This document shows, in pieces, positions 1 through 64,000 of a stretch of DNA of 64,000 nucleotides. The notes below the pieces were generated by a model that saw only the letters and a list, made by a program, of their open reading frames with translations, did not search any database and was not told where the DNA came from. Made by a program: the position numbers and the translations under genes. The DNA comes from Streptomyces graminofaciens (lineage in GTDB: Bacteria > Actinomycetota > Actinomycetes > Streptomycetales > Streptomycetaceae). Positions within the stretch are counted from its first letter, which is position 1. Every line of letters starts with the position of its first letter. The stretch is taken from positions 2,728,001-2,792,000 of the forward strand of contig NZ_AP018448.1 in the NCBI RefSeq assembly GCF_030294945.1. The letters run 5' to 3'.

Positions 1-222
1 GTTCCTCACCCACAACGCTCTGCAGCGTGGGGATTTGACCCTTTGAGACCCTTTTGTTACCACCCGTTCGGCGCAGCGCTCGCTCCGCGTCGGCAGACCG
101 AGCCGTCGGACGGATGCCTTGGACACGCAGTTCAGGTCCTGTTGGCCGAGCCGCAAGCCGACCATGATCTGGTGAGGCCCGCAACGGCATTTCTCACGGG
201 CGGACTCGGGAGGAGCGGCGGC
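1..222. other. Upstream region, no gene assigned
   Basis: No supported gene lies here. The reading frame of the downstream HD-like gene stays open through most of this stretch, but the translated part looks unlike a protein N-terminus, and a good ribosome binding site occurs only just before position 223. The region probably holds the promoter of that gene. Confidence 0.5.
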
Positions 223-720
223 ATGGAGCTGCGTAGCGTCGAAGAGCTGATGGACCTGCTGCACGGCTGCCGGGGCGGCCCGGACGGCCGTCCGGGTGAA
301 CGCGCGGATCCCCACGAGCACGCGCTACAGACCGCCGCGCTGCTGCGCCGGGGGCGGCCCGCCGACAAGGAACTCCAGGTGGCGGGCCTGGTACACGCCA
401 TCGGGGCATTGCTCGGTCCGGGTGACGACACCGGCCACGGGGAGCTGGCCGCCGACGCGGTACGGCCGCTGCTCGGCGAACGGGTCGCCCGCCTCGTACG
501 GCTGCACGCCCTGGGCCCGGACGACCTCGTACGGCTGCACGCGGGCGGCTGGGCGGACGCCGGGATCGTCGAGGACGTGCTGACGCTGCGGCAGGCCAAG
601 GAGGCGAGCCGGACCGCCGGGGTGGACGCCGGGGTCCTGGAGGACTGGCGCACGGTGCTGGAGCTGGTGGCGGCCCGGCCGTCGCCCTCACACGCGTCGT
701 CCCACCCGCCGGGCGCCTGA
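223..720 (+). CDS. HD-domain-like protein (degenerate phosphohydrolase)
   Basis: This is a 165-residue protein resembling the small HD-type hydrolases related to inositol oxygenase. The ATG at 223 is chosen because GGGAGGAG precedes it at good spacing, although the frame is open further upstream. Residues 31-64 match the first two HD helices: His33 in HEHALQTAALL, then LVHAIGALL. The expected His-Asp dyad reads His58-Ala59, so the metal-binding Asp is missing and catalysis is doubtful. The tail (about residues 150-165) is rich in Ser and Pro and looks disordered. It is convergent with the next gene. The fold is inferred from the helix pattern, and no substrate can be named. Confidence 0.65.
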   Translation: MELRSVEELMDLLHGCRGGPDGRPGERADPHEHALQTAALLRRGRPADKELQVAGLVHAIGALLGPGDDTGHGELAADAVRPLLGERVARLVRLHALGPDDLVRLHAGGWADAGIVEDVLTLRQAKEASRTAGVDAGVLEDWRTVLELVAARPSPSHASSHPPGA

Positions 721-791
721 CCCTTCGCCCCGCGCCGGATGGGTGGCCTCCTACGGCCCCTGGTACCGCCTGCCCGGCCCGTGGACCCGTC

Positions 792-2294
792 TCACCACTT
801 GCCGGGCACGTAGTCCTTCAGGAAGACGCCGTACACGTCCTCGCCGGCCTCGCCGCGCACGACCGGGTCGTAGACGCGGGCCGCGCCGTCGACCAGGTCG
901 AGCGGGGCGTGGAAGCCCTCCTCGGCGAGGCGCAGCTTGTCGTAGTGCGGGCGCTCGTCGGTGATCCAGCCGGTGTCGACGGAGGTCATGAGGATGCCGT
1001 CGGTCTGGAACATCTCCTGGGCGCTGGTCCGCGTGACCATGTTCATCGCGGCCTTGGCGGCGTTCGTGTTCGGGTGGCCCGCGCCCTTGTAGCCGCGGCC
1101 GAAGACGCCCTCCATCGCGGAGACGTTCACGACGTACGCGCGCCCGCTCGTCGCCTTCCCGGCCGCGTCGGCCATGGCCGGGCGGAGCTTGCTGATCAGG
1201 ATGAACGGTGCCGTGTAGTTGCACAGCTGGGTCTCCAGCAGCTCCACCGGGGAGATCTGCTCGATGGTCTGCACCCAGGTGTTCGAGTCGACGACGTCGG
1301 GGACGAGGCCGCCCGCGTCGATGGCGGTGCCGTCGAGGTGCCGGGCGACGCTGGCGTTGCCCGCGACCAGGGCGAGGTCGGCGACCTTCTGGGCGTCGAG
1401 GCCGCTGGTGCCGACGGGCAGCGCGGCCGTCCCGGCCAAGCCGTCCACCGCGCCGGAGTTGAAGGCGCCGATGACGTGGTGGGCGGGCAGCTCACCGGCG
1501 GGCAGAGGGGCGTTCTCGCCGTCGACCAGGGCGGCGTAGGCGGAGGGCAGCCGACGTACGGTCTGCGTGGCGTTGTTGATCAGGATGTCGAGGGGGCCCG
1601 CCTCGGCGAGCTGGTCGGCGAGGGCGACGGCCTGCGCCGGGTCGCGCAGGTCGATGCCGACGACCTCCAGGCGGTGCATCCAGTCGGCCGAGTCGTCCAT
1701 GGCCTTGAAGCGGCGGATGGCGTCCTTGGGGAAGCGTGTGGTGATCGTCGTGTGCGCGCCGTCACGCAGCAGCCGCAGCGCGATGTACATGCCGATCTTG
1801 GCGCGGCCGCCGGTGAGCAGGGCGCGCTTGCCGGTGAGGTCGGCGCGGGCGTCGCGCTTGGCCCGGTTCAGGCGGGCGCAGTCGGGACAGAGCTGGTGGT
1901 AGAAGTAGTCGACTTCCACGTACCGGGTCTTGCAGGTGTAGCAGGAGCGCGGGCGCTGGAGTATCCCCGCGATCTGGCCCTGCTCGGTGACCGACGACGG
2001 GAGGATGCCCTCGGTCTCGTCGTCGATGCGCTGGGCGGAGCCGGTGGCGGTGGCCTCGGTGACCGCCTTGTCGTGGGCGGTCTTGGCGGCGCGGCGTTCC
2101 TGACGGCGGCGCTGCTTGACCGTGCGGTAGACGCCGGCGGTGGCACGGCGGACCGCGATCGCGTCGGGGTGGTCGACCTCCAGCTTGTCGAGTTCCTCGA
2201 GCACGCCGAGGCAGACGGCGAGTCGCTCGGGGTCGATGCCGGGGCCGTACGCGACTTCGTCGTTGATCGCCGAGCCGTCTTCTGTCACCGTCAT
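792..2294 (-). CDS. SDR-family oxidoreductase with N-terminal zinc ribbon
   Basis: This 500-residue protein has a charged N-terminal region and then two CxxC pairs (CYTC and CPDC, about residues 118-138) that form a zinc-ribbon-like module. A Rossmann domain follows, with a glycine-rich nucleotide loop (LTGGRAKIG) and an NNAT motif. A Ser sits at the normal catalytic place (NVSAMEG), but the segment that usually reads YxxxK reads TNAAK, so Thr replaces the catalytic Tyr. It is about twice the usual 250-residue SDR length. The ATG at 2294 begins MTVTEDG. Redox use and substrate are unknown. The missing Tyr suggests either altered chemistry or a binding role. Confidence 0.8.
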   Translation of the reverse strand: MTVTEDGSAINDEVAYGPGIDPERLAVCLGVLEELDKLEVDHPDAIAVRRATAGVYRTVKQRRRQERRAAKTAHDKAVTEATATGSAQRIDDETEGILPSSVTEQGQIAGILQRPRSCYTCKTRYVEVDYFYHQLCPDCARLNRAKRDARADLTGKRALLTGGRAKIGMYIALRLLRDGAHTTITTRFPKDAIRRFKAMDDSADWMHRLEVVGIDLRDPAQAVALADQLAEAGPLDILINNATQTVRRLPSAYAALVDGENAPLPAGELPAHHVIGAFNSGAVDGLAGTAALPVGTSGLDAQKVADLALVAGNASVARHLDGTAIDAGGLVPDVVDSNTWVQTIEQISPVELLETQLCNYTAPFILISKLRPAMADAAGKATSGRAYVVNVSAMEGVFGRGYKGAGHPNTNAAKAAMNMVTRTSAQEMFQTDGILMTSVDTGWITDERPHYDKLRLAEEGFHAPLDLVDGAARVYDPVVRGEAGEDVYGVFLKDYVPGKW

Positions 2295-2452
2295 CGCGCT
2301 GCCGTTTCCCTGATCACCCGCGGCGCTCGGACCGCGCCTGCTTTCGAACGGGGGATTCTACGGAGCGGTGGGGCTGGGGACCAAAAACGAGTTGGGGGCC
2401 GCGCCACCGAGACCCCGGGCATGCATGTCGGCTGCGGGCCGGTGGGGGCTTG

Positions 2453-2498
2453 TCGAGCAGTTCTGCGTACCCCTGAAGGGGCATGGAGAACTGCTCGA
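2453..2498. repeat. REP-like two-tier palindrome
   Basis: A 12-bp inverted repeat (TCGAGCAGTTCT at 2453-2464 and AGAACTGCTCGA at 2487-2498) encloses a second hairpin, CCCC-TGAA-GGGG, at 2470-2481. The pattern of an outer arm containing CAGTT around CCCCTGAAGGGG is seen often between Streptomyces genes. A half copy (GCGCAGTGCCCCGCGCCCCTGAAAG) lies just after gnd near 11800. It lies between two minus-strand genes and may also act as a terminator for the acyltransferase or stabilise its mRNA end. Confidence 0.55.
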
Positions 2499-2541
2499 GC
2501 AACCACGGCATACCTGCACGCGCCCACGCACCCCAAGGGCG

Positions 2542-3888
2542 TCAGCCGTCGCATGCCTCCCGCAGGATCTCCACCTCCCGCGCCACCGCCTTCGCCAGCG
2601 CCTCCAGGTCCGGTACCGCCTTCGCGTCGGCCACCAGGCCGTAGTGCACGCGGCCGCGATACGTCGATACGGCGATCGCGAGGGACTGGCCGTGGGCCAG
2701 GGGTGCGAGGGGGTAGACCTCGGCGAGGGGGCAGCCGCCCAGTTTCAGGCCGAGGCTCGGCAGCGGCACGCTGGTGACGAGGATGTCGAACCAGAGGCGC
2801 GCGGCCTGGCTGACCAGCGGCCCGCCGAGGCGGTGGCCGAGGGCCGGGACGTGGTCGGCGAGCAGGGCCACCGCACCCGCGCCCCGGTTCGGTCCGGCGT
2901 CCTTGTTGCGGTCCATGGCGGTGCGGACCGTACGGAGTCGGCCGAGCGGGTCCGGGTCGTCGACGGGCAGGTTCACGAGGTAGCCGGAGAGCCGGTTGCC
3001 CTGGGGGTGCGCGGTGCGTGGGCGGCGTTTGGAGACGGGGATCAGGGCGCGCGGCACGACCCCGTCGCTGCCGTCGCCGCGCTCGTCGAGCCAGCGGCGC
3101 AGCGCACCCGCGACGACGGCGATGAGAACGTCGTTCACGGTGCCGCCGACGGTCTTGCGGACCTTGTGCACCTCGTCGAGATCCACGTTCACCCCCGCGA
3201 TCCGCCGGGTGCCGCTGGGCTCGGACCTCAGTGCGGCCGAGGAGCGCGCGGCCAGGGTCGCGCCGAGCGTGGTGCGGGCGACGGAGGCACCGATGTCGAG
3301 GGCCCGGCCCAGGTCGGAGAGCGTGTCGCGGACGAGGTCGGGAAGGCTGCGTACGTCGGGCAGGAGGCTGCGCGGCGGCTCCGCGGGGCGCGGCCGGGGC
3401 TGGGGGAGGTCCATGGGGTCCATGACTCCGGCGGCGAGGGTCAGCGCCCGCAGTCCGTCGGCCAGCGCGTGGTGGAACTTGAAGAGGACGGCGAAGGTCG
3501 CGCCGTCCTCGCTCGGCAGGACATGTGCCTCCCACGGCGGTCGGCCGCGCTCCAGCGGGCGTTCCATCAGCCGCCCGGCCGCCTCGTGGAAGTCGGCGCT
3601 CGGCGCGTGCAGCCGTACATGGTCGAAGGGCTCGAAGTCGGAGACCGGTTCCCGCGTCGCGCCGCCGAACGCCAGCGGCAGCCCTCCGCCCGGGAGCCAG
3701 ATGTCGCGGATCCGCATCCGCAGGCCGGGCACGGCGGCGGCGCGGGCGGCGAGCAGGTCGGCAGCGTGGGCGCCCGCGGTGGGTGAGTTCGCCTCGAAGA
3801 CACCGAGGGCGCCCAGGTGCATCGGATGCTCGGCGGACTCGATGTTCCAGAACGCCAGGTCCAAAGGTGCGAGCCGGTCAGAAGTCAA
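2542..3888 (-). CDS. Wax ester synthase/diacylglycerol acyltransferase (WS/DGAT) family
   Basis: This 448-residue protein is a bifunctional-type acyltransferase that joins acyl-CoA to diacylglycerol or a fatty alcohol, making storage lipid at the inner membrane face. The family active-site motif HHxxxDG is present as HHALADG (about residues 138-144), followed by the C-terminal DUF1298-type half ending near residue 440. The N-terminal RLAPLDLAFWNIE segment is typical. The start is a TTG at 3888, supported by GAGG eight bases upstream and by homology beginning at residue 2. It lies downstream of the glycogen genes on the same strand, behind a strong hairpin, so it is probably transcribed separately. 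Whether this copy makes triacylglycerol or wax ester cannot be told. Confidence 0.9.
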   Translation of the reverse strand: MTSDRLAPLDLAFWNIESAEHPMHLGALGVFEANSPTAGAHAADLLAARAAAVPGLRMRIRDIWLPGGGLPLAFGGATREPVSDFEPFDHVRLHAPSADFHEAAGRLMERPLERGRPPWEAHVLPSEDGATFAVLFKFHHALADGLRALTLAAGVMDPMDLPQPRPRPAEPPRSLLPDVRSLPDLVRDTLSDLGRALDIGASVARTTLGATLAARSSAALRSEPSGTRRIAGVNVDLDEVHKVRKTVGGTVNDVLIAVVAGALRRWLDERGDGSDGVVPRALIPVSKRRPRTAHPQGNRLSGYLVNLPVDDPDPLGRLRTVRTAMDRNKDAGPNRGAGAVALLADHVPALGHRLGGPLVSQAARLWFDILVTSVPLPSLGLKLGGCPLAEVYPLAPLAHGQSLAIAVSTYRGRVHYGLVADAKAVPDLEALAKAVAREVEILREACDG

Positions 3889-3987
3889 GTGCTTGCCTCG
3901 CGTCGACGACGGGTGAGCCTGCAGTCAATCGCCGGTGCCCGATTACGGTCAAGTACGATCAAGCTACCCACAGTTAACAACAGATTA

Positions 3988-4016
3988 AGTCCCGCCTCGC
4001 GGAGAGAGGCGGGACT
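3988..4016 (-). terminator. Rho-independent-like terminator of the glycogen operon
   Basis: An 11-bp perfect stem (AGTCCCGCCTC at 3988-3998 with GAGGCGGGACT at 4006-4016) has a 7-base loop. It starts 30 bases beyond the glgC stop, and on the minus strand it is followed by TTAATCTG. Position and strength fit termination of glgC transcription. Confidence 0.75.
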
Positions 4017-4045
4017 CATGGTGCATATGTGATCCGGAAGGGTGT

Positions 4046-5266
4046 CTACGACACCTGCTGACCCTTCCCCAGGCCGATCACTCCGCCCTTGGAGACGGTG
4101 TACAGCTCCCCGTCGCGTTCCGGGTTGACTCCGATCGTGGCACCCGGCGGGACCTGCACGTTCTTGTCCAGGACCGCGCCGCGCACCACCGCGCCCCGGC
4201 CGATGTGGACATTGTCGTGGAGCACCGAGCCCTGGACGACCGCCCCGGGGTCGACCACCACTCCGGGCGACAGCACGGACCGCGTGACCTGCCCCCGAAT
4301 GAGGCACCCAGCACTGATGATCGACTCGCTGGCCATGCCGCCCGCGTTGAAACGGGCCGGGGAGAGCTGACCCGAGTGGGTGTAGATGGGCCAGCTGCGG
4401 TTGAAGAGGTTGAACTTGGGGCGCTCGGCGATGAGGTCCATATGGGCCTCGTAGTACGCGTCGAGGGTGCCCACGTCCCGCCAGTACCCCTGGTCGCGGG
4501 TGGTCTCGCCGGGCACGTGGTTGGCGCTGAAGTCGTACAGCTGCGCCTCGCCCCGGTCGGTGAGCTGGGGCAGGATCGAGCCGCCCATGTCGTGCACGGA
4601 GGTCTCGTCCTCGGCGTCCCGCTGGAGCGCCTCCACCAGCGTCTTCGTGGTGAAAATGTAGTTTCCCATGGACGCGAACACGGATTCCGGGTCGTCGGCG
4701 AGGCCCGGCGGGTCGGCCGGCTTCTCCAGGAACCGTTCGACGGTCTGGCCGTCCGAGCCCGGGGTGATCACGCCGAAGGAGGAGGACTCCGTGCGCGGTA
4801 TGCGTATCCCCGCCACCGTCACGCCCGCGCCGCCCTCGACGTGCTGGTTGAGCATCTGCCTCGGGTCCATGCGGTACACGTGGTCGGCGCCGAAGACCGC
4901 CACATAGTCGGGCTGCTCGTCGTGGACCAGGTTCAGTGACTGCAGGAGGGCGTCCGCGCTGCCCAGGTACCAGCGCGGGCCGAGCCGCTGCTGGGCCGGG
5001 ACCGGCGTGACGTAGTTGCCGAGCAGGCTCGACATCCGCCAGGTCGTGGTGATGTGCCGGTCGAGCGAGTGCGACTTGTACTGCGTGAGCACGCAGATGC
5101 GCAGGATGTCCGCGTTGACGAGATTCGAGAGTACGAAGTCCACCAGGCGGTATGTCCCGCCGAAGGTCACCGCTGGTTTCGCCCGGTCGGCGGTGAGGGG
5201 CATCAGCCTCTTGCCCTCGCCGCCCGCCAGTACGATTCCCAGCACCGAAGGTCCACCGCGCCGCAT
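4046..5266 (-). CDS. glgC: Glucose-1-phosphate adenylyltransferase (ADP-glucose pyrophosphorylase)
   Basis: It makes ADP-glucose from ATP and glucose 1-phosphate, the activated donor for glycogen. At 406 residues it has the normal length. The N-terminal nucleotidyltransferase loop reads [14 protein letters not shown], followed by [15 protein letters not shown], the family's activator and substrate-contacting regions. [11 protein letters not shown] carries the metal-site Asp, and [10 protein letters not shown] is the later family signature. The C-terminal part (about residues 290-400) shows the hexapeptide repeats of a left-handed beta helix. The ATG at 5266 is followed by [16 protein letters not shown]. 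It lies 62 bases downstream of the glycogen synthase gene on the same strand, so the two are probably co-transcribed. Confidence 0.95.
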
Positions 5267-5328
5267 ACCGCCGCCCCTCTACGCCCGGTTGTGCCAAACG
5301 CCGTTCTCTGCCTGCCCCCGTGTGCCGC

Positions 5329-6489
5329 CTACCCCTGCTTGAGGACTTCCTCGTACAGCTGGACCGTGCGCCGGGCCACCGCGTCCCAGCCGAACTCGCG
5401 CACCGCCCGCTGCCGGCCCGCCTCGCCCATGCGCACGGCGGTGTCAGGGTCGGCGAGCACCGAGTCCAGGGCGTTCGCCAGCCGCGCCTCGAAGGCCCCC
5501 TCGCCTTCGTCGACCGAGACCAGCAGCCCCGTCACACCGTCCTCGACGACCTCCGGGATCCCGCCGACCCGCGACGCCACCACGGCCGTACCGCAGGCCA
5601 TGGCCTCCAGGTTGACGATGCCCAACGGCTCGTACACCGACGGGCAGACGAACACGGCGGCGTGCGTGAGGAGCTGGATGACGTCCGGGCGCGGCAGCAT
5701 CTGCGGGATCCAGAACAGGCCCTCGCGTGCGCGGCTCAGCTCCTCGAAGAGGTCGCGGAACTCCTGGTCTATCTCCGGGGTGTCGGGCGCGCCGGCGCAC
5801 AGCACCACCTGCGCGGCCGGGTCGATGTCCCGGACCGCGCGCAGCAGATGGGGCACGCCCTTCTGACGGGTGATGCGGCCGACGAACAGGACGTACGGGC
5901 GGCTCGGGTCGAGGCCGACGCGGTCGAGGACGTCGGTGCCGTGGTCCGGCCGGTAGAGGGAGGTGTCGATGCCGTTGTGCACGACGCGGACCCGGTCGGG
6001 GTCCAGGGCCGGGTAGCAGCCGAGGATGTCCTCGCGCATGGCGCCGGAGACGGCGATCACCGCGTCGGCGGACTCGATGGCCGTGCGCTCGGCCCAGCTG
6101 GACAGGGCGTACCCGCCGCCCAGTTGCTCGGCCTTCCAGGGGCGCAGCGGCTCCAGCGAGTGGGCGGTCATGACGTGCGGGATGCCGTGCAGCAGCTTGC
6201 CGAAGTGGCCGGCGAGATTGGCGTACCAGGTGTGCGAGTGGACGAGTTCGCGGCCGGCGAGGCCCGCCGCGATGGAGAGGTCCACGGAGAAGGTGCGCAG
6301 CGCGTCGTTGGCGGTGTCGAGGGCGGACCAGGGCCGGTGGCGTACGACGCCGCCCGCGGCGCCCTCGCCCCAGCAGTGCACGTCCAGCTCGACGAGGGAT
6401 CTCAACTCCCGGGCGAGGAACTCGACATGGACCCCCGCGCCACCGTAGACGTCCGGCGGGTACTCCCGGGTCAACAGGCCGACTCGCAC
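5329..6489 (-). CDS. glgA: Glycogen synthase / maltose-1-phosphate synthase (actinobacterial GlgA/GlgM type)
   Basis: This is a 386-residue GT4-fold glycosyltransferase that uses the ADP-glucose made by the adjacent GlgC. It matches the short actinobacterial type rather than the ~480-residue enterobacterial GlgA. MRVGLLTREYPPDVYGGAGVH gives the N-terminal donor and acceptor loop region. VGRITRQKGVPHLL and EPLGIVNLEAMACGTAVVAS are the C-terminal nucleotide-sugar motifs, the latter with the usual EPLGI glutamate. In mycobacteria this family (GlgM) makes maltose 1-phosphate for the GlgE pathway, and the sequence alone does not separate that role from chain elongation. It is the first gene of a likely glgA-glgC pair. 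Confidence 0.9.
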   Translation of the reverse strand: MRVGLLTREYPPDVYGGAGVHVEFLARELRSLVELDVHCWGEGAAGGVVRHRPWSALDTANDALRTFSVDLSIAAGLAGRELVHSHTWYANLAGHFGKLLHGIPHVMTAHSLEPLRPWKAEQLGGGYALSSWAERTAIESADAVIAVSGAMREDILGCYPALDPDRVRVVHNGIDTSLYRPDHGTDVLDRVGLDPSRPYVLFVGRITRQKGVPHLLRAVRDIDPAAQVVLCAGAPDTPEIDQEFRDLFEELSRAREGLFWIPQMLPRPDVIQLLTHAAVFVCPSVYEPLGIVNLEAMACGTAVVASRVGGIPEVVEDGVTGLLVSVDEGEGAFEARLANALDSVLADPDTAVRMGEAGRQRAVREFGWDAVARRTVQLYEEVLKQG

Positions 6490-6599
6490 CCGGAACCCCC
6501 TGTCTCACGTGGCTGGTTCCCACATGGTCACCCACAAGGGGCAGTTGGGGAAGACCGCGATTGCGCGCCGGGGTGAGAGCTACGGGCGCGGGCTCTCCG

Positions 6600-7319
6600 T
6601 CAGGGGCGGCCCGGCGGCCGGTCGAAGCAGCAGTCGCCGCAGAGTCCGCCGCCGGGGAGCCGGTAGTAGAGACAGCAGCTGCGGCGCCGGTGTGTGGCCG
6701 GGTCGAGGGTGTCGGACAGGTCCGGGTGCGTGAACATCTCGGCGGCGAGCGCGCGGGCCCGGGCACCCACCTCCGGGCGGCGGTTGACGCGCGCCCAGTG
6801 GTCGAGCTGTCTTACGGCGCCCATCAGCGCGGAGGCCGCGTTGCCCCGGAGCAGGCGGTCCGAGACGGGGATGTGCGCTCGCAGGGCCGCCGCGAGCGGT
6901 ACGAGGTGGCCGTCCCGTACGACCTCGCCGAGCCGCTCGGCGGGCAGGGCCCGTACCTCGGTCAGCCACAGATCGTCGGGGGCGCTCGCGTCCGGGTCCC
7001 AGCGCAGGAGGCGCGGGTCGAGGTCGGGGATGTGGCCGTACAGCGCGGCGGTGCCGAGCGCGACCGACCAGAGCCGGGCCGCGAAACCGAGGTGGGCGAT
7101 GGAGGCCGCGACCCGCGCTTCCGGGGCCCGCACGCTCTCCGCTACCTTCCGGACACGGAAAATTATCGGATTCTCATAAACATCGTTCTCCCCCTCGGCA
7201 TCCCGTGCCACGTAGGCCCGGGCGAGCGTCTGCGGCGGGCGAGAGCGCGGTTCTCCCGTGCGTAGGAGGAAGAATCCGCCGAGCGCGTGCAGCGCGGTGA
7301 GGTCGGGGTCGAGGTCCAC
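6600..7319 (-). CDS. FhuF-like (2Fe-2S)-binding protein, probable ferric-siderophore reductase
   Basis: The C-terminus carries the FhuF cysteine signature: CC, ten residues, then CxxC (SCCLYYRLPGGGLCGDCC), which binds a 2Fe-2S cluster. FhuF proteins reduce iron from imported ferric siderophores in the cytoplasm. The start is uncertain. I give the GTG at 7319 (VDLDPDLTALHALGGFF, 239 residues) because this segment looks like the family N-terminus and upstream codons in this frame have poor third-position GC. An in-frame ATG at 7475 is less likely. No clear ribosome binding site precedes the GTG. A second frame with good GC3 (ATG at 7417) overlaps this N-terminus, so a frameshift or a small upstream ORF is possible. 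Confidence 0.75.
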   Translation of the reverse strand: MDLDPDLTALHALGGFFLLRTGEPRSRPPQTLARAYVARDAEGENDVYENPIIFRVRKVAESVRAPEARVAASIAHLGFAARLWSVALGTAALYGHIPDLDPRLLRWDPDASAPDDLWLTEVRALPAERLGEVVRDGHLVPLAAALRAHIPVSDRLLRGNAASALMGAVRQLDHWARVNRRPEVGARARALAAEMFTHPDLSDTLDPATHRRRSCCLYYRLPGGGLCGDCCFDRPPGRP

Positions 7320-7547
7320 GAGGAGGAGTAGTACCAGGCCACACGGGCCGGGTTGAGCGGAGGGGTGCACTCCGTGTCGCCCACCTTGGGGATGAGTGGG
7401 CGCCTTTCGTACTCCATCGGCAGTAGGACTCAATGACTGCTCAGGTACGACGACGCGAACACTTTCGCGAGGCATCGTGGTCAGTATGAAAGCCGACCGT
7501 TCGCCACGCCGGGCCCAGGGGTCCCGTCCGTCGCAGAGGAGACGCTC

Positions 7548-8690
7548 ATGAGCGCCCTCGCGTTGTCCGTTCTGCTGTCGTTCGTCTCCGCGGTCGCGTA
7601 CGCGGGCGGGGCGATCGTGCAGGAGCGTGTGGCGGTGTCCTCGCCCGGTCAGACCTACGCGCCGCTGCGTCGGCCCGGCTGGTGGGTGGCGGTCGGGCTG
7701 AACGGCCTCGGTGGTCTGCTGCACGTGGTGGCGCTGGCGTACGGGCCGCTGAGTCTGGTGCAGCCGCTGGGCGCGCTGACGATCGTGTTCGCGCTGCCGA
7801 TGGCGGCCCTGTTCGTCGGCCGCAGGGCGGGGGCGACGGCGTGGCGGGGCGCGATCATGGCGACGGTGGGCCTCGCGGGTCTGCTCGCCCTGGTCGGCTC
7901 GGTCGACTCGCAGTCCCTGGACACCGCTCAACGGGTGGTGGTGGCCGTGATCAGTGCGGGGGCGGTCGCCGCGCTGATGGTCGCGGCGCGCGCGGCGCAC
8001 CGGCACCCGGCGGCGCGCAGCATGCTGCTGGCCGTCGCCTCCGGTGTGGCGTTCGGTATGTCCTCGGTGTTCACGAAGACGGTCGCCGTCGACTGGACGG
8101 ACGGCATCGCCGTCTCCGACCTGCCGACGCTGGCGGTCATCGGTGTCTTCGCCTCGGCCGGCCTGATGCTGTCGCAGGCCTCGTACCGCAGCGGCGGCCT
8201 CGCGGCCCCGCTCGCCACACTGACGGTGGTGAACCCGGTGGTGGCGGCCGCCGTGGGCATCACGATGTTCGGTGAGACGTTCCGCTACGGCACCACCGGC
8301 ACCGCCCTCGCGCTGGGCTGCGGGGTCGTGGCAGCGGGCGGTCTGATCCTGCTGACGACGGAGCGACTCGGCGACGGTGTGCGGCACTGGCACGAGCCGG
8401 TGGCGGACGAACTGCCCGCACCGGTGGCGGGCGACCTGGTGGACGTACCGGCCGAGCCGGCCGGAGCGGGCCCGGTCACCGTCGAGGAGATCCTCGCGGG
8501 ACCGCGGACTCGGATCCCGGCCGAGTCGGGGGTGGACGCGGCTGTGCTCATACCGGCTCCGGCGGCCCGGGACACGTACGAGGGCGACGCCGCTCCGCCG
8601 AGTCTGGTCACGTCCCGCTTCGGGCCGTTCTCCCCCGACTCCTACCTCGAGCTGCCGATGGCCGACCGGCATCGCACCCGCGTGTCGTGA
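7548..8690 (+). CDS. DMT-superfamily (EamA-like) membrane transporter
   Basis: This 380-residue protein has about nine or ten hydrophobic segments in the first 270 residues, arranged as two repeats of the drug/metabolite transporter fold. An ordered sequence of short helices runs from SALALSVLLSFVSAVAYAGG to LALGCGVVAAGGLILL. Residues 275-380 are a hydrophilic Pro/Ala-rich cytoplasmic tail that is not part of the usual fold. The ATG at 7548 has AGGAG nine bases upstream. The substrate cannot be predicted. It is divergent from the FhuF-like gene and convergent with the wall hydrolase. Confidence 0.85.
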   Translation: MSALALSVLLSFVSAVAYAGGAIVQERVAVSSPGQTYAPLRRPGWWVAVGLNGLGGLLHVVALAYGPLSLVQPLGALTIVFALPMAALFVGRRAGATAWRGAIMATVGLAGLLALVGSVDSQSLDTAQRVVVAVISAGAVAALMVAARAAHRHPAARSMLLAVASGVAFGMSSVFTKTVAVDWTDGIAVSDLPTLAVIGVFASAGLMLSQASYRSGGLAAPLATLTVVNPVVAAAVGITMFGETFRYGTTGTALALGCGVVAAGGLILLTTERLGDGVRHWHEPVADELPAPVAGDLVDVPAEPAGAGPVTVEEILAGPRTRIPAESGVDAAVLIPAPAARDTYEGDAAPPSLVTSRFGPFSPDSYLELPMADRHRTRVS

Positions 8691-8735
8691 GCATCCACGT
8701 CTCCTGAGCACTCGCGTGTCCTGACGGTCACGTGC

Positions 8736-8768
8736 CGACGGGAGGCCCGCGCACCGGGCCTCCCGTCG
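8736..8768. terminator. Bidirectional terminator hairpin
   Basis: A 14-bp near-perfect inverted repeat (8736-8749 with 8755-8768; arms GACGGGAGGCCCG and CGGGCCTCCCGTC) has a five-base loop. It lies between the converging transporter and wall hydrolase genes and would serve both. Confidence 0.75.
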
Positions 8769-8788
8769 CTGTGCCGTGTGTCAGTGCC

Positions 8789-10281
<1,493 letters not shown>

Positions 10282-11721
10282 ATGAGCACAACAGCCCAGA
10301 TCGGCGTCACGGGACTCGCGGTCATGGGGAGCAATCTCGCCCGTAACTTCGCGCGCAACGGCTATACGGTCGCCGTGCACAACCGCTCCGCGGCGAAGAC
10401 CCACGCGCTGATGGAGGAGCACGGGCACGAGGGCGACTTCATCGCGGCGGAGACCGCCAAGGAGTTCGTGCAGGCGCTGGAGCGGCCCCGGCGCCTCGTC
10501 GTCATGGTGAAGGCGGGCGGCCCGACGGACGCGGTGATCGAGGAGTTCGCGCCGCTCCTGGAGCCCGGTGACATGATCATCGACGGTGGCAACGCGCACT
10601 TCGCGGACACCCGCCGCCGGGAGGCCGCGCTGCGCGAGCAGGGCATCCACTTCGTCGGCGCGGGCATCTCCGGCGGCGAGGAGGGCGCGCTCAACGGGCC
10701 CAGCATCATGCCGGGCGGCCCGGCCGAGTCGTACGAGTCCCTCGGCCCGATGCTGGAGAAGATCTCCGCGAAGGCGGCCGACGGGGCGCCCTGTGTCACG
10801 CATGTCGGTCCTGACGGCGCCGGGCACTTCGTGAAGATGGTCCACAACGGCATCGAGTACGCCGACATGCAGCTGATCGGCGAGGCGTACCAGCTGCTGC
10901 GCGATGTCGCCGGGTACTCCCCCGCGCAGATCGCGGAGATCTTCCGCACCTGGAACACCGGCCGGCTGGACTCGTACCTGATCGAGATCACCGCCGAGGT
11001 GCTGGCGCACGTGGACGCGGCGACCGGCAAGCCGTTCGTGGATGTCGTGGTGGACCAGGCCGAGCAGAAGGGCACCGGCCGCTGGACCGTCCAGATCGCG
11101 CTGGACCTGGGCGTTCCGGTGTCCGGCATCGCCGAGGCCGTGTTCGCGCGCTCGCTCTCCGGCCACGCGTCGCTGCGGGACGCTTCCCGCTCGCTGGCCG
11201 GGCCGAAGGCGACGCCGCTGAGCGCGGCCGAGGCCGGGGCCTTCGCGGACCGGGTCGAGCAGGCGCTGTACGCCTCCAAGATCGTGTCGTACGTCCAGGG
11301 CTTCCACGAGATCGACGCGGCCCGCGACGAGTACGACTGGGACATCGACCTCGGCAAGGTCGCCTCGATCTGGCGGGGCGGCTGCATCATCCGCGCGGCC
11401 TTCCTGGACCGGATCCGCGCCGCGTACGACGCCCGGCCCGACCTGCCGAGCCTGCTCTCCGACGAGGGGTTCGCCCAGGAGATCGCGGCGGCGCAGGACG
11501 ACTGGCGCGAGGTGCTTGTCGCGGCCACGCGCCAGGGTGTCCCCACGCCCGGGTTCGCGGCGGCGCTGGCGTACTACGACGCGTTGCGGGCCGAGCGGTT
11601 GCCTGCGGCGCTTACGCAGGGACAGCGGGACTTCTTCGGGGCGCACACGTATCGCAGGGTCGACCGGGACGGGTCGTTCCACACGTTGTGGGGTGGCGAC
11701 CGCTCGGAGATCGAGAGCTAG
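10282..11721 (+). CDS. gnd: 6-phosphogluconate dehydrogenase (decarboxylating), NADP-dependent
   Basis: Third step of the oxidative pentose phosphate pathway: 6-phosphogluconate plus NADP gives ribulose 5-phosphate, CO2 and NADPH. The 479-residue length is that of the long homodimeric form. The N-terminal Rossmann motif reads GLAVMGSNLARNFA. IDGGNAHFADTRRRE and GAGISGGEEGALNGPSIMPGG form the substrate region, and DQAEQKGTGRWT matches the family signature with its catalytic Lys region. The ATG at 10282 has TAGGAG nine bases upstream. The frame is open to 10027, but the upstream part is low-complexity and unlike the family. A REP-like half palindrome and a terminator follow. Confidence 0.96.
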   Translation: MSTTAQIGVTGLAVMGSNLARNFARNGYTVAVHNRSAAKTHALMEEHGHEGDFIAAETAKEFVQALERPRRLVVMVKAGGPTDAVIEEFAPLLEPGDMIIDGGNAHFADTRRREAALREQGIHFVGAGISGGEEGALNGPSIMPGGPAESYESLGPMLEKISAKAADGAPCVTHVGPDGAGHFVKMVHNGIEYADMQLIGEAYQLLRDVAGYSPAQIAEIFRTWNTGRLDSYLIEITAEVLAHVDAATGKPFVDVVVDQAEQKGTGRWTVQIALDLGVPVSGIAEAVFARSLSGHASLRDASRSLAGPKATPLSAAEAGAFADRVEQALYASKIVSYVQGFHEIDAARDEYDWDIDLGKVASIWRGGCIIRAAFLDRIRAAYDARPDLPSLLSDEGFAQEIAAAQDDWREVLVAATRQGVPTPGFAAALAYYDALRAERLPAALTQGQRDFFGAHTYRRVDRDGSFHTLWGGDRSEIES

Positions 11722-11753
11722 GCGGTCTTTGAGCGAGAGCTAGGCGGTCTTTG
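11712..11753. repeat. 20-bp direct repeat spanning the gnd stop codon
   Basis: CGAGAGCTAGGCGGTCTTTG occurs at 11712-11731 and again at 11734-11753. The first copy includes the gnd stop codon (TAG at 11719-11721), so the second copy repeats the last codons. It looks like a local slippage duplication at the gene end. Confidence 0.8.
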
Positions 11754-11830
11754 GGGGGACTGCGGGTGCGTTGGCGGCTGCGGGTGCGTCGTGGCTTCTC
11801 GCGCAGTGCCCCGCGCCCCTGAAAGACCTG

Positions 11831-11863
11831 GCGGCCGGCGTGGAGAGAGTCCACGCCGGCCGC
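11831..11863. terminator. Bidirectional terminator between gnd and proline-rich gene
   Basis: A 14-bp perfect stem (GCGGCCGGCGTGGA at 11831-11844 with its complement at 11850-11863) has loop GAGAG. It lies between converging transcripts. Confidence 0.8.
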
Positions 11864-11880
11864 CGTTGGTGTGTTCGGGG

Positions 11881-12081
11881 TTACTCCAGTGGTCTTGGCT
11901 GGGGTTCTCCCGGGATGGGTTCCGGGCCCGGGGGCTTCGGGATCGGGGACGGGGGTGGTGGAGGGGTGGGGGACGGGGTCGGGTCGGGGAACGGCTCGGG
12001 GGACGGGTAGGGGTCCGGGCGGTCGGGGCCCGGGCCGGGGGTGGGGCCCGGTTTCACGGGGTCCGGGTCTGGGTGGGTCAT
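11881..12081 (-). CDS. Proline-rich mini-protein
   Basis: A 66-residue protein made almost wholly of Pro, Asp, Glu, Gly and Ser in PxP/PDP-type repeats, with no Cys and no membrane segment. The start ATG at 12081 has a textbook GGAGGA six bases upstream, which is the main reason to accept it as real. It is likely an extended, disordered acidic peptide of polyproline-II type. No signal peptide is visible. Its role is unknown. The convergent terminator at 11831 would end its transcript. Confidence 0.6.
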   Translation of the reverse strand: MTHPDPDPVKPGPTPGPGPDRPDPYPSPEPFPDPTPSPTPPPPPSPIPKPPGPEPIPGEPQPRPLE

Positions 12082-12209
12082 GGGGTCCTCCAGCCAGTCG
12101 GTACGTCACGTCGGCCATGGACTTGTCCCACGGGTACCCGGCACTCGCACGCGCACTCACCCGGGCGGCGGCCGCACCGGCCCTCTCCGACAGAGCGGAG
12201 CAAGGGCCC

Positions 12210-12554
12210 TCAGAAGCCCTCGGGGTGGGCCCTGAGCCAGTCCTTCGCGGCCCTCAGCAGTTCCGGGGCGGCGGCCGGGGCCTCCTCGGGGTGGCGTTCG
12301 GCCCACTTCACGACGTAGGGGCAGAGCGGGGCGACCACGATGCCCTCGCGCTCGGCGATGGCGTACAGCTCCCGGGCGAGCGAGCCCGCGACGCCCTTCC
12401 CCTCGTGCGCGGGCTCGACGATGGTGTGCACGGGGACCAGGGCTCGCGCGGGCGATTCGAGGACGAAGTACGCGATGTGGCCGGCCAGTTCCTCACCGGC
12501 CAGGGCCTCCAGGCGGCCCGCCGCCCGGTCGTCGCGGATCTCGGTGTCGCTCAT
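12210..12554 (-). CDS. GNAT-type N-acetyltransferase, small YjdJ-like
   Basis: A 114-residue protein of the small GNAT subgroup. The acetyl-CoA-binding stretch is seen as VHTIVEPAHEGKGVAGSLARELYAIA (about residues 42-66), where EGKGVAG corresponds to the usual Q/RxxGxG/A loop. LCPYVVKWAERHPE is the typical C-terminal signature of this subgroup. It is about as short as a functional GNAT domain gets. The substrate is unknown. The ATG at 12554 is downstream of panD on the same strand with a 39-base gap, so the two may be co-transcribed. Confidence 0.85.
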   Translation of the reverse strand: MSDTEIRDDRAAGRLEALAGEELAGHIAYFVLESPARALVPVHTIVEPAHEGKGVAGSLARELYAIAEREGIVVAPLCPYVVKWAERHPEEAPAAAPELLRAAKDWLRAHPEGF

Positions 12555-12593
12555 GGGCAGCTCCTGGTCGGTTCGGAACAGCGGGTCCGGGGG

Positions 12594-13013
12594 TCAGGCC
12601 GGTATCGCCTGCGGGCTGCGCCGCTGGTCCGAGCCCGGCACCGGTTCGGACGGGTCGGCGCCCAGGGCCGTGATCCGGTTGTCCCCGTCCACATGCACCA
12701 CCCGGGGCTTGAGGGCCCGCGCCTCGGCGTCGGTCACCTGAGCGTAACTGATGATGATCACCAGATCGCCGGGGTGGACGAGATGGGCGGCGGCGCCGTT
12801 GATACCGATGACCCCCGAGCCGCGCTCGCCCTCGATGACGTAGGTCTCCAGGCGGGAGCCGTTGGTGATGTCGACGATGTGGACGAGTTCGCCGGGCAGC
12901 AGATCGGCGGCGTCGAGGAGGTCCGCGTCGATGGTCACCGATCCCACGTAGTGCAGGTCGGCCTGGGTGACGGTGACTCTGTGGATCTTGGACTTGAACA
13001 TGGTACGCAACAT
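12594..13013 (-). CDS. panD: Aspartate 1-decarboxylase precursor
   Basis: It makes beta-alanine from aspartate for pantothenate and hence CoA and phosphopantetheine, a cofactor needed by the carrier domains of the NRPS cluster in this window. The 139-residue proenzyme cleaves itself between Gly24 and Ser25 (HYVGSVTID), turning Ser25 into the pyruvoyl group. The conserved Lys9, NGSRLETY and GDLVIIISY segments are present. The ATG at 13013 ([13 protein letters not shown]) is chosen over an upstream ATG at 13076, because GGGAG precedes it and homology starts here. The C-terminal ~20 residues form a variable tail. Confidence 0.95.
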
Positions 13014-13260
13014 CGGGACACTCCCACAAATAGGCTCCCTGCCTGCGTTTTTGCAGGTCAAGGGCTGTTTCCACACTCTGCAACGAGTCGCACGTTCGGG
13101 CAGCTTTCGCTGGGTTTTTCAGGACTCATGCTGACCGAACGCTGACTTTTCTGACGGTACTTCAGGCGCTGGGAGGGGCGCTCAGGGGCGCCCTAACGTC
13201 CCGGGGGCGTCCCTCACGAACGGCCACGATCAGCGTACGCAACGACCCCCGAAGACCTTC

Positions 13261-13644
13261 GTGACGATCGCCACAGCAGGGCTCGACCAGCCGAACATCA
13301 GGTCGAACAAGGCGCCACCCAACCCACGAGAAACAAATGTCGAGCCGAAGTCCCGATTGCACTTCCGGCCGATGTCAAGGAGCAAGCCGACCTTGAAGCC
13401 ACACAACGCTGCCGACGAAGTCTCCCTTCGATCCATTCCGCCGGCCGATCGCCGCCGAGTGGAGCCTGTTCTCATCGACACGTCCGAGGTTGCAAGGTTG
13501 CTCAGCATGTCCACCAGCTGGGTCTACAGAGGAGCTTCGAAGCTTGGGCTGAAGGGTTACAAGCTGGGTCGTGGCAGGAATGCCAAGGTTCTCTACAAGA
13601 AGACCGACGTCCTCAAGTGGTTGGAGCAGCAGAGGATCCACTAG
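13261..13644 (+). CDS. Excisionase-like helix-turn-helix protein
   Basis: A protein of up to 127 residues whose last 60 form a winged-helix domain of the excisionase/MerR-like HTH_17 type: IDTSEVARLLSMSTSWVYRGASKLGL for the helix-turn-helix, then GRNAKVLYKKTDVLKWLEQ for the wing. Such proteins direct integrase-mediated excision or act as repressors of mobile elements. The start is unclear: GTG at 13261 gives a long basic N-terminus, and an in-frame ATG at 13372 gives 90 residues. Its stop codon TAG is formed by the T at 13642 plus the first two bases of the IS inverted repeat, so the IS insertion may have cut the C-terminus. No integrase gene remains nearby. Confidence 0.6.
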   Translation: MTIATAGLDQPNIRSNKAPPNPRETNVEPKSRLHFRPMSRSKPTLKPHNAADEVSLRSIPPADRRRVEPVLIDTSEVARLLSMSTSWVYRGASKLGLKGYKLGRGRNAKVLYKKTDVLKWLEQQRIH

Positions 13645-14210
13645 GACTTGTCCGGTCGATCATGTGACCACTCCGTGTCCGGGTCGTTGATGTGGACATG
13701 GGGCGGGGTGATCTGAGTGATGCCGAGTGGGAACGGCTGCGGCCGTTCCTGCCGGTCAGCAACAGGCGTTGTGGCAGGTGGCGGGACCACCGGTAGGTGA
13801 TCGACGGCATTTTGCACCGGGTGCGGACCGGCGTGCAGTGGCGTGACCTGCCCGAACGGTTCGGTCCGTGGAAGACCGTCTACGAACGCCACCGACTGTG
13901 GTCGGGCGACGGGACGTGGGAGCGTCTGCTCCGGCAAGTCCAGGCCGCCGCCGATGCGGCGGGTGAAATCGACTGGGACATCTCGGTCGACTCCACCATC
14001 GTGCGGGAGGTGAGGGCCTGGGCCGCTCGCGCGGCGGGTTCACCACCAAACTCCATCTGAGCGCCGACGGCCGCTGCCGCCCGCTGTCCCTGATCGTCAC
14101 ACCAGGCCAGCAGGCGGACTGCACCCAGTTCAAGCCTGTCCTGGAGTCGGCACCGCAACCGCCGCATCCCTCACCATCTGGCTCCGAACATGATCGACCG
14201 GACAAGTCCT
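13643..14210 (+). mobile_element. Internally deleted IS element (IS5-type), with intact 23-bp inverted repeats
   Basis: Perfect inverted repeats AGGACTTGTCCGGTCGATCATGT (13643-13665) and its complement (14188-14210) bound a 568-bp element. The internal reading frame resembles an IS5-group DDE transposase but is broken (see the pseudogene entry). Active members of this group are usually 800-900 bp, so about a third is missing. The element could still be mobilised in trans by a related transposase because both ends are intact. I could not define a target-site duplication. Confidence 0.85.
13698..14172 (+). pseudogene. IS5-type transposase, broken
   Basis: From the ATG at 13698 the frame reads GRGDLSDAEWERLRPFLP, typical of IS5-group transposases, then meets an in-frame TAG at 13794-13796 after GRWRDHR. 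The frame continues as GILHRVRTGVQWRDLPERF and ends with DWDISVDSTIVR, which holds the first catalytic Asp. A deletion and frame change follow, and the next recognisable part is GGFTTKLHLSADGRCRPL. The middle with the second Asp and the C-terminus with the Glu are absent. Nonfunctional. Confidence 0.85.
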
Positions 14211-14417
14211 GGGCGGGACCACTCGACAACTGACGCCCCCTGACGACAGGAAGTGTTCGCACCGACACACCACACGCTCACCGGTCTCGATGGCCAGGTG
14301 GTCGGCGACGGCACAGGCCAGAGTCTCGTGGTAGAGGTCCCATCCCAATACCCGACTGAGGTGCGCGGCCAACGACTCCTGATCGATCGGGTCCGGGCCG
14401 GTCGCCCCGTCGCGCAC
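14211..14417 (-). pseudogene. Possible gene remnant cut by the IS element
   Basis: A minus-strand frame from a GTG at 14417 (RDGATGPDPIDQESLAAHL) has codon use like a real gene (high third-position GC) and runs straight into the IS at 14210. It contains DHLAIETGERVVCRCEHFL, a short Cys-containing segment. I do not recognise the family. The continuation on the other side of the IS could not be found, so this is probably a 5' fragment. It may instead be a chance ORF. Confidence 0.3.
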
Positions 14418-14468
14418 GTTGCGGGCGTGTCCGGTATGGGAGGTTGTGGCACCGGGTAGTGCGGAACC

Positions 14469-15431
14469 ATGCCCGACATCCCCCTGGCCGGAGTGGCGCT
14501 GCGAAGGCTACTGACGGTCGTCGACCAGACAGCGGAATTGGCGACAGAGCTGGCGTCCGCCCTTCGTAGCCGACCGAATGACGCCCCGACCCGCACCGCG
14601 CCGACACCGCTCGGCGTCGATGCACTGGCGTTCGAGCCTGCGGAGTTCGAGGCCGTGGCCCGCCATCTGGAACCGCTGGACCGGCTGATCGCGTCCGTCC
14701 CGCCGAGTGCCGACGGGATGCGGTGGCGCTACCTGGACGAAGCCGTCCTGTTCCGCTGCGAGAGGCAAGTGCCGACGCCGTTCGACGAGTTCACCACACG
14801 CCTCGACATCAGCAAGGTCATCGGTCTGACCAGCGGCCATCTGGCGGGCTGCACGGATGTCCAGGCCCGCGATGAGGCCGGAAGGCCGATTCGGCAGCTC
14901 GAGCGGAGCATCAACCGGGCCCAGCCTGCCTACCTCGCGCTGTGCGGCGCCGACGTACTGGACGTCTGCAAGCTGGAGACCATCGACTACGGCCCGGACG
15001 AGCAACTGCTGCGCTGGCGGCAGGTCCACAGCGAGAACGCCTCCGTGCTTCAGGACGACGGCTCGGTGTCCTTCGCCCGGACCGCGGGCGGCACCAGAGT
15101 AACCATCTGCGCCTATCAGCAGTTCGCCCTCCCACCGTTGTGGCGGGCGATCGCCCCCACGCTGTGGCCCGCGGTCCGGCGCGCTCTGGTGGAGGACGCC
15201 TACCGCAGGTCCTTCCACACCACCCTGAATACCATCGCGGCACACGGGCAGGGCAGCACGGGTCCGGTCGCGGAGACGGCCGGCGCCGACTTCTCGCTCC
15301 GGGACGCCGTCGCCCGCGTGGCCGAGCCGTTGAACCCGTTGGCCGGGTTGGCCCCGTGGAGGCCGACACGGCCCGAGTACACCGACAGTTCCGGCTTCCG
15401 TCACTTCAGGCCCGAGAGGCAGCCCCGTTGA
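14469..15431 (+). CDS. Hypothetical protein, SRPBCC-like ligand-binding domain
   Basis: A 320-residue protein without signal peptide or membrane helices. The central part (about residues 75-275) has the alternating strand pattern and long C-terminal helix of an SRPBCC/START-like hydrophobic-ligand cavity: strands around ETIDYGPDEQLLRWRQVH and GGTRVTICAYQQFALPP, then the helix WPAVRRALVEDAYRRSFHTTL. The N-terminal 70 residues may form an extra helical region. The fold call is inferred from pattern, not from a catalytic motif. The stop overlaps the start of the next gene by two bases (TTGA), so the two products are translationally coupled and very likely act together. Confidence 0.65.
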   Translation: MPDIPLAGVALRRLLTVVDQTAELATELASALRSRPNDAPTRTAPTPLGVDALAFEPAEFEAVARHLEPLDRLIASVPPSADGMRWRYLDEAVLFRCERQVPTPFDEFTTRLDISKVIGLTSGHLAGCTDVQARDEAGRPIRQLERSINRAQPAYLALCGADVLDVCKLETIDYGPDEQLLRWRQVHSENASVLQDDGSVSFARTAGGTRVTICAYQQFALPPLWRAIAPTLWPAVRRALVEDAYRRSFHTTLNTIAAHGQGSTGPVAETAGADFSLRDAVARVAEPLNPLAGLAPWRPTRPEYTDSSGFRHFRPERQPR

Positions 15432-16666
15432 CCCCGCTCACCACCCTGCCGCACGAGTACCCGTACGCCTTCCACATCGCCCTCGACGGCAACGGCCTCA
15501 ACGGCCTGGAAGGCCGGGCAGGCGTCTGCGTCTTCCGCTACGACCCCGCCACCGGCCGGTACGCGTACAAGATCGAGTACTACGACGGCATCGCCGGCGG
15601 TCATGCCGTCAGCGTCAGCCCGGACCGCTCGCTCGGGTTCCTCGGCAACACCGGCCAACACCTGCTCTTCTACGACACCACGGCCCTCGCCGAGACCGAC
15701 CGCCTGTCCACCCTGCGGATCGAGCCCACCGACTCGTCCATCAAAGGCACCACGCACATCGCCTGGCTGGGAAACCAGGAGATCGTCGGTGCGATCGGCG
15801 AGCACCTGTGGCGGTTCGACATCGACCAGCTCGGCCGTCCCGAGCGCCTGGGCCCGCACGGCCTGAAGCTGCCCCACGCCATGAAGACCACGGCCTCCGG
15901 CCGATACCTCGTCTACGGCGGCATGGACCACCCCGGTAGAGGCGAGGCCCGCGAGGTCGGCATCTTCGACCTGCGCACGGGCACAGCCCGCCGCGTCGAC
16001 TTACCGGCCACCTGCTGGCATGTGGCCGTTCATCCCCGCGAAGACCGCTTCTACGCCCTCTCCTTCCGTGTCCTCCCCCAGGAAGGACACGACTGGCACG
16101 AGTGGGCCATGGCCTACCTCAAGGAGTACGTCTTCGAGATCGACGCCGAACACGGACAGGTCCTGCGCCACTGGACGGCCCCGCGTGAGACCCCGGCGCA
16201 CATCAACTCGGACGTCTGCGTCTCCGATCGCGAACTGATCTACTGCAACGGCGGCAGCGGCACCATCGTCATGATCGACCTGGACGATTTCTCCACCCAC
16301 CGGATCATCGACGAGCGCCCCGGCCTGCCCGAGCAGCTGCTCGCCGGCCGGCAGGCAATGCACCAGGTGACCGACGCCTTCACCCGCGGCTCGCCGGCCG
16401 CGAGCAGCAGGCACTTCCTCGCAGCGCTGCGGGTCTCGCGCGGAACGCTGCTCGATTCGGTGTACGCCTGTCAGCTCTCCGCCGACCAGAGTCTGCTGTT
16501 CACCGCCAACCGGGGACTCAATACCGTCACCGTCTACGACTATCCGGCCAACACTGTCCGGCAGCGGGTGCGCATGCCGCAACTGCAGCAGTATGTCGAC
16601 GGCCTCCCTTGGAGACACGACCCGCGTCTTGGCTTCCACCACAGCACGCTGATCTCTCCTGCGTGA
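15428..16666 (+). CDS. Beta-propeller protein of unknown function
   Basis: A 412-residue protein starting at a TTG (15428) that overlaps the TGA of the preceding gene, with GAGAGG upstream. It is built of repeated four-strand blades, each with an S/T-P/A-D-x-x-x-x-F/L-like turn: SVSPDRSLGFLGNTGQHLL, VHPREDRFYALSF, LSADQSLLFTANRGLNTVTVYD. This resembles YVTN/lactonase-like propellers, with about six or seven blades. It has no signal peptide, so it is cytoplasmic. An in-frame TTA (16001-16003, in VDLPAT) makes translation dependent on the rare leucine tRNA of bldA. It may hold or process the ligand of the SRPBCC-like partner. I do not recognise the pair. Confidence 0.7.
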   Translation: MTPLTTLPHEYPYAFHIALDGNGLNGLEGRAGVCVFRYDPATGRYAYKIEYYDGIAGGHAVSVSPDRSLGFLGNTGQHLLFYDTTALAETDRLSTLRIEPTDSSIKGTTHIAWLGNQEIVGAIGEHLWRFDIDQLGRPERLGPHGLKLPHAMKTTASGRYLVYGGMDHPGRGEAREVGIFDLRTGTARRVDLPATCWHVAVHPREDRFYALSFRVLPQEGHDWHEWAMAYLKEYVFEIDAEHGQVLRHWTAPRETPAHINSDVCVSDRELIYCNGGSGTIVMIDLDDFSTHRIIDERPGLPEQLLAGRQAMHQVTDAFTRGSPAASSRHFLAALRVSRGTLLDSVYACQLSADQSLLFTANRGLNTVTVYDYPANTVRQRVRMPQLQQYVDGLPWRHDPRLGFHHSTLISPA

Positions 16667-17031
16667 ACGCGCATTCATGTCTGGAAGTGCGTTCCGGTCG
16701 GCCGATGGCAAGCCTGTCCTAGTCGGTAACGGGCGAGGTCGCGCCAGGGGCCTGGCCCGGTGGGTGTGCCGCGGGCGCCCTCGCTCGTGCCGCAGGCCAG
16801 GACGCGGCCAACGGCGGCGTCGTAGACCGGGATGTGAGAGGCGAGCAGGTCTCGTTGGGCATGACTGGGGGCCGCGGTGGCCACGCGCGCCACGCGTCCG
16901 CCCTCGACGATGTCGACCGCGCACAGGGGCGCGAGCGTGGGTGCGCAAGAGTTGGCAGGGAATCTGATGCCGGTCATCGATGCGTGGATGCAGCACCCCA
17001 CACGCTCGCAGGTCGGATCGTTGGTCCGGAC
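16667..17031. other. No supported gene
   Basis: About 365 bases with only overlapping short frames. A minus-strand frame ending RDLARYRLGQACHRPTGTHFQT at 16675 has some coding character and may be a remnant, but nothing identifies it. Confidence 0.4.
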
Positions 17032-17364
17032 ATGATGATCAACACCCATCCCGTGATCGGCTCTCACCCGGATCTCGACAGCGCCAGGCTCACTGGAGCT
17101 CTCTTTGACGACGGCCCCGAGGGCACCGATGTCCACGCGATGTGGCGCAAGGCGGTCTCGACCGACCTGTTCCGTCACCGCAGCAGTGCCGGTACCGAAG
17201 AGAGGAGGCAGCTCCACGAGTGGAGCGCGGTGGTGGAGGGTGCGACGGCGACCGTGGCCGGCATCCACTACAACCTCTTCCTCGGGAGCCTGCTCGACGA
17301 CCGCCTCTCACCGCCGCGCGACCTCAGCGCGTTCAGCGGTCTGGCCCGCACCGGCACGATCACC
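17032..17364 (+). pseudogene. Acyl-CoA dehydrogenase/oxidase N-terminal fragment
   Basis: From the ATG at 17032 about 110 codons resemble the N-terminus of the acyl-CoA dehydrogenase/oxidase family. ALFDDGPEGTDVHAMWRK and VAGIHYNLFLGSLLDDR are followed by the start of the domain at LARTGTIT. Homology then stops and the rest of the ~600-residue protein is absent. Downstream sequence belongs to the converging GNAT gene. It is not a piece of either acyl-CoA dehydrogenase of the lipopeptide cluster, whose N-termini differ. Confidence 0.6.
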
Positions 17365-17472
17365 CCGCCAGGGCAGAGGCGACGGCACACACGGAGCGCG
17401 CGGCGTCCAGCGGCTCCTGCATGCCAGCCACCATGCTGGCGAAACCGGTGCCCTGCCAACCGGCACACCGCG

Positions 17473-17961
17473 TCATTCCGAAGGAATGCGAAACTCGAAT
17501 TCGGGACGGTCCCACGGCACGGCGGGCGGGTTCGCAAACGCGGTCCCGGTCCGCACCGCACCAACGCGGTGGTAGAAGTCCTCGGCGGGAAGATGCGACA
17601 CGACCTTGAGACGGTCGAGCCCGGCGGCACGGGCCTCGGACTGCATGTGCGCCACGAGCAGCCGTCCAATACCCCGTCCTTGCGCTTCGTCGGCAACGAA
17701 CAGCAGGTCGAGCTCCGGTGGCGCGAGGACGAGCGAGTAGAACCCGAGGACCCGGCCTCCATGCTCGTCAGCGCCGACGGCCACAAAGGCGCGGTGGGCC
17801 TCGATGTAATCAGGACCGACCCGGTAGCCCTCGACTGCGGCTGCGTACTTACCCTCGTAGGCACCTGAGCCACGCACGAGCCGCGTGAGCCGTTTGGCAT
17901 CCTTCGCGACTGCCCTCCGTATGGTGATCGACTGGCTGATCGGGGAAGTGCGTGAACTCAT
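17473..17961 (-). CDS. GNAT-family N-acetyltransferase
   Basis: A 162-residue GNAT-fold enzyme. After ITIRRAVAKDAKRLTRLV comes LDLLFVADEAQGRGIGRLLVAHM, where QGRGIG is the acetyl-CoA pyrophosphate loop, and the C-terminal FYHRVGAVRTGTA strand-turn motif. The PPAVPWDRPEFEF ending is found in a subset annotated only as GNAT. The start is placed at the ATG at 17961 (MSSRTSPISQSITI). The frame is open to 18171, but that extension lacks coding character. No clear ribosome binding site is visible. The substrate is unknown. The gene looks intact within an otherwise decayed zone. Confidence 0.8.
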   Translation of the reverse strand: MSSRTSPISQSITIRRAVAKDAKRLTRLVRGSGAYEGKYAAAVEGYRVGPDYIEAHRAFVAVGADEHGGRVLGFYSLVLAPPELDLLFVADEAQGRGIGRLLVAHMQSEARAAGLDRLKVVSHLPAEDFYHRVGAVRTGTAFANPPAVPWDRPEFEFRIPSE

Positions 17962-18070
17962 CGGGAGAGTATTTCGCACCGGAGAGTGCCTTCCTGCGGC
18001 GGGTCGGCTGCTCGGGCAGGCGTTCCTGCACCGCTCCTGGGAACCATTCGTGAGAGCGCAACCGATCTCA

Positions 18071-18110
18071 CGCCGAAGCCGCGCCGGAGCGCTTCGGTGC
18101 GGCTTCGGCG
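18071..18110. terminator. Strong hairpin, terminator-like
   Basis: A 12-bp perfect inverted repeat (CGCCGAAGCCGC at 18071-18082 with GCGGCTTCGGCG at 18099-18110) around a 16-base centre. It lies 110 bases upstream of the GNAT start and may have ended a transcript entering from the right on the minus strand, or be a relic. Confidence 0.5.
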
Positions 18111-18660
18111 TCTCACGGCTCCGCGCGGAGGTCCCCGTCGGAACGGTTTCTGAGGAGCCTCGCCGTGTCACGCCCCTATAGCGGGGGCCTCATGGGGGCG
18201 GACAACATGGTGCCACGAGGGCCGCAACGGCACAGGTCACGTCCCGGCTGAGCACAGCGCTCGCCACTGACGACTCGTAGCGCCACAGTCAGTTGGTCAG
18301 CGCAGCGATTCGGGCCGCTCGACGAAGCGGGCCAGATCGGTGACGGCCGCGACCGCCGCTCCGGTCCAGGCGCTGCCACCACTCATGACATCCCACGCTT
18401 CCTGTCGCAACGCACAGCCATTGGCCACGGAGCAGAGGAAGCGCGCTGCGCGGACCCGCTCACCTCGCACCTGCCTCTTGCACGGGGCATCGGAGCCTCG
18501 GGCACCGCGACGGCCGATCAAGGATCAGTGTGGTGCGAGGCCGGACCCCGAGGGCGGCACCGACACGCGTCGCGGGCCCGCCTGCGTCACCGCCCGACGC
18601 GGCTGGTGCGCATGCCAATGATCCATGAGGCGCGCAGCATGGTGATATGGGCGGATTCGC
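18111..18660. other. No supported gene; possible remnants
   Basis: About 550 bases with only short overlapping frames. A minus-strand frame at 18297-18420 (EAWDVMSGGSAWTGAAVAAV) may be the C-terminal end of a lost gene, but it has no start and no recognised family. Confidence 0.4.
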
Positions 18661-19023
18661 GAAAACGTCTTCATCTACATCGGCATCTACCCGAGCGGAC
18701 CTGACGCGCGAGCCGACTACGACGTCCTCAAGGACCTTCATGCGGTCTGTGCGGTCGGTGCCTACGACGCATCGGTCGTCACCAAGGACGAGGCCGGCAA
18801 GGTCCACGTCAACAAGGACGAGACGGCCACCCGGCACGGGGCGTGGGGCGGCGCCGCTGCCGGTGCGGTCGTCGGCCTGCTGTTCCCTCCGGCGGTTATC
18901 GGTAAGGCTGCCGTCGGTGCTGCCGTCGGTGGCGTGAGCGGGCACCTTTGGCGCGGCATGTCCCGGGCGGACATCAAGGACGTCGACAGGGCCGTCCAGC
19001 AGGCCGCCACCGAGGTCCGCTGA
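18661..19023 (+). pseudogene. DUF1269-family protein, frameshifted start and internal deletion
   Basis: The frame reads ENVFIYIGIYPSG, then AYDASVVTKDEAGKVHV, then a glycine-zipper hydrophobic stretch (GGAAAGAVVGLLFPPAVIG), the hallmark of DUF1269 (general-stress-type membrane-associated) proteins. No start codon is in frame: a TGA at 18643-18645 lies just upstream, and the ATG at 18647 is in another frame. After GHLWRGMSRADIK the text jumps to DVDRAVQQAATEVR, which in full-length relatives is separated by about 40 residues, so there is also an in-frame internal deletion. Likely dead. Confidence 0.7.
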
Positions 19024-19118
19024 CCTCCCGCCGCATCCGCTTCACGGGTGGGGACCGCGCCACCATGCCACCAAGGTCCATCGAGACCCTTTCCGTTCTC
19101 GGCCTCGGCCGTGTGGCG

Positions 19119-19638
19119 TCAGTACCGCAATGCGTCGCGGACCTCGGTGGTCACCGTGCCGGTCAGGTCCCGGTTGCTCCGAGCTGTGGCTTTGGAGGTC
19201 TTGCCTGCGGCGACCTGGGAGACGTCGAGGACGGCCACGTCGGCCAGGTTGCCCGACTGGTCCTTGAAATTGACCACGACGATGTAGCTCCTTGACTTCG
19301 AGTCGTGGTTGGCGATGGTCACCGGGACCTCTGCCTTGCCGTCGGAGCCCGTCGCGACGCTGCCGAGGGTGACGTCCGACTTGGGTCCAGGCCGCCCTTC
19401 ACCTCATCCAGCGCGGACGAGGCGGCCGCCTCCGCGGAAGCGGCCGTAGAAGCCACCGCGGACGCTGCCGCGCTGCTGGCCGCAGAGGCAAGCTCGGACG
19501 CACCCGACTTCACCACGGAAGCTGCCGAGGAAGCGGGGAGGTCGAAGACTCGTCGTCCGACGAGCAGCCGGTCAGACCGGCCCAGCCGAGCATGACGGCC
19601 ATCCCAACAACAGCACATCGGTTGCTCTGGCGTTCCAT
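19119..19638 (-). pseudogene. Lipoprotein (FxLYD-like), two frameshifts
   Basis: The gene starts well: GGGAGAGG, then ATG at 19638 and a lipoprotein signal peptide ending in lipobox LTGC (residue Cys25 or nearby). The first frame runs into a stop after SSDDESSTSPLPRQLPW. A second frame carries the expected Ser/Ala-rich linker (ASELASAASSAAASAVAS). A third frame carries the folded domain (TIANHDSKSRSYIVVVNF, then SQVAAGKTSKATA), like FxLYD/DUF4352-type extracellular domains. Two frame changes are therefore needed to read one ~175-residue lipoprotein. They could be true decay or sequencing errors in GC-rich DNA. Confidence 0.7.
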
Positions 19639-19675
19639 GGCCTCTCCCACCTCGCCGGCACTTTCCCGTCCAGCG

Positions 19676-19888
19676 TCAGCCAAGCTGGCCGGCCGTACCA
19701 GCAGGACGCGGCACCCGGGTGACGTAGCTGACGATGGCTCTGGCAGCCACGGCGGCACCCGGGTCAGCTGACCTGAACGATTGCAGGAAGTTCCCCTCAA
19801 CCGCCTTGATGGTCACGACCACACCGAGCTCCCTCAGCGCCGTGGATGTGTCGATCAGCGCGAGAAGCACCCGGCCGAGCCACCACAC
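19676..19888 (-). CDS. Short hypothetical ORF, probable remnant
   Basis: A 70-codon frame from a GTG at 19888 (WWLGRVLLALIDTSTALREL) with strongly GC-rich third positions. It ends 37 bases before the lipoprotein start on the same strand, so it could be the 3' part of an upstream gene in the same operon. No family recognised, no clear ribosome binding site. Confidence 0.35.
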   Translation of the reverse strand: MWWLGRVLLALIDTSTALRELGVVVTIKAVEGNFLQSFRSADPGAAVAARAIVSYVTRVPRPAGTAGQLG

Positions 19889-20028
19889 TCGAACCCGCGC
19901 TCATCATGATCGATAGAGCGAAGGGCTTCTGAGTAGCTAAATATGGGATATTAAGCCCATCGGGCAGGCGTGGCTGTGCCCTCAGCCAGGTCTTGATCTC
20001 GGTCCCTCGGCTGCAAAGGACGCTCCCC

Positions 20029-20607
20029 ATGACGCCGGAGACCACCTCGGTCGCGCAATCCGGGCAGGATTCGGTAGTCATCGCCAGCTTCGACAATCGC
20101 CATCGCGCCGAACGCATGCTGGTGTCGCTCGGACGAGGCTTCCGCCGGAAGGCCCGCACGGGCGGCACGACCGCTGTGGTGATCAGAGGAAACGCCGACG
20201 GCTCGCTGAGGGTGACCCAGTCCCGCGTACTGACGGCCAACGGTTTCATGAACGCCCTGTTCCGCGTCTCCCTCGCATGGATGGCCGGATTCATGGGTCT
20301 GTTCGCCACACTGAAAGGGGCAAGGGTCGGGGCCCACGCCGCTGGAGTGCGCAAAGGTCACGTCGGATCCGACGCTCAGCAAGCCCACAGGATCCTTGCG
20401 GAAGCCGGCCCCGATGCCGCCGTCACGCTGATTCGCTGCAGGGACACGGACACGCGGCAGATGGTCGCCGCTGCGGCGGCGACACGTGCGGACGAGAGCT
20501 GGGATGGCCCGCTCACAGAGTTTCTCGCCATCCTCGACCCCGGCAGTGCTCACGATTGGGTGCGCGCCGCTGTCGGTGAGCCCTCCCCCACACACCGCGG
20601 CCCGTGA
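20029..20607 (+). CDS. DUF1269-like hypothetical protein
   Basis: A 192-residue protein beginning SVVIASFDNRHRAERMLVSL, followed by a basic strand pair (KARTGGTTAVVIRGNADGSL) and a short membrane-associating stretch (NALFRVSLAWMAGFMGLFATL). This order of ferredoxin-like halves around a hydrophobic hairpin is that of DUF1269/general stress proteins. The ATG at 20029 has AAAGGA eight bases upstream; the frame extends 12 codons further but without a site. An AT-rich patch at 19933-19960 (AAATATGGGATATTAAG) is a candidate promoter region. The function is unknown. The gene appears intact, unlike the related fragment at 18661. Confidence 0.6.
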   Translation: MTPETTSVAQSGQDSVVIASFDNRHRAERMLVSLGRGFRRKARTGGTTAVVIRGNADGSLRVTQSRVLTANGFMNALFRVSLAWMAGFMGLFATLKGARVGAHAAGVRKGHVGSDAQQAHRILAEAGPDAAVTLIRCRDTDTRQMVAAAAATRADESWDGPLTEFLAILDPGSAHDWVRAAVGEPSPTHRGP

Positions 20608-20930
20608 CTGACAGCGCCGGCCCCGCGCCGGACACCCGGCGTCTCGGCTTCGGCGTCGAGCGGCGCCCGCACGTCCCGCTCCTCCCTCGCCTCGCGGGCT
20701 ACGTCCCTGACAACCCGGACCGCGTCCTCCATACACCGGCCTCCGGAACTCCTAGGGTCTCCCAGAGGGCGTCACTGCCCTTGAACGACGGGGCGAAGGC
20801 GGCCCACCGGCCGAAGAACGGGAGGCCGCGGAAGCAGTCGCCCGGCCGACGCCGGCCCAGTGACGTGAGAACCAGTCCGCGGCCCTGCCCGAAGGCACGC
20901 ACGACGGTGGCGGTCACCTGCGCGGCGTCC
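20608..20930. other. No supported gene
   Basis: About 320 bases with overlapping short frames on both strands and no recognisable family. It probably consists of decayed sequence ahead of the transposase fragment. Confidence 0.4.
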
Positions 20931-21166
20931 AAGGTTCATCTTGCTGCAAGACCGCAAGTGCCGTCCGTTGTCGTTCCTCCTGACCGCAGGACAGGCCGCC
21001 GACAGCCCGCAGTTCGAGGAACACCGTCGAGCGCCTGATCAACAAGCTGAAAGCATGGCGGGGCATCGCGACTCGATACGACAAGACGCCCGAAAGCCAC
21101 CTCGCCGGCCTCCACCTCCGCGCCTCCACGATCTGGATCAACGACCTGCTGAAGGCAACCGGTTGA
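20931..21166 (+). pseudogene. IS5-family transposase remnant
   Basis: KVHLAA followed after a frame change by DRKCRPLSFLLTAGQAADSPQF is the strand region just past the first catalytic Asp of IS5-family transposases. After a deletion it resumes as NTVERLINKLKAWRGIATRY and GLHLRASTIWINDLLKATG, which contains the catalytic Glu region and C-terminus. The N-terminal third and the middle are missing. No inverted repeats were found. A different lineage from the element at 13643. Confidence 0.8.
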
Positions 21167-21199
21167 TCACAACATCACACAGGCCCTAGCGTGCAGTCC

Positions 21200-22192
21200 A
21201 TGAAGTACACGCAGCTCGGACGCACGGGACTCAAGGTCAGCCGACTCGTCCTCGGCACCATGAACTTCGGTCCTCTGACCGACGAGGCCGACAGCCACGC
21301 GATCATGGACGCGGCACTGGACGCGGGCATCAACTTCTTCGACACGGCGAACGTGTACGGCTGGGGCGAGAACAAGGGCCGTACCGAAAGCATCATCGGC
21401 AACTGGTTCGCGAAGGGCGGCGAGCGGCGCGACAAGGTCGTCCTCGCCACCAAGATGTACGGCAACATGGGCGCGGACGGCGAGGCGTGGCCCAACCACG
21501 AGAAGCTGTCGGCGGTGAACATCCGGCGCGCCGTGGACGCGTCGCTCAAGCGGCTGCAGACCGACCACATCGACGTCTACCAGTTCCACCACATCGACCG
21601 GGACACCCCGTTCGAGGAGATCTGGCAGGCCATCGACGTACTGGTGCAGCAGGGGAAGATCCTCTACACCGGTTCCTCCAACTTCCCGGGCTACAAGATC
21701 GCCCAGGCCAATGAGATCGCCGCCCGGCGCGGCAACACCATCGGCCTCGTCAGCGAGCAGTGCCTCTACAACCTCTACGAGCGCCGCGCCGAGATGGAGG
21801 TCATCCCTGCCGCGCAGGAGTACGGCCTCGGCGTCATCCCGTGGTCGCCGCTGCACGGCGGTGCGCTCGGCGGCGTGCTGAAGAAGGAGGTCGAGGGCGG
21901 TCGGCGCAGCGAGGGGCGAGCCGCGGGCGCCATGTCCGGCCCTGACGTACACGCGAAGATCCAGGCGTACGAGGACCTGCTCGACAAGCACGGTCTGGAG
22001 CCCGGCGAGGCCGCCCTGGCCTGGCTGCTCACCCGTCCCGGCGTGACCGGCCCGATCGTCGGTCCGCGTACGGCGGAGCAGCTCGGATCCGCCCTGCGCG
22101 CCACCGAGTTGGATCTGAGCGAGGAGCTGCTGGCCGGGCTGGACGAGATCTTCCCGGGACCGGGACCGTCTCCGGAGGCCTTCGCCTGGTAG
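21200..22192 (+). CDS. Aldo/keto reductase
   Basis: A 330-residue NADP(H)-dependent aldo/keto reductase with the TIM-barrel family motifs: MKYTQLGRTGLKVSRLVLGTM, then FDTANVYGWGENKGRTE with the catalytic Asp and Tyr, the catalytic Lys in LATKMYGN, the His in YQFHHIDRDTP, and a C-terminal nucleotide motif near ITGPIVGPRT-like sequence (VTGPIVGPRTAEQLGSAL). The start is the ATG at 21200 or an in-frame GTG at 21191. There is no Shine-Dalgarno, and CCTAGCGT just upstream could be a -10 of a leaderless transcript. The physiological substrate cannot be told. It seems intact though bordered by IS fragments. Confidence 0.9.
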   Translation: MKYTQLGRTGLKVSRLVLGTMNFGPLTDEADSHAIMDAALDAGINFFDTANVYGWGENKGRTESIIGNWFAKGGERRDKVVLATKMYGNMGADGEAWPNHEKLSAVNIRRAVDASLKRLQTDHIDVYQFHHIDRDTPFEEIWQAIDVLVQQGKILYTGSSNFPGYKIAQANEIAARRGNTIGLVSEQCLYNLYERRAEMEVIPAAQEYGLGVIPWSPLHGGALGGVLKKEVEGGRRSEGRAAGAMSGPDVHAKIQAYEDLLDKHGLEPGEAALAWLLTRPGVTGPIVGPRTAEQLGSALRATELDLSEELLAGLDEIFPGPGPSPEAFAW

Positions 22193-22546
22193 CGGTCGCA
22201 GCCGCATTCGTTCGCAGTCGCCGCCACCGTCGTCGGGACGGGGGCGGCGCTCGGCCTACGGCGCGGCTGTCACGGCTACTGTCCGAGCGGCGCCGCCACC
22301 GCGACCAGGACGAACATCAGCACAAGCGCACCGGCCATGATCCGGTTCCGGTTTTGGGGTTCACAGGACCGAGCCTGACCGGCCCCTCCGAGCGGCCGGC
22401 GGGCGACCGCCTCGTAGGGGGCTGCTCGCCCGCCACCCCGGACGTCGGCAGGTTGCTGCGCACCAGCACGACGTCGGCCACGGTCCAGGTACGGCTGGTG
22501 AACTCGCCGAGGACCGCGGCATACGGCCTGATCTCGGACGGATGCC
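22193..22546. other. No intact gene; short membrane-protein tail on minus strand
   Basis: About 350 bases. A minus-strand frame 22338-22276 (AGALVLMFVLVAVAAPLGQ then stop) looks like the last transmembrane helix of a lost membrane protein. The rest is unassigned. Confidence 0.4.
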
Positions 22547-22708
22547 TGTTACCGGCTGGACCAGGATGCCTTTCGGAAGATCAAGAAGATCACCCGGGGC
22601 AAGCGCACCCAGGCCATCCTCTGCCTCGTACGACGCCGAGCCGACGTGCTCTTCGCGATGCTCCACGACGGCACCCTCTACGAACCACCAACCCCGATCA
22701 CCGCTTGA
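22547..22708 (+). pseudogene. IS110-family transposase C-terminal fragment
   Basis: Fifty-three codons ending in a proper stop read YRLDQDAFRKIKKITRGKRT, QAILCLVRRRADVLFAML and HDGTLYEPPTP, close to the C-terminal end of IS110/IS1111-type transposases (KxRxxGKxHxxAxxxLARRRxxVLxAMLRDG). No catalytic domain remains. It marks the left edge of the lipopeptide cluster. Confidence 0.65.
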
Positions 22709-22827
22709 CCGAAGTCATAGGGGCCCCCGGGTGAGCGCCGGTCTCCACGGCTCTGCGCCGAACGCACCCCCGGCCCTGGGGACGGCCGCGGCCGCTCGGC
22801 TCGGCTCGTCCCCAGGGCGTCGGGCGA

Positions 22828-24096
22828 CTACGCCGTAGCGAGTACCTGGACGGTGTCGCCCAAGGTGTCCGCCACTTCCTTCCACTCGGTGAGGGAGATC
22901 GTCAGGGGTGGCAGGAGCTTCAGTACATGCCCCGACCCCGAGGTCTCGGCGACGATGCCGGCGCGGAACAACGCCTCCCGTATCCGCTCGGCCGTCCCGG
23001 GGGCGGGGAATCTCAGTCCGCTCATCGCTCCCTTGCCGACGACTTCGGCGGCACCCACCGGGAGGGCGTCGGTGATGCTCGCGAGGCTGGTGCGGATCGC
23101 GGCGGTCAGTTCGGCGGTGTGGTCGGTGAAGTGCGGGTCGGTCCAGTGGTCCAGTGCCGCGGAGCCTGCCACGAAGGCGAGGTTGTGGCCACGGAACGTG
23201 CCGTTGTGCTCGCCGGGGGCCCAACGGTCGATCTCGCGCCGGATCAACAGCGCCGCCATCGGAAGCCCCATTCCGCTGAGGGACTTCGACAGGCAGACCA
23301 GGTCGGGCCGGAGTTCGGGGGCGTCCTCGAAGCTGAAGAAGGTACCGGTGCGTCCGCAGCCCGCCTGGATGTCGTCCACGATGACCAACGTGCCGGTGGC
23401 GTCGGCGAGTTCACGGATCCGGGCCAGCCACGCGCGGGGAGCGGTGTGCAGTCCGCCCTCGCCCTGGACCGTCTCCAGCAGGACCGCGGCGGGCGGGGCC
23501 GTCGCCGCGCCCGGGCCGAGGGCGTGTTCCAGGGAGGCGAACGGATCGGGCTCGGCCGCGTCGCCGTACGGGAGGATCGTGACGTCGGTCAGAGGTACGC
23601 CCGCCGCGCCGCGCAGCAGGGGGGAGGTCGTGGCGGCGAGGGCGCCGAGGGACGCGCCGTGGAAGCCTCCGGTGAAGGCGATCACCTCGGTGCGGCCGGT
23701 GACCTTTCGGGCCAGCTTCAGGGCGGCCTCGACGGCGAGCGTTCCGGCCGGTCCGGGGAACTGGACGACGTGGTCGCCGAGGCCGCGCGGCTGAAGGACG
23801 AGGCTGGTGAACCGCTCCAGGAAGTCGGCCTTGGCCGTGGTGTGCAGGTCCAGCGACTGCACCGGGCCGCCGGCCGCGAGGTAGGCCGTCACCCGTTCGA
23901 CGATCTCGGGCGGATTGTGGCCGTAGTTGAGCGAGCCGGCCCCGCACAGCAGGTCCACATAGCGGCGCCCCGAGGTGTCCCACAGATGGTGTCCGGCGGC
24001 TCGTTCGAAGACCACCGGGAAGCCGCGGCAGTAGCTGCGTACGTTCGACTCGTGACGTTCGAACACCGCGAGAGGCGTCCGGTCGGTCTCGGTCAT
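22828..24096 (-). CDS. 2,4-diaminobutyrate aminotransferase, EctB-like
   Basis: A 422-residue class-III PLP aminotransferase that closely follows EctB, which converts aspartate 4-semialdehyde plus glutamate into L-2,4-diaminobutyrate (Dab). Key segments: LLCGAGSLNYGHNPPE, TGRTEVIAFTGGFHGASLGAL, LIVDDIQAGCGRTGTFFSFE with the PLP Asp, SKSLSG with the Schiff-base Lys, and WAPGEHNGTFRGHNLAFVAG. No ectA or ectC is nearby, so ectoine is not the goal. As last gene of the NRPS operon (60-base gap after the oxygenase gene) it most likely supplies Dab as a building block. None of the adenylation codes I read clearly asks for Dab, so its place in the product is open. Confidence 0.9.
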   Translation of the reverse strand: MTETDRTPLAVFERHESNVRSYCRGFPVVFERAAGHHLWDTSGRRYVDLLCGAGSLNYGHNPPEIVERVTAYLAAGGPVQSLDLHTTAKADFLERFTSLVLQPRGLGDHVVQFPGPAGTLAVEAALKLARKVTGRTEVIAFTGGFHGASLGALAATTSPLLRGAAGVPLTDVTILPYGDAAEPDPFASLEHALGPGAATAPPAAVLLETVQGEGGLHTAPRAWLARIRELADATGTLVIVDDIQAGCGRTGTFFSFEDAPELRPDLVCLSKSLSGMGLPMAALLIRREIDRWAPGEHNGTFRGHNLAFVAGSAALDHWTDPHFTDHTAELTAAIRTSLASITDALPVGAAEVVGKGAMSGLRFPAPGTAERIREALFRAGIVAETSGSGHVLKLLPPLTISLTEWKEVADTLGDTVQVLATA

Positions 24097-24156
24097 GTCA
24101 GCACGTACCTTTCATCGATTCTCGTAACGCGTCGCGGACCGACGTCACTTGAGGGG

Positions 24157-25158
24157 TCACTTGACCAGCACCGTTCCGTCACCGGGACGGTGGTCGCGGG
24201 AACGGCGCAGGTCGCTGAAGGCGAAGGTCCGCTGGAGCCAGCGGTCGAGGCCGTCGTAGCGCGGCGTGAACGCCGAACGGCCGTGCAGGGTTGTCCGGTT
24301 GTCGACGACGGCGAGGTCGCCAGGGCGCAGCAGCACCCCGGTGTACGTGCGGTGCGCCATCTCGGCCAGTTCGGCGAGGGCGGCCCGGCCCTCGGGGGTC
24401 ACCGCCTTGGTGGCCGCCTCGTCGAGGCACCAGTCGGGGTCGTCCGGGTCGCCGGTGAGCACGGCGTGCGCGGTGCCCTCGCCGGCCGGGCCGAAGGACG
24501 GCGGTGCCTCGGTGATGTACTCGGGCCTGCCGAGCGCATCCCTGGTGCCGGGTGTCAACAGCGGCAGGACGCGTCGGGCGCAGCTGGTGCGCAGTTCGGC
24601 CGTGCCCTCGTGGTCGCGGCGCAGGCACAGCAGCATGACGTAGTCGGGGCGGTGGGGGTGGAAGGCGTTCTCGGTGTGGAAGGTGAGTTCGACCGAGCCG
24701 ACGTTGCCCTGGACGGTCTCCTGGCCGGGCACCGGCACGACGTCCTGGACGAGGGCGCCGGACTTCTCCGCCGCGAACGCGGCCGGGTCACCGAGCCCGG
24801 CCGCGAACAGCAGCAGCGTCGCCGCGGGCAGGGACGGGCCGTGCTGGACCGAGCCCTTCACCATGGGGGTGGGCGGCAGGTGCGCGGCACCGATGGGGAG
24901 CCTCCTGAGGACGAGGGCGCCGTCGGGGCCGGAATGCCTGCGGAACTCCCTGACGGTGCGCCGTATTTCGGCGGGGACGTCCTCCCAGGCGTGCCGGGCG
25001 AGGGCCACCCATGCCGGGTCGTCGACCCGGTCGCCCGCCTGGTCCAGCAGTTCCGCCGCCACATGTCCGAGCCGGGCCAGTGTGCGGGCGTCGTACCGCA
25101 CCGTGCCGTCGGCGCTCGCCGGGGCGTACGGTGCCTGCGTCATGTCGACGCTGCTCAC
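24157..25158 (-). CDS. Fe(II)/2-oxoglutarate oxygenase, clavaminate-synthase-like (AsnO/VioC type)
   Basis: A 333-residue non-haem iron oxygenase of the family that beta-hydroxylates amino acids (AsnO on asparagine, VioC and OrfP on arginine). The iron-binding His-x-Glu is seen in LTFHTENAFHPHRPDYVMLL and the distal His in DNRTTLHGRSAF. RYDGLDRWLQRTF holds the Arg that binds 2-oxoglutarate. GTG at 25158 is chosen because AAGGGAA precedes it at seven bases; an in-frame ATG lies five codons later. Because modules 4 and 5 of the NRPS read as Asn-type, beta-hydroxylation of Asn (free or carrier-bound) is the best guess. MbtH lies 32 bases upstream. Confidence 0.9.
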   Translation of the reverse strand: MSSVDMTQAPYAPASADGTVRYDARTLARLGHVAAELLDQAGDRVDDPAWVALARHAWEDVPAEIRRTVREFRRHSGPDGALVLRRLPIGAAHLPPTPMVKGSVQHGPSLPAATLLLFAAGLGDPAAFAAEKSGALVQDVVPVPGQETVQGNVGSVELTFHTENAFHPHRPDYVMLLCLRRDHEGTAELRTSCARRVLPLLTPGTRDALGRPEYITEAPPSFGPAGEGTAHAVLTGDPDDPDWCLDEAATKAVTPEGRAALAELAEMAHRTYTGVLLRPGDLAVVDNRTTLHGRSAFTPRYDGLDRWLQRTFAFSDLRRSRDHRPGDGTVLVK

Positions 25159-25190
25159 GTGCGTGTTCCCTTTCGTCCGCTGCGTCCGCG

Positions 25191-25400
25191 TCACTCGCCC
25201 ATGGCCCGGACGAGGCTCTTGGGGCGCAGGTCGGTCCACTCGCGCTCGACGTACTCCAGGCAGGCGGTGCGGCTGTCCGGGCCGAAGACGGTGGTCCAGC
25301 CGGCGGGCACGGCGGTGAAGTCGGGCCACAGCGAGTGCTGGCCTTCGTCGTTGGCCAGGACCCGGTAGGTGCCGTCGGGGTTCTCGAAGGGGTTGGTCAT
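25191..25400 (-). CDS. MbtH-like adenylation-domain chaperone
   Basis: A 69-residue MbtH protein, the small partner that binds NRPS adenylation domains and lets them fold or work. The family pattern is complete: [26 protein letters not shown], the invariant Trp in PAGWTTVFG, and the C-terminal [17 protein letters not shown]. The ATG at 25400 lies 202 bases after the NRPS stop on the same strand. It would serve the four cis adenylation domains and possibly the trans A-T protein. Confidence 0.97.
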
Positions 25401-25602
25401 GACGGATCGGTGTTCCTTTCGGGAGCCGGGAGGCGCTGCGCCTCCCGGTGTGGGGAATTTGGGCCACGGTTCCGGCCGGTGGTCCGGGCGGTGTGGCCGG
25501 TCATCAGGGACTCGCGCGAGCCGTCCACCGGCGGTCGGTGCGAGTGGCCGGAGGGGTGCTCGGAGGAAGCCGGGCCACCGAGGCCGGTCCGCGCGGCTCG
25601 CC

Positions 25603-28600
25603 TCACCGTTCGACGAAGTCCCAGTAGCGGGAGATCGCGGCCTCGTCGATGTCCGGGATCGCGACCGCCAGATCCCGCAGGCGCTGAAGCGTCCTGTCGT
25701 TCTCGAACTCCAGGGTCGGCCGCTGTGGTTCCGGAGCGTTCCTCGCGTGCTCTTCGAGATACGCCTGGTAGGGCAGGATCGGCAGATCCTGTCCCCGTTC
25801 GCTCGCGCGCCGCAGGCGGTGCAGCCACACGGTGAGCGGGACCGCTTCGGAGACCGTTCCGCGCATCCGGTCGTAGCCGCTCATGAAGACACCGGCTCCG
25901 ACCCTGCGCGGGTGGTGGAGGTGGTGCACACGGGCGGTTCCCGTCCCGGTCAGGATCAGCCCGGCGACGGCGCGAGCCAGGACATCGACGGGGAGCAGCG
26001 TTTCCTCCAGATCCGGTCCGACCGGATGGCAGCCGAGCGCGGCGCAACTGGTGAGCAGTCGGGAGAACATGTCGTCCGGGCTGACGGCACCGGTCGAGGT
26101 ATGCGCCCAGATGCGGCCGAGCCGGTGGATGCCGCCGACGGCCCCCCGCTCGAAGGCACGCTCCACGAGCCGGTCCGCGACCCATTTGCTCGCCACGTAC
26201 CCGTTTCCGAACGGGTGTTTCTCTCCGTCGATCGGTGAATCCTCCGTGACCAGCCGGGAGTCCTGGCCGAGCCCGAACACACCGAGGGTGGAGAGGTGGT
26301 GAAACGCTTTCGGCCGGCCTTCGGCGGCCAGGCGCAGCAGGGTCCGGGTGCCCTCCACGTTGGCCGGTTTCAGCCGGGTGTACGGGGAGAGGTGATGGAC
26401 CTGTGCGCCGCTGTGGACGATCGTGTCGACCCGCTCGCGCAGCCTCGCCCAGTCCGCGGGTTCGAGGCCGAGGTCCACTGCCGCCAGGTCCCCCCGGACG
26501 ACGTTCAGCCGCGGATCGTCCGGCGTCGGCCCGAGGTCGATGCCGTAGCGCCGCAGGGCCCCGGTCAGCCGCTCGCCCGCCTCGGCGTCGGTCCGCGCAC
26601 GGACGAGGCAGTGCACCCGCGCCGATGTCCGGTGCAGCAGCTCGGCCAGGAGGAAGGCTCCGACGAACCCCGTGGCCCCGGTCAGCAGAACCTCCTGAGG
26701 ACCACCGGCATGCGGGTCGGCATGCGGCACCTCGGGTGGGCCGACGGGGGATGTGCCGGACGTGAAGCGCAGGGCGGGACTCAGCTCGGCTTCCGAGTCC
26801 GGCACCCACGACGAAGCGTGTGGGCCGCCCTCCGTGAGGTGGCTGGCCAGTCCCGCCGGGGTCGGTGCTTCGAGAAGCGCCGACAGGCTGAAGCGGACCG
26901 CCAGCGTCTCACCGATCCGGCCGGCCAGACGGACGGCGAGCAGGGAGTGACCGCCCAGCGCGAAGAAGTCGTCGTCGGCGGAGACCTCGGGCACCCCCAG
27001 CACCTCGGCGAACAGCCCGCACAGCAGGGCCTCCCGTTCGGTCCGCGGCGCCCGGCCGGTACCGGCGGCGGTGTCCGGCGGGGCGGGCAGTGCCCTGCGG
27101 TCGAGCTTGCCGTTGGCGTTCAGCGGGATCGCGTCGACCTCGACGAACGCGGACGGTACGAGGTGGGCAGGGAGGACGGTGGCGAGCCGGGCCTTCAACT
27201 CCTCGGCCACCAGCGGTGTTTCGGCGACGAAGTACGCCACCAGCCGCTGGTCGCCCGGACGGTCCTCGCGGGCGATCACGGCGGCTCGGGCCACCCCGTC
27301 GAGCGCGGTCAGCGCGGTCTCGATCTCGCCGGGCTCGATCCGGTAGCCCCGGATCTTGACCTGGTCGTCGACGCGTCCGGCGTACTCCAGCACCCCGGCG
27401 CGGTTCCAGCGGGCCCGGTCGCCCACCCGGTACATGCGGGTGCCGGGCGGGCCGTACGGGTCGGCGACGAAGCGTTCGGCGCTCTGGCCGGGCCGACCGG
27501 CGTAGCCGCGGGCGAGGCCGGTGCCGGCGAGGTACAGCTCGCCCCACACCCCGTCGGGGACGGGCTGGAGGTGGTCGTCGAGCACGTAGACGCGCGCGCC
27601 CGCGATGGGGCGGCCGATGGGCACCGGTCCCGCGCCGAGGTCGTCGTCCGGTTCGAGCCGGTGGACGACGCAGCCGACGGTCGCCTCGGTCGGGCCGTAC
27701 TCGTTGATCACCACCGCCTTGGGGTGCCGCTCGCGCCACGCCTGGAGGGCGGTGCCGTCGAGGGCCTCGCCGCCGATGACCAGGTTGCGGGTGTCGCTGA
27801 CGCGGTCGGGCAGCGACTCCAGCAGCCGTAGATGGCTCGGGGTGACCTTGAGCAGGTCGGGGGTGGGTGTGTCCTCGTCCAGTTCCCCGAACCGCACCCG
27901 GCCGCCCGTGATCAGCGGCGTGAACAGCGTGGTCACCGGCATGTCGAAGGCGAGGGAGGTGTGGACCAGGGACTCGCCCGAGGCGGCCGGGTACATCGCC
28001 GCGGCCTCCGTGAGATAGGCGGCGAGCGAACCGTGTTCGACGACCACTCCCTTCGGGCGGCCGGTCGATCCGGAGGTGTAGATCAGGTAGGCGGCGTGGT
28101 GGGGGTGGACGGGCAGGCCCAGGTCGCTGTCGGGGAGATGGTCCAGGGCGGCCGGGGAGGTCTCCTCGTCGAGCACGATCCGCGCGCCCGCGTCGGCGAC
28201 CAGCGCGTCGATCCGCGCCTGCGGGTTGGCCGGGTCGATCGGCAGGTAGGCGGCCCCGGTCTTCAGGACCGCGAGCAGTGCCACGATCACCTCCGGGCGG
28301 CGCGGCAGGACCACGGCGACGACGGTCTCCGGTCCGGCGCCGAGCGTGATCAGGTGCCGGGCCAGCCGGTTGGCGCGGCGGTTCAGCTCCTCGTACGTCA
28401 GCTTCGTACCGTCCGAGAACTCCGTACCGTCCGCACCATCCCTTCCCTCCGCAACGACGGCCACGGCGTGCGGGGTGCGCGCCGCCTGTGCCTCGAACAT
28501 CTCGGGCAACGACATCTGCGGCAGCTGCCGGGCGGTGCCGCCCCGCCGGACGAGCACGTCGTCGCGTTCGGCGGGGGTGAGCAGGGGCAGGGCGTGCAGG

Positions 28601-31600
28601 GGACGCGCCGGGTCTGCGGTCACCTCCTCCAGCAGGCGCAGATAGCGGGTGGCGACGCTCTCGGCGGTGGCTCGGTCGAACAGGTCCGAGGCGTACTCGA
28701 CCTGTCCGGACCAGCCGCCCTCGGCGCTCTCGGTGAGCGTCAGGGACAGGTCGAACTTGGCGTGGTCGCCGTGCACGTCCCCGAAGGTCACCTCAAGTCC
28801 GGGCAGCGTGGGGGCGATCGCCTCCTGATTGGCGGTCAGCATGGCCTGGAACAGGGGGTGCCGGGCGCGTGAGCGCGCCGGGTTGAGGGCCTCGACCAGT
28901 TGCTCGAACGGCACGTCGGTGTGGTCGTACGCCGCCACGTCCGCCGCTCGCACCCGGTCGAGCAGTTCCTCGAAGGTGGGGTCGCCGGAGGTGTCGGCAC
29001 GCAGCACGAGGGTGTTGGCGAAGAGCCCGACGAGGTCTTCGAGCGCGGTGTCCGGGCGGCCTTCCACGGGCGTTCCGATCACGATGTCGTCGCCGGCGCC
29101 CAGCCGGTTCAGCAGGGTGACGAGCGTGGCGTGCAGCACCATGAAGGCGCTGGCGCCCCGGTCCCGGCCGAGCGCGTCGACCCGGCCGCGCAGTCCGGCC
29201 GGCACCGTGAAGGGCACCGTGCCACCGCGCTGGGACGCGACGGCGGGCCGGGGCCGGTCGGCGGGCAGCTCGGTCTGGTCGGGGATGCCGGCCAGCTCCC
29301 TCGTCCAGAAGTCGAGCCGGTCGGCGGGCAGTTCCCGCTCCCACAGGGCGTAGTCGGCGTACTGGAGGGGCAGCGGAGCCCAGTCGGGGGCGCGGCCGGC
29401 GAGGCGGGCGGCGTAGGCCGTGGAGAGGTCCTCGGCGAGGGGCCGCATGGACGTGCCGTCGCCCGCGATGTGGTGCAGGAGCAGCAGCAGGACGTGTTCC
29501 CGCTCTCCGTCGGTGAACAGCACGGCTCGGACGGGTGGTTGGTGGTCCAGGGAGAACGGCATCCGGGCGGCGTCCGCCACCCCCGCGTCGAAGTCGGCCG
29601 GGTCGCACGACCGGATCGCGAAGCGCGGCTCCGTGTCGACGACGACCTGGTGCGGCCCCTGGGGGCCCTCGGCGATGACCGTGCGCAGTACTTCGTGGCG
29701 CCGCACCAGGTCGCCGAAGGCGTCGCGCAGGGCGTCCCGGTCGAGGGTGCCGGTCATCCGCAGGACGACGGGGATGGTGTACGTCTGCGACGGGCCCTCG
29801 AGCCGGTCGAGGAACCACATCCGTCGCTGTGCCGCCGACAGGGGCACCCGCTCGGGGCGTTCGCGCCGGACGAGCGGGGGCCGGAAGGAGGTCTGCGTCG
29901 GGCGGCCCGACAGCAGTTCCGCGAGTCCGGCGACGGTCGCGTGCTCGAAGGCCTCCCGGATGGACAGCTCCGCTCCGAGGTCGGTGCGGATCCGGTTGAC
30001 CAGCCGGGCGACGAGCAGGGAGTGGCCGCCGAGGCGGAAGAAGTCGTCGTCGGCACCCACCTCGGGCACGCCCAGGACCTCGGCGAACACGTCGGCGACC
30101 CGCCGCTCCATGCCCTCGGCGGGCGGCCTGCCCGAGCCCTCGGCGGTGAGGTCGGGAGCGGGCAGCGCCTTGCGGGCGATCTTGCCGTTGGCGGTCAGCG
30201 GCAGGGTGTCCAGCACGACGAACGCGGCCGGGACCATGTAGTCGGGCAGGGCCCGCGCCGCTGCGGCGCGCAGGGCGGCCCGGTCCGCCGGGTGCCCCTG
30301 CTCCGGCACCACATACGCGACGAGGCGCTTGTCGCCGGGGGTGTCCTCGCGGACGACCACGGCGGCGGCGTCGATGCCCGGCTGGGCCGTGAGGACGGCC
30401 TCCACCTCGCCGAGTTCGATACGGAAGCCGCGGATCTTCACCTGGTCGTCAACGCGGCTGACGAACTCCAGCCGCCCGGCGGCCGTCCAGCGGGCCAGGT
30501 CACCCGTGCGGTACATCCTGGATCCGGGCGGGCCGAAGGGGCTCGCGACGAAGCGTCCGGCGGTCAGACCGGGTCGGCCGTGGTAGCCGCGGGTGACGAG
30601 GTCGCCGGCGACGTACAGTTCGCCGGCGGTGCCGACGGGTGCCGGGCGCAGCAGTGCGTCCAGCACGTACATCTGGGTGTTCCAGGCGGGCGTGCCGATG
30701 GTGATGACGCCGGGCGGGACGGGGTCGCCGGGGTCGATGCGGAACAGGCTGCAGCCGATGGTGGTCTCGGTGGGGCCGTACTCGTTGAGGACGGTCACCC
30801 CGGGGTGCCGGGTACGCCAGGCGTCCAGCACGTCTCCGAGGAGGGACTCGCCGCCGAGGACGAGCTGTCCGCCGGGCGAGTACTCCTCGGGCACCACGCC
30901 CAGCAGGTGCAGATGGCTGGGGGTGGCCTTGACGAAGTCGGGTTGGGTGACGGCCGCGTCCGGGTCGGGGCCGCTCGCGGTCCAGCGGACCAGTTCCACG
31001 GTGCCGCCGGAGATCAGCGGGCCGAACATGCCGGTCGCGGTGAGGTCGAAGGAGACCGGCGAGTGCACCAGGACGCGTCGGCGCAGGCTCTCGTACTCGT
31101 GGGTGGCCCAGGCCAGATAGGCGACCAGCGAGCGGTGTTCGACGACGACCGCCTTGGGCCGTCCGGTGGAGCCCGAGGTGAAGATGACGAACGCGGCGTG
31201 CTCGGGCCGCCGGATCACTGCGGTGAGCGGGCCGGACGGCCGTTCCGCGATCGCGGGATCGTCCGTCAGCACGACGGGTGCTTCCGTCAACGAGCCGACG
31301 GTCGCGGCGAGTTCGGCCGTGGTGACCACGGCTACCGGCGCGATGTCCGCCAGCATGAAGGCGAGCCGGTCGGCCGGGTGCGCCGGGTCCAGTGGCAGAT
31401 AGCCGGCGCCCGTCTTCAGAGCGGCCAGCAGGGTCACCGGGATGTCCTCGGAGACCGGCATCAGCACGGCGACGTAGCGCTCCGGACCGGCTCCCAGGTC
31501 GATCAGGTGCCGGGCCAACCGGTTGGCACGGGCGTCGAGTTCGGCGTACGACAGCTCCGTGGTGCCGAAGACGACGGCGGCCTCGTCCGGGGTGCGGGCG

Positions 31601-34600
31601 GCCTGGGCCTCGATCAGGTCGGTGAGTGTCTGTGCAGGCACCTCATGGCCGGTGGTGTTCCACTCAGTGAGCAGGAGCCGTCGCTCGTCGGCGTCCACGA
31701 CGTCGAACTCCCGTACCGGGCGGCCGGGTTCGGCGATGACGGCGGTGAGCAGACGGGTGAAGCGCTCGGCGATGCGGGCGGCCGAGTCACGGTCGAACAG
31801 GTCGGTGGCGAACTCCAGGATCCCGTGCACCCCGCCCTCGGGCCGCTCGGTGAGGAAGAACGACAGGTCGAACTTGGCGGCAGGGGACGCGACCCGCTGC
31901 ACGCGTGCCGTGAGGCCGGGCAGGTCGACGGCGAGGTCGAGGGCCGCCTGCTGGTCGGCGTTGTTGAAGTTCAGGCCGGTCTGGAACAGCGGGTGCCGGG
32001 CGGTGGAGCGGGCCGGGTTGACCGCCTCCACGACCCGCTCGAACGGCACGTCCTGGTGGGCGTAGGCGGCCAGGTCGGCGGCCCGCACCCGGCGCAGCAC
32101 CTCGGTGAAGTCGGGGTCGCCGGTCAGATCGGTGCGCAGCACGAGGTTGTTGGCGAAGTAGCCGATCAGGGGGGTCAGGGCGTCGTCGGTGCGGCCCGCG
32201 ACCGGTGAGCCGATCACGATGTCGTCGCCCGCGCCGAGCCGGTGCAGCAGGGTGGCCAGGGCGGCGTGCACGACCATGAAGACGGTCGTGTGGTGCTCAC
32301 GGGCGAGCCGGACCAGGGCCTCGTGGACCTCGGGCTCGACCGCGAAGGGCACCGTGTCACCGCGGTGGGTGGGCACGGCGGGCCGGGGCCGGTCGAAGGG
32401 CAGCTCCATCTGCTCGGGGAGCCCGGTGAGCGTGGTGCGCCAGTGGTCGAGCTGCCGGGAGAGAGCACTGTCCGGGTTGTCGGTCTCGCCTAGCTCCTGC
32501 CGCTGCCAGACCGCGAAGTCGGCGTATTGGAGGGGCAGTTGAGCCCAGTCGGGCTCCGCTCCCCTGGTCCGGGCCGCGTACGCGGTGGCGAGGTCGCGGG
32601 CGAGCGGGGCCATGGAGGCGCCGTCGCCGGCGATGTGGTGCAGGACGAGGAGCAGTACGTGCTCGCCCGCGCCGAGGTCGAACAGGGTGGCGCGGAGCGG
32701 GGGTTGGGCGGTGAGGTCGAACGGGGTGCGGACGGCCTCGGCGAGCCGCTCGTCGAGAGCGTCCTCGTCGGTACGGAGGATGCTCAGCGGCGGCACGGAG
32801 GGCAGGACCACCTGGTAGGGGCCGCTCCCGTCCTCGGCGAAGACCGTACGCAGTGCCTCGTGCCGCCCCGCCAGGTCGTCCAGGGCGGCGGTGAGCGCGG
32901 CCACGTCGAGGTCACCGGTCAGCCGCAGCGCGACGGGCAGGTTGTACGTCGGGGACGGTCCCTCGAAGCGGTGCAGGAACCACAGCCGTTCCTGGGCGTA
33001 CGACAGCGGCAGGCGCCCCTCGCGCGGCTGTGCCGTGACGCCGGAGCGGCGCGGTCCGCTCCCGGTGAGCCGGGAGGCGAGCTTCGCCACGGTCGTCGCC
33101 TCGAACAGCACAGAGAGCTCTATGTCGACGTCGAGGGCGGCGCGGATGCGGCTCGCCAGCCGGGTCACCAGCAGGGAGTGGCCGCCGAGCGCGAAGAAGT
33201 CGTCGTCGATCGAGACCTCGGGCACGCGGAGGACCTCGGCGAACAGGCCGCACAGGATCTCCTCCTGCGGGGTGCGCGGCCCTCGCCCGGCGGTGTGCGC
33301 GAGGTCGGGGACCGGCAGGGCCTTGCGGTCGAGCTTGCCGTTCGGGGTGAGCGGCAGCACGTCCAGGGTGACGATCTGGGCCGGGACCATGTACTCGGGC
33401 AGGCGGGCTGTGAGCCGGTCGCGCAGATCGTCCACATCCACAGGGGCGGCGGGGACCACGTACCCCACGAGCCACTGCCCGTGCACGGCCGCGGCGGCCT
33501 GGGCGACGGCCGGGTGGTCGGCCATGGCGTCCTCGATCTCGCCGAGTTCGACGCGGAAGCCGCGCAGCTTGACCTGGTTGTCGGCGCGCCCGAGGTACTC
33601 CAGCTCGCCGTCCGCCGTCCAGCGCGCCACGTCCCCGGTGCGGTACATCCGCGCCCCGGGCGGCCCGTACGGGCTCGCGACGAACCGCTCGGCGGTCAGC
33701 GCGGGCCGGTCGAGGTAGCCGCGGGCCAGCTGGACGCCCTCGACGTACAGCTCGCCGGGCACGCCGGGGGCGACCGGCGCCAGCGTCGCGTCGAGTACGT
33801 AGGCGCGGGTGTTGGCGATGGGCCCGCCGATCAGCACGGTCTCGGTGTCCGCCGGCGCGGCCCAGGCGGTGACGTCGACGGCGGCCTCGGTCGGGCCGTA
33901 GGCGTTGAGGAGTACGGCGTTCGCGTCGTCGTGGAATCGGCGGACCAGCTCGGCGGGCAGGGCCTCGTCGCCGGAGACGACCAGGCGGACGGAGTCCGGC
34001 AGCCGGGTCTCGGCCAGGTAGGCGCCGAGCATGGACGCGCTGAGGTGGACGACGGCGACGGACTCCTCGCGCATCAGCCGCTCCAGGTAGAGCGGGTCGC
34101 GGTGGCCGTCGGGCCGGGCCACGACGAGGGTGCCGCCGTACATGAGGGTCCAGAAGACCTCCCACACCGACACGTCGAAGCTGACCGGAGTGGACTGCAG
34201 CACCCGCTCGCCCTCGGTGAGTCGGTGGTCGCGCTGCATCCACCACAGGCGGTTCGCCATGCCCGCGTAGGTGTTGACCGTGCCCTTGGGGCGGCCGGTG
34301 GAGCCGGAGGTGTAGATGACGTACGCGGCGTTGTCGCCGTGGGCCGTCACCTCCGGGTTCTCCGCGGGCCCCTCGGCGTCGGGTGCGATCCGTTCGAAGC
34401 CGTCCGCGTCCCGGTCGGAGATCAGCAGCCGGGCGCCGGAGTCGGCGAGGATGTACGCGATCCGGTCGGCCGGGTAGCCGGTGTCGATCGGCACGTACGC
34501 GGCGCCCGACTTCAGTACCGCCCACAGGGCCACCATCAGGTCGACCGAGCGCGGCAGCATCACGGCGACCCGTGACTCCGGTCCGACGCCCCGCTCGCGC

Positions 34601-37600
34601 AGGGCGTGCGCGAGCCGGTTCACACGGGCGTTGAACTCGCCGTACGTGACCCCCTCGCCCTCGAAGCGGACCGCCTCGGCGTCGGGGTTCCGGGCCGCAC
34701 ACGCCTCGAACAGCTCGACCGCCGAGCCCTCGCCGTCGAACGCCACGGCGGTGTCGTTCCAGCCCGTGAGCACCAGGGCGCGGTCGTCGGCGCCGAGCAC
34801 GTCGACCTCGGAGAGCCGCAGCGCCGGGTCGGCGGTGACGCACTCCAGGACGCGGACGAACCGGGCCGCGAAGCTCTCGGCCGTGCGCCGGTCGTACAGG
34901 TCCGTCGTGTACTCCAGGCGGCACAGCAGCCCGTCGCCCTCGACATGGCAGTCGAAGTGCACGTCGAACTTGGACGTACCGCTGGTCACCGGGCCGGGTT
35001 CGGCGGTGACGCCGGGCAGGTCGATGCGGGCCTCGGTGAGGTCCAGCCAGGCCAGCATCACCTGGAAGAAGGCGGCCCGGGACCGGGACCGCTCCGGGTT
35101 CAGCTCCTCCACCAGGCGTTCGAACGGCACCCCTTGGTGCGCGTAGGCGGCCAGTCCGGTTTCGCGGACGCGGTCCAGCAGATCCTCGAAGCGGGGGTCA
35201 CCGGAGGTGTCGACGCGGTAGACGAGGGTGTTGATGAACACGCCGACCACGTCGTCGAGCACCGAGTCGGGCCGGTCGGCGATGATACCGCCGAGCGGGA
35301 TGTCCTCGCCCGCGCCGAGCCGGGACAGCAGCGTCGACACGGCCGCCTGGAGGATCATGTACGGGGTGGAGCGGGTGCGGCCCGCCAGGTCGAGGACCCG
35401 CTGGTAGAGCTCCGGTGCGACGGAGAACTCCACGTGGTCGCCACGGTGTGTGGCCACCGCCGGGCGCGGCCGGTCGCCGGGGAAGGTGACCTCGGGCGGC
35501 AGTCCGTCCAGGTTCTGCTTCCAGTAGTCGATCTGCCGGGGCAGGTCCCCGGCCAGGGTGTCGCGCTGCCACACCGCGAAGTCCGCGTACTGGACGGACA
35601 GTTCGGGGAAGTCGGGTGCGCTGCCGCCGAGCCGGGCGCGGTAGGCGGCGGACAGGTCCTCGGTCAACGGGCGCAGCGAGGCGCCGTCGGTGGCGATGTG
35701 GTGCACCACGAAGAGCAGTACGTGGGTGTCCGGGCCGGTCGGGTAGAGCGTCGCCCGCATCGGCAGGTCACGGGCCAGGTCGAAGGGCCGGCCGGCGGAG
35801 ACGGCCAGGTCGGGGGTGGGGCCGGCGTCCCGTACGACCTCCATGGCGAAGGGCGTGTCCGGGGGCAGCACGACCTGGTGCGGGCCCTCGTCGTCCTCCC
35901 GGTAGAGCGTGCGCAGCGCCTCGTGACGGGCGACGAGGTCGGCGAGCGCGGCGCCGAGCGCGTCCGCGTCCAGGGGGCCGGTCAGCCGGATCTGGATGGG
36001 TACGTTGTAGGAGCCGGAGCCGCTCTGGAGCCGCTGCAGGAACCACATGCGCTCCTGCGCGAACGACAGCGGGACGCGGGCCGGCCGCTCGTCCGCCGTG
36101 ATGCGCTTGGCCTGCGGACCGATGTCCGAGAGCCGCTCGGCGACCCCGGCGACGGTCGGGGCGGCGAACACATCCCGCAGGGACAGGTCGACGCCGAACT
36201 CGTCGCGCACGCGGTGGACCAGTCGGATCATCAGGATCGACGTGCCGCCGAGCGCGAAGAACTCGTCTTCGACACCGACCTCCTCGACCCCGAGGACCTC
36301 GGCGACGATGCCGCACAGGATCTCCTCCTGCGGCGTGCGGGGAACCCCGGCCCGTCCCGGCCCGGTGATCTCCCGCCCGTTGGGCAGATCGGTGGCGCGG
36401 TCGCCCATGATCAGCAGCCGGTCCTCCTCGGACACGGCGGTCAACTCCCCCACCGGTACGTCGAGTCCGGCCACCGCCTCGCCGAGCAGCTCGGTCAGGC
36501 GGTCCGCGAGCCGTGTCATGGCCTCCGGGCCGAGGACGCTGCTGCGGTAGCCCCACAGCAGCCGCAGCCGCTCGCCGGGGAAGACGTACAGGCTGACGGT
36601 GTAGTGGGTGCGCTCGACGAGGTCGGCGTGGGCCAGGCACAGCCCGCCGGCCTCGATGCCGTCGGTCGTCGGGTAGTTCTCGAAGAAGATGATGGTGTCG
36701 AACAGCGACTCGAAGCCGGACGAGCGGGTGACCTTCGCCAAGGAGGCGTGCTGGTGCGGCCGCAGCGCCTGCTGCTCCCGCTGCAACCGGGCCAGCAGCG
36801 CCGCCAGCGGCTCGTCCCGCTCGATCCGGACCCGGGCCGGGAGGGTGTTGATGAACGGCCCGATCGTCGACTCCACGCCGGGCAGCTCGGGCGGGCGGCC
36901 GGAGAGGGTCGCGCCGAACACGACGTCGTCCCGTCCGGTCAGCCCGCCCAGCAGCAGCGCCCACAGGCCCTGGAAGACGGTGTTGAGGGTGAGCCCGTGC
37001 GCGCGGGCCACGGAGGTCACCGCGTCGGTCAGCGCGTCGGGCAGGACGACCTCGTGGGAGCCGTATCCCTCGGGGGTGTGCCCGGCGGGGGCGATCAGGG
37101 TGGGTGCGGCCAGGCCGGCGAGCCGCTCCCGCACCGCCTCGGCCGAGGCGTCCAGGTCCTGCTCGGCGAGCCAGGCCAGGTAGTCGCGGTAGGCGGGGGC
37201 CGGGGGCAGCTCGCCGCCGCCGTACAGGGTGAACAGCTCGCGCACCAGCAGCGGCAGCGACCAGCCGTCCACCAGCAGGTGGTGGTGGGTGACGACGAGA
37301 CGGTCGCCGAGCGCGGTGAACCGGATCAGCGGCGGCCTCACGACGCTGAAGCCGCGGGCGCGGTCCCGGGCGAGGAACTCCTCCAGGCCGGTCCCCTCCC
37401 GCTCTTCCTTCCACGCCACCTTCACATCGGCGGGAACGACCTGGACGGGGGCGCCCGTCGGGCGGGTGCGGAAGCCGGCGCGCAGGTTCGGGTGCCGGTG
37501 TAGCAGCGCCGCCGCGGCGGCCTTCATCCGGTCGCGGTCGAAGCCGCCGTCGATGTCGAGGACGAGCTGGCCGACATAGGGGTCGTCGGGCTCGTACAGG

Positions 37601-40600
37601 GCGAGGAAGAGGAGGCCCTCCTGGAGCGGGGAGAGGGGCAGGACGTCCGTGGCGCCGCGGAACCTGTCCAGTTCCTCCTGGGTGATCCGGACGAGGGGCA
37701 CGTCGGAGGCGGTGAGTCCGCCTCGTGTGTGCGCGGCCAGTTCGGCCAGGGCTCCCGTCCACGCCTCGGCGAGGGCGCGTACGTCGGTCTCCGTGAGGAC
37801 ACCGGCGGGGTAGGTCCACTCTGCGGTCAGCTCGCCGTCGCGGACGTGGGCGTCGATCTGGAGGGTGTGGGTGAGCGCGAGGCCGTCGTCGGCGAGGAGT
37901 TCCACGGCGGCCTCGCCGTCGGCGAGGTGCCAGCCGCCGAGGTCGGTCGCGTCCAGGCGGCCCAGGTAGTTGAAGGCGATCTGGGGCGTGGACAGCCCCG
38001 TGAGCCGGTCGCGCAGCAGGGCGTGGCCGCGGCCGCCGTGCGGGATCGCGCGCAGCTCCTCCTTGGTGCGCTTGATCAGGTGGGCGCCGGTCTCGGTGCC
38101 GGGGCCCAGGCGCACCGGGTGGATACGGGTGAACCAGCCGACGGTGGTGGACAGGTCCATCCCTTCCGGGAGGCGGTCGCGGCCGTGGCCCTCCAGGTCG
38201 ACCAGGACCGGTCCTTCGCCCCGGTGGCGTTGTACGGCCGCCGAGAGCGCGGCGAGCAGGATGTCGTCCGGGGTGGCCCGGTAGGCGGCGGGCAGGGTGG
38301 CCAGCAGGGTGGCGGTGAGGTCGGCCGGGACGGTGACGGTGACCGAGCGGGCGGTGCCGTGGCAGTCCCGGGCCGGGTCGAGGGGCCGGGTGCCGAGGAC
38401 GGGTTCCGGGGTGGACAACAGGTCGGTCCACAGCGGGAGTTCGTCGACGGAAGCACGGAGGTGTCCGGCCCAGCGGCGCAGCGAGGTCCCGGGCGGGGAC
38501 AGTTCGGCTCCCGCGAGCGCCTCGGCGAGGTCGGTCAGCAGGATGCGCCAGGACACGCCGTCGACGACCAGGTGGTGGAGTACGAGCAGCAGTCGACCGG
38601 ACTCGAACCACACCGCCCGCACCATCGCACCGTCGTCCGGCGACAGCGCGCGGCGTGCGGCCTCCTTCTGCCCGGCCACGTCCTCGTCCCGGGCGCGGGT
38701 CAGGCAGTCCTCGGCCCGTACGGCGCCGACGGGCCGGATGTGCCGGCCGCGCATGCGCAGGGCGTCGTGGCGGTCGAGCACCTGCTGCAGGGCGGCGGTC
38801 AGCCGGTCGTACGACAGTTCGGGCCCGGTGGCGAGGAGGAGGGACTGGGCGTAGCCGGCGGTGGGTCCGCCGCGTTCGGCGAGGCGGCGGGCCATCGGGG
38901 TGTCGGGGAGTTCCCCGACCGGGTCGTCCTCTTCCTGCGGGGCCGTCGGTGCCGTCGTGGCCACGAGGGCGAGCCGCGCGACCGTCGGGTGGTCGAAGAC
39001 GTCCTGGGGAGTGAGGTGGAGGCCCTGGCGGCGGGCGCGGCTGACGAGCTGGATGGTGTGGATGCTGTCCGCGCCGAGGGCGAACAGGTCGTCGTCCACG
39101 CCCAGTTCGGGGCGGCCGAGGAGTGCGGCGGCGAGGGTGTGCAGGGTGCGCTCGGTGGCGGTCGCGGGGGCGCGTCCGCTCACCGGCCGGGCCGGGGCGG
39201 GCAGGGCTCGGCGGTCGACCTTGCCGTTGGGGGTCACCGGGATCGACGGCAGGACGAACACGGTCACCGGCACCATGTGGGCGGGCAGCCGTTCCGCGAG
39301 GTGGGCCCGGGGGTCGGTCTCCGGGGTGCCGGTGACGTAGCCGACGAGTTGCCGGGCGCCCGTGGCGGAGTCGTGGACGAGGACCACGGCCTGTTCGACG
39401 CCGGGCACCGACGCCAGGACGGTCTCGACCTCGGCGGGTTCTACGCGCTGACCGTTGATCTTGATCTGGTCGTCGGCGCGTCCGACGAACTCCAGGGCGC
39501 CGTCGGCGCGGCGGCGCACCATGTCGCCGGTGCGGTACATACGGGTGCCGGCCGGGCCGTGGGGGTCGGCGACGAACCGCTCGGCGGTCTGCGCGGGCCG
39601 GTCCAGGTAACCGCGCGCGAGCTGGACGCCCGCGAGGTACAGCTCGCCGGTGACGCCGTCCGGTACCGGCCGCAGGGCCGGGTCGAGTACGTAGGCGCGG
39701 GAGTTGTGGGTGGGCGTGCCGATGGTGACGGGCTCGCCGGGCGCGCAGGCGTGGGAGGTGGCGGTCACCGAGAACTCGGTGGGGCCGTAGGAGTTGTGCA
39801 GCTGGGCGCCGCACTCGCGGTGGAAGCGGTCGGCGAGCCCGGCGGGCAGCGCCTCGCCGCCGCAGCTGACCATGCGCAGGGAGGCGGTCGGTATGTACTC
39901 GTCGAGGAAGGGACCGAGCATGGCCGGGACGAAGTGGATGACGGTGACGTGCTCGTCTCGGACCAGCCGGGCCAGATAGGCCGGGTCGCGGTGACCGTCG
40001 GGGCGGGCGACGACGAGGGTCGCGCCCCGGGTGAGGGTCCAGAACACCTCCCACACCGACACGTCGAAGCCGACGGGCGTCTTGTGCACGACCCGGTCCG
40101 CCGGGGTGAGCCGGTACTCGTCCTGCATCCAGGCGAGCATGTTGCTGATGCCGGCATGGGTGACGACGGTGCCCTTGGGGCGGCCGGTGGTGCCCGAGGT
40201 GTGGATGACGTACGCGGCGTTGTCCCCCCGCAGGGCGACGCCGGGGTTCGTGTCGGGCTCGCCCTCGCCGAGGGAGCGCACGCTGTCCTCGTCGAGCACG
40301 AACGTCACGCGGGAGTCGGCGACGATGTACGCGACGCGGTCGGCCGGGTAGCCGGTGTCGACGGGCACGTACGCGGCGCCGGTCTTCAGCACCGCCCACA
40401 GCGCGACGACCAGGTCGAGCGAGCGGGGCAGCTTCACGGCCACCCGCGACTCCGGTCCCACGCCCCGCCCGCGCAGGGCGTGCGCGAGACGGTTCACCCG
40501 GGCGTTGAGTTCGCCGTACGTCAGCCGCTCGCCCTCGAAGGCGACGGCCTCGGCGGCCGGGTCCTGGGCCTCGAAGAGGTCCACCAGTGAGCGCGGGTCG

Positions 40601-41964
40601 GTCGCGTGCCCGGTGTCGTTGCGGGCGTGGAAGCGCTCCCGCTCCGTGTCGTCGAGCAGGTCGAGGGCGCCGATGGGCAGGTCGGGGTGCTCGGTGGCGG
40701 CGGTGAGGAGGCGGGTGTAGCGGTCGCGGTGGGCAGCGGCCGTCTCGGGGGTGAAGCGGCCGGGGTGGGCGTTGACGGTCAGCTCGATGCCGTCGCCCGC
40801 CTCGGGGTCGCCGAACGCGTGCAGGGCGAGGTCGCGGACCGGGCCGGAGGCCAGCTGATGCGCCTCGGCTTCGGCGGGGCCGAACGGCAGGCGGGCGGCG
40901 GCGAAGGAGAGGACGTTCACGGACGGGCCGCTCAGGGTGCCCGGGTGGGCCGAGGCCGAGAGATCGCGGCGCAACTCGTCGTGCGGGTAGCGCTGGTGGC
41001 GGCTCGCCTCGGCCAGACGGGCGGCGACGCGGTCCAGCAGTTCGGCGAACGTGGTGGAGCCGTCGACGCGGATCCGCAGCGGGATGTCGTTGACGAGCAT
41101 GGCGGGCGTCGCCAGGGCCTGCGGACTGAGCCGGGCGGCCATGAAGACGCGGACGAGGACGTCGTGGGCGCCGGTGACACGGTGGGTGTGCGCGGCCATG
41201 GCGGCGATCACCGGCAGGGACCAGCGGGACCCGGTGAGACCGCGCACACGCAGCGCGGTCTCCTCGGGCAGCCGGAGATTCGCGCCGGGCAGGCTGGGCG
41301 CGAGTCCCGTGGCTCCGGAGCCCAGCTCGGTGGACTCGGGCAGGTCGGCGAACTCCCGCTGCCAGTAGGCGCCGTCGCGCTCGTGTCGGGCGGAGCCGAG
41401 GTGGGCGTTCTCCTCGGCCAGGACCTCGCTGAGGGTGCCGAAGCCGCTCGCGGGCGGCTGCTCGCCCGCCGCGAGGGCCGTGTAGACCTCCAGCAGGCGG
41501 CGGCAGTGCATGACCTGGCCGTAGCCGTCGAGGAGGATGTGGTGGTAGCGGAAGTGGAACCAGTGCCGGTCGGGGCCGAGCCGCAGCAGGGTGTGCCGGA
41601 ACAACCGGTCGCCCATGACCGGGACGGGCCTGGCCTGGTCGGCGTCGATCCAGGCCCGGGCGGCCTCGGCCGGATCAGCCTCGCCGCTCAGGTCGACGTA
41701 CTCCAACTCCCCGGTGACGGACGGGTCGACCGTCTGCCGGACCGTCTCCCCGTCGTCGTGGAAGCGGACCCGCAGCGCCTCGGTCTCGGCCACGGCCCGC
41801 TCCACGGCATGGGCGAGCAGGGCGCGGTCCACCTGTGCGGGGACGTCGTAGTAGATGCCGCAGGTGTACATGGGGCTGTCGGGGGCGAGGCGCTGGGCGA
41901 CCCACACGCCGTGCTGGGCCGCCGAGAGCGGCAGGCCCGGGTTCGTCGAGGCGGCGTCGTTCAT
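25603..41964 (-). CDS. Five-module nonribosomal peptide synthetase, C-A-T-E / C-T / C-A-T / C-A-T / C-A-T-R
   Basis: A 5,453-residue megasynthase. Approximate residues: C1 1-440 (HHILLDG, acyl-accepting), A1 455-920, T1 930-1000 (LGADS, type that precedes E), E 1015-1425 (HHLVVDG), C2 1435-1850 (HHLLVDG), T2 1870-1940 (LGGTS) with no A domain between, C3 1960-2390, A3 2410-2880, T3 2890-2960, C4 2985-3420, A4 3445-3930, T4 3940-4010, C5 4040-4470, A5 4485-4960, T5 4965-5035, terminal reductase 5085-5453 ([14 protein letters not shown]). Ten-residue codes I read: A1 DVWHVCSVTK (Ser-like start), A3 DVWHVSAVDK (Ser-like), A4 DLTKVGEIGK (Asn), A5 DMTKVGEVGK (Asn-like). The first residue should become D. 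ATG 41964 follows the ACP stop by two bases. Confidence 0.93.
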
Positions 41965-41966
41965 GG

Positions 41967-42251
41967 TCAGACCTGCTTCTCGCTCGCCGGTGCCGCTGCC
42001 GGCTGCCCGCCGACCAGCTCGGACAGGACCGTGCCCAGCGCGTCGACCGTCGGGTGGTCCCAGGTCAGCGCGTCGTCGACGGTCACCTCGAACTCGTCCT
42101 CGATGTCGGCGGTGATGGCCAGCGCCGTCAGCGAGTCCAGGCCGTAGTCGGCCAGCGGGACGGTCGTGTCGATGTCTTCCGGCGAACGGCGCAGGTAGGT
42201 CGCCACGCGCTCCGTCAACCAGGTGTGCACGTCTCGGTTGCCAGCGGTCAT
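41967..42251 (-). CDS. Acyl carrier protein for the lipid starter
   Basis: A 94-residue free-standing [11 protein letters not shown] carries the Ser that takes phosphopantetheine, and the surrounding [18 protein letters not shown] and [14 protein letters not shown] are typical ACP helices. It is the likely carrier of the fatty acid activated by the FAAL and dehydrogenated by the two acyl-CoA-dehydrogenase-like enzymes, then handed to C1. The stop is separated by two bases from the NRPS start, so the two are translated in tandem. A weak GA-rich site (AAGAAAGAG) precedes the ATG. A 176-base gap separates it from the upstream gene. Confidence 0.93.
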
Positions 42252-42427
42252 GGGGGGGTTCTCTTTCTTGAGCGGAGGGAGAGAAAGGAGGCCGGAGCGC
42301 GGAGCAGCGGCGGGGTCGGATGCTCGTCGGACGGGCGCCGCCCGTCACGGGTGAGGGTTGTCCGACGGCCTACGGCGTACGGCTTTCGGATGGTGGGCGA
42401 ACCTCTGGCGGTGTCGCCGGCCGGTTC

Positions 42428-44149
42428 TCACACGGCGAGCGGTCTCCCGGTCAGGCCGAAGGAGCGACCGGTGTCCCGGCGGTCCAGGAGTTCGGCGAAG
42501 AGCGTGTCCTCGACCTGGGCGGGCAGTGGGCCCGGCCGGTGCGGGCCCGGCGCCGAGCGGCACAGGGCCGCGCGCAGCCAGGCGGGGTCGGCCAGGAAGC
42601 TCTCCGGCCTGGCGTGCCGCCACACCTGCGCGCAGGCGGTGCGGGACAGGACGCGCACATACCGGGTGACCAGGTCGTAGTGCTCGGGGCGGGCGTCGAC
42701 ACCGAGTTCCACCGGCGACAACTGTCCGCACACGGCAGCCAGTTCCGCCAGTTCGGCGTGGTCGCCCCGGAGCATCGCGCGTAGGTCGTCGTGCTCGGGT
42801 GCCCAGGGCGCGTCGGCCAGGGCGTGGAGGGAGCCCATGACCGGGTCGCGGCCCGCGGCGTGCAGGGCCAGCCGGTCGTACCGCAGGGGCGGCAGCGGCT
42901 CGGCGAGCGCGAACAGGTCGTCCGGCGCCTCGGTGCCGGGGCGGGCCCAGGTGCGGCGGGCCAGCAGGGGCAGCTGGGGCAGCAGGCTCATCTGACAGGC
43001 GGCCCGCGCGATGTGCCCGAAGCCGACGGGAGCGAGGTCGCGCAGCAGCTTCTGGAACAGCGCGGTCGGGCCCTCGCGCAGATAGAAGTGGGCGCCGAGG
43101 AGTTCCGCGAGCCGGTCCATGGCCTCCAGCAGCAGCCGGGACACCTCGAACTTGACCGCGGAGGCGTACACGCTCGCCGAGCCGGGCACCACGTGCAGCG
43201 CACGGGCGCCGACCGCGCCGAGCGCCTCGGCACGCAGCAGGTCGGCGAAGACACCGGCCAGCACCGAACGGACGTGCGGGAGGGCGGTGGCCGGGCCGCC
43301 ATAGAGCCGACGCCGTGTCAGGTGGTCCACACTGATGCGCAGTCCGGTGTCGAGGATGCCGCTGGCCATCGCGGGCAGGACCGTGCGGGTGATCTGGAGC
43401 GCCTTCAGCGCGGTCTCCAGGCCGGAGCCCCGCGGGCCGAGGACCGCGGAGGCGGGCACGGGCAGTTCGTCGAAGCGCAGGCCGCCGAGCTGGACTCCCC
43501 GCATCCCGACGGTACCGAAGCGCGGTAGATCGGTCAGGCGCGCGGGGTCGGCATTCGCGCGGTCGACGAGGACCAGGGAGTGGCTGCGCGGACCGGGCCG
43601 GGGATCGGTACGCGCGAGGACCACCATGGCGTCGGCGCGCGCGATGTTGGTGACGACCTCCTTGCGGCCGCTCAGCCGCAGCAGGCCGTCGGCCTCGGCA
43701 GTCGCGGCGGCGGCGGTGAATTCCGTGCCCGCCATGTCGTTGCCGTGGGCCAGTTCGTGGAAGGCGATGGCGATACGCCGGCCGTCCAGGAGCAGCCGGG
43801 CGGCATGCCCGGTCTGCTGTTCGTCGCCCGCGGTCCACAGGGTGACTCCGGCGATGAGAGAGCTGGCCCCGTAGCCGAGACCGAGCGCGGGGTCGCGTCG
43901 GTAGAGCGCACGCATGACCTCGGCGAGGTGGTCGGCCCGCTCCAGCCGGCCGCCCAGCCAGGGGGGTACGAACTCGGCGTTCAGCCCGTAGGAGTCCAGC
44001 AGTGACTCTCCGGCGGAGAGCATCTCCGCACGCTCGTCGGCGGCGAGGATCGCGGTCGCACCGGTGGGATTGGCCGGATCGGAGAGGCTGCCGAGCAAGC
44101 GCTCCAGTTCGTCGGCGCGCTTGGGTGCGAGGCCGGTCGTGTCGGTCAT
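42428..44149 (-). CDS. Acyl-CoA dehydrogenase-like enzyme, second of pair (lipid tail desaturation)
   Basis: A 573-residue flavin enzyme of the acyl-CoA dehydrogenase superfamily, longer than the ~380-residue beta-oxidation type. The N-terminal helical domain is followed by the middle beta domain (FHELAHGNDMAGTEFTA, LSGRKEVVTNIARADAMVVL) and the C-terminal helical domain (LETALKALQITRTVLPAM, YGGPATALPHVRSVL). Pairs of such enzymes act on the ACP-bound tail in ramoplanin and enduracidin clusters to give a 2,4-diene. The ATG at 44149 overlaps the previous stop (ATGA) and has GGGGAGGTG upstream; an ATG at 44164 is less likely. Confidence 0.88.
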   Translation of the reverse strand: MTDTTGLAPKRADELERLLGSLSDPANPTGATAILAADERAEMLSAGESLLDSYGLNAEFVPPWLGGRLERADHLAEVMRALYRRDPALGLGYGASSLIAGVTLWTAGDEQQTGHAARLLLDGRRIAIAFHELAHGNDMAGTEFTAAAATAEADGLLRLSGRKEVVTNIARADAMVVLARTDPRPGPRSHSLVLVDRANADPARLTDLPRFGTVGMRGVQLGGLRFDELPVPASAVLGPRGSGLETALKALQITRTVLPAMASGILDTGLRISVDHLTRRRLYGGPATALPHVRSVLAGVFADLLRAEALGAVGARALHVVPGSASVYASAVKFEVSRLLLEAMDRLAELLGAHFYLREGPTALFQKLLRDLAPVGFGHIARAACQMSLLPQLPLLARRTWARPGTEAPDDLFALAEPLPPLRYDRLALHAAGRDPVMGSLHALADAPWAPEHDDLRAMLRGDHAELAELAAVCGQLSPVELGVDARPEHYDLVTRYVRVLSRTACAQVWRHARPESFLADPAWLRAALCRSAPGPHRPGPLPAQVEDTLFAELLDRRDTGRSFGLTGRPLAV

Positions 44150-45837
44150 ACGGCACCTCCCCACAGGGTGAACTCCCGTGCGGGCGTGTCGAGTACGACG
44201 TCGGCCAGCGCGCCGAACACGTCACTGTCGTCCTCGCCGAGCAGGGAGGTCAGGGAGGTCAGGCAGGCCCGCAGCCACAGACCGTCGGTGCCGAGCCGTC
44301 CCGTGCGCAGCGGCGGGTTCTCCAGCCACAGCAACAGGCAGGCGGCAGCGGCGTAGGCGCGCTCGTAGCGCTCGGCAAGGCCGAAGGCCGTGCTGGGCAG
44401 TCCGCCCGTCATCGGCACGAAGTCCGCCGAATCCCGCTCCAGCAGGGCGAGTTCGGCGAGTATCCGGGCCATGAGCGGGCCCGCCTCCGATGGCCCTTCC
44501 TCCTCCATGCGTGCCGCCGTGTCCGGCAGCGTCTGTACGGCGCTGCATCCCGTGACGGACAGCAGCGTCAGCCGGTCGCGGTCGAACGGGGGCAGGGGCG
44601 CGGTGAGGTCGGCGGCGGCCCGCAGGCCTTCGGTGTCGGCCCGGTCGCGGCTCAACTGGCGTGCCAGGCGCGGCATCTGGTTGAGGAGTGCCGCGCGGTT
44701 GACGACCGTGCTGCCGTCGAAGATCGCGCAGATGCGGTGGTCGCGTTCCAGCTTGGCGAAACCGCCGCCGGGCGGCGAGGTGAGAAAACCGCGTACGCCC
44801 AGCAGTTCGCCGAGCGAGCCGAGCGTCTCCTGGGTCAGTGTCGGGACGTACGCCTTGGTGAGCGCCGATATCGTGCTCAGTTCCCCGGGCAGGGTGTGCA
44901 CCGAGCGGGCGGAGAGCGCACTCACCGCCTCGGCGGTCAGCGCGGCGGCGGCCGCCCGGCCGAGGATGCGGCGTACGTGCGGGACGTCGGCGAGACGGCG
45001 GCCGTACAGTTCGCGTCCGGTGGCGAAGTCCCGGGCCAGCCGCAGGGCGTGGTCGGCGGCGCCGAGGGAGAGCGCCGTGCACGCGACGCGGGTGAGCTGG
45101 AGCGCCTTGAGGACCACCGGGATCCCGTCGCCCTCCTCGCCGACGAGGGCGTCGGCGGGCACTGGGGCCCCGTCGAGGGCGAAGCCGCTGATGTCGGCGC
45201 CGCGGATGCCGTGCGTACGGACCTTCGGCAGGTTCCGCCAGGCGCCCTCGGGCAGCCGGCGCTTGTCCACGAGGAAGAGGCTGAAGCCGCGTCCGCCGCC
45301 CGCCGGGTCGGTGCGGGCCAGGACGCAGGCGAGGGTGGAGCGGGTGGCGTTGTTGATGAGCCACTTCTCGCCGGTGAGCCGCCAGCCGCCACCCACCGCG
45401 TCCGCGTCTGCGTCTGCGTCCACACGCGCGTCCGTCTCGGCCACCGCGGCGAACTCGCTCGCGAGCAGGTCTGCGCCATGGTCACGCTCGGTCAGCCCCC
45501 AGCAGACGGCCTCGCCGCCGCGTACGCGCTCGGCGAGCCGGGCGGCCTGCTCCGGGGTGCCGGCCACCCATACCGGGGCGGTCCCCAGGAACGTCTTGCC
45601 GTGCGCGATGGCCACGGTCAGATCACGGCGGGCGACCGTGCGCAGCAGCTGTACCGTCTCGCTGAAGTCGCCGTCAGGGGACAGGACGTAGTGGGCGGGC
45701 ATCCCCGCGTCGTCGAGGAGGCGGACAGCGCTGCCGGGGAACTCCTCCAGGGTGTCGAGCCCGGCGAGCGCGTCGGGCGAGAAGGCGTCGCTCTCGTGGG
45801 CGGCGAGCAGGGTCTCCAGGTCGGCCGTGGTGGTCAT
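44146..45837 (-). CDS. Acyl-CoA dehydrogenase-like enzyme, first of pair (lipid tail desaturation)
   Basis: A 563-residue flavin enzyme related to its downstream neighbour but clearly diverged. WGLTERDHGADLLASEF and GEKWLINNATRSTLACVLART are the middle-domain FAD motifs. LKALQLTRVACTALSLG and YGRRLADVPHVRRILG belong to the C-terminal domain, and IFDGSTVVNRAALLNQ replaces the usual YEGTxEIxR segment. It should introduce a double bond into the ACP- or CoA-bound fatty acid. The ATG at 45837 shares bases with the FAAL stop (ATGA), and its own stop overlaps the next start in the same way, so FAAL and both dehydrogenases are tightly coupled. Confidence 0.9.
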   Translation of the reverse strand: MTTTADLETLLAAHESDAFSPDALAGLDTLEEFPGSAVRLLDDAGMPAHYVLSPDGDFSETVQLLRTVARRDLTVAIAHGKTFLGTAPVWVAGTPEQAARLAERVRGGEAVCWGLTERDHGADLLASEFAAVAETDARVDADADADAVGGGWRLTGEKWLINNATRSTLACVLARTDPAGGGRGFSLFLVDKRRLPEGAWRNLPKVRTHGIRGADISGFALDGAPVPADALVGEEGDGIPVVLKALQLTRVACTALSLGAADHALRLARDFATGRELYGRRLADVPHVRRILGRAAAAALTAEAVSALSARSVHTLPGELSTISALTKAYVPTLTQETLGSLGELLGVRGFLTSPPGGGFAKLERDHRICAIFDGSTVVNRAALLNQMPRLARQLSRDRADTEGLRAAADLTAPLPPFDRDRLTLLSVTGCSAVQTLPDTAARMEEEGPSEAGPLMARILAELALLERDSADFVPMTGGLPSTAFGLAERYERAYAAAACLLLWLENPPLRTGRLGTDGLWLRACLTSLTSLLGEDDSDVFGALADVVLDTPAREFTLWGGAV

Positions 45838-47588
45838 CGCGCGGTCACCCGCCGGTGTTCGGCCAGGGCCGCGGTGAGCAGCTGGTCCTCGCCGAGGTGG
45901 AGGGTGTCCAGTTCTCCGGCGAGGTAGAGGGCGCGCATCGCCGAGCGCTGCACCTTGCCGCTCGTGGTCCGCCGGACGCCGCCGGGCCGCACCAGGGCGA
46001 CCGCCGCGACGGGGACGCCGAACTCCCGGGCCACGGTCTGCTTCATGTCGACGGCGATCTCGCTCAGCCGCTCGGCACCCCAGTGCGCGCGGATCTCGTG
46101 GACGGCGACGATCGCAGGAGCGGTGTCCGGCCCGTCGTCGTCCCCGACCATGAAGACGGCCCCGTGCATGCCCCCCAACTCTTCGTGCTGGCAACGCAGT
46201 TCGTACTCGATGTCCGCAGGGTGCAGATTGCGCCCGTGCAGGATGAGGACGTCCTTGCACCGGCCCGTGATGTAGACGTCACCGTCGAGCAGACCGCCGA
46301 GGTCACCCGTGCGCAGGAACGGCCCGCGTCCGTCGTCGGTGTGTGCCCGGAACGTGGCGTCGGTGGCCCGCTCGTTCTCCCAGTAGCCCGCGGTGACGCA
46401 CGGGCCGCTGAGCCAGATCTCGCCGATGCGGCCGTCGGGCTGGGCCTCCCCGGTGTCGGGGTCGACGATCAGCACGTCGGACCCGGTCGGCGCCCCGCAT
46501 CCGACGAGCACACGGGACGGTTCCGTGCCCTCGGCCGGCCGCAGCACACGGTTCTCCAGCGCCGAGGCGTCGACGGTGGTACGCAGGGGTGCCCGCCCGG
46601 TGGTGGCCGAGGCCATCAGAGTCGCCTCGGCCAGGCCGTACACGGGTATGAGCGCGTCGGGCCGCAGTCCCGCGGCGGCGAACCTCTCGGTGAAGGCGGT
46701 GACCACGTCGGCGCGGACCGGTTCCGAGCCGTCGGCGGCCTTGACCCGGGACAGGTCGAGGGTGGCGAGCTGTTCGTCGGTGACCCGCCGGACACACAGT
46801 TCGTAGCCGAAGTCGGGCGCGGCGGTGAATCCGACGTCACAGGCGTCCAGCATCCGCAGCCAGTGGTACGGGCGGCGCAGGAAGGACATGGGGTCCATCT
46901 GGACGTACCCGTTGCCGGACAGGAGGCCGGGCAGCATCAGGCCGATCAGCCCCATGTCGTGGTATAGGGGGATCCAGCCGCCGTACGTCGTGCCGCTGTC
47001 GTTCCCGAACGCGTCCACCATCCGCTCGACGTTGGCGACCAGATTGCCGTGGGTGACCATGACGCCCTTGGGGTCGCCGGTCGATCCCGAGGTGTACTGG
47101 AGCAGTGCCAGGGTGTCGGGCGACACCTCGGGAGCGGTCCAGGCGTCCGGGTCTCCGTCACCGGCGTCGGTCGTGTGGCAGACCACCCCGACGATGCCCT
47201 CCTCGGCGACCCACTTCGCCACGTCCGGCAGATCGCTCTGCTGGGTCAGGACGACATTCACCCCCGCGTCGCGGGCGATGGCGGCGAGTCTGCGGCGCTC
47301 GTGCCGGTAGCGGCCCGGCAGCGGGGCGGGCACGGCGATGACGCCGGCGTAGACGCAGGCGGAGAAGGCGGTCGTGAATTCGATCCCCGGAGAATAGAGG
47401 AGAAGCACCCGCTCTCCTGGGGAGAATCTCTCCTGGAGCCAGGATGCGATACGCCGTGAATGCTGATCGAGTTCCGCACGACTGCGCACCGTGCAGCTGA
47501 TCTCACTGAATTCGGAAACGAAGGTCACAGCAGGCTGCTGCGGATTACGCGCTGCCTGTTCCCTCAGCGTCGTGAGTAATTCTGGCAC
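45834..47588 (-). CDS. Fatty acyl-AMP ligase (FAAL), lipid starter activation
   Basis: A 584-residue adenylate-forming enzyme of the FAAL class, which loads fatty acids on carrier proteins rather than CoA. YTSGSTGDPKGVMVTHGNL is the P-loop, GWIPLYHDMGLIG and FLRRPYHWLRML are FAAL-type motifs, LAEATLM follows, and RTGDLGGLLDGDVYITGRCKD leads to the hinge. The GTG start at 47588 (MPELLTTLREQAARNP) is my choice. A TTG at 47639 is possible, but the extra codons have poor third-position GC. Codon 4 is TTA, so translation should need the bldA tRNA. First gene of the minus arm, divergent from the exporter. Confidence 0.93.
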   Translation of the reverse strand: MPELLTTLREQAARNPQQPAVTFVSEFSEISCTVRSRAELDQHSRRIASWLQERFSPGERVLLLYSPGIEFTTAFSACVYAGVIAVPAPLPGRYRHERRRLAAIARDAGVNVVLTQQSDLPDVAKWVAEEGIVGVVCHTTDAGDGDPDAWTAPEVSPDTLALLQYTSGSTGDPKGVMVTHGNLVANVERMVDAFGNDSGTTYGGWIPLYHDMGLIGLMLPGLLSGNGYVQMDPMSFLRRPYHWLRMLDACDVGFTAAPDFGYELCVRRVTDEQLATLDLSRVKAADGSEPVRADVVTAFTERFAAAGLRPDALIPVYGLAEATLMASATTGRAPLRTTVDASALENRVLRPAEGTEPSRVLVGCGAPTGSDVLIVDPDTGEAQPDGRIGEIWLSGPCVTAGYWENERATDATFRAHTDDGRGPFLRTGDLGGLLDGDVYITGRCKDVLILHGRNLHPADIEYELRCQHEELGGMHGAVFMVGDDDGPDTAPAIVAVHEIRAHWGAERLSEIAVDMKQTVAREFGVPVAAVALVRPGGVRRTTSGKVQRSAMRALYLAGELDTLHLGEDQLLTAALAEHRRVTAR

Positions 47589-47728
47589 AACAGGAACCGT
47601 ACGTGATCTTGGTTCCCGAACCCGTAGTGAAAGCTTCAAGCAAACCTAAAGCAAGGCCATCGAACGCACAAGAAACCTTGACGCTTCCATGATCGACCAG
47701 GGTCGGAGGCAAGGCGTAGAACGGATCC
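47589..47728. promoter_or_regulatory. Divergent promoter region of the lipopeptide cluster
   Basis: These 140 bases separate the FAAL and exporter genes and must start both arms. TAGAAC at 47717-47722 lies seven bases before the GTG of the exporter gene, which would give a leaderless transcript. GGAGG at 47705-47709 is too far (19 bases) to be its ribosome binding site. TTGACG at 47678-47683 is a possible -35-like hexamer. The segment is visibly less GC-rich than its surroundings. No clear operator palindrome was seen. Confidence 0.45.
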
Positions 47729-48691
47729 GTGCATACGCCAGCCACGTCGACCATCGTCATCGACGGTCTCCACAAGAAATATCGGGCAAACCATGCGTTA
47801 CGAGGTGTCGACCTGGAGGTAAAAGCAGGCGAGGTCATGGGCCTGCTGGGGCCGAACGGCGCCGGTAAAACCACTCTGGTGAAGATTCTGACGACGCTCC
47901 TCAGGCCCGACTCCGGACACGCCTTCGTGAATGGCTGGAATGTGGCGGAAGAACCGGAGCAGGTACGCTCCAGCATCGGAATGGCGGGCCAGTACTCGAC
48001 GGTCGACGGGATTTTGACCGGATTCGAGAATCTGTACCTCATCGCGAAACTGCGCGGTGTGGGCCGCCGTACGGCCCGCCGTGTCGCCGCCGATCTGCTG
48101 GATCGGTTCCGGCTCACCACCGTGGCGGGGCGCCCGGCCGGCGCCTACTCCGGCGGTATGCGCCGACGGCTGGACCTGGCCGCCGCCCTCGTCGGCTCCC
48201 CGCCCCTGATAGTCCTGGACGAGCCGACCACCGGACTCGATCCCGAGAGCAGGCTCGACACCTGGGACGCGGTCGGTGAGCTGGTCGCCGGTGGTACGAC
48301 GATCCTGCTGACGACCCAGTACCTGGAGGAGGCGGACCGTCTCGCCGACCGGATCACCGTGATCGACCGGGGCCAGGTGGTGGCGGAGGGCACCAGCGAC
48401 GAACTGAAGGCAGCCGCCGGAGACCGGCTCGTCCTGTGTGTCGCCGAGGACCACCAGCTCGACGCGGCGGCACGCGCCGCCGCACGGGCCACCGGCGCGC
48501 CTGTGACGGTGGACCGCCGCGCCCGGCGGGTGGAGGTGGCCGCCGCCGACGGCCGGGCCGCTCTGAGCCGTGCCCTCACCGAGCTGGCGGACGAGGATGT
48601 CGAGGTACTGGAGATCGGGCTCAGCCGCCGCACCCTCGACGACGTGTTCCTCGGCCTGACCGGCCGCGCCCGCCGGGAGGCGACGCGATGA
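47729..48691 (+). CDS. ABC exporter ATPase, DrrA-type
   Basis: A 320-residue ATP-binding subunit of the daunorubicin-resistance type. Walker A GPNGAGKTT, signature YSGGMRRRLDL, Walker B PLIVLDEPTTGLDPESR, and the switch His replaced by Gln in LLTTQYLEEADRL, as in DrrA itself. The C-terminal ~90 residues are the extra DrrA-type domain. The start is a GTG at 47729. An in-frame TTA at 47798-47800 (codon 24, in NHALRG) makes it bldA-dependent. The stop overlaps the permease start (ATGA). It should power export of, and self-resistance to, the lipopeptide. Confidence 0.95.
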   Translation: MHTPATSTIVIDGLHKKYRANHALRGVDLEVKAGEVMGLLGPNGAGKTTLVKILTTLLRPDSGHAFVNGWNVAEEPEQVRSSIGMAGQYSTVDGILTGFENLYLIAKLRGVGRRTARRVAADLLDRFRLTTVAGRPAGAYSGGMRRRLDLAAALVGSPPLIVLDEPTTGLDPESRLDTWDAVGELVAGGTTILLTTQYLEEADRLADRITVIDRGQVVAEGTSDELKAAAGDRLVLCVAEDHQLDAAARAAARATGAPVTVDRRARRVEVAAADGRAALSRALTELADEDVEVLEIGLSRRTLDDVFLGLTGRARREATR

Positions 48692-49581
48692 CCGCGCCCA
48701 CCGACGTCAAGCGGACCGGCGCCCCGTACGGCGCACTCGCCACCGGCCTCCCCTCGCCCGTGGTCCCGACCCGCGCCCGCCGCGATCCGGTGCTCCGTGT
48801 CATCACGGAAAGCACGGACCTCGCCCTGCGCAACCTGCTGCACCTGCGGCGCACTCCGGGAGTGCTCGTCTCGTGCCTGGTCGAGCCGGTCGTGTACGCC
48901 CTGCTCATCGGGTACATCTTCGGCAACAGCCTGGGCGGCACAACCTACCGCTCGTACATGTTCGCCGGGCTGATCGCCCAGACCGTGGCCTTCACCACCA
49001 CCTTCACCACGGTCGGGCTCTCCAGGGACCTGGACCAGGGCATGGTCGACCGCTTCCGTACGCTGCCGATCTCCCGGGTGGCCCTGCTGCTGGGCCGGAC
49101 GACCTCCGACCTCACGACCTGCGTGGCCAGCCTCGCCGTCACCACCACATGCGGTCTGCTGATGGGCTGGCGCATACACACCGGCCCCGTCGAAGTGGCC
49201 GCCGGCATCCTGCTGGTGCTGCTGTTCTCCTTCGCGATGTCGTGGATCGGCGTCTTCGTCGCCCTCATCTCGCCGAACTCCCAGGTGGCCGGGAGCCTCG
49301 GGGTGATCTGGCTGTTCCCGGCGACGTTCATCTCCTCCGGGTTCGTCTCCGGCGCGACCCTCCCCGGCCCGCTGTCCACCGTGGCTGCCTGGAACCCCAT
49401 CACCTCGCTCGCGAACGCCCTGCGCGGGCTCTTCGGCAACCCGCCCCCGCCGGGCTTCGCCGCACAGCACGCCTGGCCCACCCATCACCCGGAGCTGTAC
49501 ACCGTGGGCTGCTCGGTGCTGCTCATCGCCGTCTTCACCTCCCTCTCGACATGGCGTTACCGCACCCGCACGAGCCGCTGA
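48688..49581 (+). CDS. ABC-2-type exporter permease, DrrB-type
   Basis: A 297-residue membrane subunit with about six transmembrane helices. After a ~45-residue cytoplasmic N-terminus come PGVLVSCLVEPVVYALLIGYIFG, SYMFAGLIAQTVAFTTTF, LTTCVASLAVTTTCGLLMG, VAAGILLVLLFSFAMSWIG, VIWLFPATFISSGFV and VGCSVLLIAVFTSL. GLSRDLDQGMVDRFRTLPISR is the coupling region typical of this family. It partners the ATPase encoded immediately upstream (four-base overlap). Confidence 0.93.
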   Translation: MTAPTDVKRTGAPYGALATGLPSPVVPTRARRDPVLRVITESTDLALRNLLHLRRTPGVLVSCLVEPVVYALLIGYIFGNSLGGTTYRSYMFAGLIAQTVAFTTTFTTVGLSRDLDQGMVDRFRTLPISRVALLLGRTTSDLTTCVASLAVTTTCGLLMGWRIHTGPVEVAAGILLVLLFSFAMSWIGVFVALISPNSQVAGSLGVIWLFPATFISSGFVSGATLPGPLSTVAAWNPITSLANALRGLFGNPPPPGFAAQHAWPTHHPELYTVGCSVLLIAVFTSLSTWRYRTRTSR

Positions 49582-49669
49582 CCACGGCCAGGACCGAGTG
49601 CGGTGCCCCGACCGCCCCGCGCCGGGCCCGGACACCGACCCCGGCCCTCGCGCCCGCACAGGAGTTCCC

Positions 49670-50791
49670 ATGACCGTTCCCACCCTGCGTCTCGGCCTCA
49701 ACCTCGGCTACTGGGTCGGAGGCAATGACGCGTCCAACATCTCGCTCGCCTCCCTGGCCGAGGAGCTCGGCTACTCGTCGGTGTGGGTCTCGGAGGCCTA
49801 CGGATCCGACGCCGTCACCGTGCTGTCCTGGATCGCCGCCCGCACCTCCCGCATCGACGTCGGCAGTGCGGTCCTGCAGATCCCGGCCCGCTCGCCCGCG
49901 ATGACGGCGATGACCGCCGCCACCCTCGACACCCTGTCCGGCGGACGGTTCAGGCTCGGCCTCGGCGTGTCCGGTCCCCAGGTCTCGGAGGGCTGGCACG
50001 GCGTCGGATTCGGTTCGCCGCTGGGCCGTACCCGCGAATACGTCGACCTGGTGCGCCGCGCCCTGCGCCGGGAACCGCTGGAGTACGAGGGCAGGCACTT
50101 CACGCTTCCGCTGCCGGACGGCCCCGGCAAGGCGCTCACCCTGACCATCCGTCCGCCGCGCGAGCGGATCCCGGTCTACCTCGCCGCCCTCGGCCCGAAG
50201 AACCTGGAACTGGCCGGGGAGATCGCCGACGGCTGGCTCCCGGTGTTCTTCTCCCCCGCCCACGCCGTCAAGCAGCTCGAACCCCTCCGGGCCGGCCTCA
50301 CCACGTCCGGGCGCACCCTCGACGGGTTCGACATCGCCCCCTGCGTACCCCTGGTGACCGGCGCCGACTGGCAGGCCTGTGCCCGGCGGGTACGGGGGTA
50401 CGCCGCGCTGTACCTCGGTGGCATGGGCGGCCGGGAGGACAACCACTACACCCAGCTGGCCGAGCGCATGGGCTTCGGCCCTCAGGCCCGTACCGTCCAG
50501 GACAGGTTCCTGGCCGGTGACTACCCGGGCGCCATGGCCGCCGTACCGCTCGAATTCCTCGACGCCACCTCGCTGCTCGGGCCGCGGGAGCGGATCGCCG
50601 AGCGGATGACGGCGTTCGCCGAGGCCGGCGCCACCACGCTCAACCTCATGCCGGTCGGCCCCGGGCTGCCCGGCCCGGACCGCGCCGCCGCCGCGCTGCG
50701 CGTGGCCGCGGAGGCCGCGGAACTCGCGGGCGTGCTCGCCTCCGGTCCCACCCCGCCAAACCCCCGACCCCAAGGCGCACACGACGCGTAA
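49670..50791 (+). CDS. Luciferase-like (LLM class) flavin oxidoreductase, possibly F420-dependent
   Basis: A 373-residue TIM-barrel enzyme of the bacterial luciferase superfamily. LRLGLNLGYWVGGNDASNI, ELGYSSVWVSEAYGSDAVTVL, LQIPARSPAMTAMTAATLDTL, SGGRFRLGLGVSGPQVSEGWHG and YLAALGPKNLELAGEIADGWL are the familiar strand motifs of F420-using members. In peptide clusters such enzymes can act as monooxygenases or dehydrogenases on amino acids or on carrier-bound intermediates. AGGAG precedes the ATG at 49670. It sits with thioesterase, SDR and A-T genes, so I infer tailoring of the trans-loaded residue. Which cofactor is used is not settled by the sequence. Confidence 0.88.
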   Translation: MTVPTLRLGLNLGYWVGGNDASNISLASLAEELGYSSVWVSEAYGSDAVTVLSWIAARTSRIDVGSAVLQIPARSPAMTAMTAATLDTLSGGRFRLGLGVSGPQVSEGWHGVGFGSPLGRTREYVDLVRRALRREPLEYEGRHFTLPLPDGPGKALTLTIRPPRERIPVYLAALGPKNLELAGEIADGWLPVFFSPAHAVKQLEPLRAGLTTSGRTLDGFDIAPCVPLVTGADWQACARRVRGYAALYLGGMGGREDNHYTQLAERMGFGPQARTVQDRFLAGDYPGAMAAVPLEFLDATSLLGPRERIAERMTAFAEAGATTLNLMPVGPGLPGPDRAAAALRVAAEAAELAGVLASGPTPPNPRPQGAHDA

Positions 50792-50874
50792 GGCGTGCCC
50801 GCCTCCGACCTCACCCCGCAAGACGCCTGCCTCCCCAAGGCACACACACGACTCGCAAGGAGACACCCGCACCC

Positions 50875-51588
50875 ATGACCACCCCTGACACGACCAAGCT
50901 GATCTGCCTCCCCTACGCCGGAGCGGGCGCCTCGTTCTACCGCCCCTGGACGGCCCTCGCCGGGGACGCGCTGGAGATCGTGGCTCTGCAACTGCCCGGC
51001 CGGGAAAGGCTGATCGACGAGGAGCCCTACCATGACGTGCACACGGCCACGGACGGACTCCTGGCCCAGCTGCGGGAACGGCTCGGCGACGGCGACGACC
51101 ACCGAGTCGTCCTGTTCGGGCACAGCCTCGGCGCCGTGCTCGCCTACGAACTCGCCCACCGGCTGGTCGCCGAAGACGACATCGAGCTCGTCCACCTGTT
51201 CGTCAGCGGATCCCCGGAACCCTCCCTCGGACGCGAACGGCACGCCACCGGCCTCTCCGACGAGGACTTCCTCGCTCGCGTCGGCGAGTTCGCGGGCTAT
51301 CACCATCCCGCGCTCGACGACCCGGAGATGCGCGCCATGATCCTGCCCACCCTGCGCGCGGACGTCGAGATGCACGAGGCCTACACGCCCAGCACCGACC
51401 TGCCGCTTCAGGCGCCGCTCACCGTCATCCGGGGCGAGGACGACGACCTGGTCGACTACGAAGACGCCGCGGCCTGGAGCAAGGCGGCCGGGGAGGACTT
51501 CGAGCATGTCGAGGTCCCCGGCGGCCACATGTACCTGGCCGACTCCGCCCCCTCGCTGGTCCGCCTGATCGTCTCGACGGTGCTGTAG
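50875..51588 (+). CDS. Type II thioesterase (alpha/beta hydrolase)
   Basis: A 237-residue external thioesterase. FGHSLGAVLAYEL places the nucleophile Ser at residue 84. ICLPYAGAGASFYRPW and LQLPGRERLIDEEPY are standard type II motifs, and the catalytic Asp (GEDDDLVDYEDA) and His (VPGGHMYL) are present near the end. It usually removes wrong acyl groups from carrier domains. In syringomycin assembly a related enzyme instead moves an aminoacyl group from a stand-alone A-T protein to an A-less module, and that job is possible here too. ATG at 50875 has AAGGAG upstream. Confidence 0.92.
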   Translation: MTTPDTTKLICLPYAGAGASFYRPWTALAGDALEIVALQLPGRERLIDEEPYHDVHTATDGLLAQLRERLGDGDDHRVVLFGHSLGAVLAYELAHRLVAEDDIELVHLFVSGSPEPSLGRERHATGLSDEDFLARVGEFAGYHHPALDDPEMRAMILPTLRADVEMHEAYTPSTDLPLQAPLTVIRGEDDDLVDYEDAAAWSKAAGEDFEHVEVPGGHMYLADSAPSLVRLIVSTVL

Positions 51589-51639
51589 CCCCGCCTCCCC
51601 TCCTCAGCACGACACCCAGACTCTCCCAAGGAGCATCCG

Positions 51640-52464
51640 ATGCGTTTGCACGGCAAGTCGGTCCTCGTCACCGGCGCCGCCCGCGGGCTCGGCCGGGCCG
51701 CCGCGGTCGCCTGCGCGGCCGAGGGCGCCGACCTCACGCTGCTGGACATCTGCGCCGACCTGCCCGGGGTGCCCTATCCGCTGGGCACCCCGGGCCAGTT
51801 GGAACACACCGCCGCACTGTGCCGGGAGGCGGGCGCCGCCGTCCTCACCGCCGAGACCGACATCCGCGACCTGTTCGCCGTACGGGAAGCGGTGACCCGG
51901 GCCGAGGACCGGTTCGGCCGGATCGACGTGGTCGTCAACAGCGCGGGCGTCGCCGCGCCCTCCGGCAAACCGGTGCACGAGATCGACGAGGACGAGTGGT
52001 CCCTGATGATCGACGTGGACCTCTCCGGGGCCTGGCGGGTGATGCGCGAGGTCGGCAAGGCGATGAGCGCCCGGCGCGCCGGCAGCATCGTCAACGTCGC
52101 CTCCACCGCCGGACTCGTCGGCTACCGGCACTTCGCCGGCTACGTCGCCGCCAAGCACGCCGTGGTCGGCCTCACCAAGGCCGCCGCGCTCGACTACGCG
52201 CCGACGAAGGTACGCGTGAACGCGGTCTGCCCCGGCTCGGTGCGCGACGACGTCCGGGCCGAGGGCCGGATGCTCGCCGAGATCGCCAGGGCACTGGACG
52301 TACCGGTGCACGAACACGAGAAGACCTTCGTCGAGGCCCAGCCCATGAACGCCCTGATCGAACCCGAGGACGTCGCCGCCGCGGTCGTCTTCCTGGCCTC
52401 CGACGAGTCCCGGCAGATCACCGGGTCGGTCCTGACCGTGGACGGCGGGTTCAGCATCCGCTGA
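51640..52464 (+). CDS. Short-chain dehydrogenase/reductase (tailoring)
   Basis: A 274-residue classical SDR. VLVTGAARGLGRAAAV binds NAD(P). NSAG, the catalytic Ser in NVASTAGLVG, and YVAAKHAVVGL with Tyr and Lys are intact. The insert between strands 2 and 3 (DICADLPGVPYPLGTPGQL) is like that of mycofactocin-coupled SDRs, although no mycofactocin genes are in the window. AAGGAG precedes the ATG at 51640. With the neighbouring LLM enzyme it could oxidise or reduce a beta-carbon of the residue held on the A-T protein, as the NovJ/NovK pair does on beta-hydroxytyrosine. That is inference from position. Confidence 0.9.
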   Translation: MRLHGKSVLVTGAARGLGRAAAVACAAEGADLTLLDICADLPGVPYPLGTPGQLEHTAALCREAGAAVLTAETDIRDLFAVREAVTRAEDRFGRIDVVVNSAGVAAPSGKPVHEIDEDEWSLMIDVDLSGAWRVMREVGKAMSARRAGSIVNVASTAGLVGYRHFAGYVAAKHAVVGLTKAAALDYAPTKVRVNAVCPGSVRDDVRAEGRMLAEIARALDVPVHEHEKTFVEAQPMNALIEPEDVAAAVVFLASDESRQITGSVLTVDGGFSIR

Positions 52465-52530
52465 CCCCGCCGAGCACGACGAGTCCGCGGGACCACGCGG
52501 ACGACTCCCCCGAACAACAAGGAGTACGCC

Positions 52531-55314
52531 TTGTCCGCCTCTCTGTCCGACCCCCTCCCCGACGAGATCCCCCAGGGTCCCGAGCCCGGCGGCGCCCCGC
52601 GCGTCCTCGGCGGTTTCGGTGACCCCGGCGCCCGCTGCCACGCGCTTCGCGTCCGCTGGGAGCGCTCCCCCCACACCGCCGAGCGGTCGGAGACATGGAC
52701 CGAGGACCTCCCCGTACCGGCGGCCGACCCACGCGCCGAACGCCGCCGCGCCACCGAACTCGCGCGACCGTCCGACGGCGTGCGCCGGGTGCTCCTCCGC
52801 TACAGCGACGGCCGGTCCGACCTGATCGTCGTCGCCCCGCGCGAGCGATGGGGCCGCGGGGCCCTCCACCGGCTCGCCGACGGGCGGCCCGTCCCACCGA
52901 GCGAGGCCACCCCCGCACCCCGGGCGTCCACCCGCCCGCCCGCCGCGCCCGCCTGGGGGCTGGGCGGCGGCGACGGCCCCACCTCCTCGTCCGTCCTCCT
53001 CACCCTGGAGGACGAGGCGGGCGACGAGGCCAGTTGGCTGACGGCGCTCGACGTCACCCTGCGCCGGTACGATCCCGAGACCGAGCCCGTCATCGGCACC
53101 GACCACGGCACCTTCACCATCGAACCCGCCCACACGCTCGGCGAGCTGAAGCCCTCCCCCGCCACGGGCCCCGCACTGGCGGGCCTGCTCTTCGAGGGCA
53201 CCGGCGGCACGGAGTTTCCCGGCGAGGGCGAGGGCGAACGCGGAGCCGCGAGGGTGGCCGGAGCCGGGGACGAAACCGCCTTCGAGACCGAGTACGTGCC
53301 CTGCCTCGCTCCGCCGTTCCCGCTCACCCTCTCGGTCTTCCGGGACTCCGGTGGCCTACGGCTGCGCTGCGACCACCTGGGCAGCCACTTCTCCTCGGAG
53401 ATCGCCGCGCAGTTCGTACGGCACCTCGCCCACGTACACGGGCAGGTCCTGCGCTCCCCGCAGACCCCGGTCGACGACGTCGAGCTCCTCGACGAGGCCG
53501 AACGCGCCCGCACCGCGGCGCTCGGTCGGCCGACCCGCACCCTGGTGACCACTGAGGAGAGCATCCCCGAGGCGGTCGCCCGCGCGGCGGCGGCGACACC
53601 CGACGCCATCGCCGTGACCGACGGGGCGGCGGGCCTGACCTATCGCCGACTCGAGGAACAGGCCGACCTGTTGGCCCGCGGCATGCGGGCCCGTGGAGTC
53701 GTCGGCGGCGACCGTGTGGGCGTGTGCCTGGAGCGCTCCGCCGAACTCGTCGTCGTCCTGCTCGCCGTGCTGAAGGCCGGCGCGACCTACGTCCCCGTCG
53801 ACCCCGCCTACCCGAAGGACCGGATCGCCCACACGGCGCAGGACGCCGAGCTGGGTGTGGTGGTCACCCGGCTGCCGGAGTTTCCGGCGGTGCCGGGCTG
53901 TGTGGCGCTGACCCCGGACGAGTTGCTGGACGCCGCGACGTCCGGGACGGACGACACGCCGCTCCCGTTCCCCTCCTCCGACACCGCCGCCTACGTCATC
54001 TACACCTCCGGCTCCACCGGCCGCCCCAAGGGTGTCGTCGTACCGCACAGCAATGTGATCGCCCTGATCGACGCGACGCGCGACGAGTACGGGTTCGGCG
54101 CCTCGGATGTGTGGACCTGGTTCCACTCCAGCGCCTTCGACCTGTCGGTGTGGGAGATCTGGGGCTGCCTCGTGACGGGCGGACGGGTGGTCGTGGTGCC
54201 GTACTTCGTCTCCCGCGAACCCGACAGCTTCCGCGACCTGCTCGTCGCCGAGAAGGTCACCGTGCTCAGCCAGACCCCGTCGGCCTTCGCCCAACTCCTG
54301 CGCGTCGACCACAGCGACGTGTCCGTCCGGCTCGTCGTCTTCGGCGGCGAACCGCTCGACGCGCGCATGCTGCTGCCCTGGTTCGACCGGCACCCCGAGT
54401 CGGTGTGCCGGATGGTGAACATGTTCGGCATCACCGAGACGACGGTCCACGTCACCGAGCAGACCCTCACCCGGAAACTGGCCCTGGCCGCCACCCGCTC
54501 CGTCGGGCCCGCCCTGCCCGGCTGGCACCTGTACGTGACGGACCCGGCCGGACGACTGCTGCCGCCCGGAGTGGCCGGCGAGATCTGCGTCGGCGGCGTC
54601 GGAGTCGCGCTCGGCTATCTGGGCCGGCCGGACCTGACCGCGCAGCGGTTCGTACCGGACCCGTTCACCGGCGGCATCATGTACCGCAGCGGCGATCTGG
54701 GACGCCTCCGCCCGGACGGCCGTCTCGAACACCTCGGGCGCATCGACAGCCAGGTGAAGATCCGCGGCTTCCGCATCGAGCTGGACGAGATCCGCTCGGT
54801 CCTGCTGGAGGACCCGGACGTGCGGACGGCCGCCGTCGTCGTGCGCCGCGTCGATCCGGCCGATGCCGCCACAGCCAGGATCGACGCGTACGTGGTCCTG
54901 TCGGCCGGGGGCGACCCTCGCGCCGTCCGCGAGCGGGCCGCGGGCATCCTGCCCGACCACATGCTCCCCGCCACGGTCACCTCCCTGGACGCGCTCCCGC
55001 TGACGGCCAACGGAAAGCTCGACGCGCAGCGGCTCCCCGCACCGGCGGCGCCCCTCTCACCGGCGCGGGACACTGTCCCCGGCGCGGGCGACGCCGACCT
55101 CACCGAACGGCTGCGGGAGATCTGGAGCGAGGTGCTGGGCGTGCCGGTCGGCCTGGACGACGACTTCTTCGGCCTGGGCGGCAACTCCCTGTTCGCCGTC
55201 CGCATAGGCGCGGCCCTGCGCGCGCAGGGCCTGCCGTCGCTGCGGCTGAAGGAGCTGTACCGTCATCCGACCATCCGGGAAACCGTCAACAGCCTCGTGA
55301 CCTCGGACAGCTGA
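52531..55314 (+). CDS. Stand-alone A-T NRPS protein with degenerate condensation-like N-terminus
   Basis: A 927-residue protein from a TTG (52531) with AAGGAG upstream. Residues 1-340 look like a decayed condensation domain: the end (SLFRDSGGLRLRCDH-type strand, then VDDVELLDEAERARTAALG) matches a C-A junction, but there is no HHxxxDG. Residues about 350-840 are a complete adenylation domain ([35 protein letters not shown]), and 850-927 a carrier domain (GGNSLFAVRI). The code reads DLWSVFMVHK, seven of ten positions as in Thr codes (DFWNVGMVHK). Ramoplanin and enduracidin use such an A-T protein to feed a module lacking its own A domain. Here it is the natural partner of NRPS module 2. Confidence 0.9.
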   Translation: MSASLSDPLPDEIPQGPEPGGAPRVLGGFGDPGARCHALRVRWERSPHTAERSETWTEDLPVPAADPRAERRRATELARPSDGVRRVLLRYSDGRSDLIVVAPRERWGRGALHRLADGRPVPPSEATPAPRASTRPPAAPAWGLGGGDGPTSSSVLLTLEDEAGDEASWLTALDVTLRRYDPETEPVIGTDHGTFTIEPAHTLGELKPSPATGPALAGLLFEGTGGTEFPGEGEGERGAARVAGAGDETAFETEYVPCLAPPFPLTLSVFRDSGGLRLRCDHLGSHFSSEIAAQFVRHLAHVHGQVLRSPQTPVDDVELLDEAERARTAALGRPTRTLVTTEESIPEAVARAAAATPDAIAVTDGAAGLTYRRLEEQADLLARGMRARGVVGGDRVGVCLERSAELVVVLLAVLKAGATYVPVDPAYPKDRIAHTAQDAELGVVVTRLPEFPAVPGCVALTPDELLDAATSGTDDTPLPFPSSDTAAYVIYTSGSTGRPKGVVVPHSNVIALIDATRDEYGFGASDVWTWFHSSAFDLSVWEIWGCLVTGGRVVVVPYFVSREPDSFRDLLVAEKVTVLSQTPSAFAQLLRVDHSDVSVRLVVFGGEPLDARMLLPWFDRHPESVCRMVNMFGITETTVHVTEQTLTRKLALAATRSVGPALPGWHLYVTDPAGRLLPPGVAGEICVGGVGVALGYLGRPDLTAQRFVPDPFTGGIMYRSGDLGRLRPDGRLEHLGRIDSQVKIRGFRIELDEIRSVLLEDPDVRTAAVVVRRVDPADAATARIDAYVVLSAGGDPRAVRERAAGILPDHMLPATVTSLDALPLTANGKLDAQRLPAPAAPLSPARDTVPGAGDADLTERLREIWSEVLGVPVGLDDDFFGLGGNSLFAVRIGAALRAQGLPSLRLKELYRHPTIRETVNSLVTSDS

Positions 55315-55332
55315 CCCCCGCGGAGCCCGACG

Positions 55333-55361
55333 CGGAGGCGGTGGTGCGCCCACCGCCTCCG
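55333..55361 (+). terminator. Terminator ending the plus arm of the cluster
   Basis: A perfect 12-bp stem (CGGAGGCGGTGG at 55333-55344 with CCACCGCCTCCG at 55350-55361) and five-base loop TGCGC, 18 bases beyond the stop of the A-T gene. Confidence 0.8.
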
Positions 55362-56101
55362 ACCGGACCCAAGCGAGACAACCCCTCACGGTCGATGTCA
55401 CCGCCCCACCGAGCCGACGTCCGGACGAGCGGGTCCGCACCGGTCACCTCGGCAACGCCTCGCGCATCGAGCACCCGGACGACGCCGTGAACCAACGCCT
55501 GGGCATGGGCGACCCACGCGCTGCGGCATGGTTCGAGCCTTCGAACCGGTCATGCGGCGCTGCCGGGGGCCGCCACTGCTTCGCGTATTCCGCGACCGTC
55601 TTCTGCCCCCAGCTCCCGGCGCGCTTCCGCGACAGACGGCGCCGTGCGCCTCTTCTCCGCGTAGATCTGCGTGAGGCGCTCGATCACATCGTCCTGCGTG
55701 CCGAAGCCGCCCTCCCTCTAGCTGCTTCCCCAGACCGTTGAGGAAACGGATTGTGTACGGGTGCGGGCACCGGGTCGGCCTGGCACAGCCGCAGTCTTGA
55801 AGAACGAGCCCATACCGCGGGCGAGCTGTCGAGCCACGTAGCGAACCTTCCGAGCGGGAGCCAGGCATCTGCACCCAGGTCCCCGCCCGCGGCGGTCACC
55901 AGGTCAGCAAGCCTGGACGCTTCCGCGCTCAATGCTGACCATTTACTGACCCGAGCGGCCTGTTCATGCCTCTGACCTCTTTCTCCACCCCGCCGCCCGC
56001 GGCCTCTTCCACTGGGCCACCCAGGTCCGCGGCTGCGTCGCCCGCCCGCGCGCCCTCGCCGGCACCGACCCCGACGCCCCCCCATCTCACCCGACTGGCC
56101 G
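55362..56101. other. No intact gene; decayed sequence right of the cluster
   Basis: About 740 bases with overlapping short frames. A minus-strand frame around 55715-55560 reads [20 protein letters not shown] and looks like a piece of a helical protein, but no start, end or family is clear. Confidence 0.4.
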
Positions 56102-56482
56102 GTGAACTCCTGCTCAAGAGCCCGGAGTTCGCCGGCATGCGGGAGCGCTGCGTGCGGGGCCTGCACGGTCCTGGTCGACGGGCGCCGGGTCAACTCCTGC
56201 CTCACGCTCGCCGTCCGGCTGGAGGGCGCCGAAGTCACCACGATCGAGGGCCTGGCCAAGGGCGAGCGACTGCACCCGCTGCAACAGGCGTTCATCGACC
56301 AGGACGCCTTCCAGTGCGGCTACTGCACCCCGGGACAGATCATGTCCGGCGTCGGCTGCATCCAGGAGGGCCACACGGACTCCAAGGCGGAGATCCGGGA
56401 GTGGATGAGCGGCAACATCTGCCGCTGCGGCTGCTACGTGAAGATCGTGCGCGCGGTCGAGCAGGCCACGGGACGGAAGTGA
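56102..56482 (+). pseudogene. Xanthine dehydrogenase-type (2Fe-2S) subunit, N-terminally truncated
   Basis: The frame carries the plant-ferredoxin-type cluster site [21 protein letters not shown] and the second cluster site [12 protein letters not shown] ... NICRCGCY of molybdenum hydroxylase small subunits. The ~45 residues that normally precede the first site are replaced by unrelated Ser/Arg-rich codons from a GTG at 56102. A full-length subunit has about 160-200 residues; this has 126. With the next gene truncated too and no large subunit present, it is best read as a remnant. Confidence 0.75.
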
Positions 56483-56488
56483 GTGCCG

Positions 56489-57366
56489 ATGTATCCCTTC
56501 TCCTTCACCAAGGCGCCCAGCACCCGTGAGGCTCTTGAGGCCGGTCGTCGCGGCGGCCGCTACATCGCCGGCGGGACCACCCTGGTCGACCTGATGCGCG
56601 AGACCGTCGAACGCCCGGAAACCCTCGTCGACATCAGCGGCCTGCCGTTGGACGAGGTCACCGTCACCGGGCGCGGGGGCCTGCGCATCGGCGCGCTGGT
56701 GACCATGACCGAGGCCGCCGCCCACCGCAAGGTGCGCGCCACCTACCCGGTCGTCTCGCAGGCGCTGGAGCTGAGCGCGTCCCCGCAGCTGCGGAACATG
56801 GCCACCATCGGCGGCAACATCATGCAGCGCACCCGCTGCACGTACTTCCGCGAGGTGACCGCCGACTGCAACAAGCGCGAGCCCGGCTCGGGCCGCGCCG
56901 CGCGGGAGTGCTTCAACCGCACCCACGCGATCCTGGGCGCCTCCGAAGACTGCGTGGCCACCCATCCTTCCGACGTGGCTGTCGCCTTCGCCGCGCTGGA
57001 GGCACAGGTGCGTCTGCTCGGCCCGGACGGGGAGCGCACCGTCCCCTTCACCGACTTCCTGCTCCCACCGGGCCGTACCCCCGACCAGGAACAGGCCCTG
57101 AGAAAGGGTGAGTTGATCACCGCCGTGGAGATCCCGGCCTACCCGCGCCCGTTGAAGTCGGGCTACCTGAAGGTGCGGGACCGCCAGTCCTACGAGTTCG
57201 CCCTCACGTCCGCCGCCGTCGCCCTGCACGTCCGCGGCGGCGTGATCCGCGAGGCCAAGGTGGCCGCCGGCGGCGTGGGGACGGTGCCGTGGAAGCTGCC
57301 CGCCGTCGAGCGAGCCCTCATCGGCGAACGCCCCTCGGAGCGGCTCTGGGCACGGGCCGCCGCGGC
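56489..57366 (+). pseudogene. Xanthine dehydrogenase-type FAD subunit, C-terminally truncated
   Basis: From ATG 56489 the product follows the FAD-binding subunit of molybdenum hydroxylases: MYPFSFTKAPSTREAL, AGGTTLVDLMRE with the FAD loop, ATIGGNIMQRTRCTYFRE, then FALTSAAVALHV. Homology stops near ERLWARAAAA (about codon 290), where 30-40 more residues are expected. The frame continues to 57685 through unrelated basic sequence. The catalytic molybdenum subunit that should follow is absent. Confidence 0.75.
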
Positions 57367-57964
57367 GCCGGCGCCTGGGCCCGCCCGTCCGCGTGTGCGC
57401 GCCGTCCGACATCACCGTCGTCGAACTCGCGTCGAGGCAGGCATGGTCTCCGGCCGGCTGCGCGTACCCGGCGCCGCTGCGATCAAAGCAAGGTCGTCTT
57501 TGCGCCAGGCTGTTGTTCTGTTCCGTGCCAACGAAATCCGGTGGATTCCGGCGGGGCCTTGGGCGCGCGAACCTCCGTCCTGCCCGCCATGCCAAGTCAC
57601 GCCAAAAGCGCTCTGTCCGAGGGTGAGAGGTACTGCCGTTGCCTGGCAAAGCACGCCCTCCCACCCCTGCGGTCACGCTGCTTGAATAAGTCTGACCGCC
57701 CGCCGTCATCGGAACCGGACGACGCCCATCGCCGGACGAGCGTGGGCATCGTCCGAAGCCACGGACGTGGACCGACGCCGCCGGACCAAGTGCCCAGGTG
57801 TTCATCTCGGGCGCGGTCCGATTCGGCCGCTCGACAAGGCCGGACCCGTTACGGCCCCTCCGGACCGGGACCAAAACCCGCCAGGGCAACAGGGTCTGCT
57901 TCTTCGTCACCGAAGGTGACGCACCGAGGGCGCTCACAACCGACGACCATGAGGGATGTAACCC
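57367..57964. other. No supported gene
   Basis: About 600 bases after the break in the FAD-subunit gene. Frames here lack coding character. No inverted repeats or IS ends were recognised that would explain the break. Confidence 0.4.
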
Positions 57965-58117
57965 ATGCACGAACAGGACAGCACGCCGAACGGCAACTCG
58001 AAAGACCGCGGCCGTCGCAGCTTCCTGAGCGCAGTCACACTCGCAGCTACCTCGCTGGTAGCCGCGACGGGGGCCGCACCGTCGCGGGCACGAGCAGCAT
58101 CGCCCGCCGAGCAACTC
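57965..58117 (+). pseudogene. Orphan Tat signal peptide (5' fragment of an exported protein)
   Basis: GAGGGATG lies ahead of an ATG at 57965 that opens a good twin-arginine signal: DRGRRSFLSAVTLAATSLVA and a cleavage-like APSRARAA. After about 50 codons the text becomes uncharacteristic and runs over the 3' end of the converging ABC transporter gene. The mature protein is missing, so this is a truncated gene. Confidence 0.55.
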
Positions 58118-58215
58118 GGCGGGGGCGCCGGTGAGGACGACGTCGCCGCAGTGGGAATCCCTCCTCGCCCCCGCGGCCTGAGCCCGGAGGGCCCCGAGGA
58201 AGCCGACGGCCCTCT

Positions 58216-60123
58216 CTATGCCACCGTCCCGCCCACGGGTGCGGCCTCCGTCAGGGCCCCGGCCGCCTTCCCGAACTGGGTGCGGTACAGCTCCGCGTAC
58301 CGGCCGCCCGCCGCCAGCAGGGTCTCGTGGGTGCCGCGCTCGACGATCCGGCCCGCCTCGACGACGAGGATCAGGTCGGCCGTGCGTACGGTCGACAGAC
58401 GGTGGGCGATGACCACCGCGGTCCGCCCGTGCAGTGCCTCCGCGAGGGCCTCCTGGACGGCGGCCTCGGAGGTGTTGTCGAGGTGCGCGGTGGCCTCGTC
58501 GAGGATGACCACGCGCTGGCGGGCCAGCAGCAGCCGGGCGATGGTCATGCGCTGACGTTCGCCGCCGGAGAGCCGGTAGCCGCGTTCGCCGACGACGGTG
58601 TCGAGGCCGTCGGGCAGGGCGTGCACGAGGTCGTCCAGGCGTGCCCGGCGCAGCACCTCCCACAGATCGTCGTCCGTGGCGTCGGGGCGGGCCAGCAGCA
58701 GGTTGGCGCGGACCGTGTCGTGGAAGAGGTGGCCGTCCTGGGTGACCATGCCGAGGGTGCCGCGCAGCGACTCGGCGCTCAGCTCGCGCACGTCGACGCC
58801 GCCGATGCGGACGGCGCCCGCGTCGGTGTCGTAGAGCCGGGGCAGGAGTTGGGCGACGGTCGACTTGCCGGCGCCGGAGGAGCCGACGAGGGCGATCGTC
58901 TGGCCGGGTTCGGCGCGGAAGGAGACGCCGTGCAGGACCTCGGTGCCGCCCCGGGTGTCGAGGGAGGCGACCTCCTCCAGGGAGGCGAGGGAGACCTTGT
59001 CGGCGGACGGGTAGCCGAAGCGGACGTCGTCGAACTCCACGGAGACCGGCCCTTCGGGCACCTCTCGGGCGTCCGGTTTCTCGTCGATGAGCGGTTTCAG
59101 GTCGAGCACCTCGAAGACCCGCTCGAAGCTGACCAGGGCGCTCATGATCTCGACGCGCGCCCCGGCCAGGGCGGTGAGCGGCGCGTACAGACGGGTCAGC
59201 AGCAGTGCGAGGGACACCACGGCACCGGCCTCCAGGGTGCCGCGCAGCGCGAACCAGCCGCCGAGGCCGTACACCAGGGCGAGCGCGAGGGCAGAGACGA
59301 GGGTGAGCGCGGTGATGAACGCGGACTGCGCCATCGCCGTACGGACCCCGATGTCCCGCACCCGGCGGGCCCGTTCGGCGAACTCCGCGGACTCGTCGGC
59401 CGGCCGCCCGAAGAGCTTGACGAGGGTTGCGCCGGGCGCCGAGAAGCGCTCGGTCATCCGGGTGCCCATGGCCGCGTTGAGGTCGGCCGCCTCCCGCTGG
59501 AGCCGGGCCATCCGGCTGCCCATCCGCCGCGCGGGGACGACGAACACCGGCAGAAGGACGAGCGAGAGCAGGGTGATCTGCCAGGACAGGGTGAGCATCA
59601 CGGCCAGCGTGAGCAGCAGCGTCACGACGTTGCTGACGACTCCCGACAGGGTGTTGCTGAACGCCCGTTGCGCGCCGATCACGTCGTTGTTGAGTCGGCT
59701 GACCAGCGCTCCCGTACGGGTACGTGTGAAGAACGCGACCGGCATGCGCTGCACATGATCGAAGACGGCCGTACGGAGATCGAGGATGAGTCCCTCGCCG
59801 AGCGTCGCCGAAAGCCTCCGGCCCAGCAGGCCGAGGGCGGCTTCGACGAGGGCGATGAGCGCGATGAGCACGGCAAGGCGGACGACGAGTGTCTCGTCCC
59901 CGTCCGACACGATCACGTTGACGACGTGCCCCGCGAGCACCGGCGTCAGGACGGCGAGCAGCGCGGTCACCACGCTGAGCGCCACGAACTGTGCGATACG
60001 GCGACGATGTGGACGGGCGAACACGCCGACGCGGCGCAGGGTCGTACGGGCGAGAGGACGGTTGTTGTGCCGGGCGTTCATCATGCCCTGCAACTGGGTC
60101 CAGGCGGTGGTCTCCATACTCAT
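58216..60123 (-). CDS. ABC exporter with fused membrane and ATPase domains
   Basis: A 635-residue half-transporter. Residues about 40-330 form six transmembrane helices (for example VALSVVTALLAVLTPVLAG and VVTLLLTLAVMLTLSW). Residues about 350-610 are the ATPase: Walker A GSSGAGKST, Q-loop MVTQDGHLFHDT, signature LSGGERQRM, Walker B RVVILDEAT, switch His in VIAHRLSTV. It would act as a homodimer or heterodimer exporting lipid, peptide or drug. The ATG at 60123 has no Shine-Dalgarno, and a promoter just upstream suggests a leaderless message. Its 3' end meets the Tat remnant. It is separated from the lipopeptide cluster by decayed genes, so a link is doubtful. Confidence 0.92.
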   Translation of the reverse strand: MSMETTAWTQLQGMMNARHNNRPLARTTLRRVGVFARPHRRRIAQFVALSVVTALLAVLTPVLAGHVVNVIVSDGDETLVVRLAVLIALIALVEAALGLLGRRLSATLGEGLILDLRTAVFDHVQRMPVAFFTRTRTGALVSRLNNDVIGAQRAFSNTLSGVVSNVVTLLLTLAVMLTLSWQITLLSLVLLPVFVVPARRMGSRMARLQREAADLNAAMGTRMTERFSAPGATLVKLFGRPADESAEFAERARRVRDIGVRTAMAQSAFITALTLVSALALALVYGLGGWFALRGTLEAGAVVSLALLLTRLYAPLTALAGARVEIMSALVSFERVFEVLDLKPLIDEKPDAREVPEGPVSVEFDDVRFGYPSADKVSLASLEEVASLDTRGGTEVLHGVSFRAEPGQTIALVGSSGAGKSTVAQLLPRLYDTDAGAVRIGGVDVRELSAESLRGTLGMVTQDGHLFHDTVRANLLLARPDATDDDLWEVLRRARLDDLVHALPDGLDTVVGERGYRLSGGERQRMTIARLLLARQRVVILDEATAHLDNTSEAAVQEALAEALHGRTAVVIAHRLSTVRTADLILVVEAGRIVERGTHETLLAAGGRYAELYRTQFGKAAGALTEAAPVGGTVA

Positions 60124-60130
60124 GCGACGG

Positions 60131-60161
60131 ACGCTAGAGCCTCAACCAATCTTGAGGTCAA
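60131..60161 (-). promoter_or_regulatory. Promoter of the ABC exporter, leaderless
   Basis: On the minus strand TTGACC (60161-60156) is followed after 17-19 bases by TCTAGC/TAGCGT (60138-60131). The expected transcription start falls at or within a few bases of the ATG at 60123. The fit to a housekeeping sigma promoter is good for this genus. Confidence 0.6.
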
Positions 60162-60205
60162 GTCGGTCGCGGCGAAATCCGACCGGCGCGCGCATACTGG
60201 CGAAC

Positions 60206-60322
60206 ATGCCGACACGGATATCCGCGAGGCCACCGGCACGGATTCGCGTACCGCCGGTCACCCCCTGTCCCAGCGCCCGCAACGCCCTGTTGGCGCGGCA
60301 CGGAAAGCCTCTCGCGGTGTGA
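60206..60322 (+). CDS. Possible 38-residue leader ORF coupled to the flippase-like gene
   Basis: ATG 60206 opens 38 codons (PTRISARPPARIRVPPVTPC) that are Arg/Pro-rich with high third-position GC. It ends in GTGTGA, where the GTG at 60319 is the likely start of the next gene (GTGA overlap). CATACT at 60193 is a possible -10, which would make this ORF nearly leaderless. It may be a translated leader whose role is to open the downstream start, or the true N-terminus could be elsewhere. No homologue recognised. Confidence 0.35.
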   Translation: MPTRISARPPARIRVPPVTPCPSARNALLARHGKPLAV

Positions 60323-61308
60323 CAGCGACACGACTCCCCGAGGAGCGGGCGACGCGCCCCCAGGAGCAGCGGGCCGGCAGGCGTCTCCCGGTCCGCCAGG
60401 TCCTGTGTCTGCTCCCCCTCGCGCTGGTCGCGATCGTCGCCGTAAGGCATCGCTCGGTGCTCGTCGAGGGCTTCGCGCATCTGGCGACCGCCGAGTGGCC
60501 CTGGCTGCTGGCGGCGGTCTGCGCGACCTGTCTGACCTGGGTCGCGGCGGCCTGCACCCGGCAGGGCGCGCTGGTCGAACGGCTGCCCGCGCGGCGGCTG
60601 CTGGCCACACAGTTCGCGGCGGGCGCGGCGAACCATCTGCTGCCCACGGGGCTGGGCGCGAGCGCGGTGAACCTGCGCTTCATGGCGGTCTGCGGGGTGC
60701 CGCTCGCCCGTTCCTCGGCGGCGCTCGCCCTCTATCTGCTCGCGGAGTCGGTCGCCCGGGTGGGGCTGCTGCTGGCCCTGCTCCTCGCCTTCCCCGAAGC
60801 CCTGCGCCTCGGCCCGCTCCTCCCCGACGGTTCGGCGGGCCCGCTGCTGGCCGCCGTCGCCGCCGCGGTCTGCGCCGCCGTGGCCGTCGTCCTGCTCGTA
60901 CGGCGGCTGCGCGAGGCCGTGTTCGGCTTTGTGCGCACGGCGTTGAGCGAGGCCCGTTCGGTGCACGCGCGGCCGGCCCGGATCCTCGCGCTCTGGGGCG
61001 GTTCGCTGGCCTTCCCGCTGCTCCAGGCGACCGGACTGGCCACCGTGGGGCTGTCGTTGGGCCTCGACGTGCCGGTGACGCACATGGTCGTCGCCTATCT
61101 CGCGGCCACGGTCGCGGTGGCCCTGGTGCCGACCCCGGGCGGCCTCGGATCGGTGGACGCGGCGCTCGTGGTGGCCCTCGTCGCGGCCGGCGGCCCGGCG
61201 GCCGTGGCGACGGCGGTGGTGCTCGCGTACCGCATCATCACGGTCTGGCTGCCGCTGCTGCCGGGGGCGTTGACACTGGGGGCGCTGGTACGGCTGAAGG
61301 TGATCTGA
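60319..61308 (+). CDS. Lysylphosphatidylglycerol synthase TM region / UPF0104 flippase-like membrane protein
   Basis: A 329-residue integral membrane protein with about eight helices, matching the membrane half of MprF and the UPF0104 family. Recognisable segments are LLPTGLGASAVNLRFMAVCGVPL, ALYLLAESVARVGLLLALLL, and the family end VALVPTPGGLGSVDAALVVAL with YRIITVWLPLLPGAL. No synthase domain is attached, so a lipid-linked substrate flippase or transporter role is likely. The start is placed at the GTG at 60319 overlapping the preceding small ORF; the frame is open much further upstream without coding character. Confidence 0.85.
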   Translation: MTATRLPEERATRPQEQRAGRRLPVRQVLCLLPLALVAIVAVRHRSVLVEGFAHLATAEWPWLLAAVCATCLTWVAAACTRQGALVERLPARRLLATQFAAGAANHLLPTGLGASAVNLRFMAVCGVPLARSSAALALYLLAESVARVGLLLALLLAFPEALRLGPLLPDGSAGPLLAAVAAAVCAAVAVVLLVRRLREAVFGFVRTALSEARSVHARPARILALWGGSLAFPLLQATGLATVGLSLGLDVPVTHMVVAYLAATVAVALVPTPGGLGSVDAALVVALVAAGGPAAVATAVVLAYRIITVWLPLLPGALTLGALVRLKVI

Positions 61309-61516
61309 GGGACCGACACCAGCCGTCATGTGGCCGATCCGCGCAGGTCCGGTGCCGATCAGCCGGGCCGGTACGGCAGGATGAGCGGTCGCACCCGGCG
61401 TCGTACACACGTCCGGGGAAGCGTGATCGTGCATTCCGGATTCAAGCAGGTGGCAAGGTGACGACACATCACATACGGCCCACGGGCTGCTCCCCGCGTC
61501 CCTCGGGAGGCGACCG

Positions 61517-62596
61517 ATGACACGGACCCTCACCCTCGACGACTACGTACTGGCCGGAGTCTTCCTGGCCGGCGGCCTGTTGGCCGGATTCCTGCTGCGG
61601 ATGCTGATGCGCTGGCTCGGCAGGCACGCGACGAAGACCCGCTGGGGCGGTGACGACGTCATCGTCGACGCGCTGCGCACGCTGGTGCCGTGGGCGGCGA
61701 TCGCCGGCGGCGCGGCGGCCTCGGCGGCGGTGCTGCCGCTGACCAGGACCGTGCAGCGGCATGTGAACCAGTCGCTGACCGTGCTGCTCATCCTCGTCGC
61801 CACGATCACGGCGGCCAGGGTGATCGCCGGGCTGGTGCGCACGGTCACCCAGTCCCGGGCCGGGGTCGCCGGCTCGGTCACGATCTTCGTGAACATCACC
61901 CGGGTCGCGGTCCTCGCGATCGGCTGTCTGATCATCCTCCAGACGCTGGGCATCCCGATCGCCCCGCTGGTCACCGCTCTGGGCGTCGGCGGTCTCGCGG
62001 TGGCCCTGGCCCTTCAGGACACGCTCGCCAACCTCTTCGCGGGCATCCACATCCTCGCCTCCAAGACGGTCCAGCCGGGCGACTACATCAAGCTGAGCAG
62101 CGGCGAGGAGGGCTATGTCGTCGACATCAACTGGCGGCAGACCACCATCAAGTCGCTCTCCAACAACCTGGTGATCATCCCCAACGGGCAGCTCGCCGGC
62201 ACGAACATGACCAACTTCAACCAGCCCGAGCAGGACATGACCCTGCTCGTGCAGGTGGGTGTGGGCTACGACAGCGATCTGGAGCATGTCGAGCGGGTCA
62301 CCAACGAGGTGATCGCCGAGACGATGAAGGAGGTCGAGGGCGCCGTCCCCGACCATGAGCCCGCCGTGCGGTTCCACACGTTCGGCGACTCGCGCATCGG
62401 GATGACCGTGATCCTCGGTGTCGGCGAGTTCAGTGACCAGTACCGGATCAAGCACGAGTTCATCAAGCGGCTGCACAAGCGGTACCGGGCCGAGGGGATC
62501 AGCGTGCCGGTGCCCCGGCGGGCGATCACGGTGCAGCCGGGCGGGCTGGTGGAGATCCCCCACCAGCGGGAGGCGTCGGTCGAGGTCGCGCCGTAG
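61517..62596 (+). CDS. MscS-family mechanosensitive ion channel
   Basis: A 359-residue small-conductance channel that releases solutes on hypo-osmotic shock. Four or so helices occur in the first 160 residues. The pore helix is ALGVGGLAVALALQDTLANLFAG, the classic Gly/Ala-packed TM3. The beta domain follows (VQPGDYIKLSSGEEGYVVDINWR, NNLVIIPNGQLAGTNMTNF), and then the C-terminal alpha/beta domain. GGGAGG lies seven bases before ATG 61517. A terminator-like hairpin follows the gene. Confidence 0.95.
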   Translation: MTRTLTLDDYVLAGVFLAGGLLAGFLLRMLMRWLGRHATKTRWGGDDVIVDALRTLVPWAAIAGGAAASAAVLPLTRTVQRHVNQSLTVLLILVATITAARVIAGLVRTVTQSRAGVAGSVTIFVNITRVAVLAIGCLIILQTLGIPIAPLVTALGVGGLAVALALQDTLANLFAGIHILASKTVQPGDYIKLSSGEEGYVVDINWRQTTIKSLSNNLVIIPNGQLAGTNMTNFNQPEQDMTLLVQVGVGYDSDLEHVERVTNEVIAETMKEVEGAVPDHEPAVRFHTFGDSRIGMTVILGVGEFSDQYRIKHEFIKRLHKRYRAEGISVPVPRRAITVQPGGLVEIPHQREASVEVAP

Positions 62597-62652
62597 GGGG
62601 TTTTCGCCCCTGCCACGCCCCTGCCACCCCGTGCCCGTCCCCTCCACAAGCT

Positions 62653-62674
62653 GGGGGCTGCGCCCGCAGCCCCC
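62653..62674. terminator. Terminator-like hairpin after the MscS gene
   Basis: A 9-bp perfect GC stem (GGGGGCTGC at 62653-62661, GCAGCCCCC at 62666-62674) with a four-base loop, 57 bases beyond the stop. Confidence 0.65.
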
Positions 62675-62760
62675 GGGGACGCGTGTCGGCTCCGCCCCGG
62701 ACCCCGAGCCTTTGGCGGGGCCGAAGGGGCGTCAGCCCCTGGGGATGGGACGGGTAGGGG

Positions 62761-62792
62761 CCAGGGGCGGCGGCCGCCAGGGGCGGCGGCCG
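62761..62792. repeat. Tandem 16-bp repeat
   Basis: CCAGGGGCGGCGGCCG occurs twice head to tail (62761-62776 and 62777-62792) in the intergenic region. Just upstream is a short hairpin AGGGGC-GTCA-GCCCCT (62725-62740). Confidence 0.85.
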
Positions 62793-62864
62793 CGAAACCC
62801 CTCCCGGCACGCCCCGGGCTTCCCCGCATCCGGCCCCGTGCCTCATCCCGCCCGGGTACGAGAT

Positions 62865-62895
62865 ATCTTGATGTCGAGCAATGTTGCAGACGTGG
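62865..62895 (+). promoter_or_regulatory. AT-richer upstream element of isocitrate dehydrogenase
   Basis: TATCTTGATGTCGAGCAATG, about 40 bases before the start codon, stands out from the GC-rich surroundings and contains the imperfect palindrome CTTGATGTCGAG. Elements of this look often sit at metabolic gene promoters in the genus. Whether it is an operator or part of the core promoter is not resolved. Confidence 0.4.
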
Positions 62896-62908
62896 AGCGG
62901 AGCACCCG

Positions 62909-64000
<1,092 letters not shown>

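Follow-up and report, generated by a model that had tools for sequence, protein, structure and literature searches.

Rotihibins are plant-growth-inhibiting lipopeptides known from Streptomyces scabies, in which deletion of rthB led to their loss and simple complementation failed to bring production back (PMC8552735). The structures of rotihibins C and D have been published from mass and NMR data, with m/z values of 860.47 and 874.47, and rotihibin A holds Ser at the position occupied by Thr in rotihibins C and D. Prediction tools assign the citrulline (Cit) and Dab modules of rotihibin synthesis as Glu/Ser (PMC8552735). In other pathways, inversion of carrier-bound Thr to allo-Thr by an SDR has been proposed for GlobD/E, HmtG/F and WS21/22 (PMC9943842), and stand-alone A-T modules are described for ramoplanin and enduracidin (PMC8949500).

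The locus presented here spans positions 22828-55314 (32,487 bases) of the window, the whole 64,000-nucleotide stretch of Streptomyces graminofaciens DNA that was analysed, and carries 14 genes in an order identical to that of the rth cluster SCAB_3221-3351 of Streptomyces scabies 87-22 (PMC8552735). The five-module NRPS RthA shares 85.2% identity with its S. scabiei counterpart across 5429 residues, and the genes other than RthA show 69-95% identity to the S. scabiei copies by tblastn, with RthB the least conserved of the cluster proteins at 69%. The E form is marked here by the presence of rthE and the absence of rthO, and the gene coordinates leave a gap of only 202 bases between RthA and the MbtH-like gene, with no space for a P450. 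This locus is almost certainly an E-form, five-module, reductase-ended rotihibin (rth) gene cluster. It shares with the cluster of S. scabies 87-22 the module layout, the A-less module 2, the R domain and RthE, while lying at another genome position. The A-domain pockets are as in the producers apart from one position in RthB, where residue 236 is Leu for Phe, and one I/V change in RthA, where position 330 of module 4 is Ile for Val.

An earlier note on this DNA had presented the cluster as unrecognised, a claim contradicted by the collinear agreement of all 14 genes with the rth cluster; the contrary evidence that the note named in advance, a characterised cluster with the same architecture and a known product, exists in that cluster. 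The earlier note's lack of a name for the gene set, together with an RthA only 85% identical to its S. scabiei counterpart, might suggest a new lipopeptide family, but such a family is highly improbable given that gene set, order and release domain are all identical to those of the characterised cluster. A new compound class was likewise dropped, the same cluster being already published. The cluster is of a known kind and not new: it is one more rotihibin locus. The remainder of the earlier description was largely accurate, as its genes, order, domains and coordinates were borne out by motif and profile searches, the FAAL, two ACADs, ACP, MbtH, EctB-type and AsnO-type enzymes, DrrAB-type exporter, SDR and A-T protein are all present, and it correctly read a single lipopeptide line of five modules, primed by FAAL/ACAD, released reductively and receiving one residue in trans. 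Among the flanking ORFs at 15.4-21 kb, nine tested against Pfam gave one match (GNAT) and no mobile-element family; an Asp decarboxylase lies at 12594.

In RthA (25603-41964, reverse strand; 5453 aa), the HHxxxDG motifs, the T motifs and the four A domains follow the order C-A-T-E/C-T/C-A-T/C-A-T/C-A-T-R. Module 2 (approximately 36084-37689, reverse strand) consists of C and T only: its C motif lies at residue 1560 and its T motif at 1904, the following C motif is at 2087, and the A domain is absent. The nine-residue pocket codes of modules 1, 3 and 5 are identical between the window and S. scabiei, and that of module 4 has its one I/V difference. The terminal reductase domain (approximately 25606-26709, reverse strand; PF07993, E 1.3e-58), with Rossmann and YxxxK motifs, is common to both proteins.

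The genes for building blocks and the acyl cap flank RthA on the reverse strand. RthN (22828-24096; 91% to S. scabiei) is a diaminobutyrate-2-oxoglutarate transaminase, scoring 507.6 bits against NF006733 (cut-off 438) and 484.5 against the ectoine-specific EctB model, below its 552.2. RthM (24157-25152, start approximate; 95% to S. scabiei) carries the HxE motif of an AsnO-type asparagine 3-hydroxylase; its closest solved relative is the asparagine oxygenase 2og5 (E 5.8e-105), followed by 6daw (E 1.6e-39), and a VioC-type arginine hydroxylase was rejected for this gene since AsnO is far nearer. The MbtH-like RthL (25191-25400; 91% to S. scabiei) is 64% identical to an MbtH-family-annotated gene in L110 and was without a match in an NCBIfam search at 1e-10. 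RthK (41967-42251; 86% to S. scabiei) is an acyl carrier protein, and RthJ (42428-44164; 84%) and RthI (44146-45837; 74%) are acyl-CoA dehydrogenases, each matching PF00441 and PF02770. RthH (45834-47639; PF00501; 84%) is a fatty acyl-AMP ligase for which FAAL models rank first in the profile search, all under their cut-offs. On the forward strand, RthG (47729-48691) is a DrrA-type ABC ATPase (TIGR01188, 319.7 against a cut-off of 312.45) and RthF (48688-49581; PF01061; 81% to S. scabiei) an ABC-2 permease.

RthE (49598-50791, forward strand, start perhaps near 49670; 86% to S. scabiei) is an LLM-class oxidoreductase scoring 372.7 against the F420-dependent model TIGR03559 (cut-off 335). By tblastn over the stretches examined it is present in all nine reductase-ended clusters and in two of the eight testable TE-ended clusters, a count in which S. 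ureilyticus is unscored (contig end) and the clusters of S. ipomoeae and S. muensis each lie on two contigs. Forms O and X of the rotihibin cluster, together with TE-ended relatives (examples being S. sp. CB02959, NRRL S-31, G108 and G242a), mostly have in common RthB-C-D, the FAAL/ACP line and Cit/Dab/Asn-type modules; they differ in their thioesterase-domain end, in this patchy occurrence of RthE and, in several, in a larger number of modules. Reduction of the R-domain peptide aldehyde to asparaginol by RthE would fit its presence in every R-ended cluster and its absence from six of the eight TE-ended ones, but we consider this role unlikely, as the TE-ended G108 and G242a also carry RthE, at 92% and 94%, and R domains themselves can perform the full four-electron reduction. 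RthE is therefore not strictly tied to reductive release, and its candidacy as an obligate R-domain partner was rejected. Its membership of a trans-Thr cassette was also rejected: no close copy was found beside the non-rotihibin cassettes G242b, G207, G072 and G127, and the G307 cassette has a 27% LLM match about 27 kb away. Where the earlier note grouped LLM, SDR and A-T proteins as suppliers of the trans-loaded residue, the SDR and A-T protein keep company in cassette loci, but the LLM protein, with no close copy beside these five, is not part of that set.

The SDR, the Thr-type A-T protein and the type II thioesterase adjoin one another in the window. RthD (50875-51588, forward strand) is the type II thioesterase, with a GHSLG motif and matches to PF00975 (E 8.4e-37) and RifR (E 5.1e-38); this separate gene was missing from the earlier note, as was an extension of about 330 residues on the A-T protein. 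RthC (51640-52464, forward strand; PF13561) has the TGxxxGxG and YxxxK motifs of an SDR and is conserved with RthD and RthB. In a survey covering 30 of 46 SDR places and 8 of 14 plasmid records, the three proteins occur together in 35 of 38 loci with an RthC relative (29 of 32 once six rth-cluster rows are removed), one partner being missing within the stretch examined in the other three. None of 29 control SDRs, which are the top-ranking others among this genome's 73 SDR places, has the company of a thioesterase and an A-T protein; two have a weak (31%) A-domain match nearby and none a thioesterase match.

By description rather than by sequence, globomycin (GlobC-E), himastatin (HmtF/G) and WS9326A (WS20-22) likewise place an SDR beside a Thr-preferring stand-alone A-T protein and a type II thioesterase, although globomycin, unlike rotihibin, keeps an A domain in the receiving module (PMC9943842). 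Carrying the globomycin proposal over to rotihibin, we propose that RthC inverts carrier-bound Thr, and by this analogy the RthD-C-B set probably makes and delivers the rare allo-threonine; alternatively, RthB could charge free allo-Thr. The rotihibin paper gave RthC no assignment, which would leave room for a role in acyl-chain or export chemistry with the company of RthB and RthD owed to chance or operon history. Such a role is quite improbable, however, because the SDR accompanies a thioesterase and an A-T gene at cassette loci where FAAL and ACAD are absent within the 41-44 kb examined, and because RthD-C-B relatives also occur on Mycetohabitans and Vibrio plasmids.

RthB (52531-55314, forward strand) is a stand-alone A-T protein with a Thr-type pocket. 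Pocket position 236 is Leu in the window, while the 15 relatives compared have 12 Phe, 2 Leu and 1 Tyr, and the 115 database relatives have Leu in 5 and Phe in 110; Leu236 is found also in the RthB of G091 and G108, and the Thr/Ser choice could therefore differ. A rotihibin-like product with one changed residue, either Ser, the rotihibin A residue, or a different one set by RthB, is possible given this recurrent substitution and the Ser/Thr difference among known rotihibins, yet we think it doubtful, as the eight remaining pocket positions are the same as in S. scabiei RthB and a Leu/Phe swap at a single position is conservative.

The extension of about 330 residues N-terminal to the RthB A domain is predicted in this analysis to adopt a C-type fold, in shrunken form (residues ~31-332), that lacks HHxxxDG, a motif missing from the window, the 15 relatives compared and the 115 database relatives alike. 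A sequence search of residues 1-330 against the PDB gave no useful match (best E 0.91). Ramoplanin and enduracidin (PMC8949500) resemble this arrangement in having an A-T protein with an N-terminal extension of about 300 residues that serves an A-less module. We tentatively suggest, a little short of calling it probable, that RthB-C-D constitutes a portable, cross-phylum allo-threonine unit, comprising a Thr-specific A-T protein, a carrier-level inverting SDR and a shuttling thioesterase, which moves among unrelated NRPS clusters and plasmids, and that the RthB extension is a dead, shrunken condensation domain acting as a docking platform, comparable to the P450-recruiting X domain of glycopeptide synthesis. 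Homology of the RthB extension to the ramoplanin and enduracidin modules is our assumption, resting on presumed identities of some sequence matches.

The route envisaged for this locus takes its steps from the published rotihibin model, in which most of them are inferred. RthH would adenylate a medium-chain fatty acid and load it onto RthK, RthI and RthJ would desaturate the acyl chain, and the first C domain of RthA would couple the chain to citrulline, subsequently epimerised to the D form by the E domain. RthB would activate Thr, RthC may form allo-Thr by inverting the beta carbon of the carrier-bound residue (our own assignment, by analogy with the globomycin proposal), and RthD would shuttle the allo-Thr to module 2, which lacks an A domain. 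Modules 3, 4 and 5 would then add, in turn, Dab supplied by RthN, Asn that RthM hydroxylates, and Asn, with release of asparaginol by the R domain, export by RthF/G and assistance to the A domains from RthL. From sequence, the expected product is cis-2-decenoyl-D-Cit-Thr-Dab(aThr)-OHAsn-asparaginol or a closely related compound. The unsaturated acyl cap, first D residue, Asn-type residues and C-terminal alcohol that the earlier note anticipated fit rotihibins C and D, but it did not foresee Cit and Dab.

As a cluster, this additional rotihibin locus is of small importance. Two side results of its analysis could prove useful, and RthD-C-B provides a defined three-protein system within a pathway with an established allo-Thr-containing product.

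Two divergent gene groups occupy positions 22828 to 55314 of the window, which corresponds to C1:2728001-2792000 of an 11.6-Mb single-contig genome, and they meet at about 47.7 kb. Outward from this centre, the minus strand carries the FAAL RthH (45834-47639), two acyl-CoA dehydrogenases (RthI/J), the ACP RthK (41967-42251), the 5453-residue NRPS RthA (25603-41964; module order C-A-T-E, C-T, C-A-T, C-A-T, C-A-T-R), the MbtH protein RthL (25191-25400), the AsnO-type oxygenase RthM (24157-25152) and, outermost, the diaminobutyrate transaminase RthN (22828-24096). The plus-strand group opens with a DrrA-type ATPase and an ABC-2 permease (RthG, RthF), continues through an F420-dependent LLM oxidoreductase (RthE), a type II thioesterase (RthD) and an SDR (RthC), and ends with a 927-residue stand-alone A-T protein (RthB). 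Genes, order and NRPS domains bear out the layout proposed in the earlier note, which did not name the type II thioesterase or the A-T protein's extension.

The same note had called the cluster unrecognised, a view that did not survive comparison with the published rth cluster of S. scabiei 87-22. Table 1 of the rotihibin paper lists RthA as a pentamodular NRPS, RthB as a unimodular NRPS, RthC as an SDR, RthD as a type II thioesterase, RthE as an F420-dependent oxidoreductase, RthF/G as an exporter, RthH as FAAL, RthI/J as ACADs, RthK as ACP, RthL as MbtH, RthM as AsnO and RthN as diaminobutyrate transaminase (PMC8552735), and the window has this gene set in the order of that table (RthB to RthK, then RthA, then RthL to RthN). 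A genome scan with the AsnO-type oxygenase led independently to S. scabiei 87.22 and further species named in that paper. Identity of the S. scabiei proteins to the window ranges from 69% (RthB) to 95% (RthM) by tblastn, with RthA at 85.2% over 5429 residues; the nine-residue A-domain pockets of modules 1, 3 and 5 match exactly, and that of module 4 shows a single I/V change. On these comparisons the locus is almost certainly a rotihibin cluster of the five-module, reductase-ended form with rthE, an already known type.

Rotihibins C and D, characterised by MS/MS and NMR, are peptides with an acyl (cis-2-decenoyl) group that contain Cit, Thr, OH-Asn, asparaginol and a Dab bearing allo-Thr; for rotihibin A, the configuration was established as D for Cit and L for the remaining residues (PMC8552735). 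Deletion of rthB abolished production, which simple complementation did not restore; low concentrations inhibit plant growth, and the clusters occur in both pathogenic and plant-protecting species (PMC8552735). A later study found that cello-oligosaccharides lower production and suggested that rotihibins may not be phytotoxins in disease (PMC8914351).

Around the cluster, adjacent 2Fe-2S and FAD subunits of xanthine-dehydrogenase type lie at 56102-57685 (plus), with no molybdopterin large subunit recognised among the ORFs tested directly downstream. The ~5.6-kb stretch at 15400-21000 has lower G+C (~0.67-0.68) and few coding-like ORFs, a GNAT acetyltransferase (17473-18171, minus) being the sole family match among nine tested. 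Outside the rth set are also an ABC exporter gene (58216-60123, minus) and a lysylphosphatidylglycerol-synthase-type membrane region inside a longer ORF (~60475-61266, plus). Elsewhere in this genome, C1:672691-688335 gives many NRPS-like matches to an RthA piece and is probably a second NRPS cluster, and two more AsnO/VioC-like oxygenases (C1:1279381 and C1:11484939) show 42% and 37% identity to RthM.

Release type was scored in 18 clusters, six of them checked with Pfam. Nine are reductase-ended (the window, caeruleatus, caniscabiei, scabiei, stelliscabiei, geranii, genome G091, ipomoeae and muensis) and nine thioesterase-ended (CB02959, Crossiella, Lentzea, violaceorubidus, Actinokineospora, NRRL S-31, ureilyticus and genomes G108 and G242, the last at place G242a). 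RthE is present in all nine of the former and in two of the eight testable latter (G108, G242a), so that in this sample a reductase end implies RthE and the reverse does not hold. From thioesterase-ended forms one would expect an acid or a cyclic product instead of asparaginol. The covered sections of the rotihibin paper count modules and make no mention of this difference (PMC8552735), and a word search of its text did not find 'TE domain'.

The RthD, RthC and RthB genes also travel together outside rth clusters, in genus genomes and plasmids; the search covered 295 genus genomes for RthD and 246 for RthC, with RthC also sought in plasmids. Relatives of all three stand side by side in five places (G242b, G207, G072, G127, G307), where 41-44 kb each, mostly on one side of the cassette, held no RthN, RthM or ACAD match. 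Genome G242 has a thioesterase-ended rth cluster with RthE and a second cassette elsewhere (C1:4483161, C1:10065116; loci L091-L096), with no other rth genes in the stretch examined around the latter. We examined 38 RthC-relative loci, from 30 of 46 genus places and 8 of 14 plasmid records. In 35 of them the A-T gene shares one strand with the SDR and thioesterase genes within the stretch examined, or in 29/32 once six rth rows (L112-L117) are excluded; the exceptions are a contig end (L128), a locus without a thioesterase match (L132) and one without an A-T match (L133), and gene order differs in L146. None of 29 other SDR loci of the window genome (the best 29 of 73 SDR places) has the set. 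The cassette adjoins NRPS genes on two proteobacterial plasmids, Mycetohabitans rhizoxinica pBRH01 (L109) and Vibrio tasmaniensis p2 (L142), the latter conjugative by typing. The A-T pocket reads D-F-W-[NS]-[IV]-G-M-V-H, a Thr-type code, in all seven readable of eight plasmid loci. Pocket position 236 of RthB, where a change may affect the choice between Thr and Ser, is Leu in the window; among 15 fetched relatives it is Phe in 12, Tyr in one and Leu in G091 and G108, and among 115 database relatives Phe in 110 and Leu in five.

For the pairs GlobD/E, HmtG/F and WS21/22, the globomycin authors proposed that the SDR oxidises and then re-reduces the Thr beta carbon on the A-T protein (PMC9943842). 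Since the rotihibin paper, in the part covered, leaves RthC without an assigned role (PMC8552735) and none of the ten papers in which a literature word search found 'rotihibin' is the globomycin paper, the assignment made here is our own: RthC may be an SDR of the same kind, inverting the beta carbon of carrier-bound Thr. The interest of the cluster lies in these side results, because they concern the formation of allo-Thr and its delivery.
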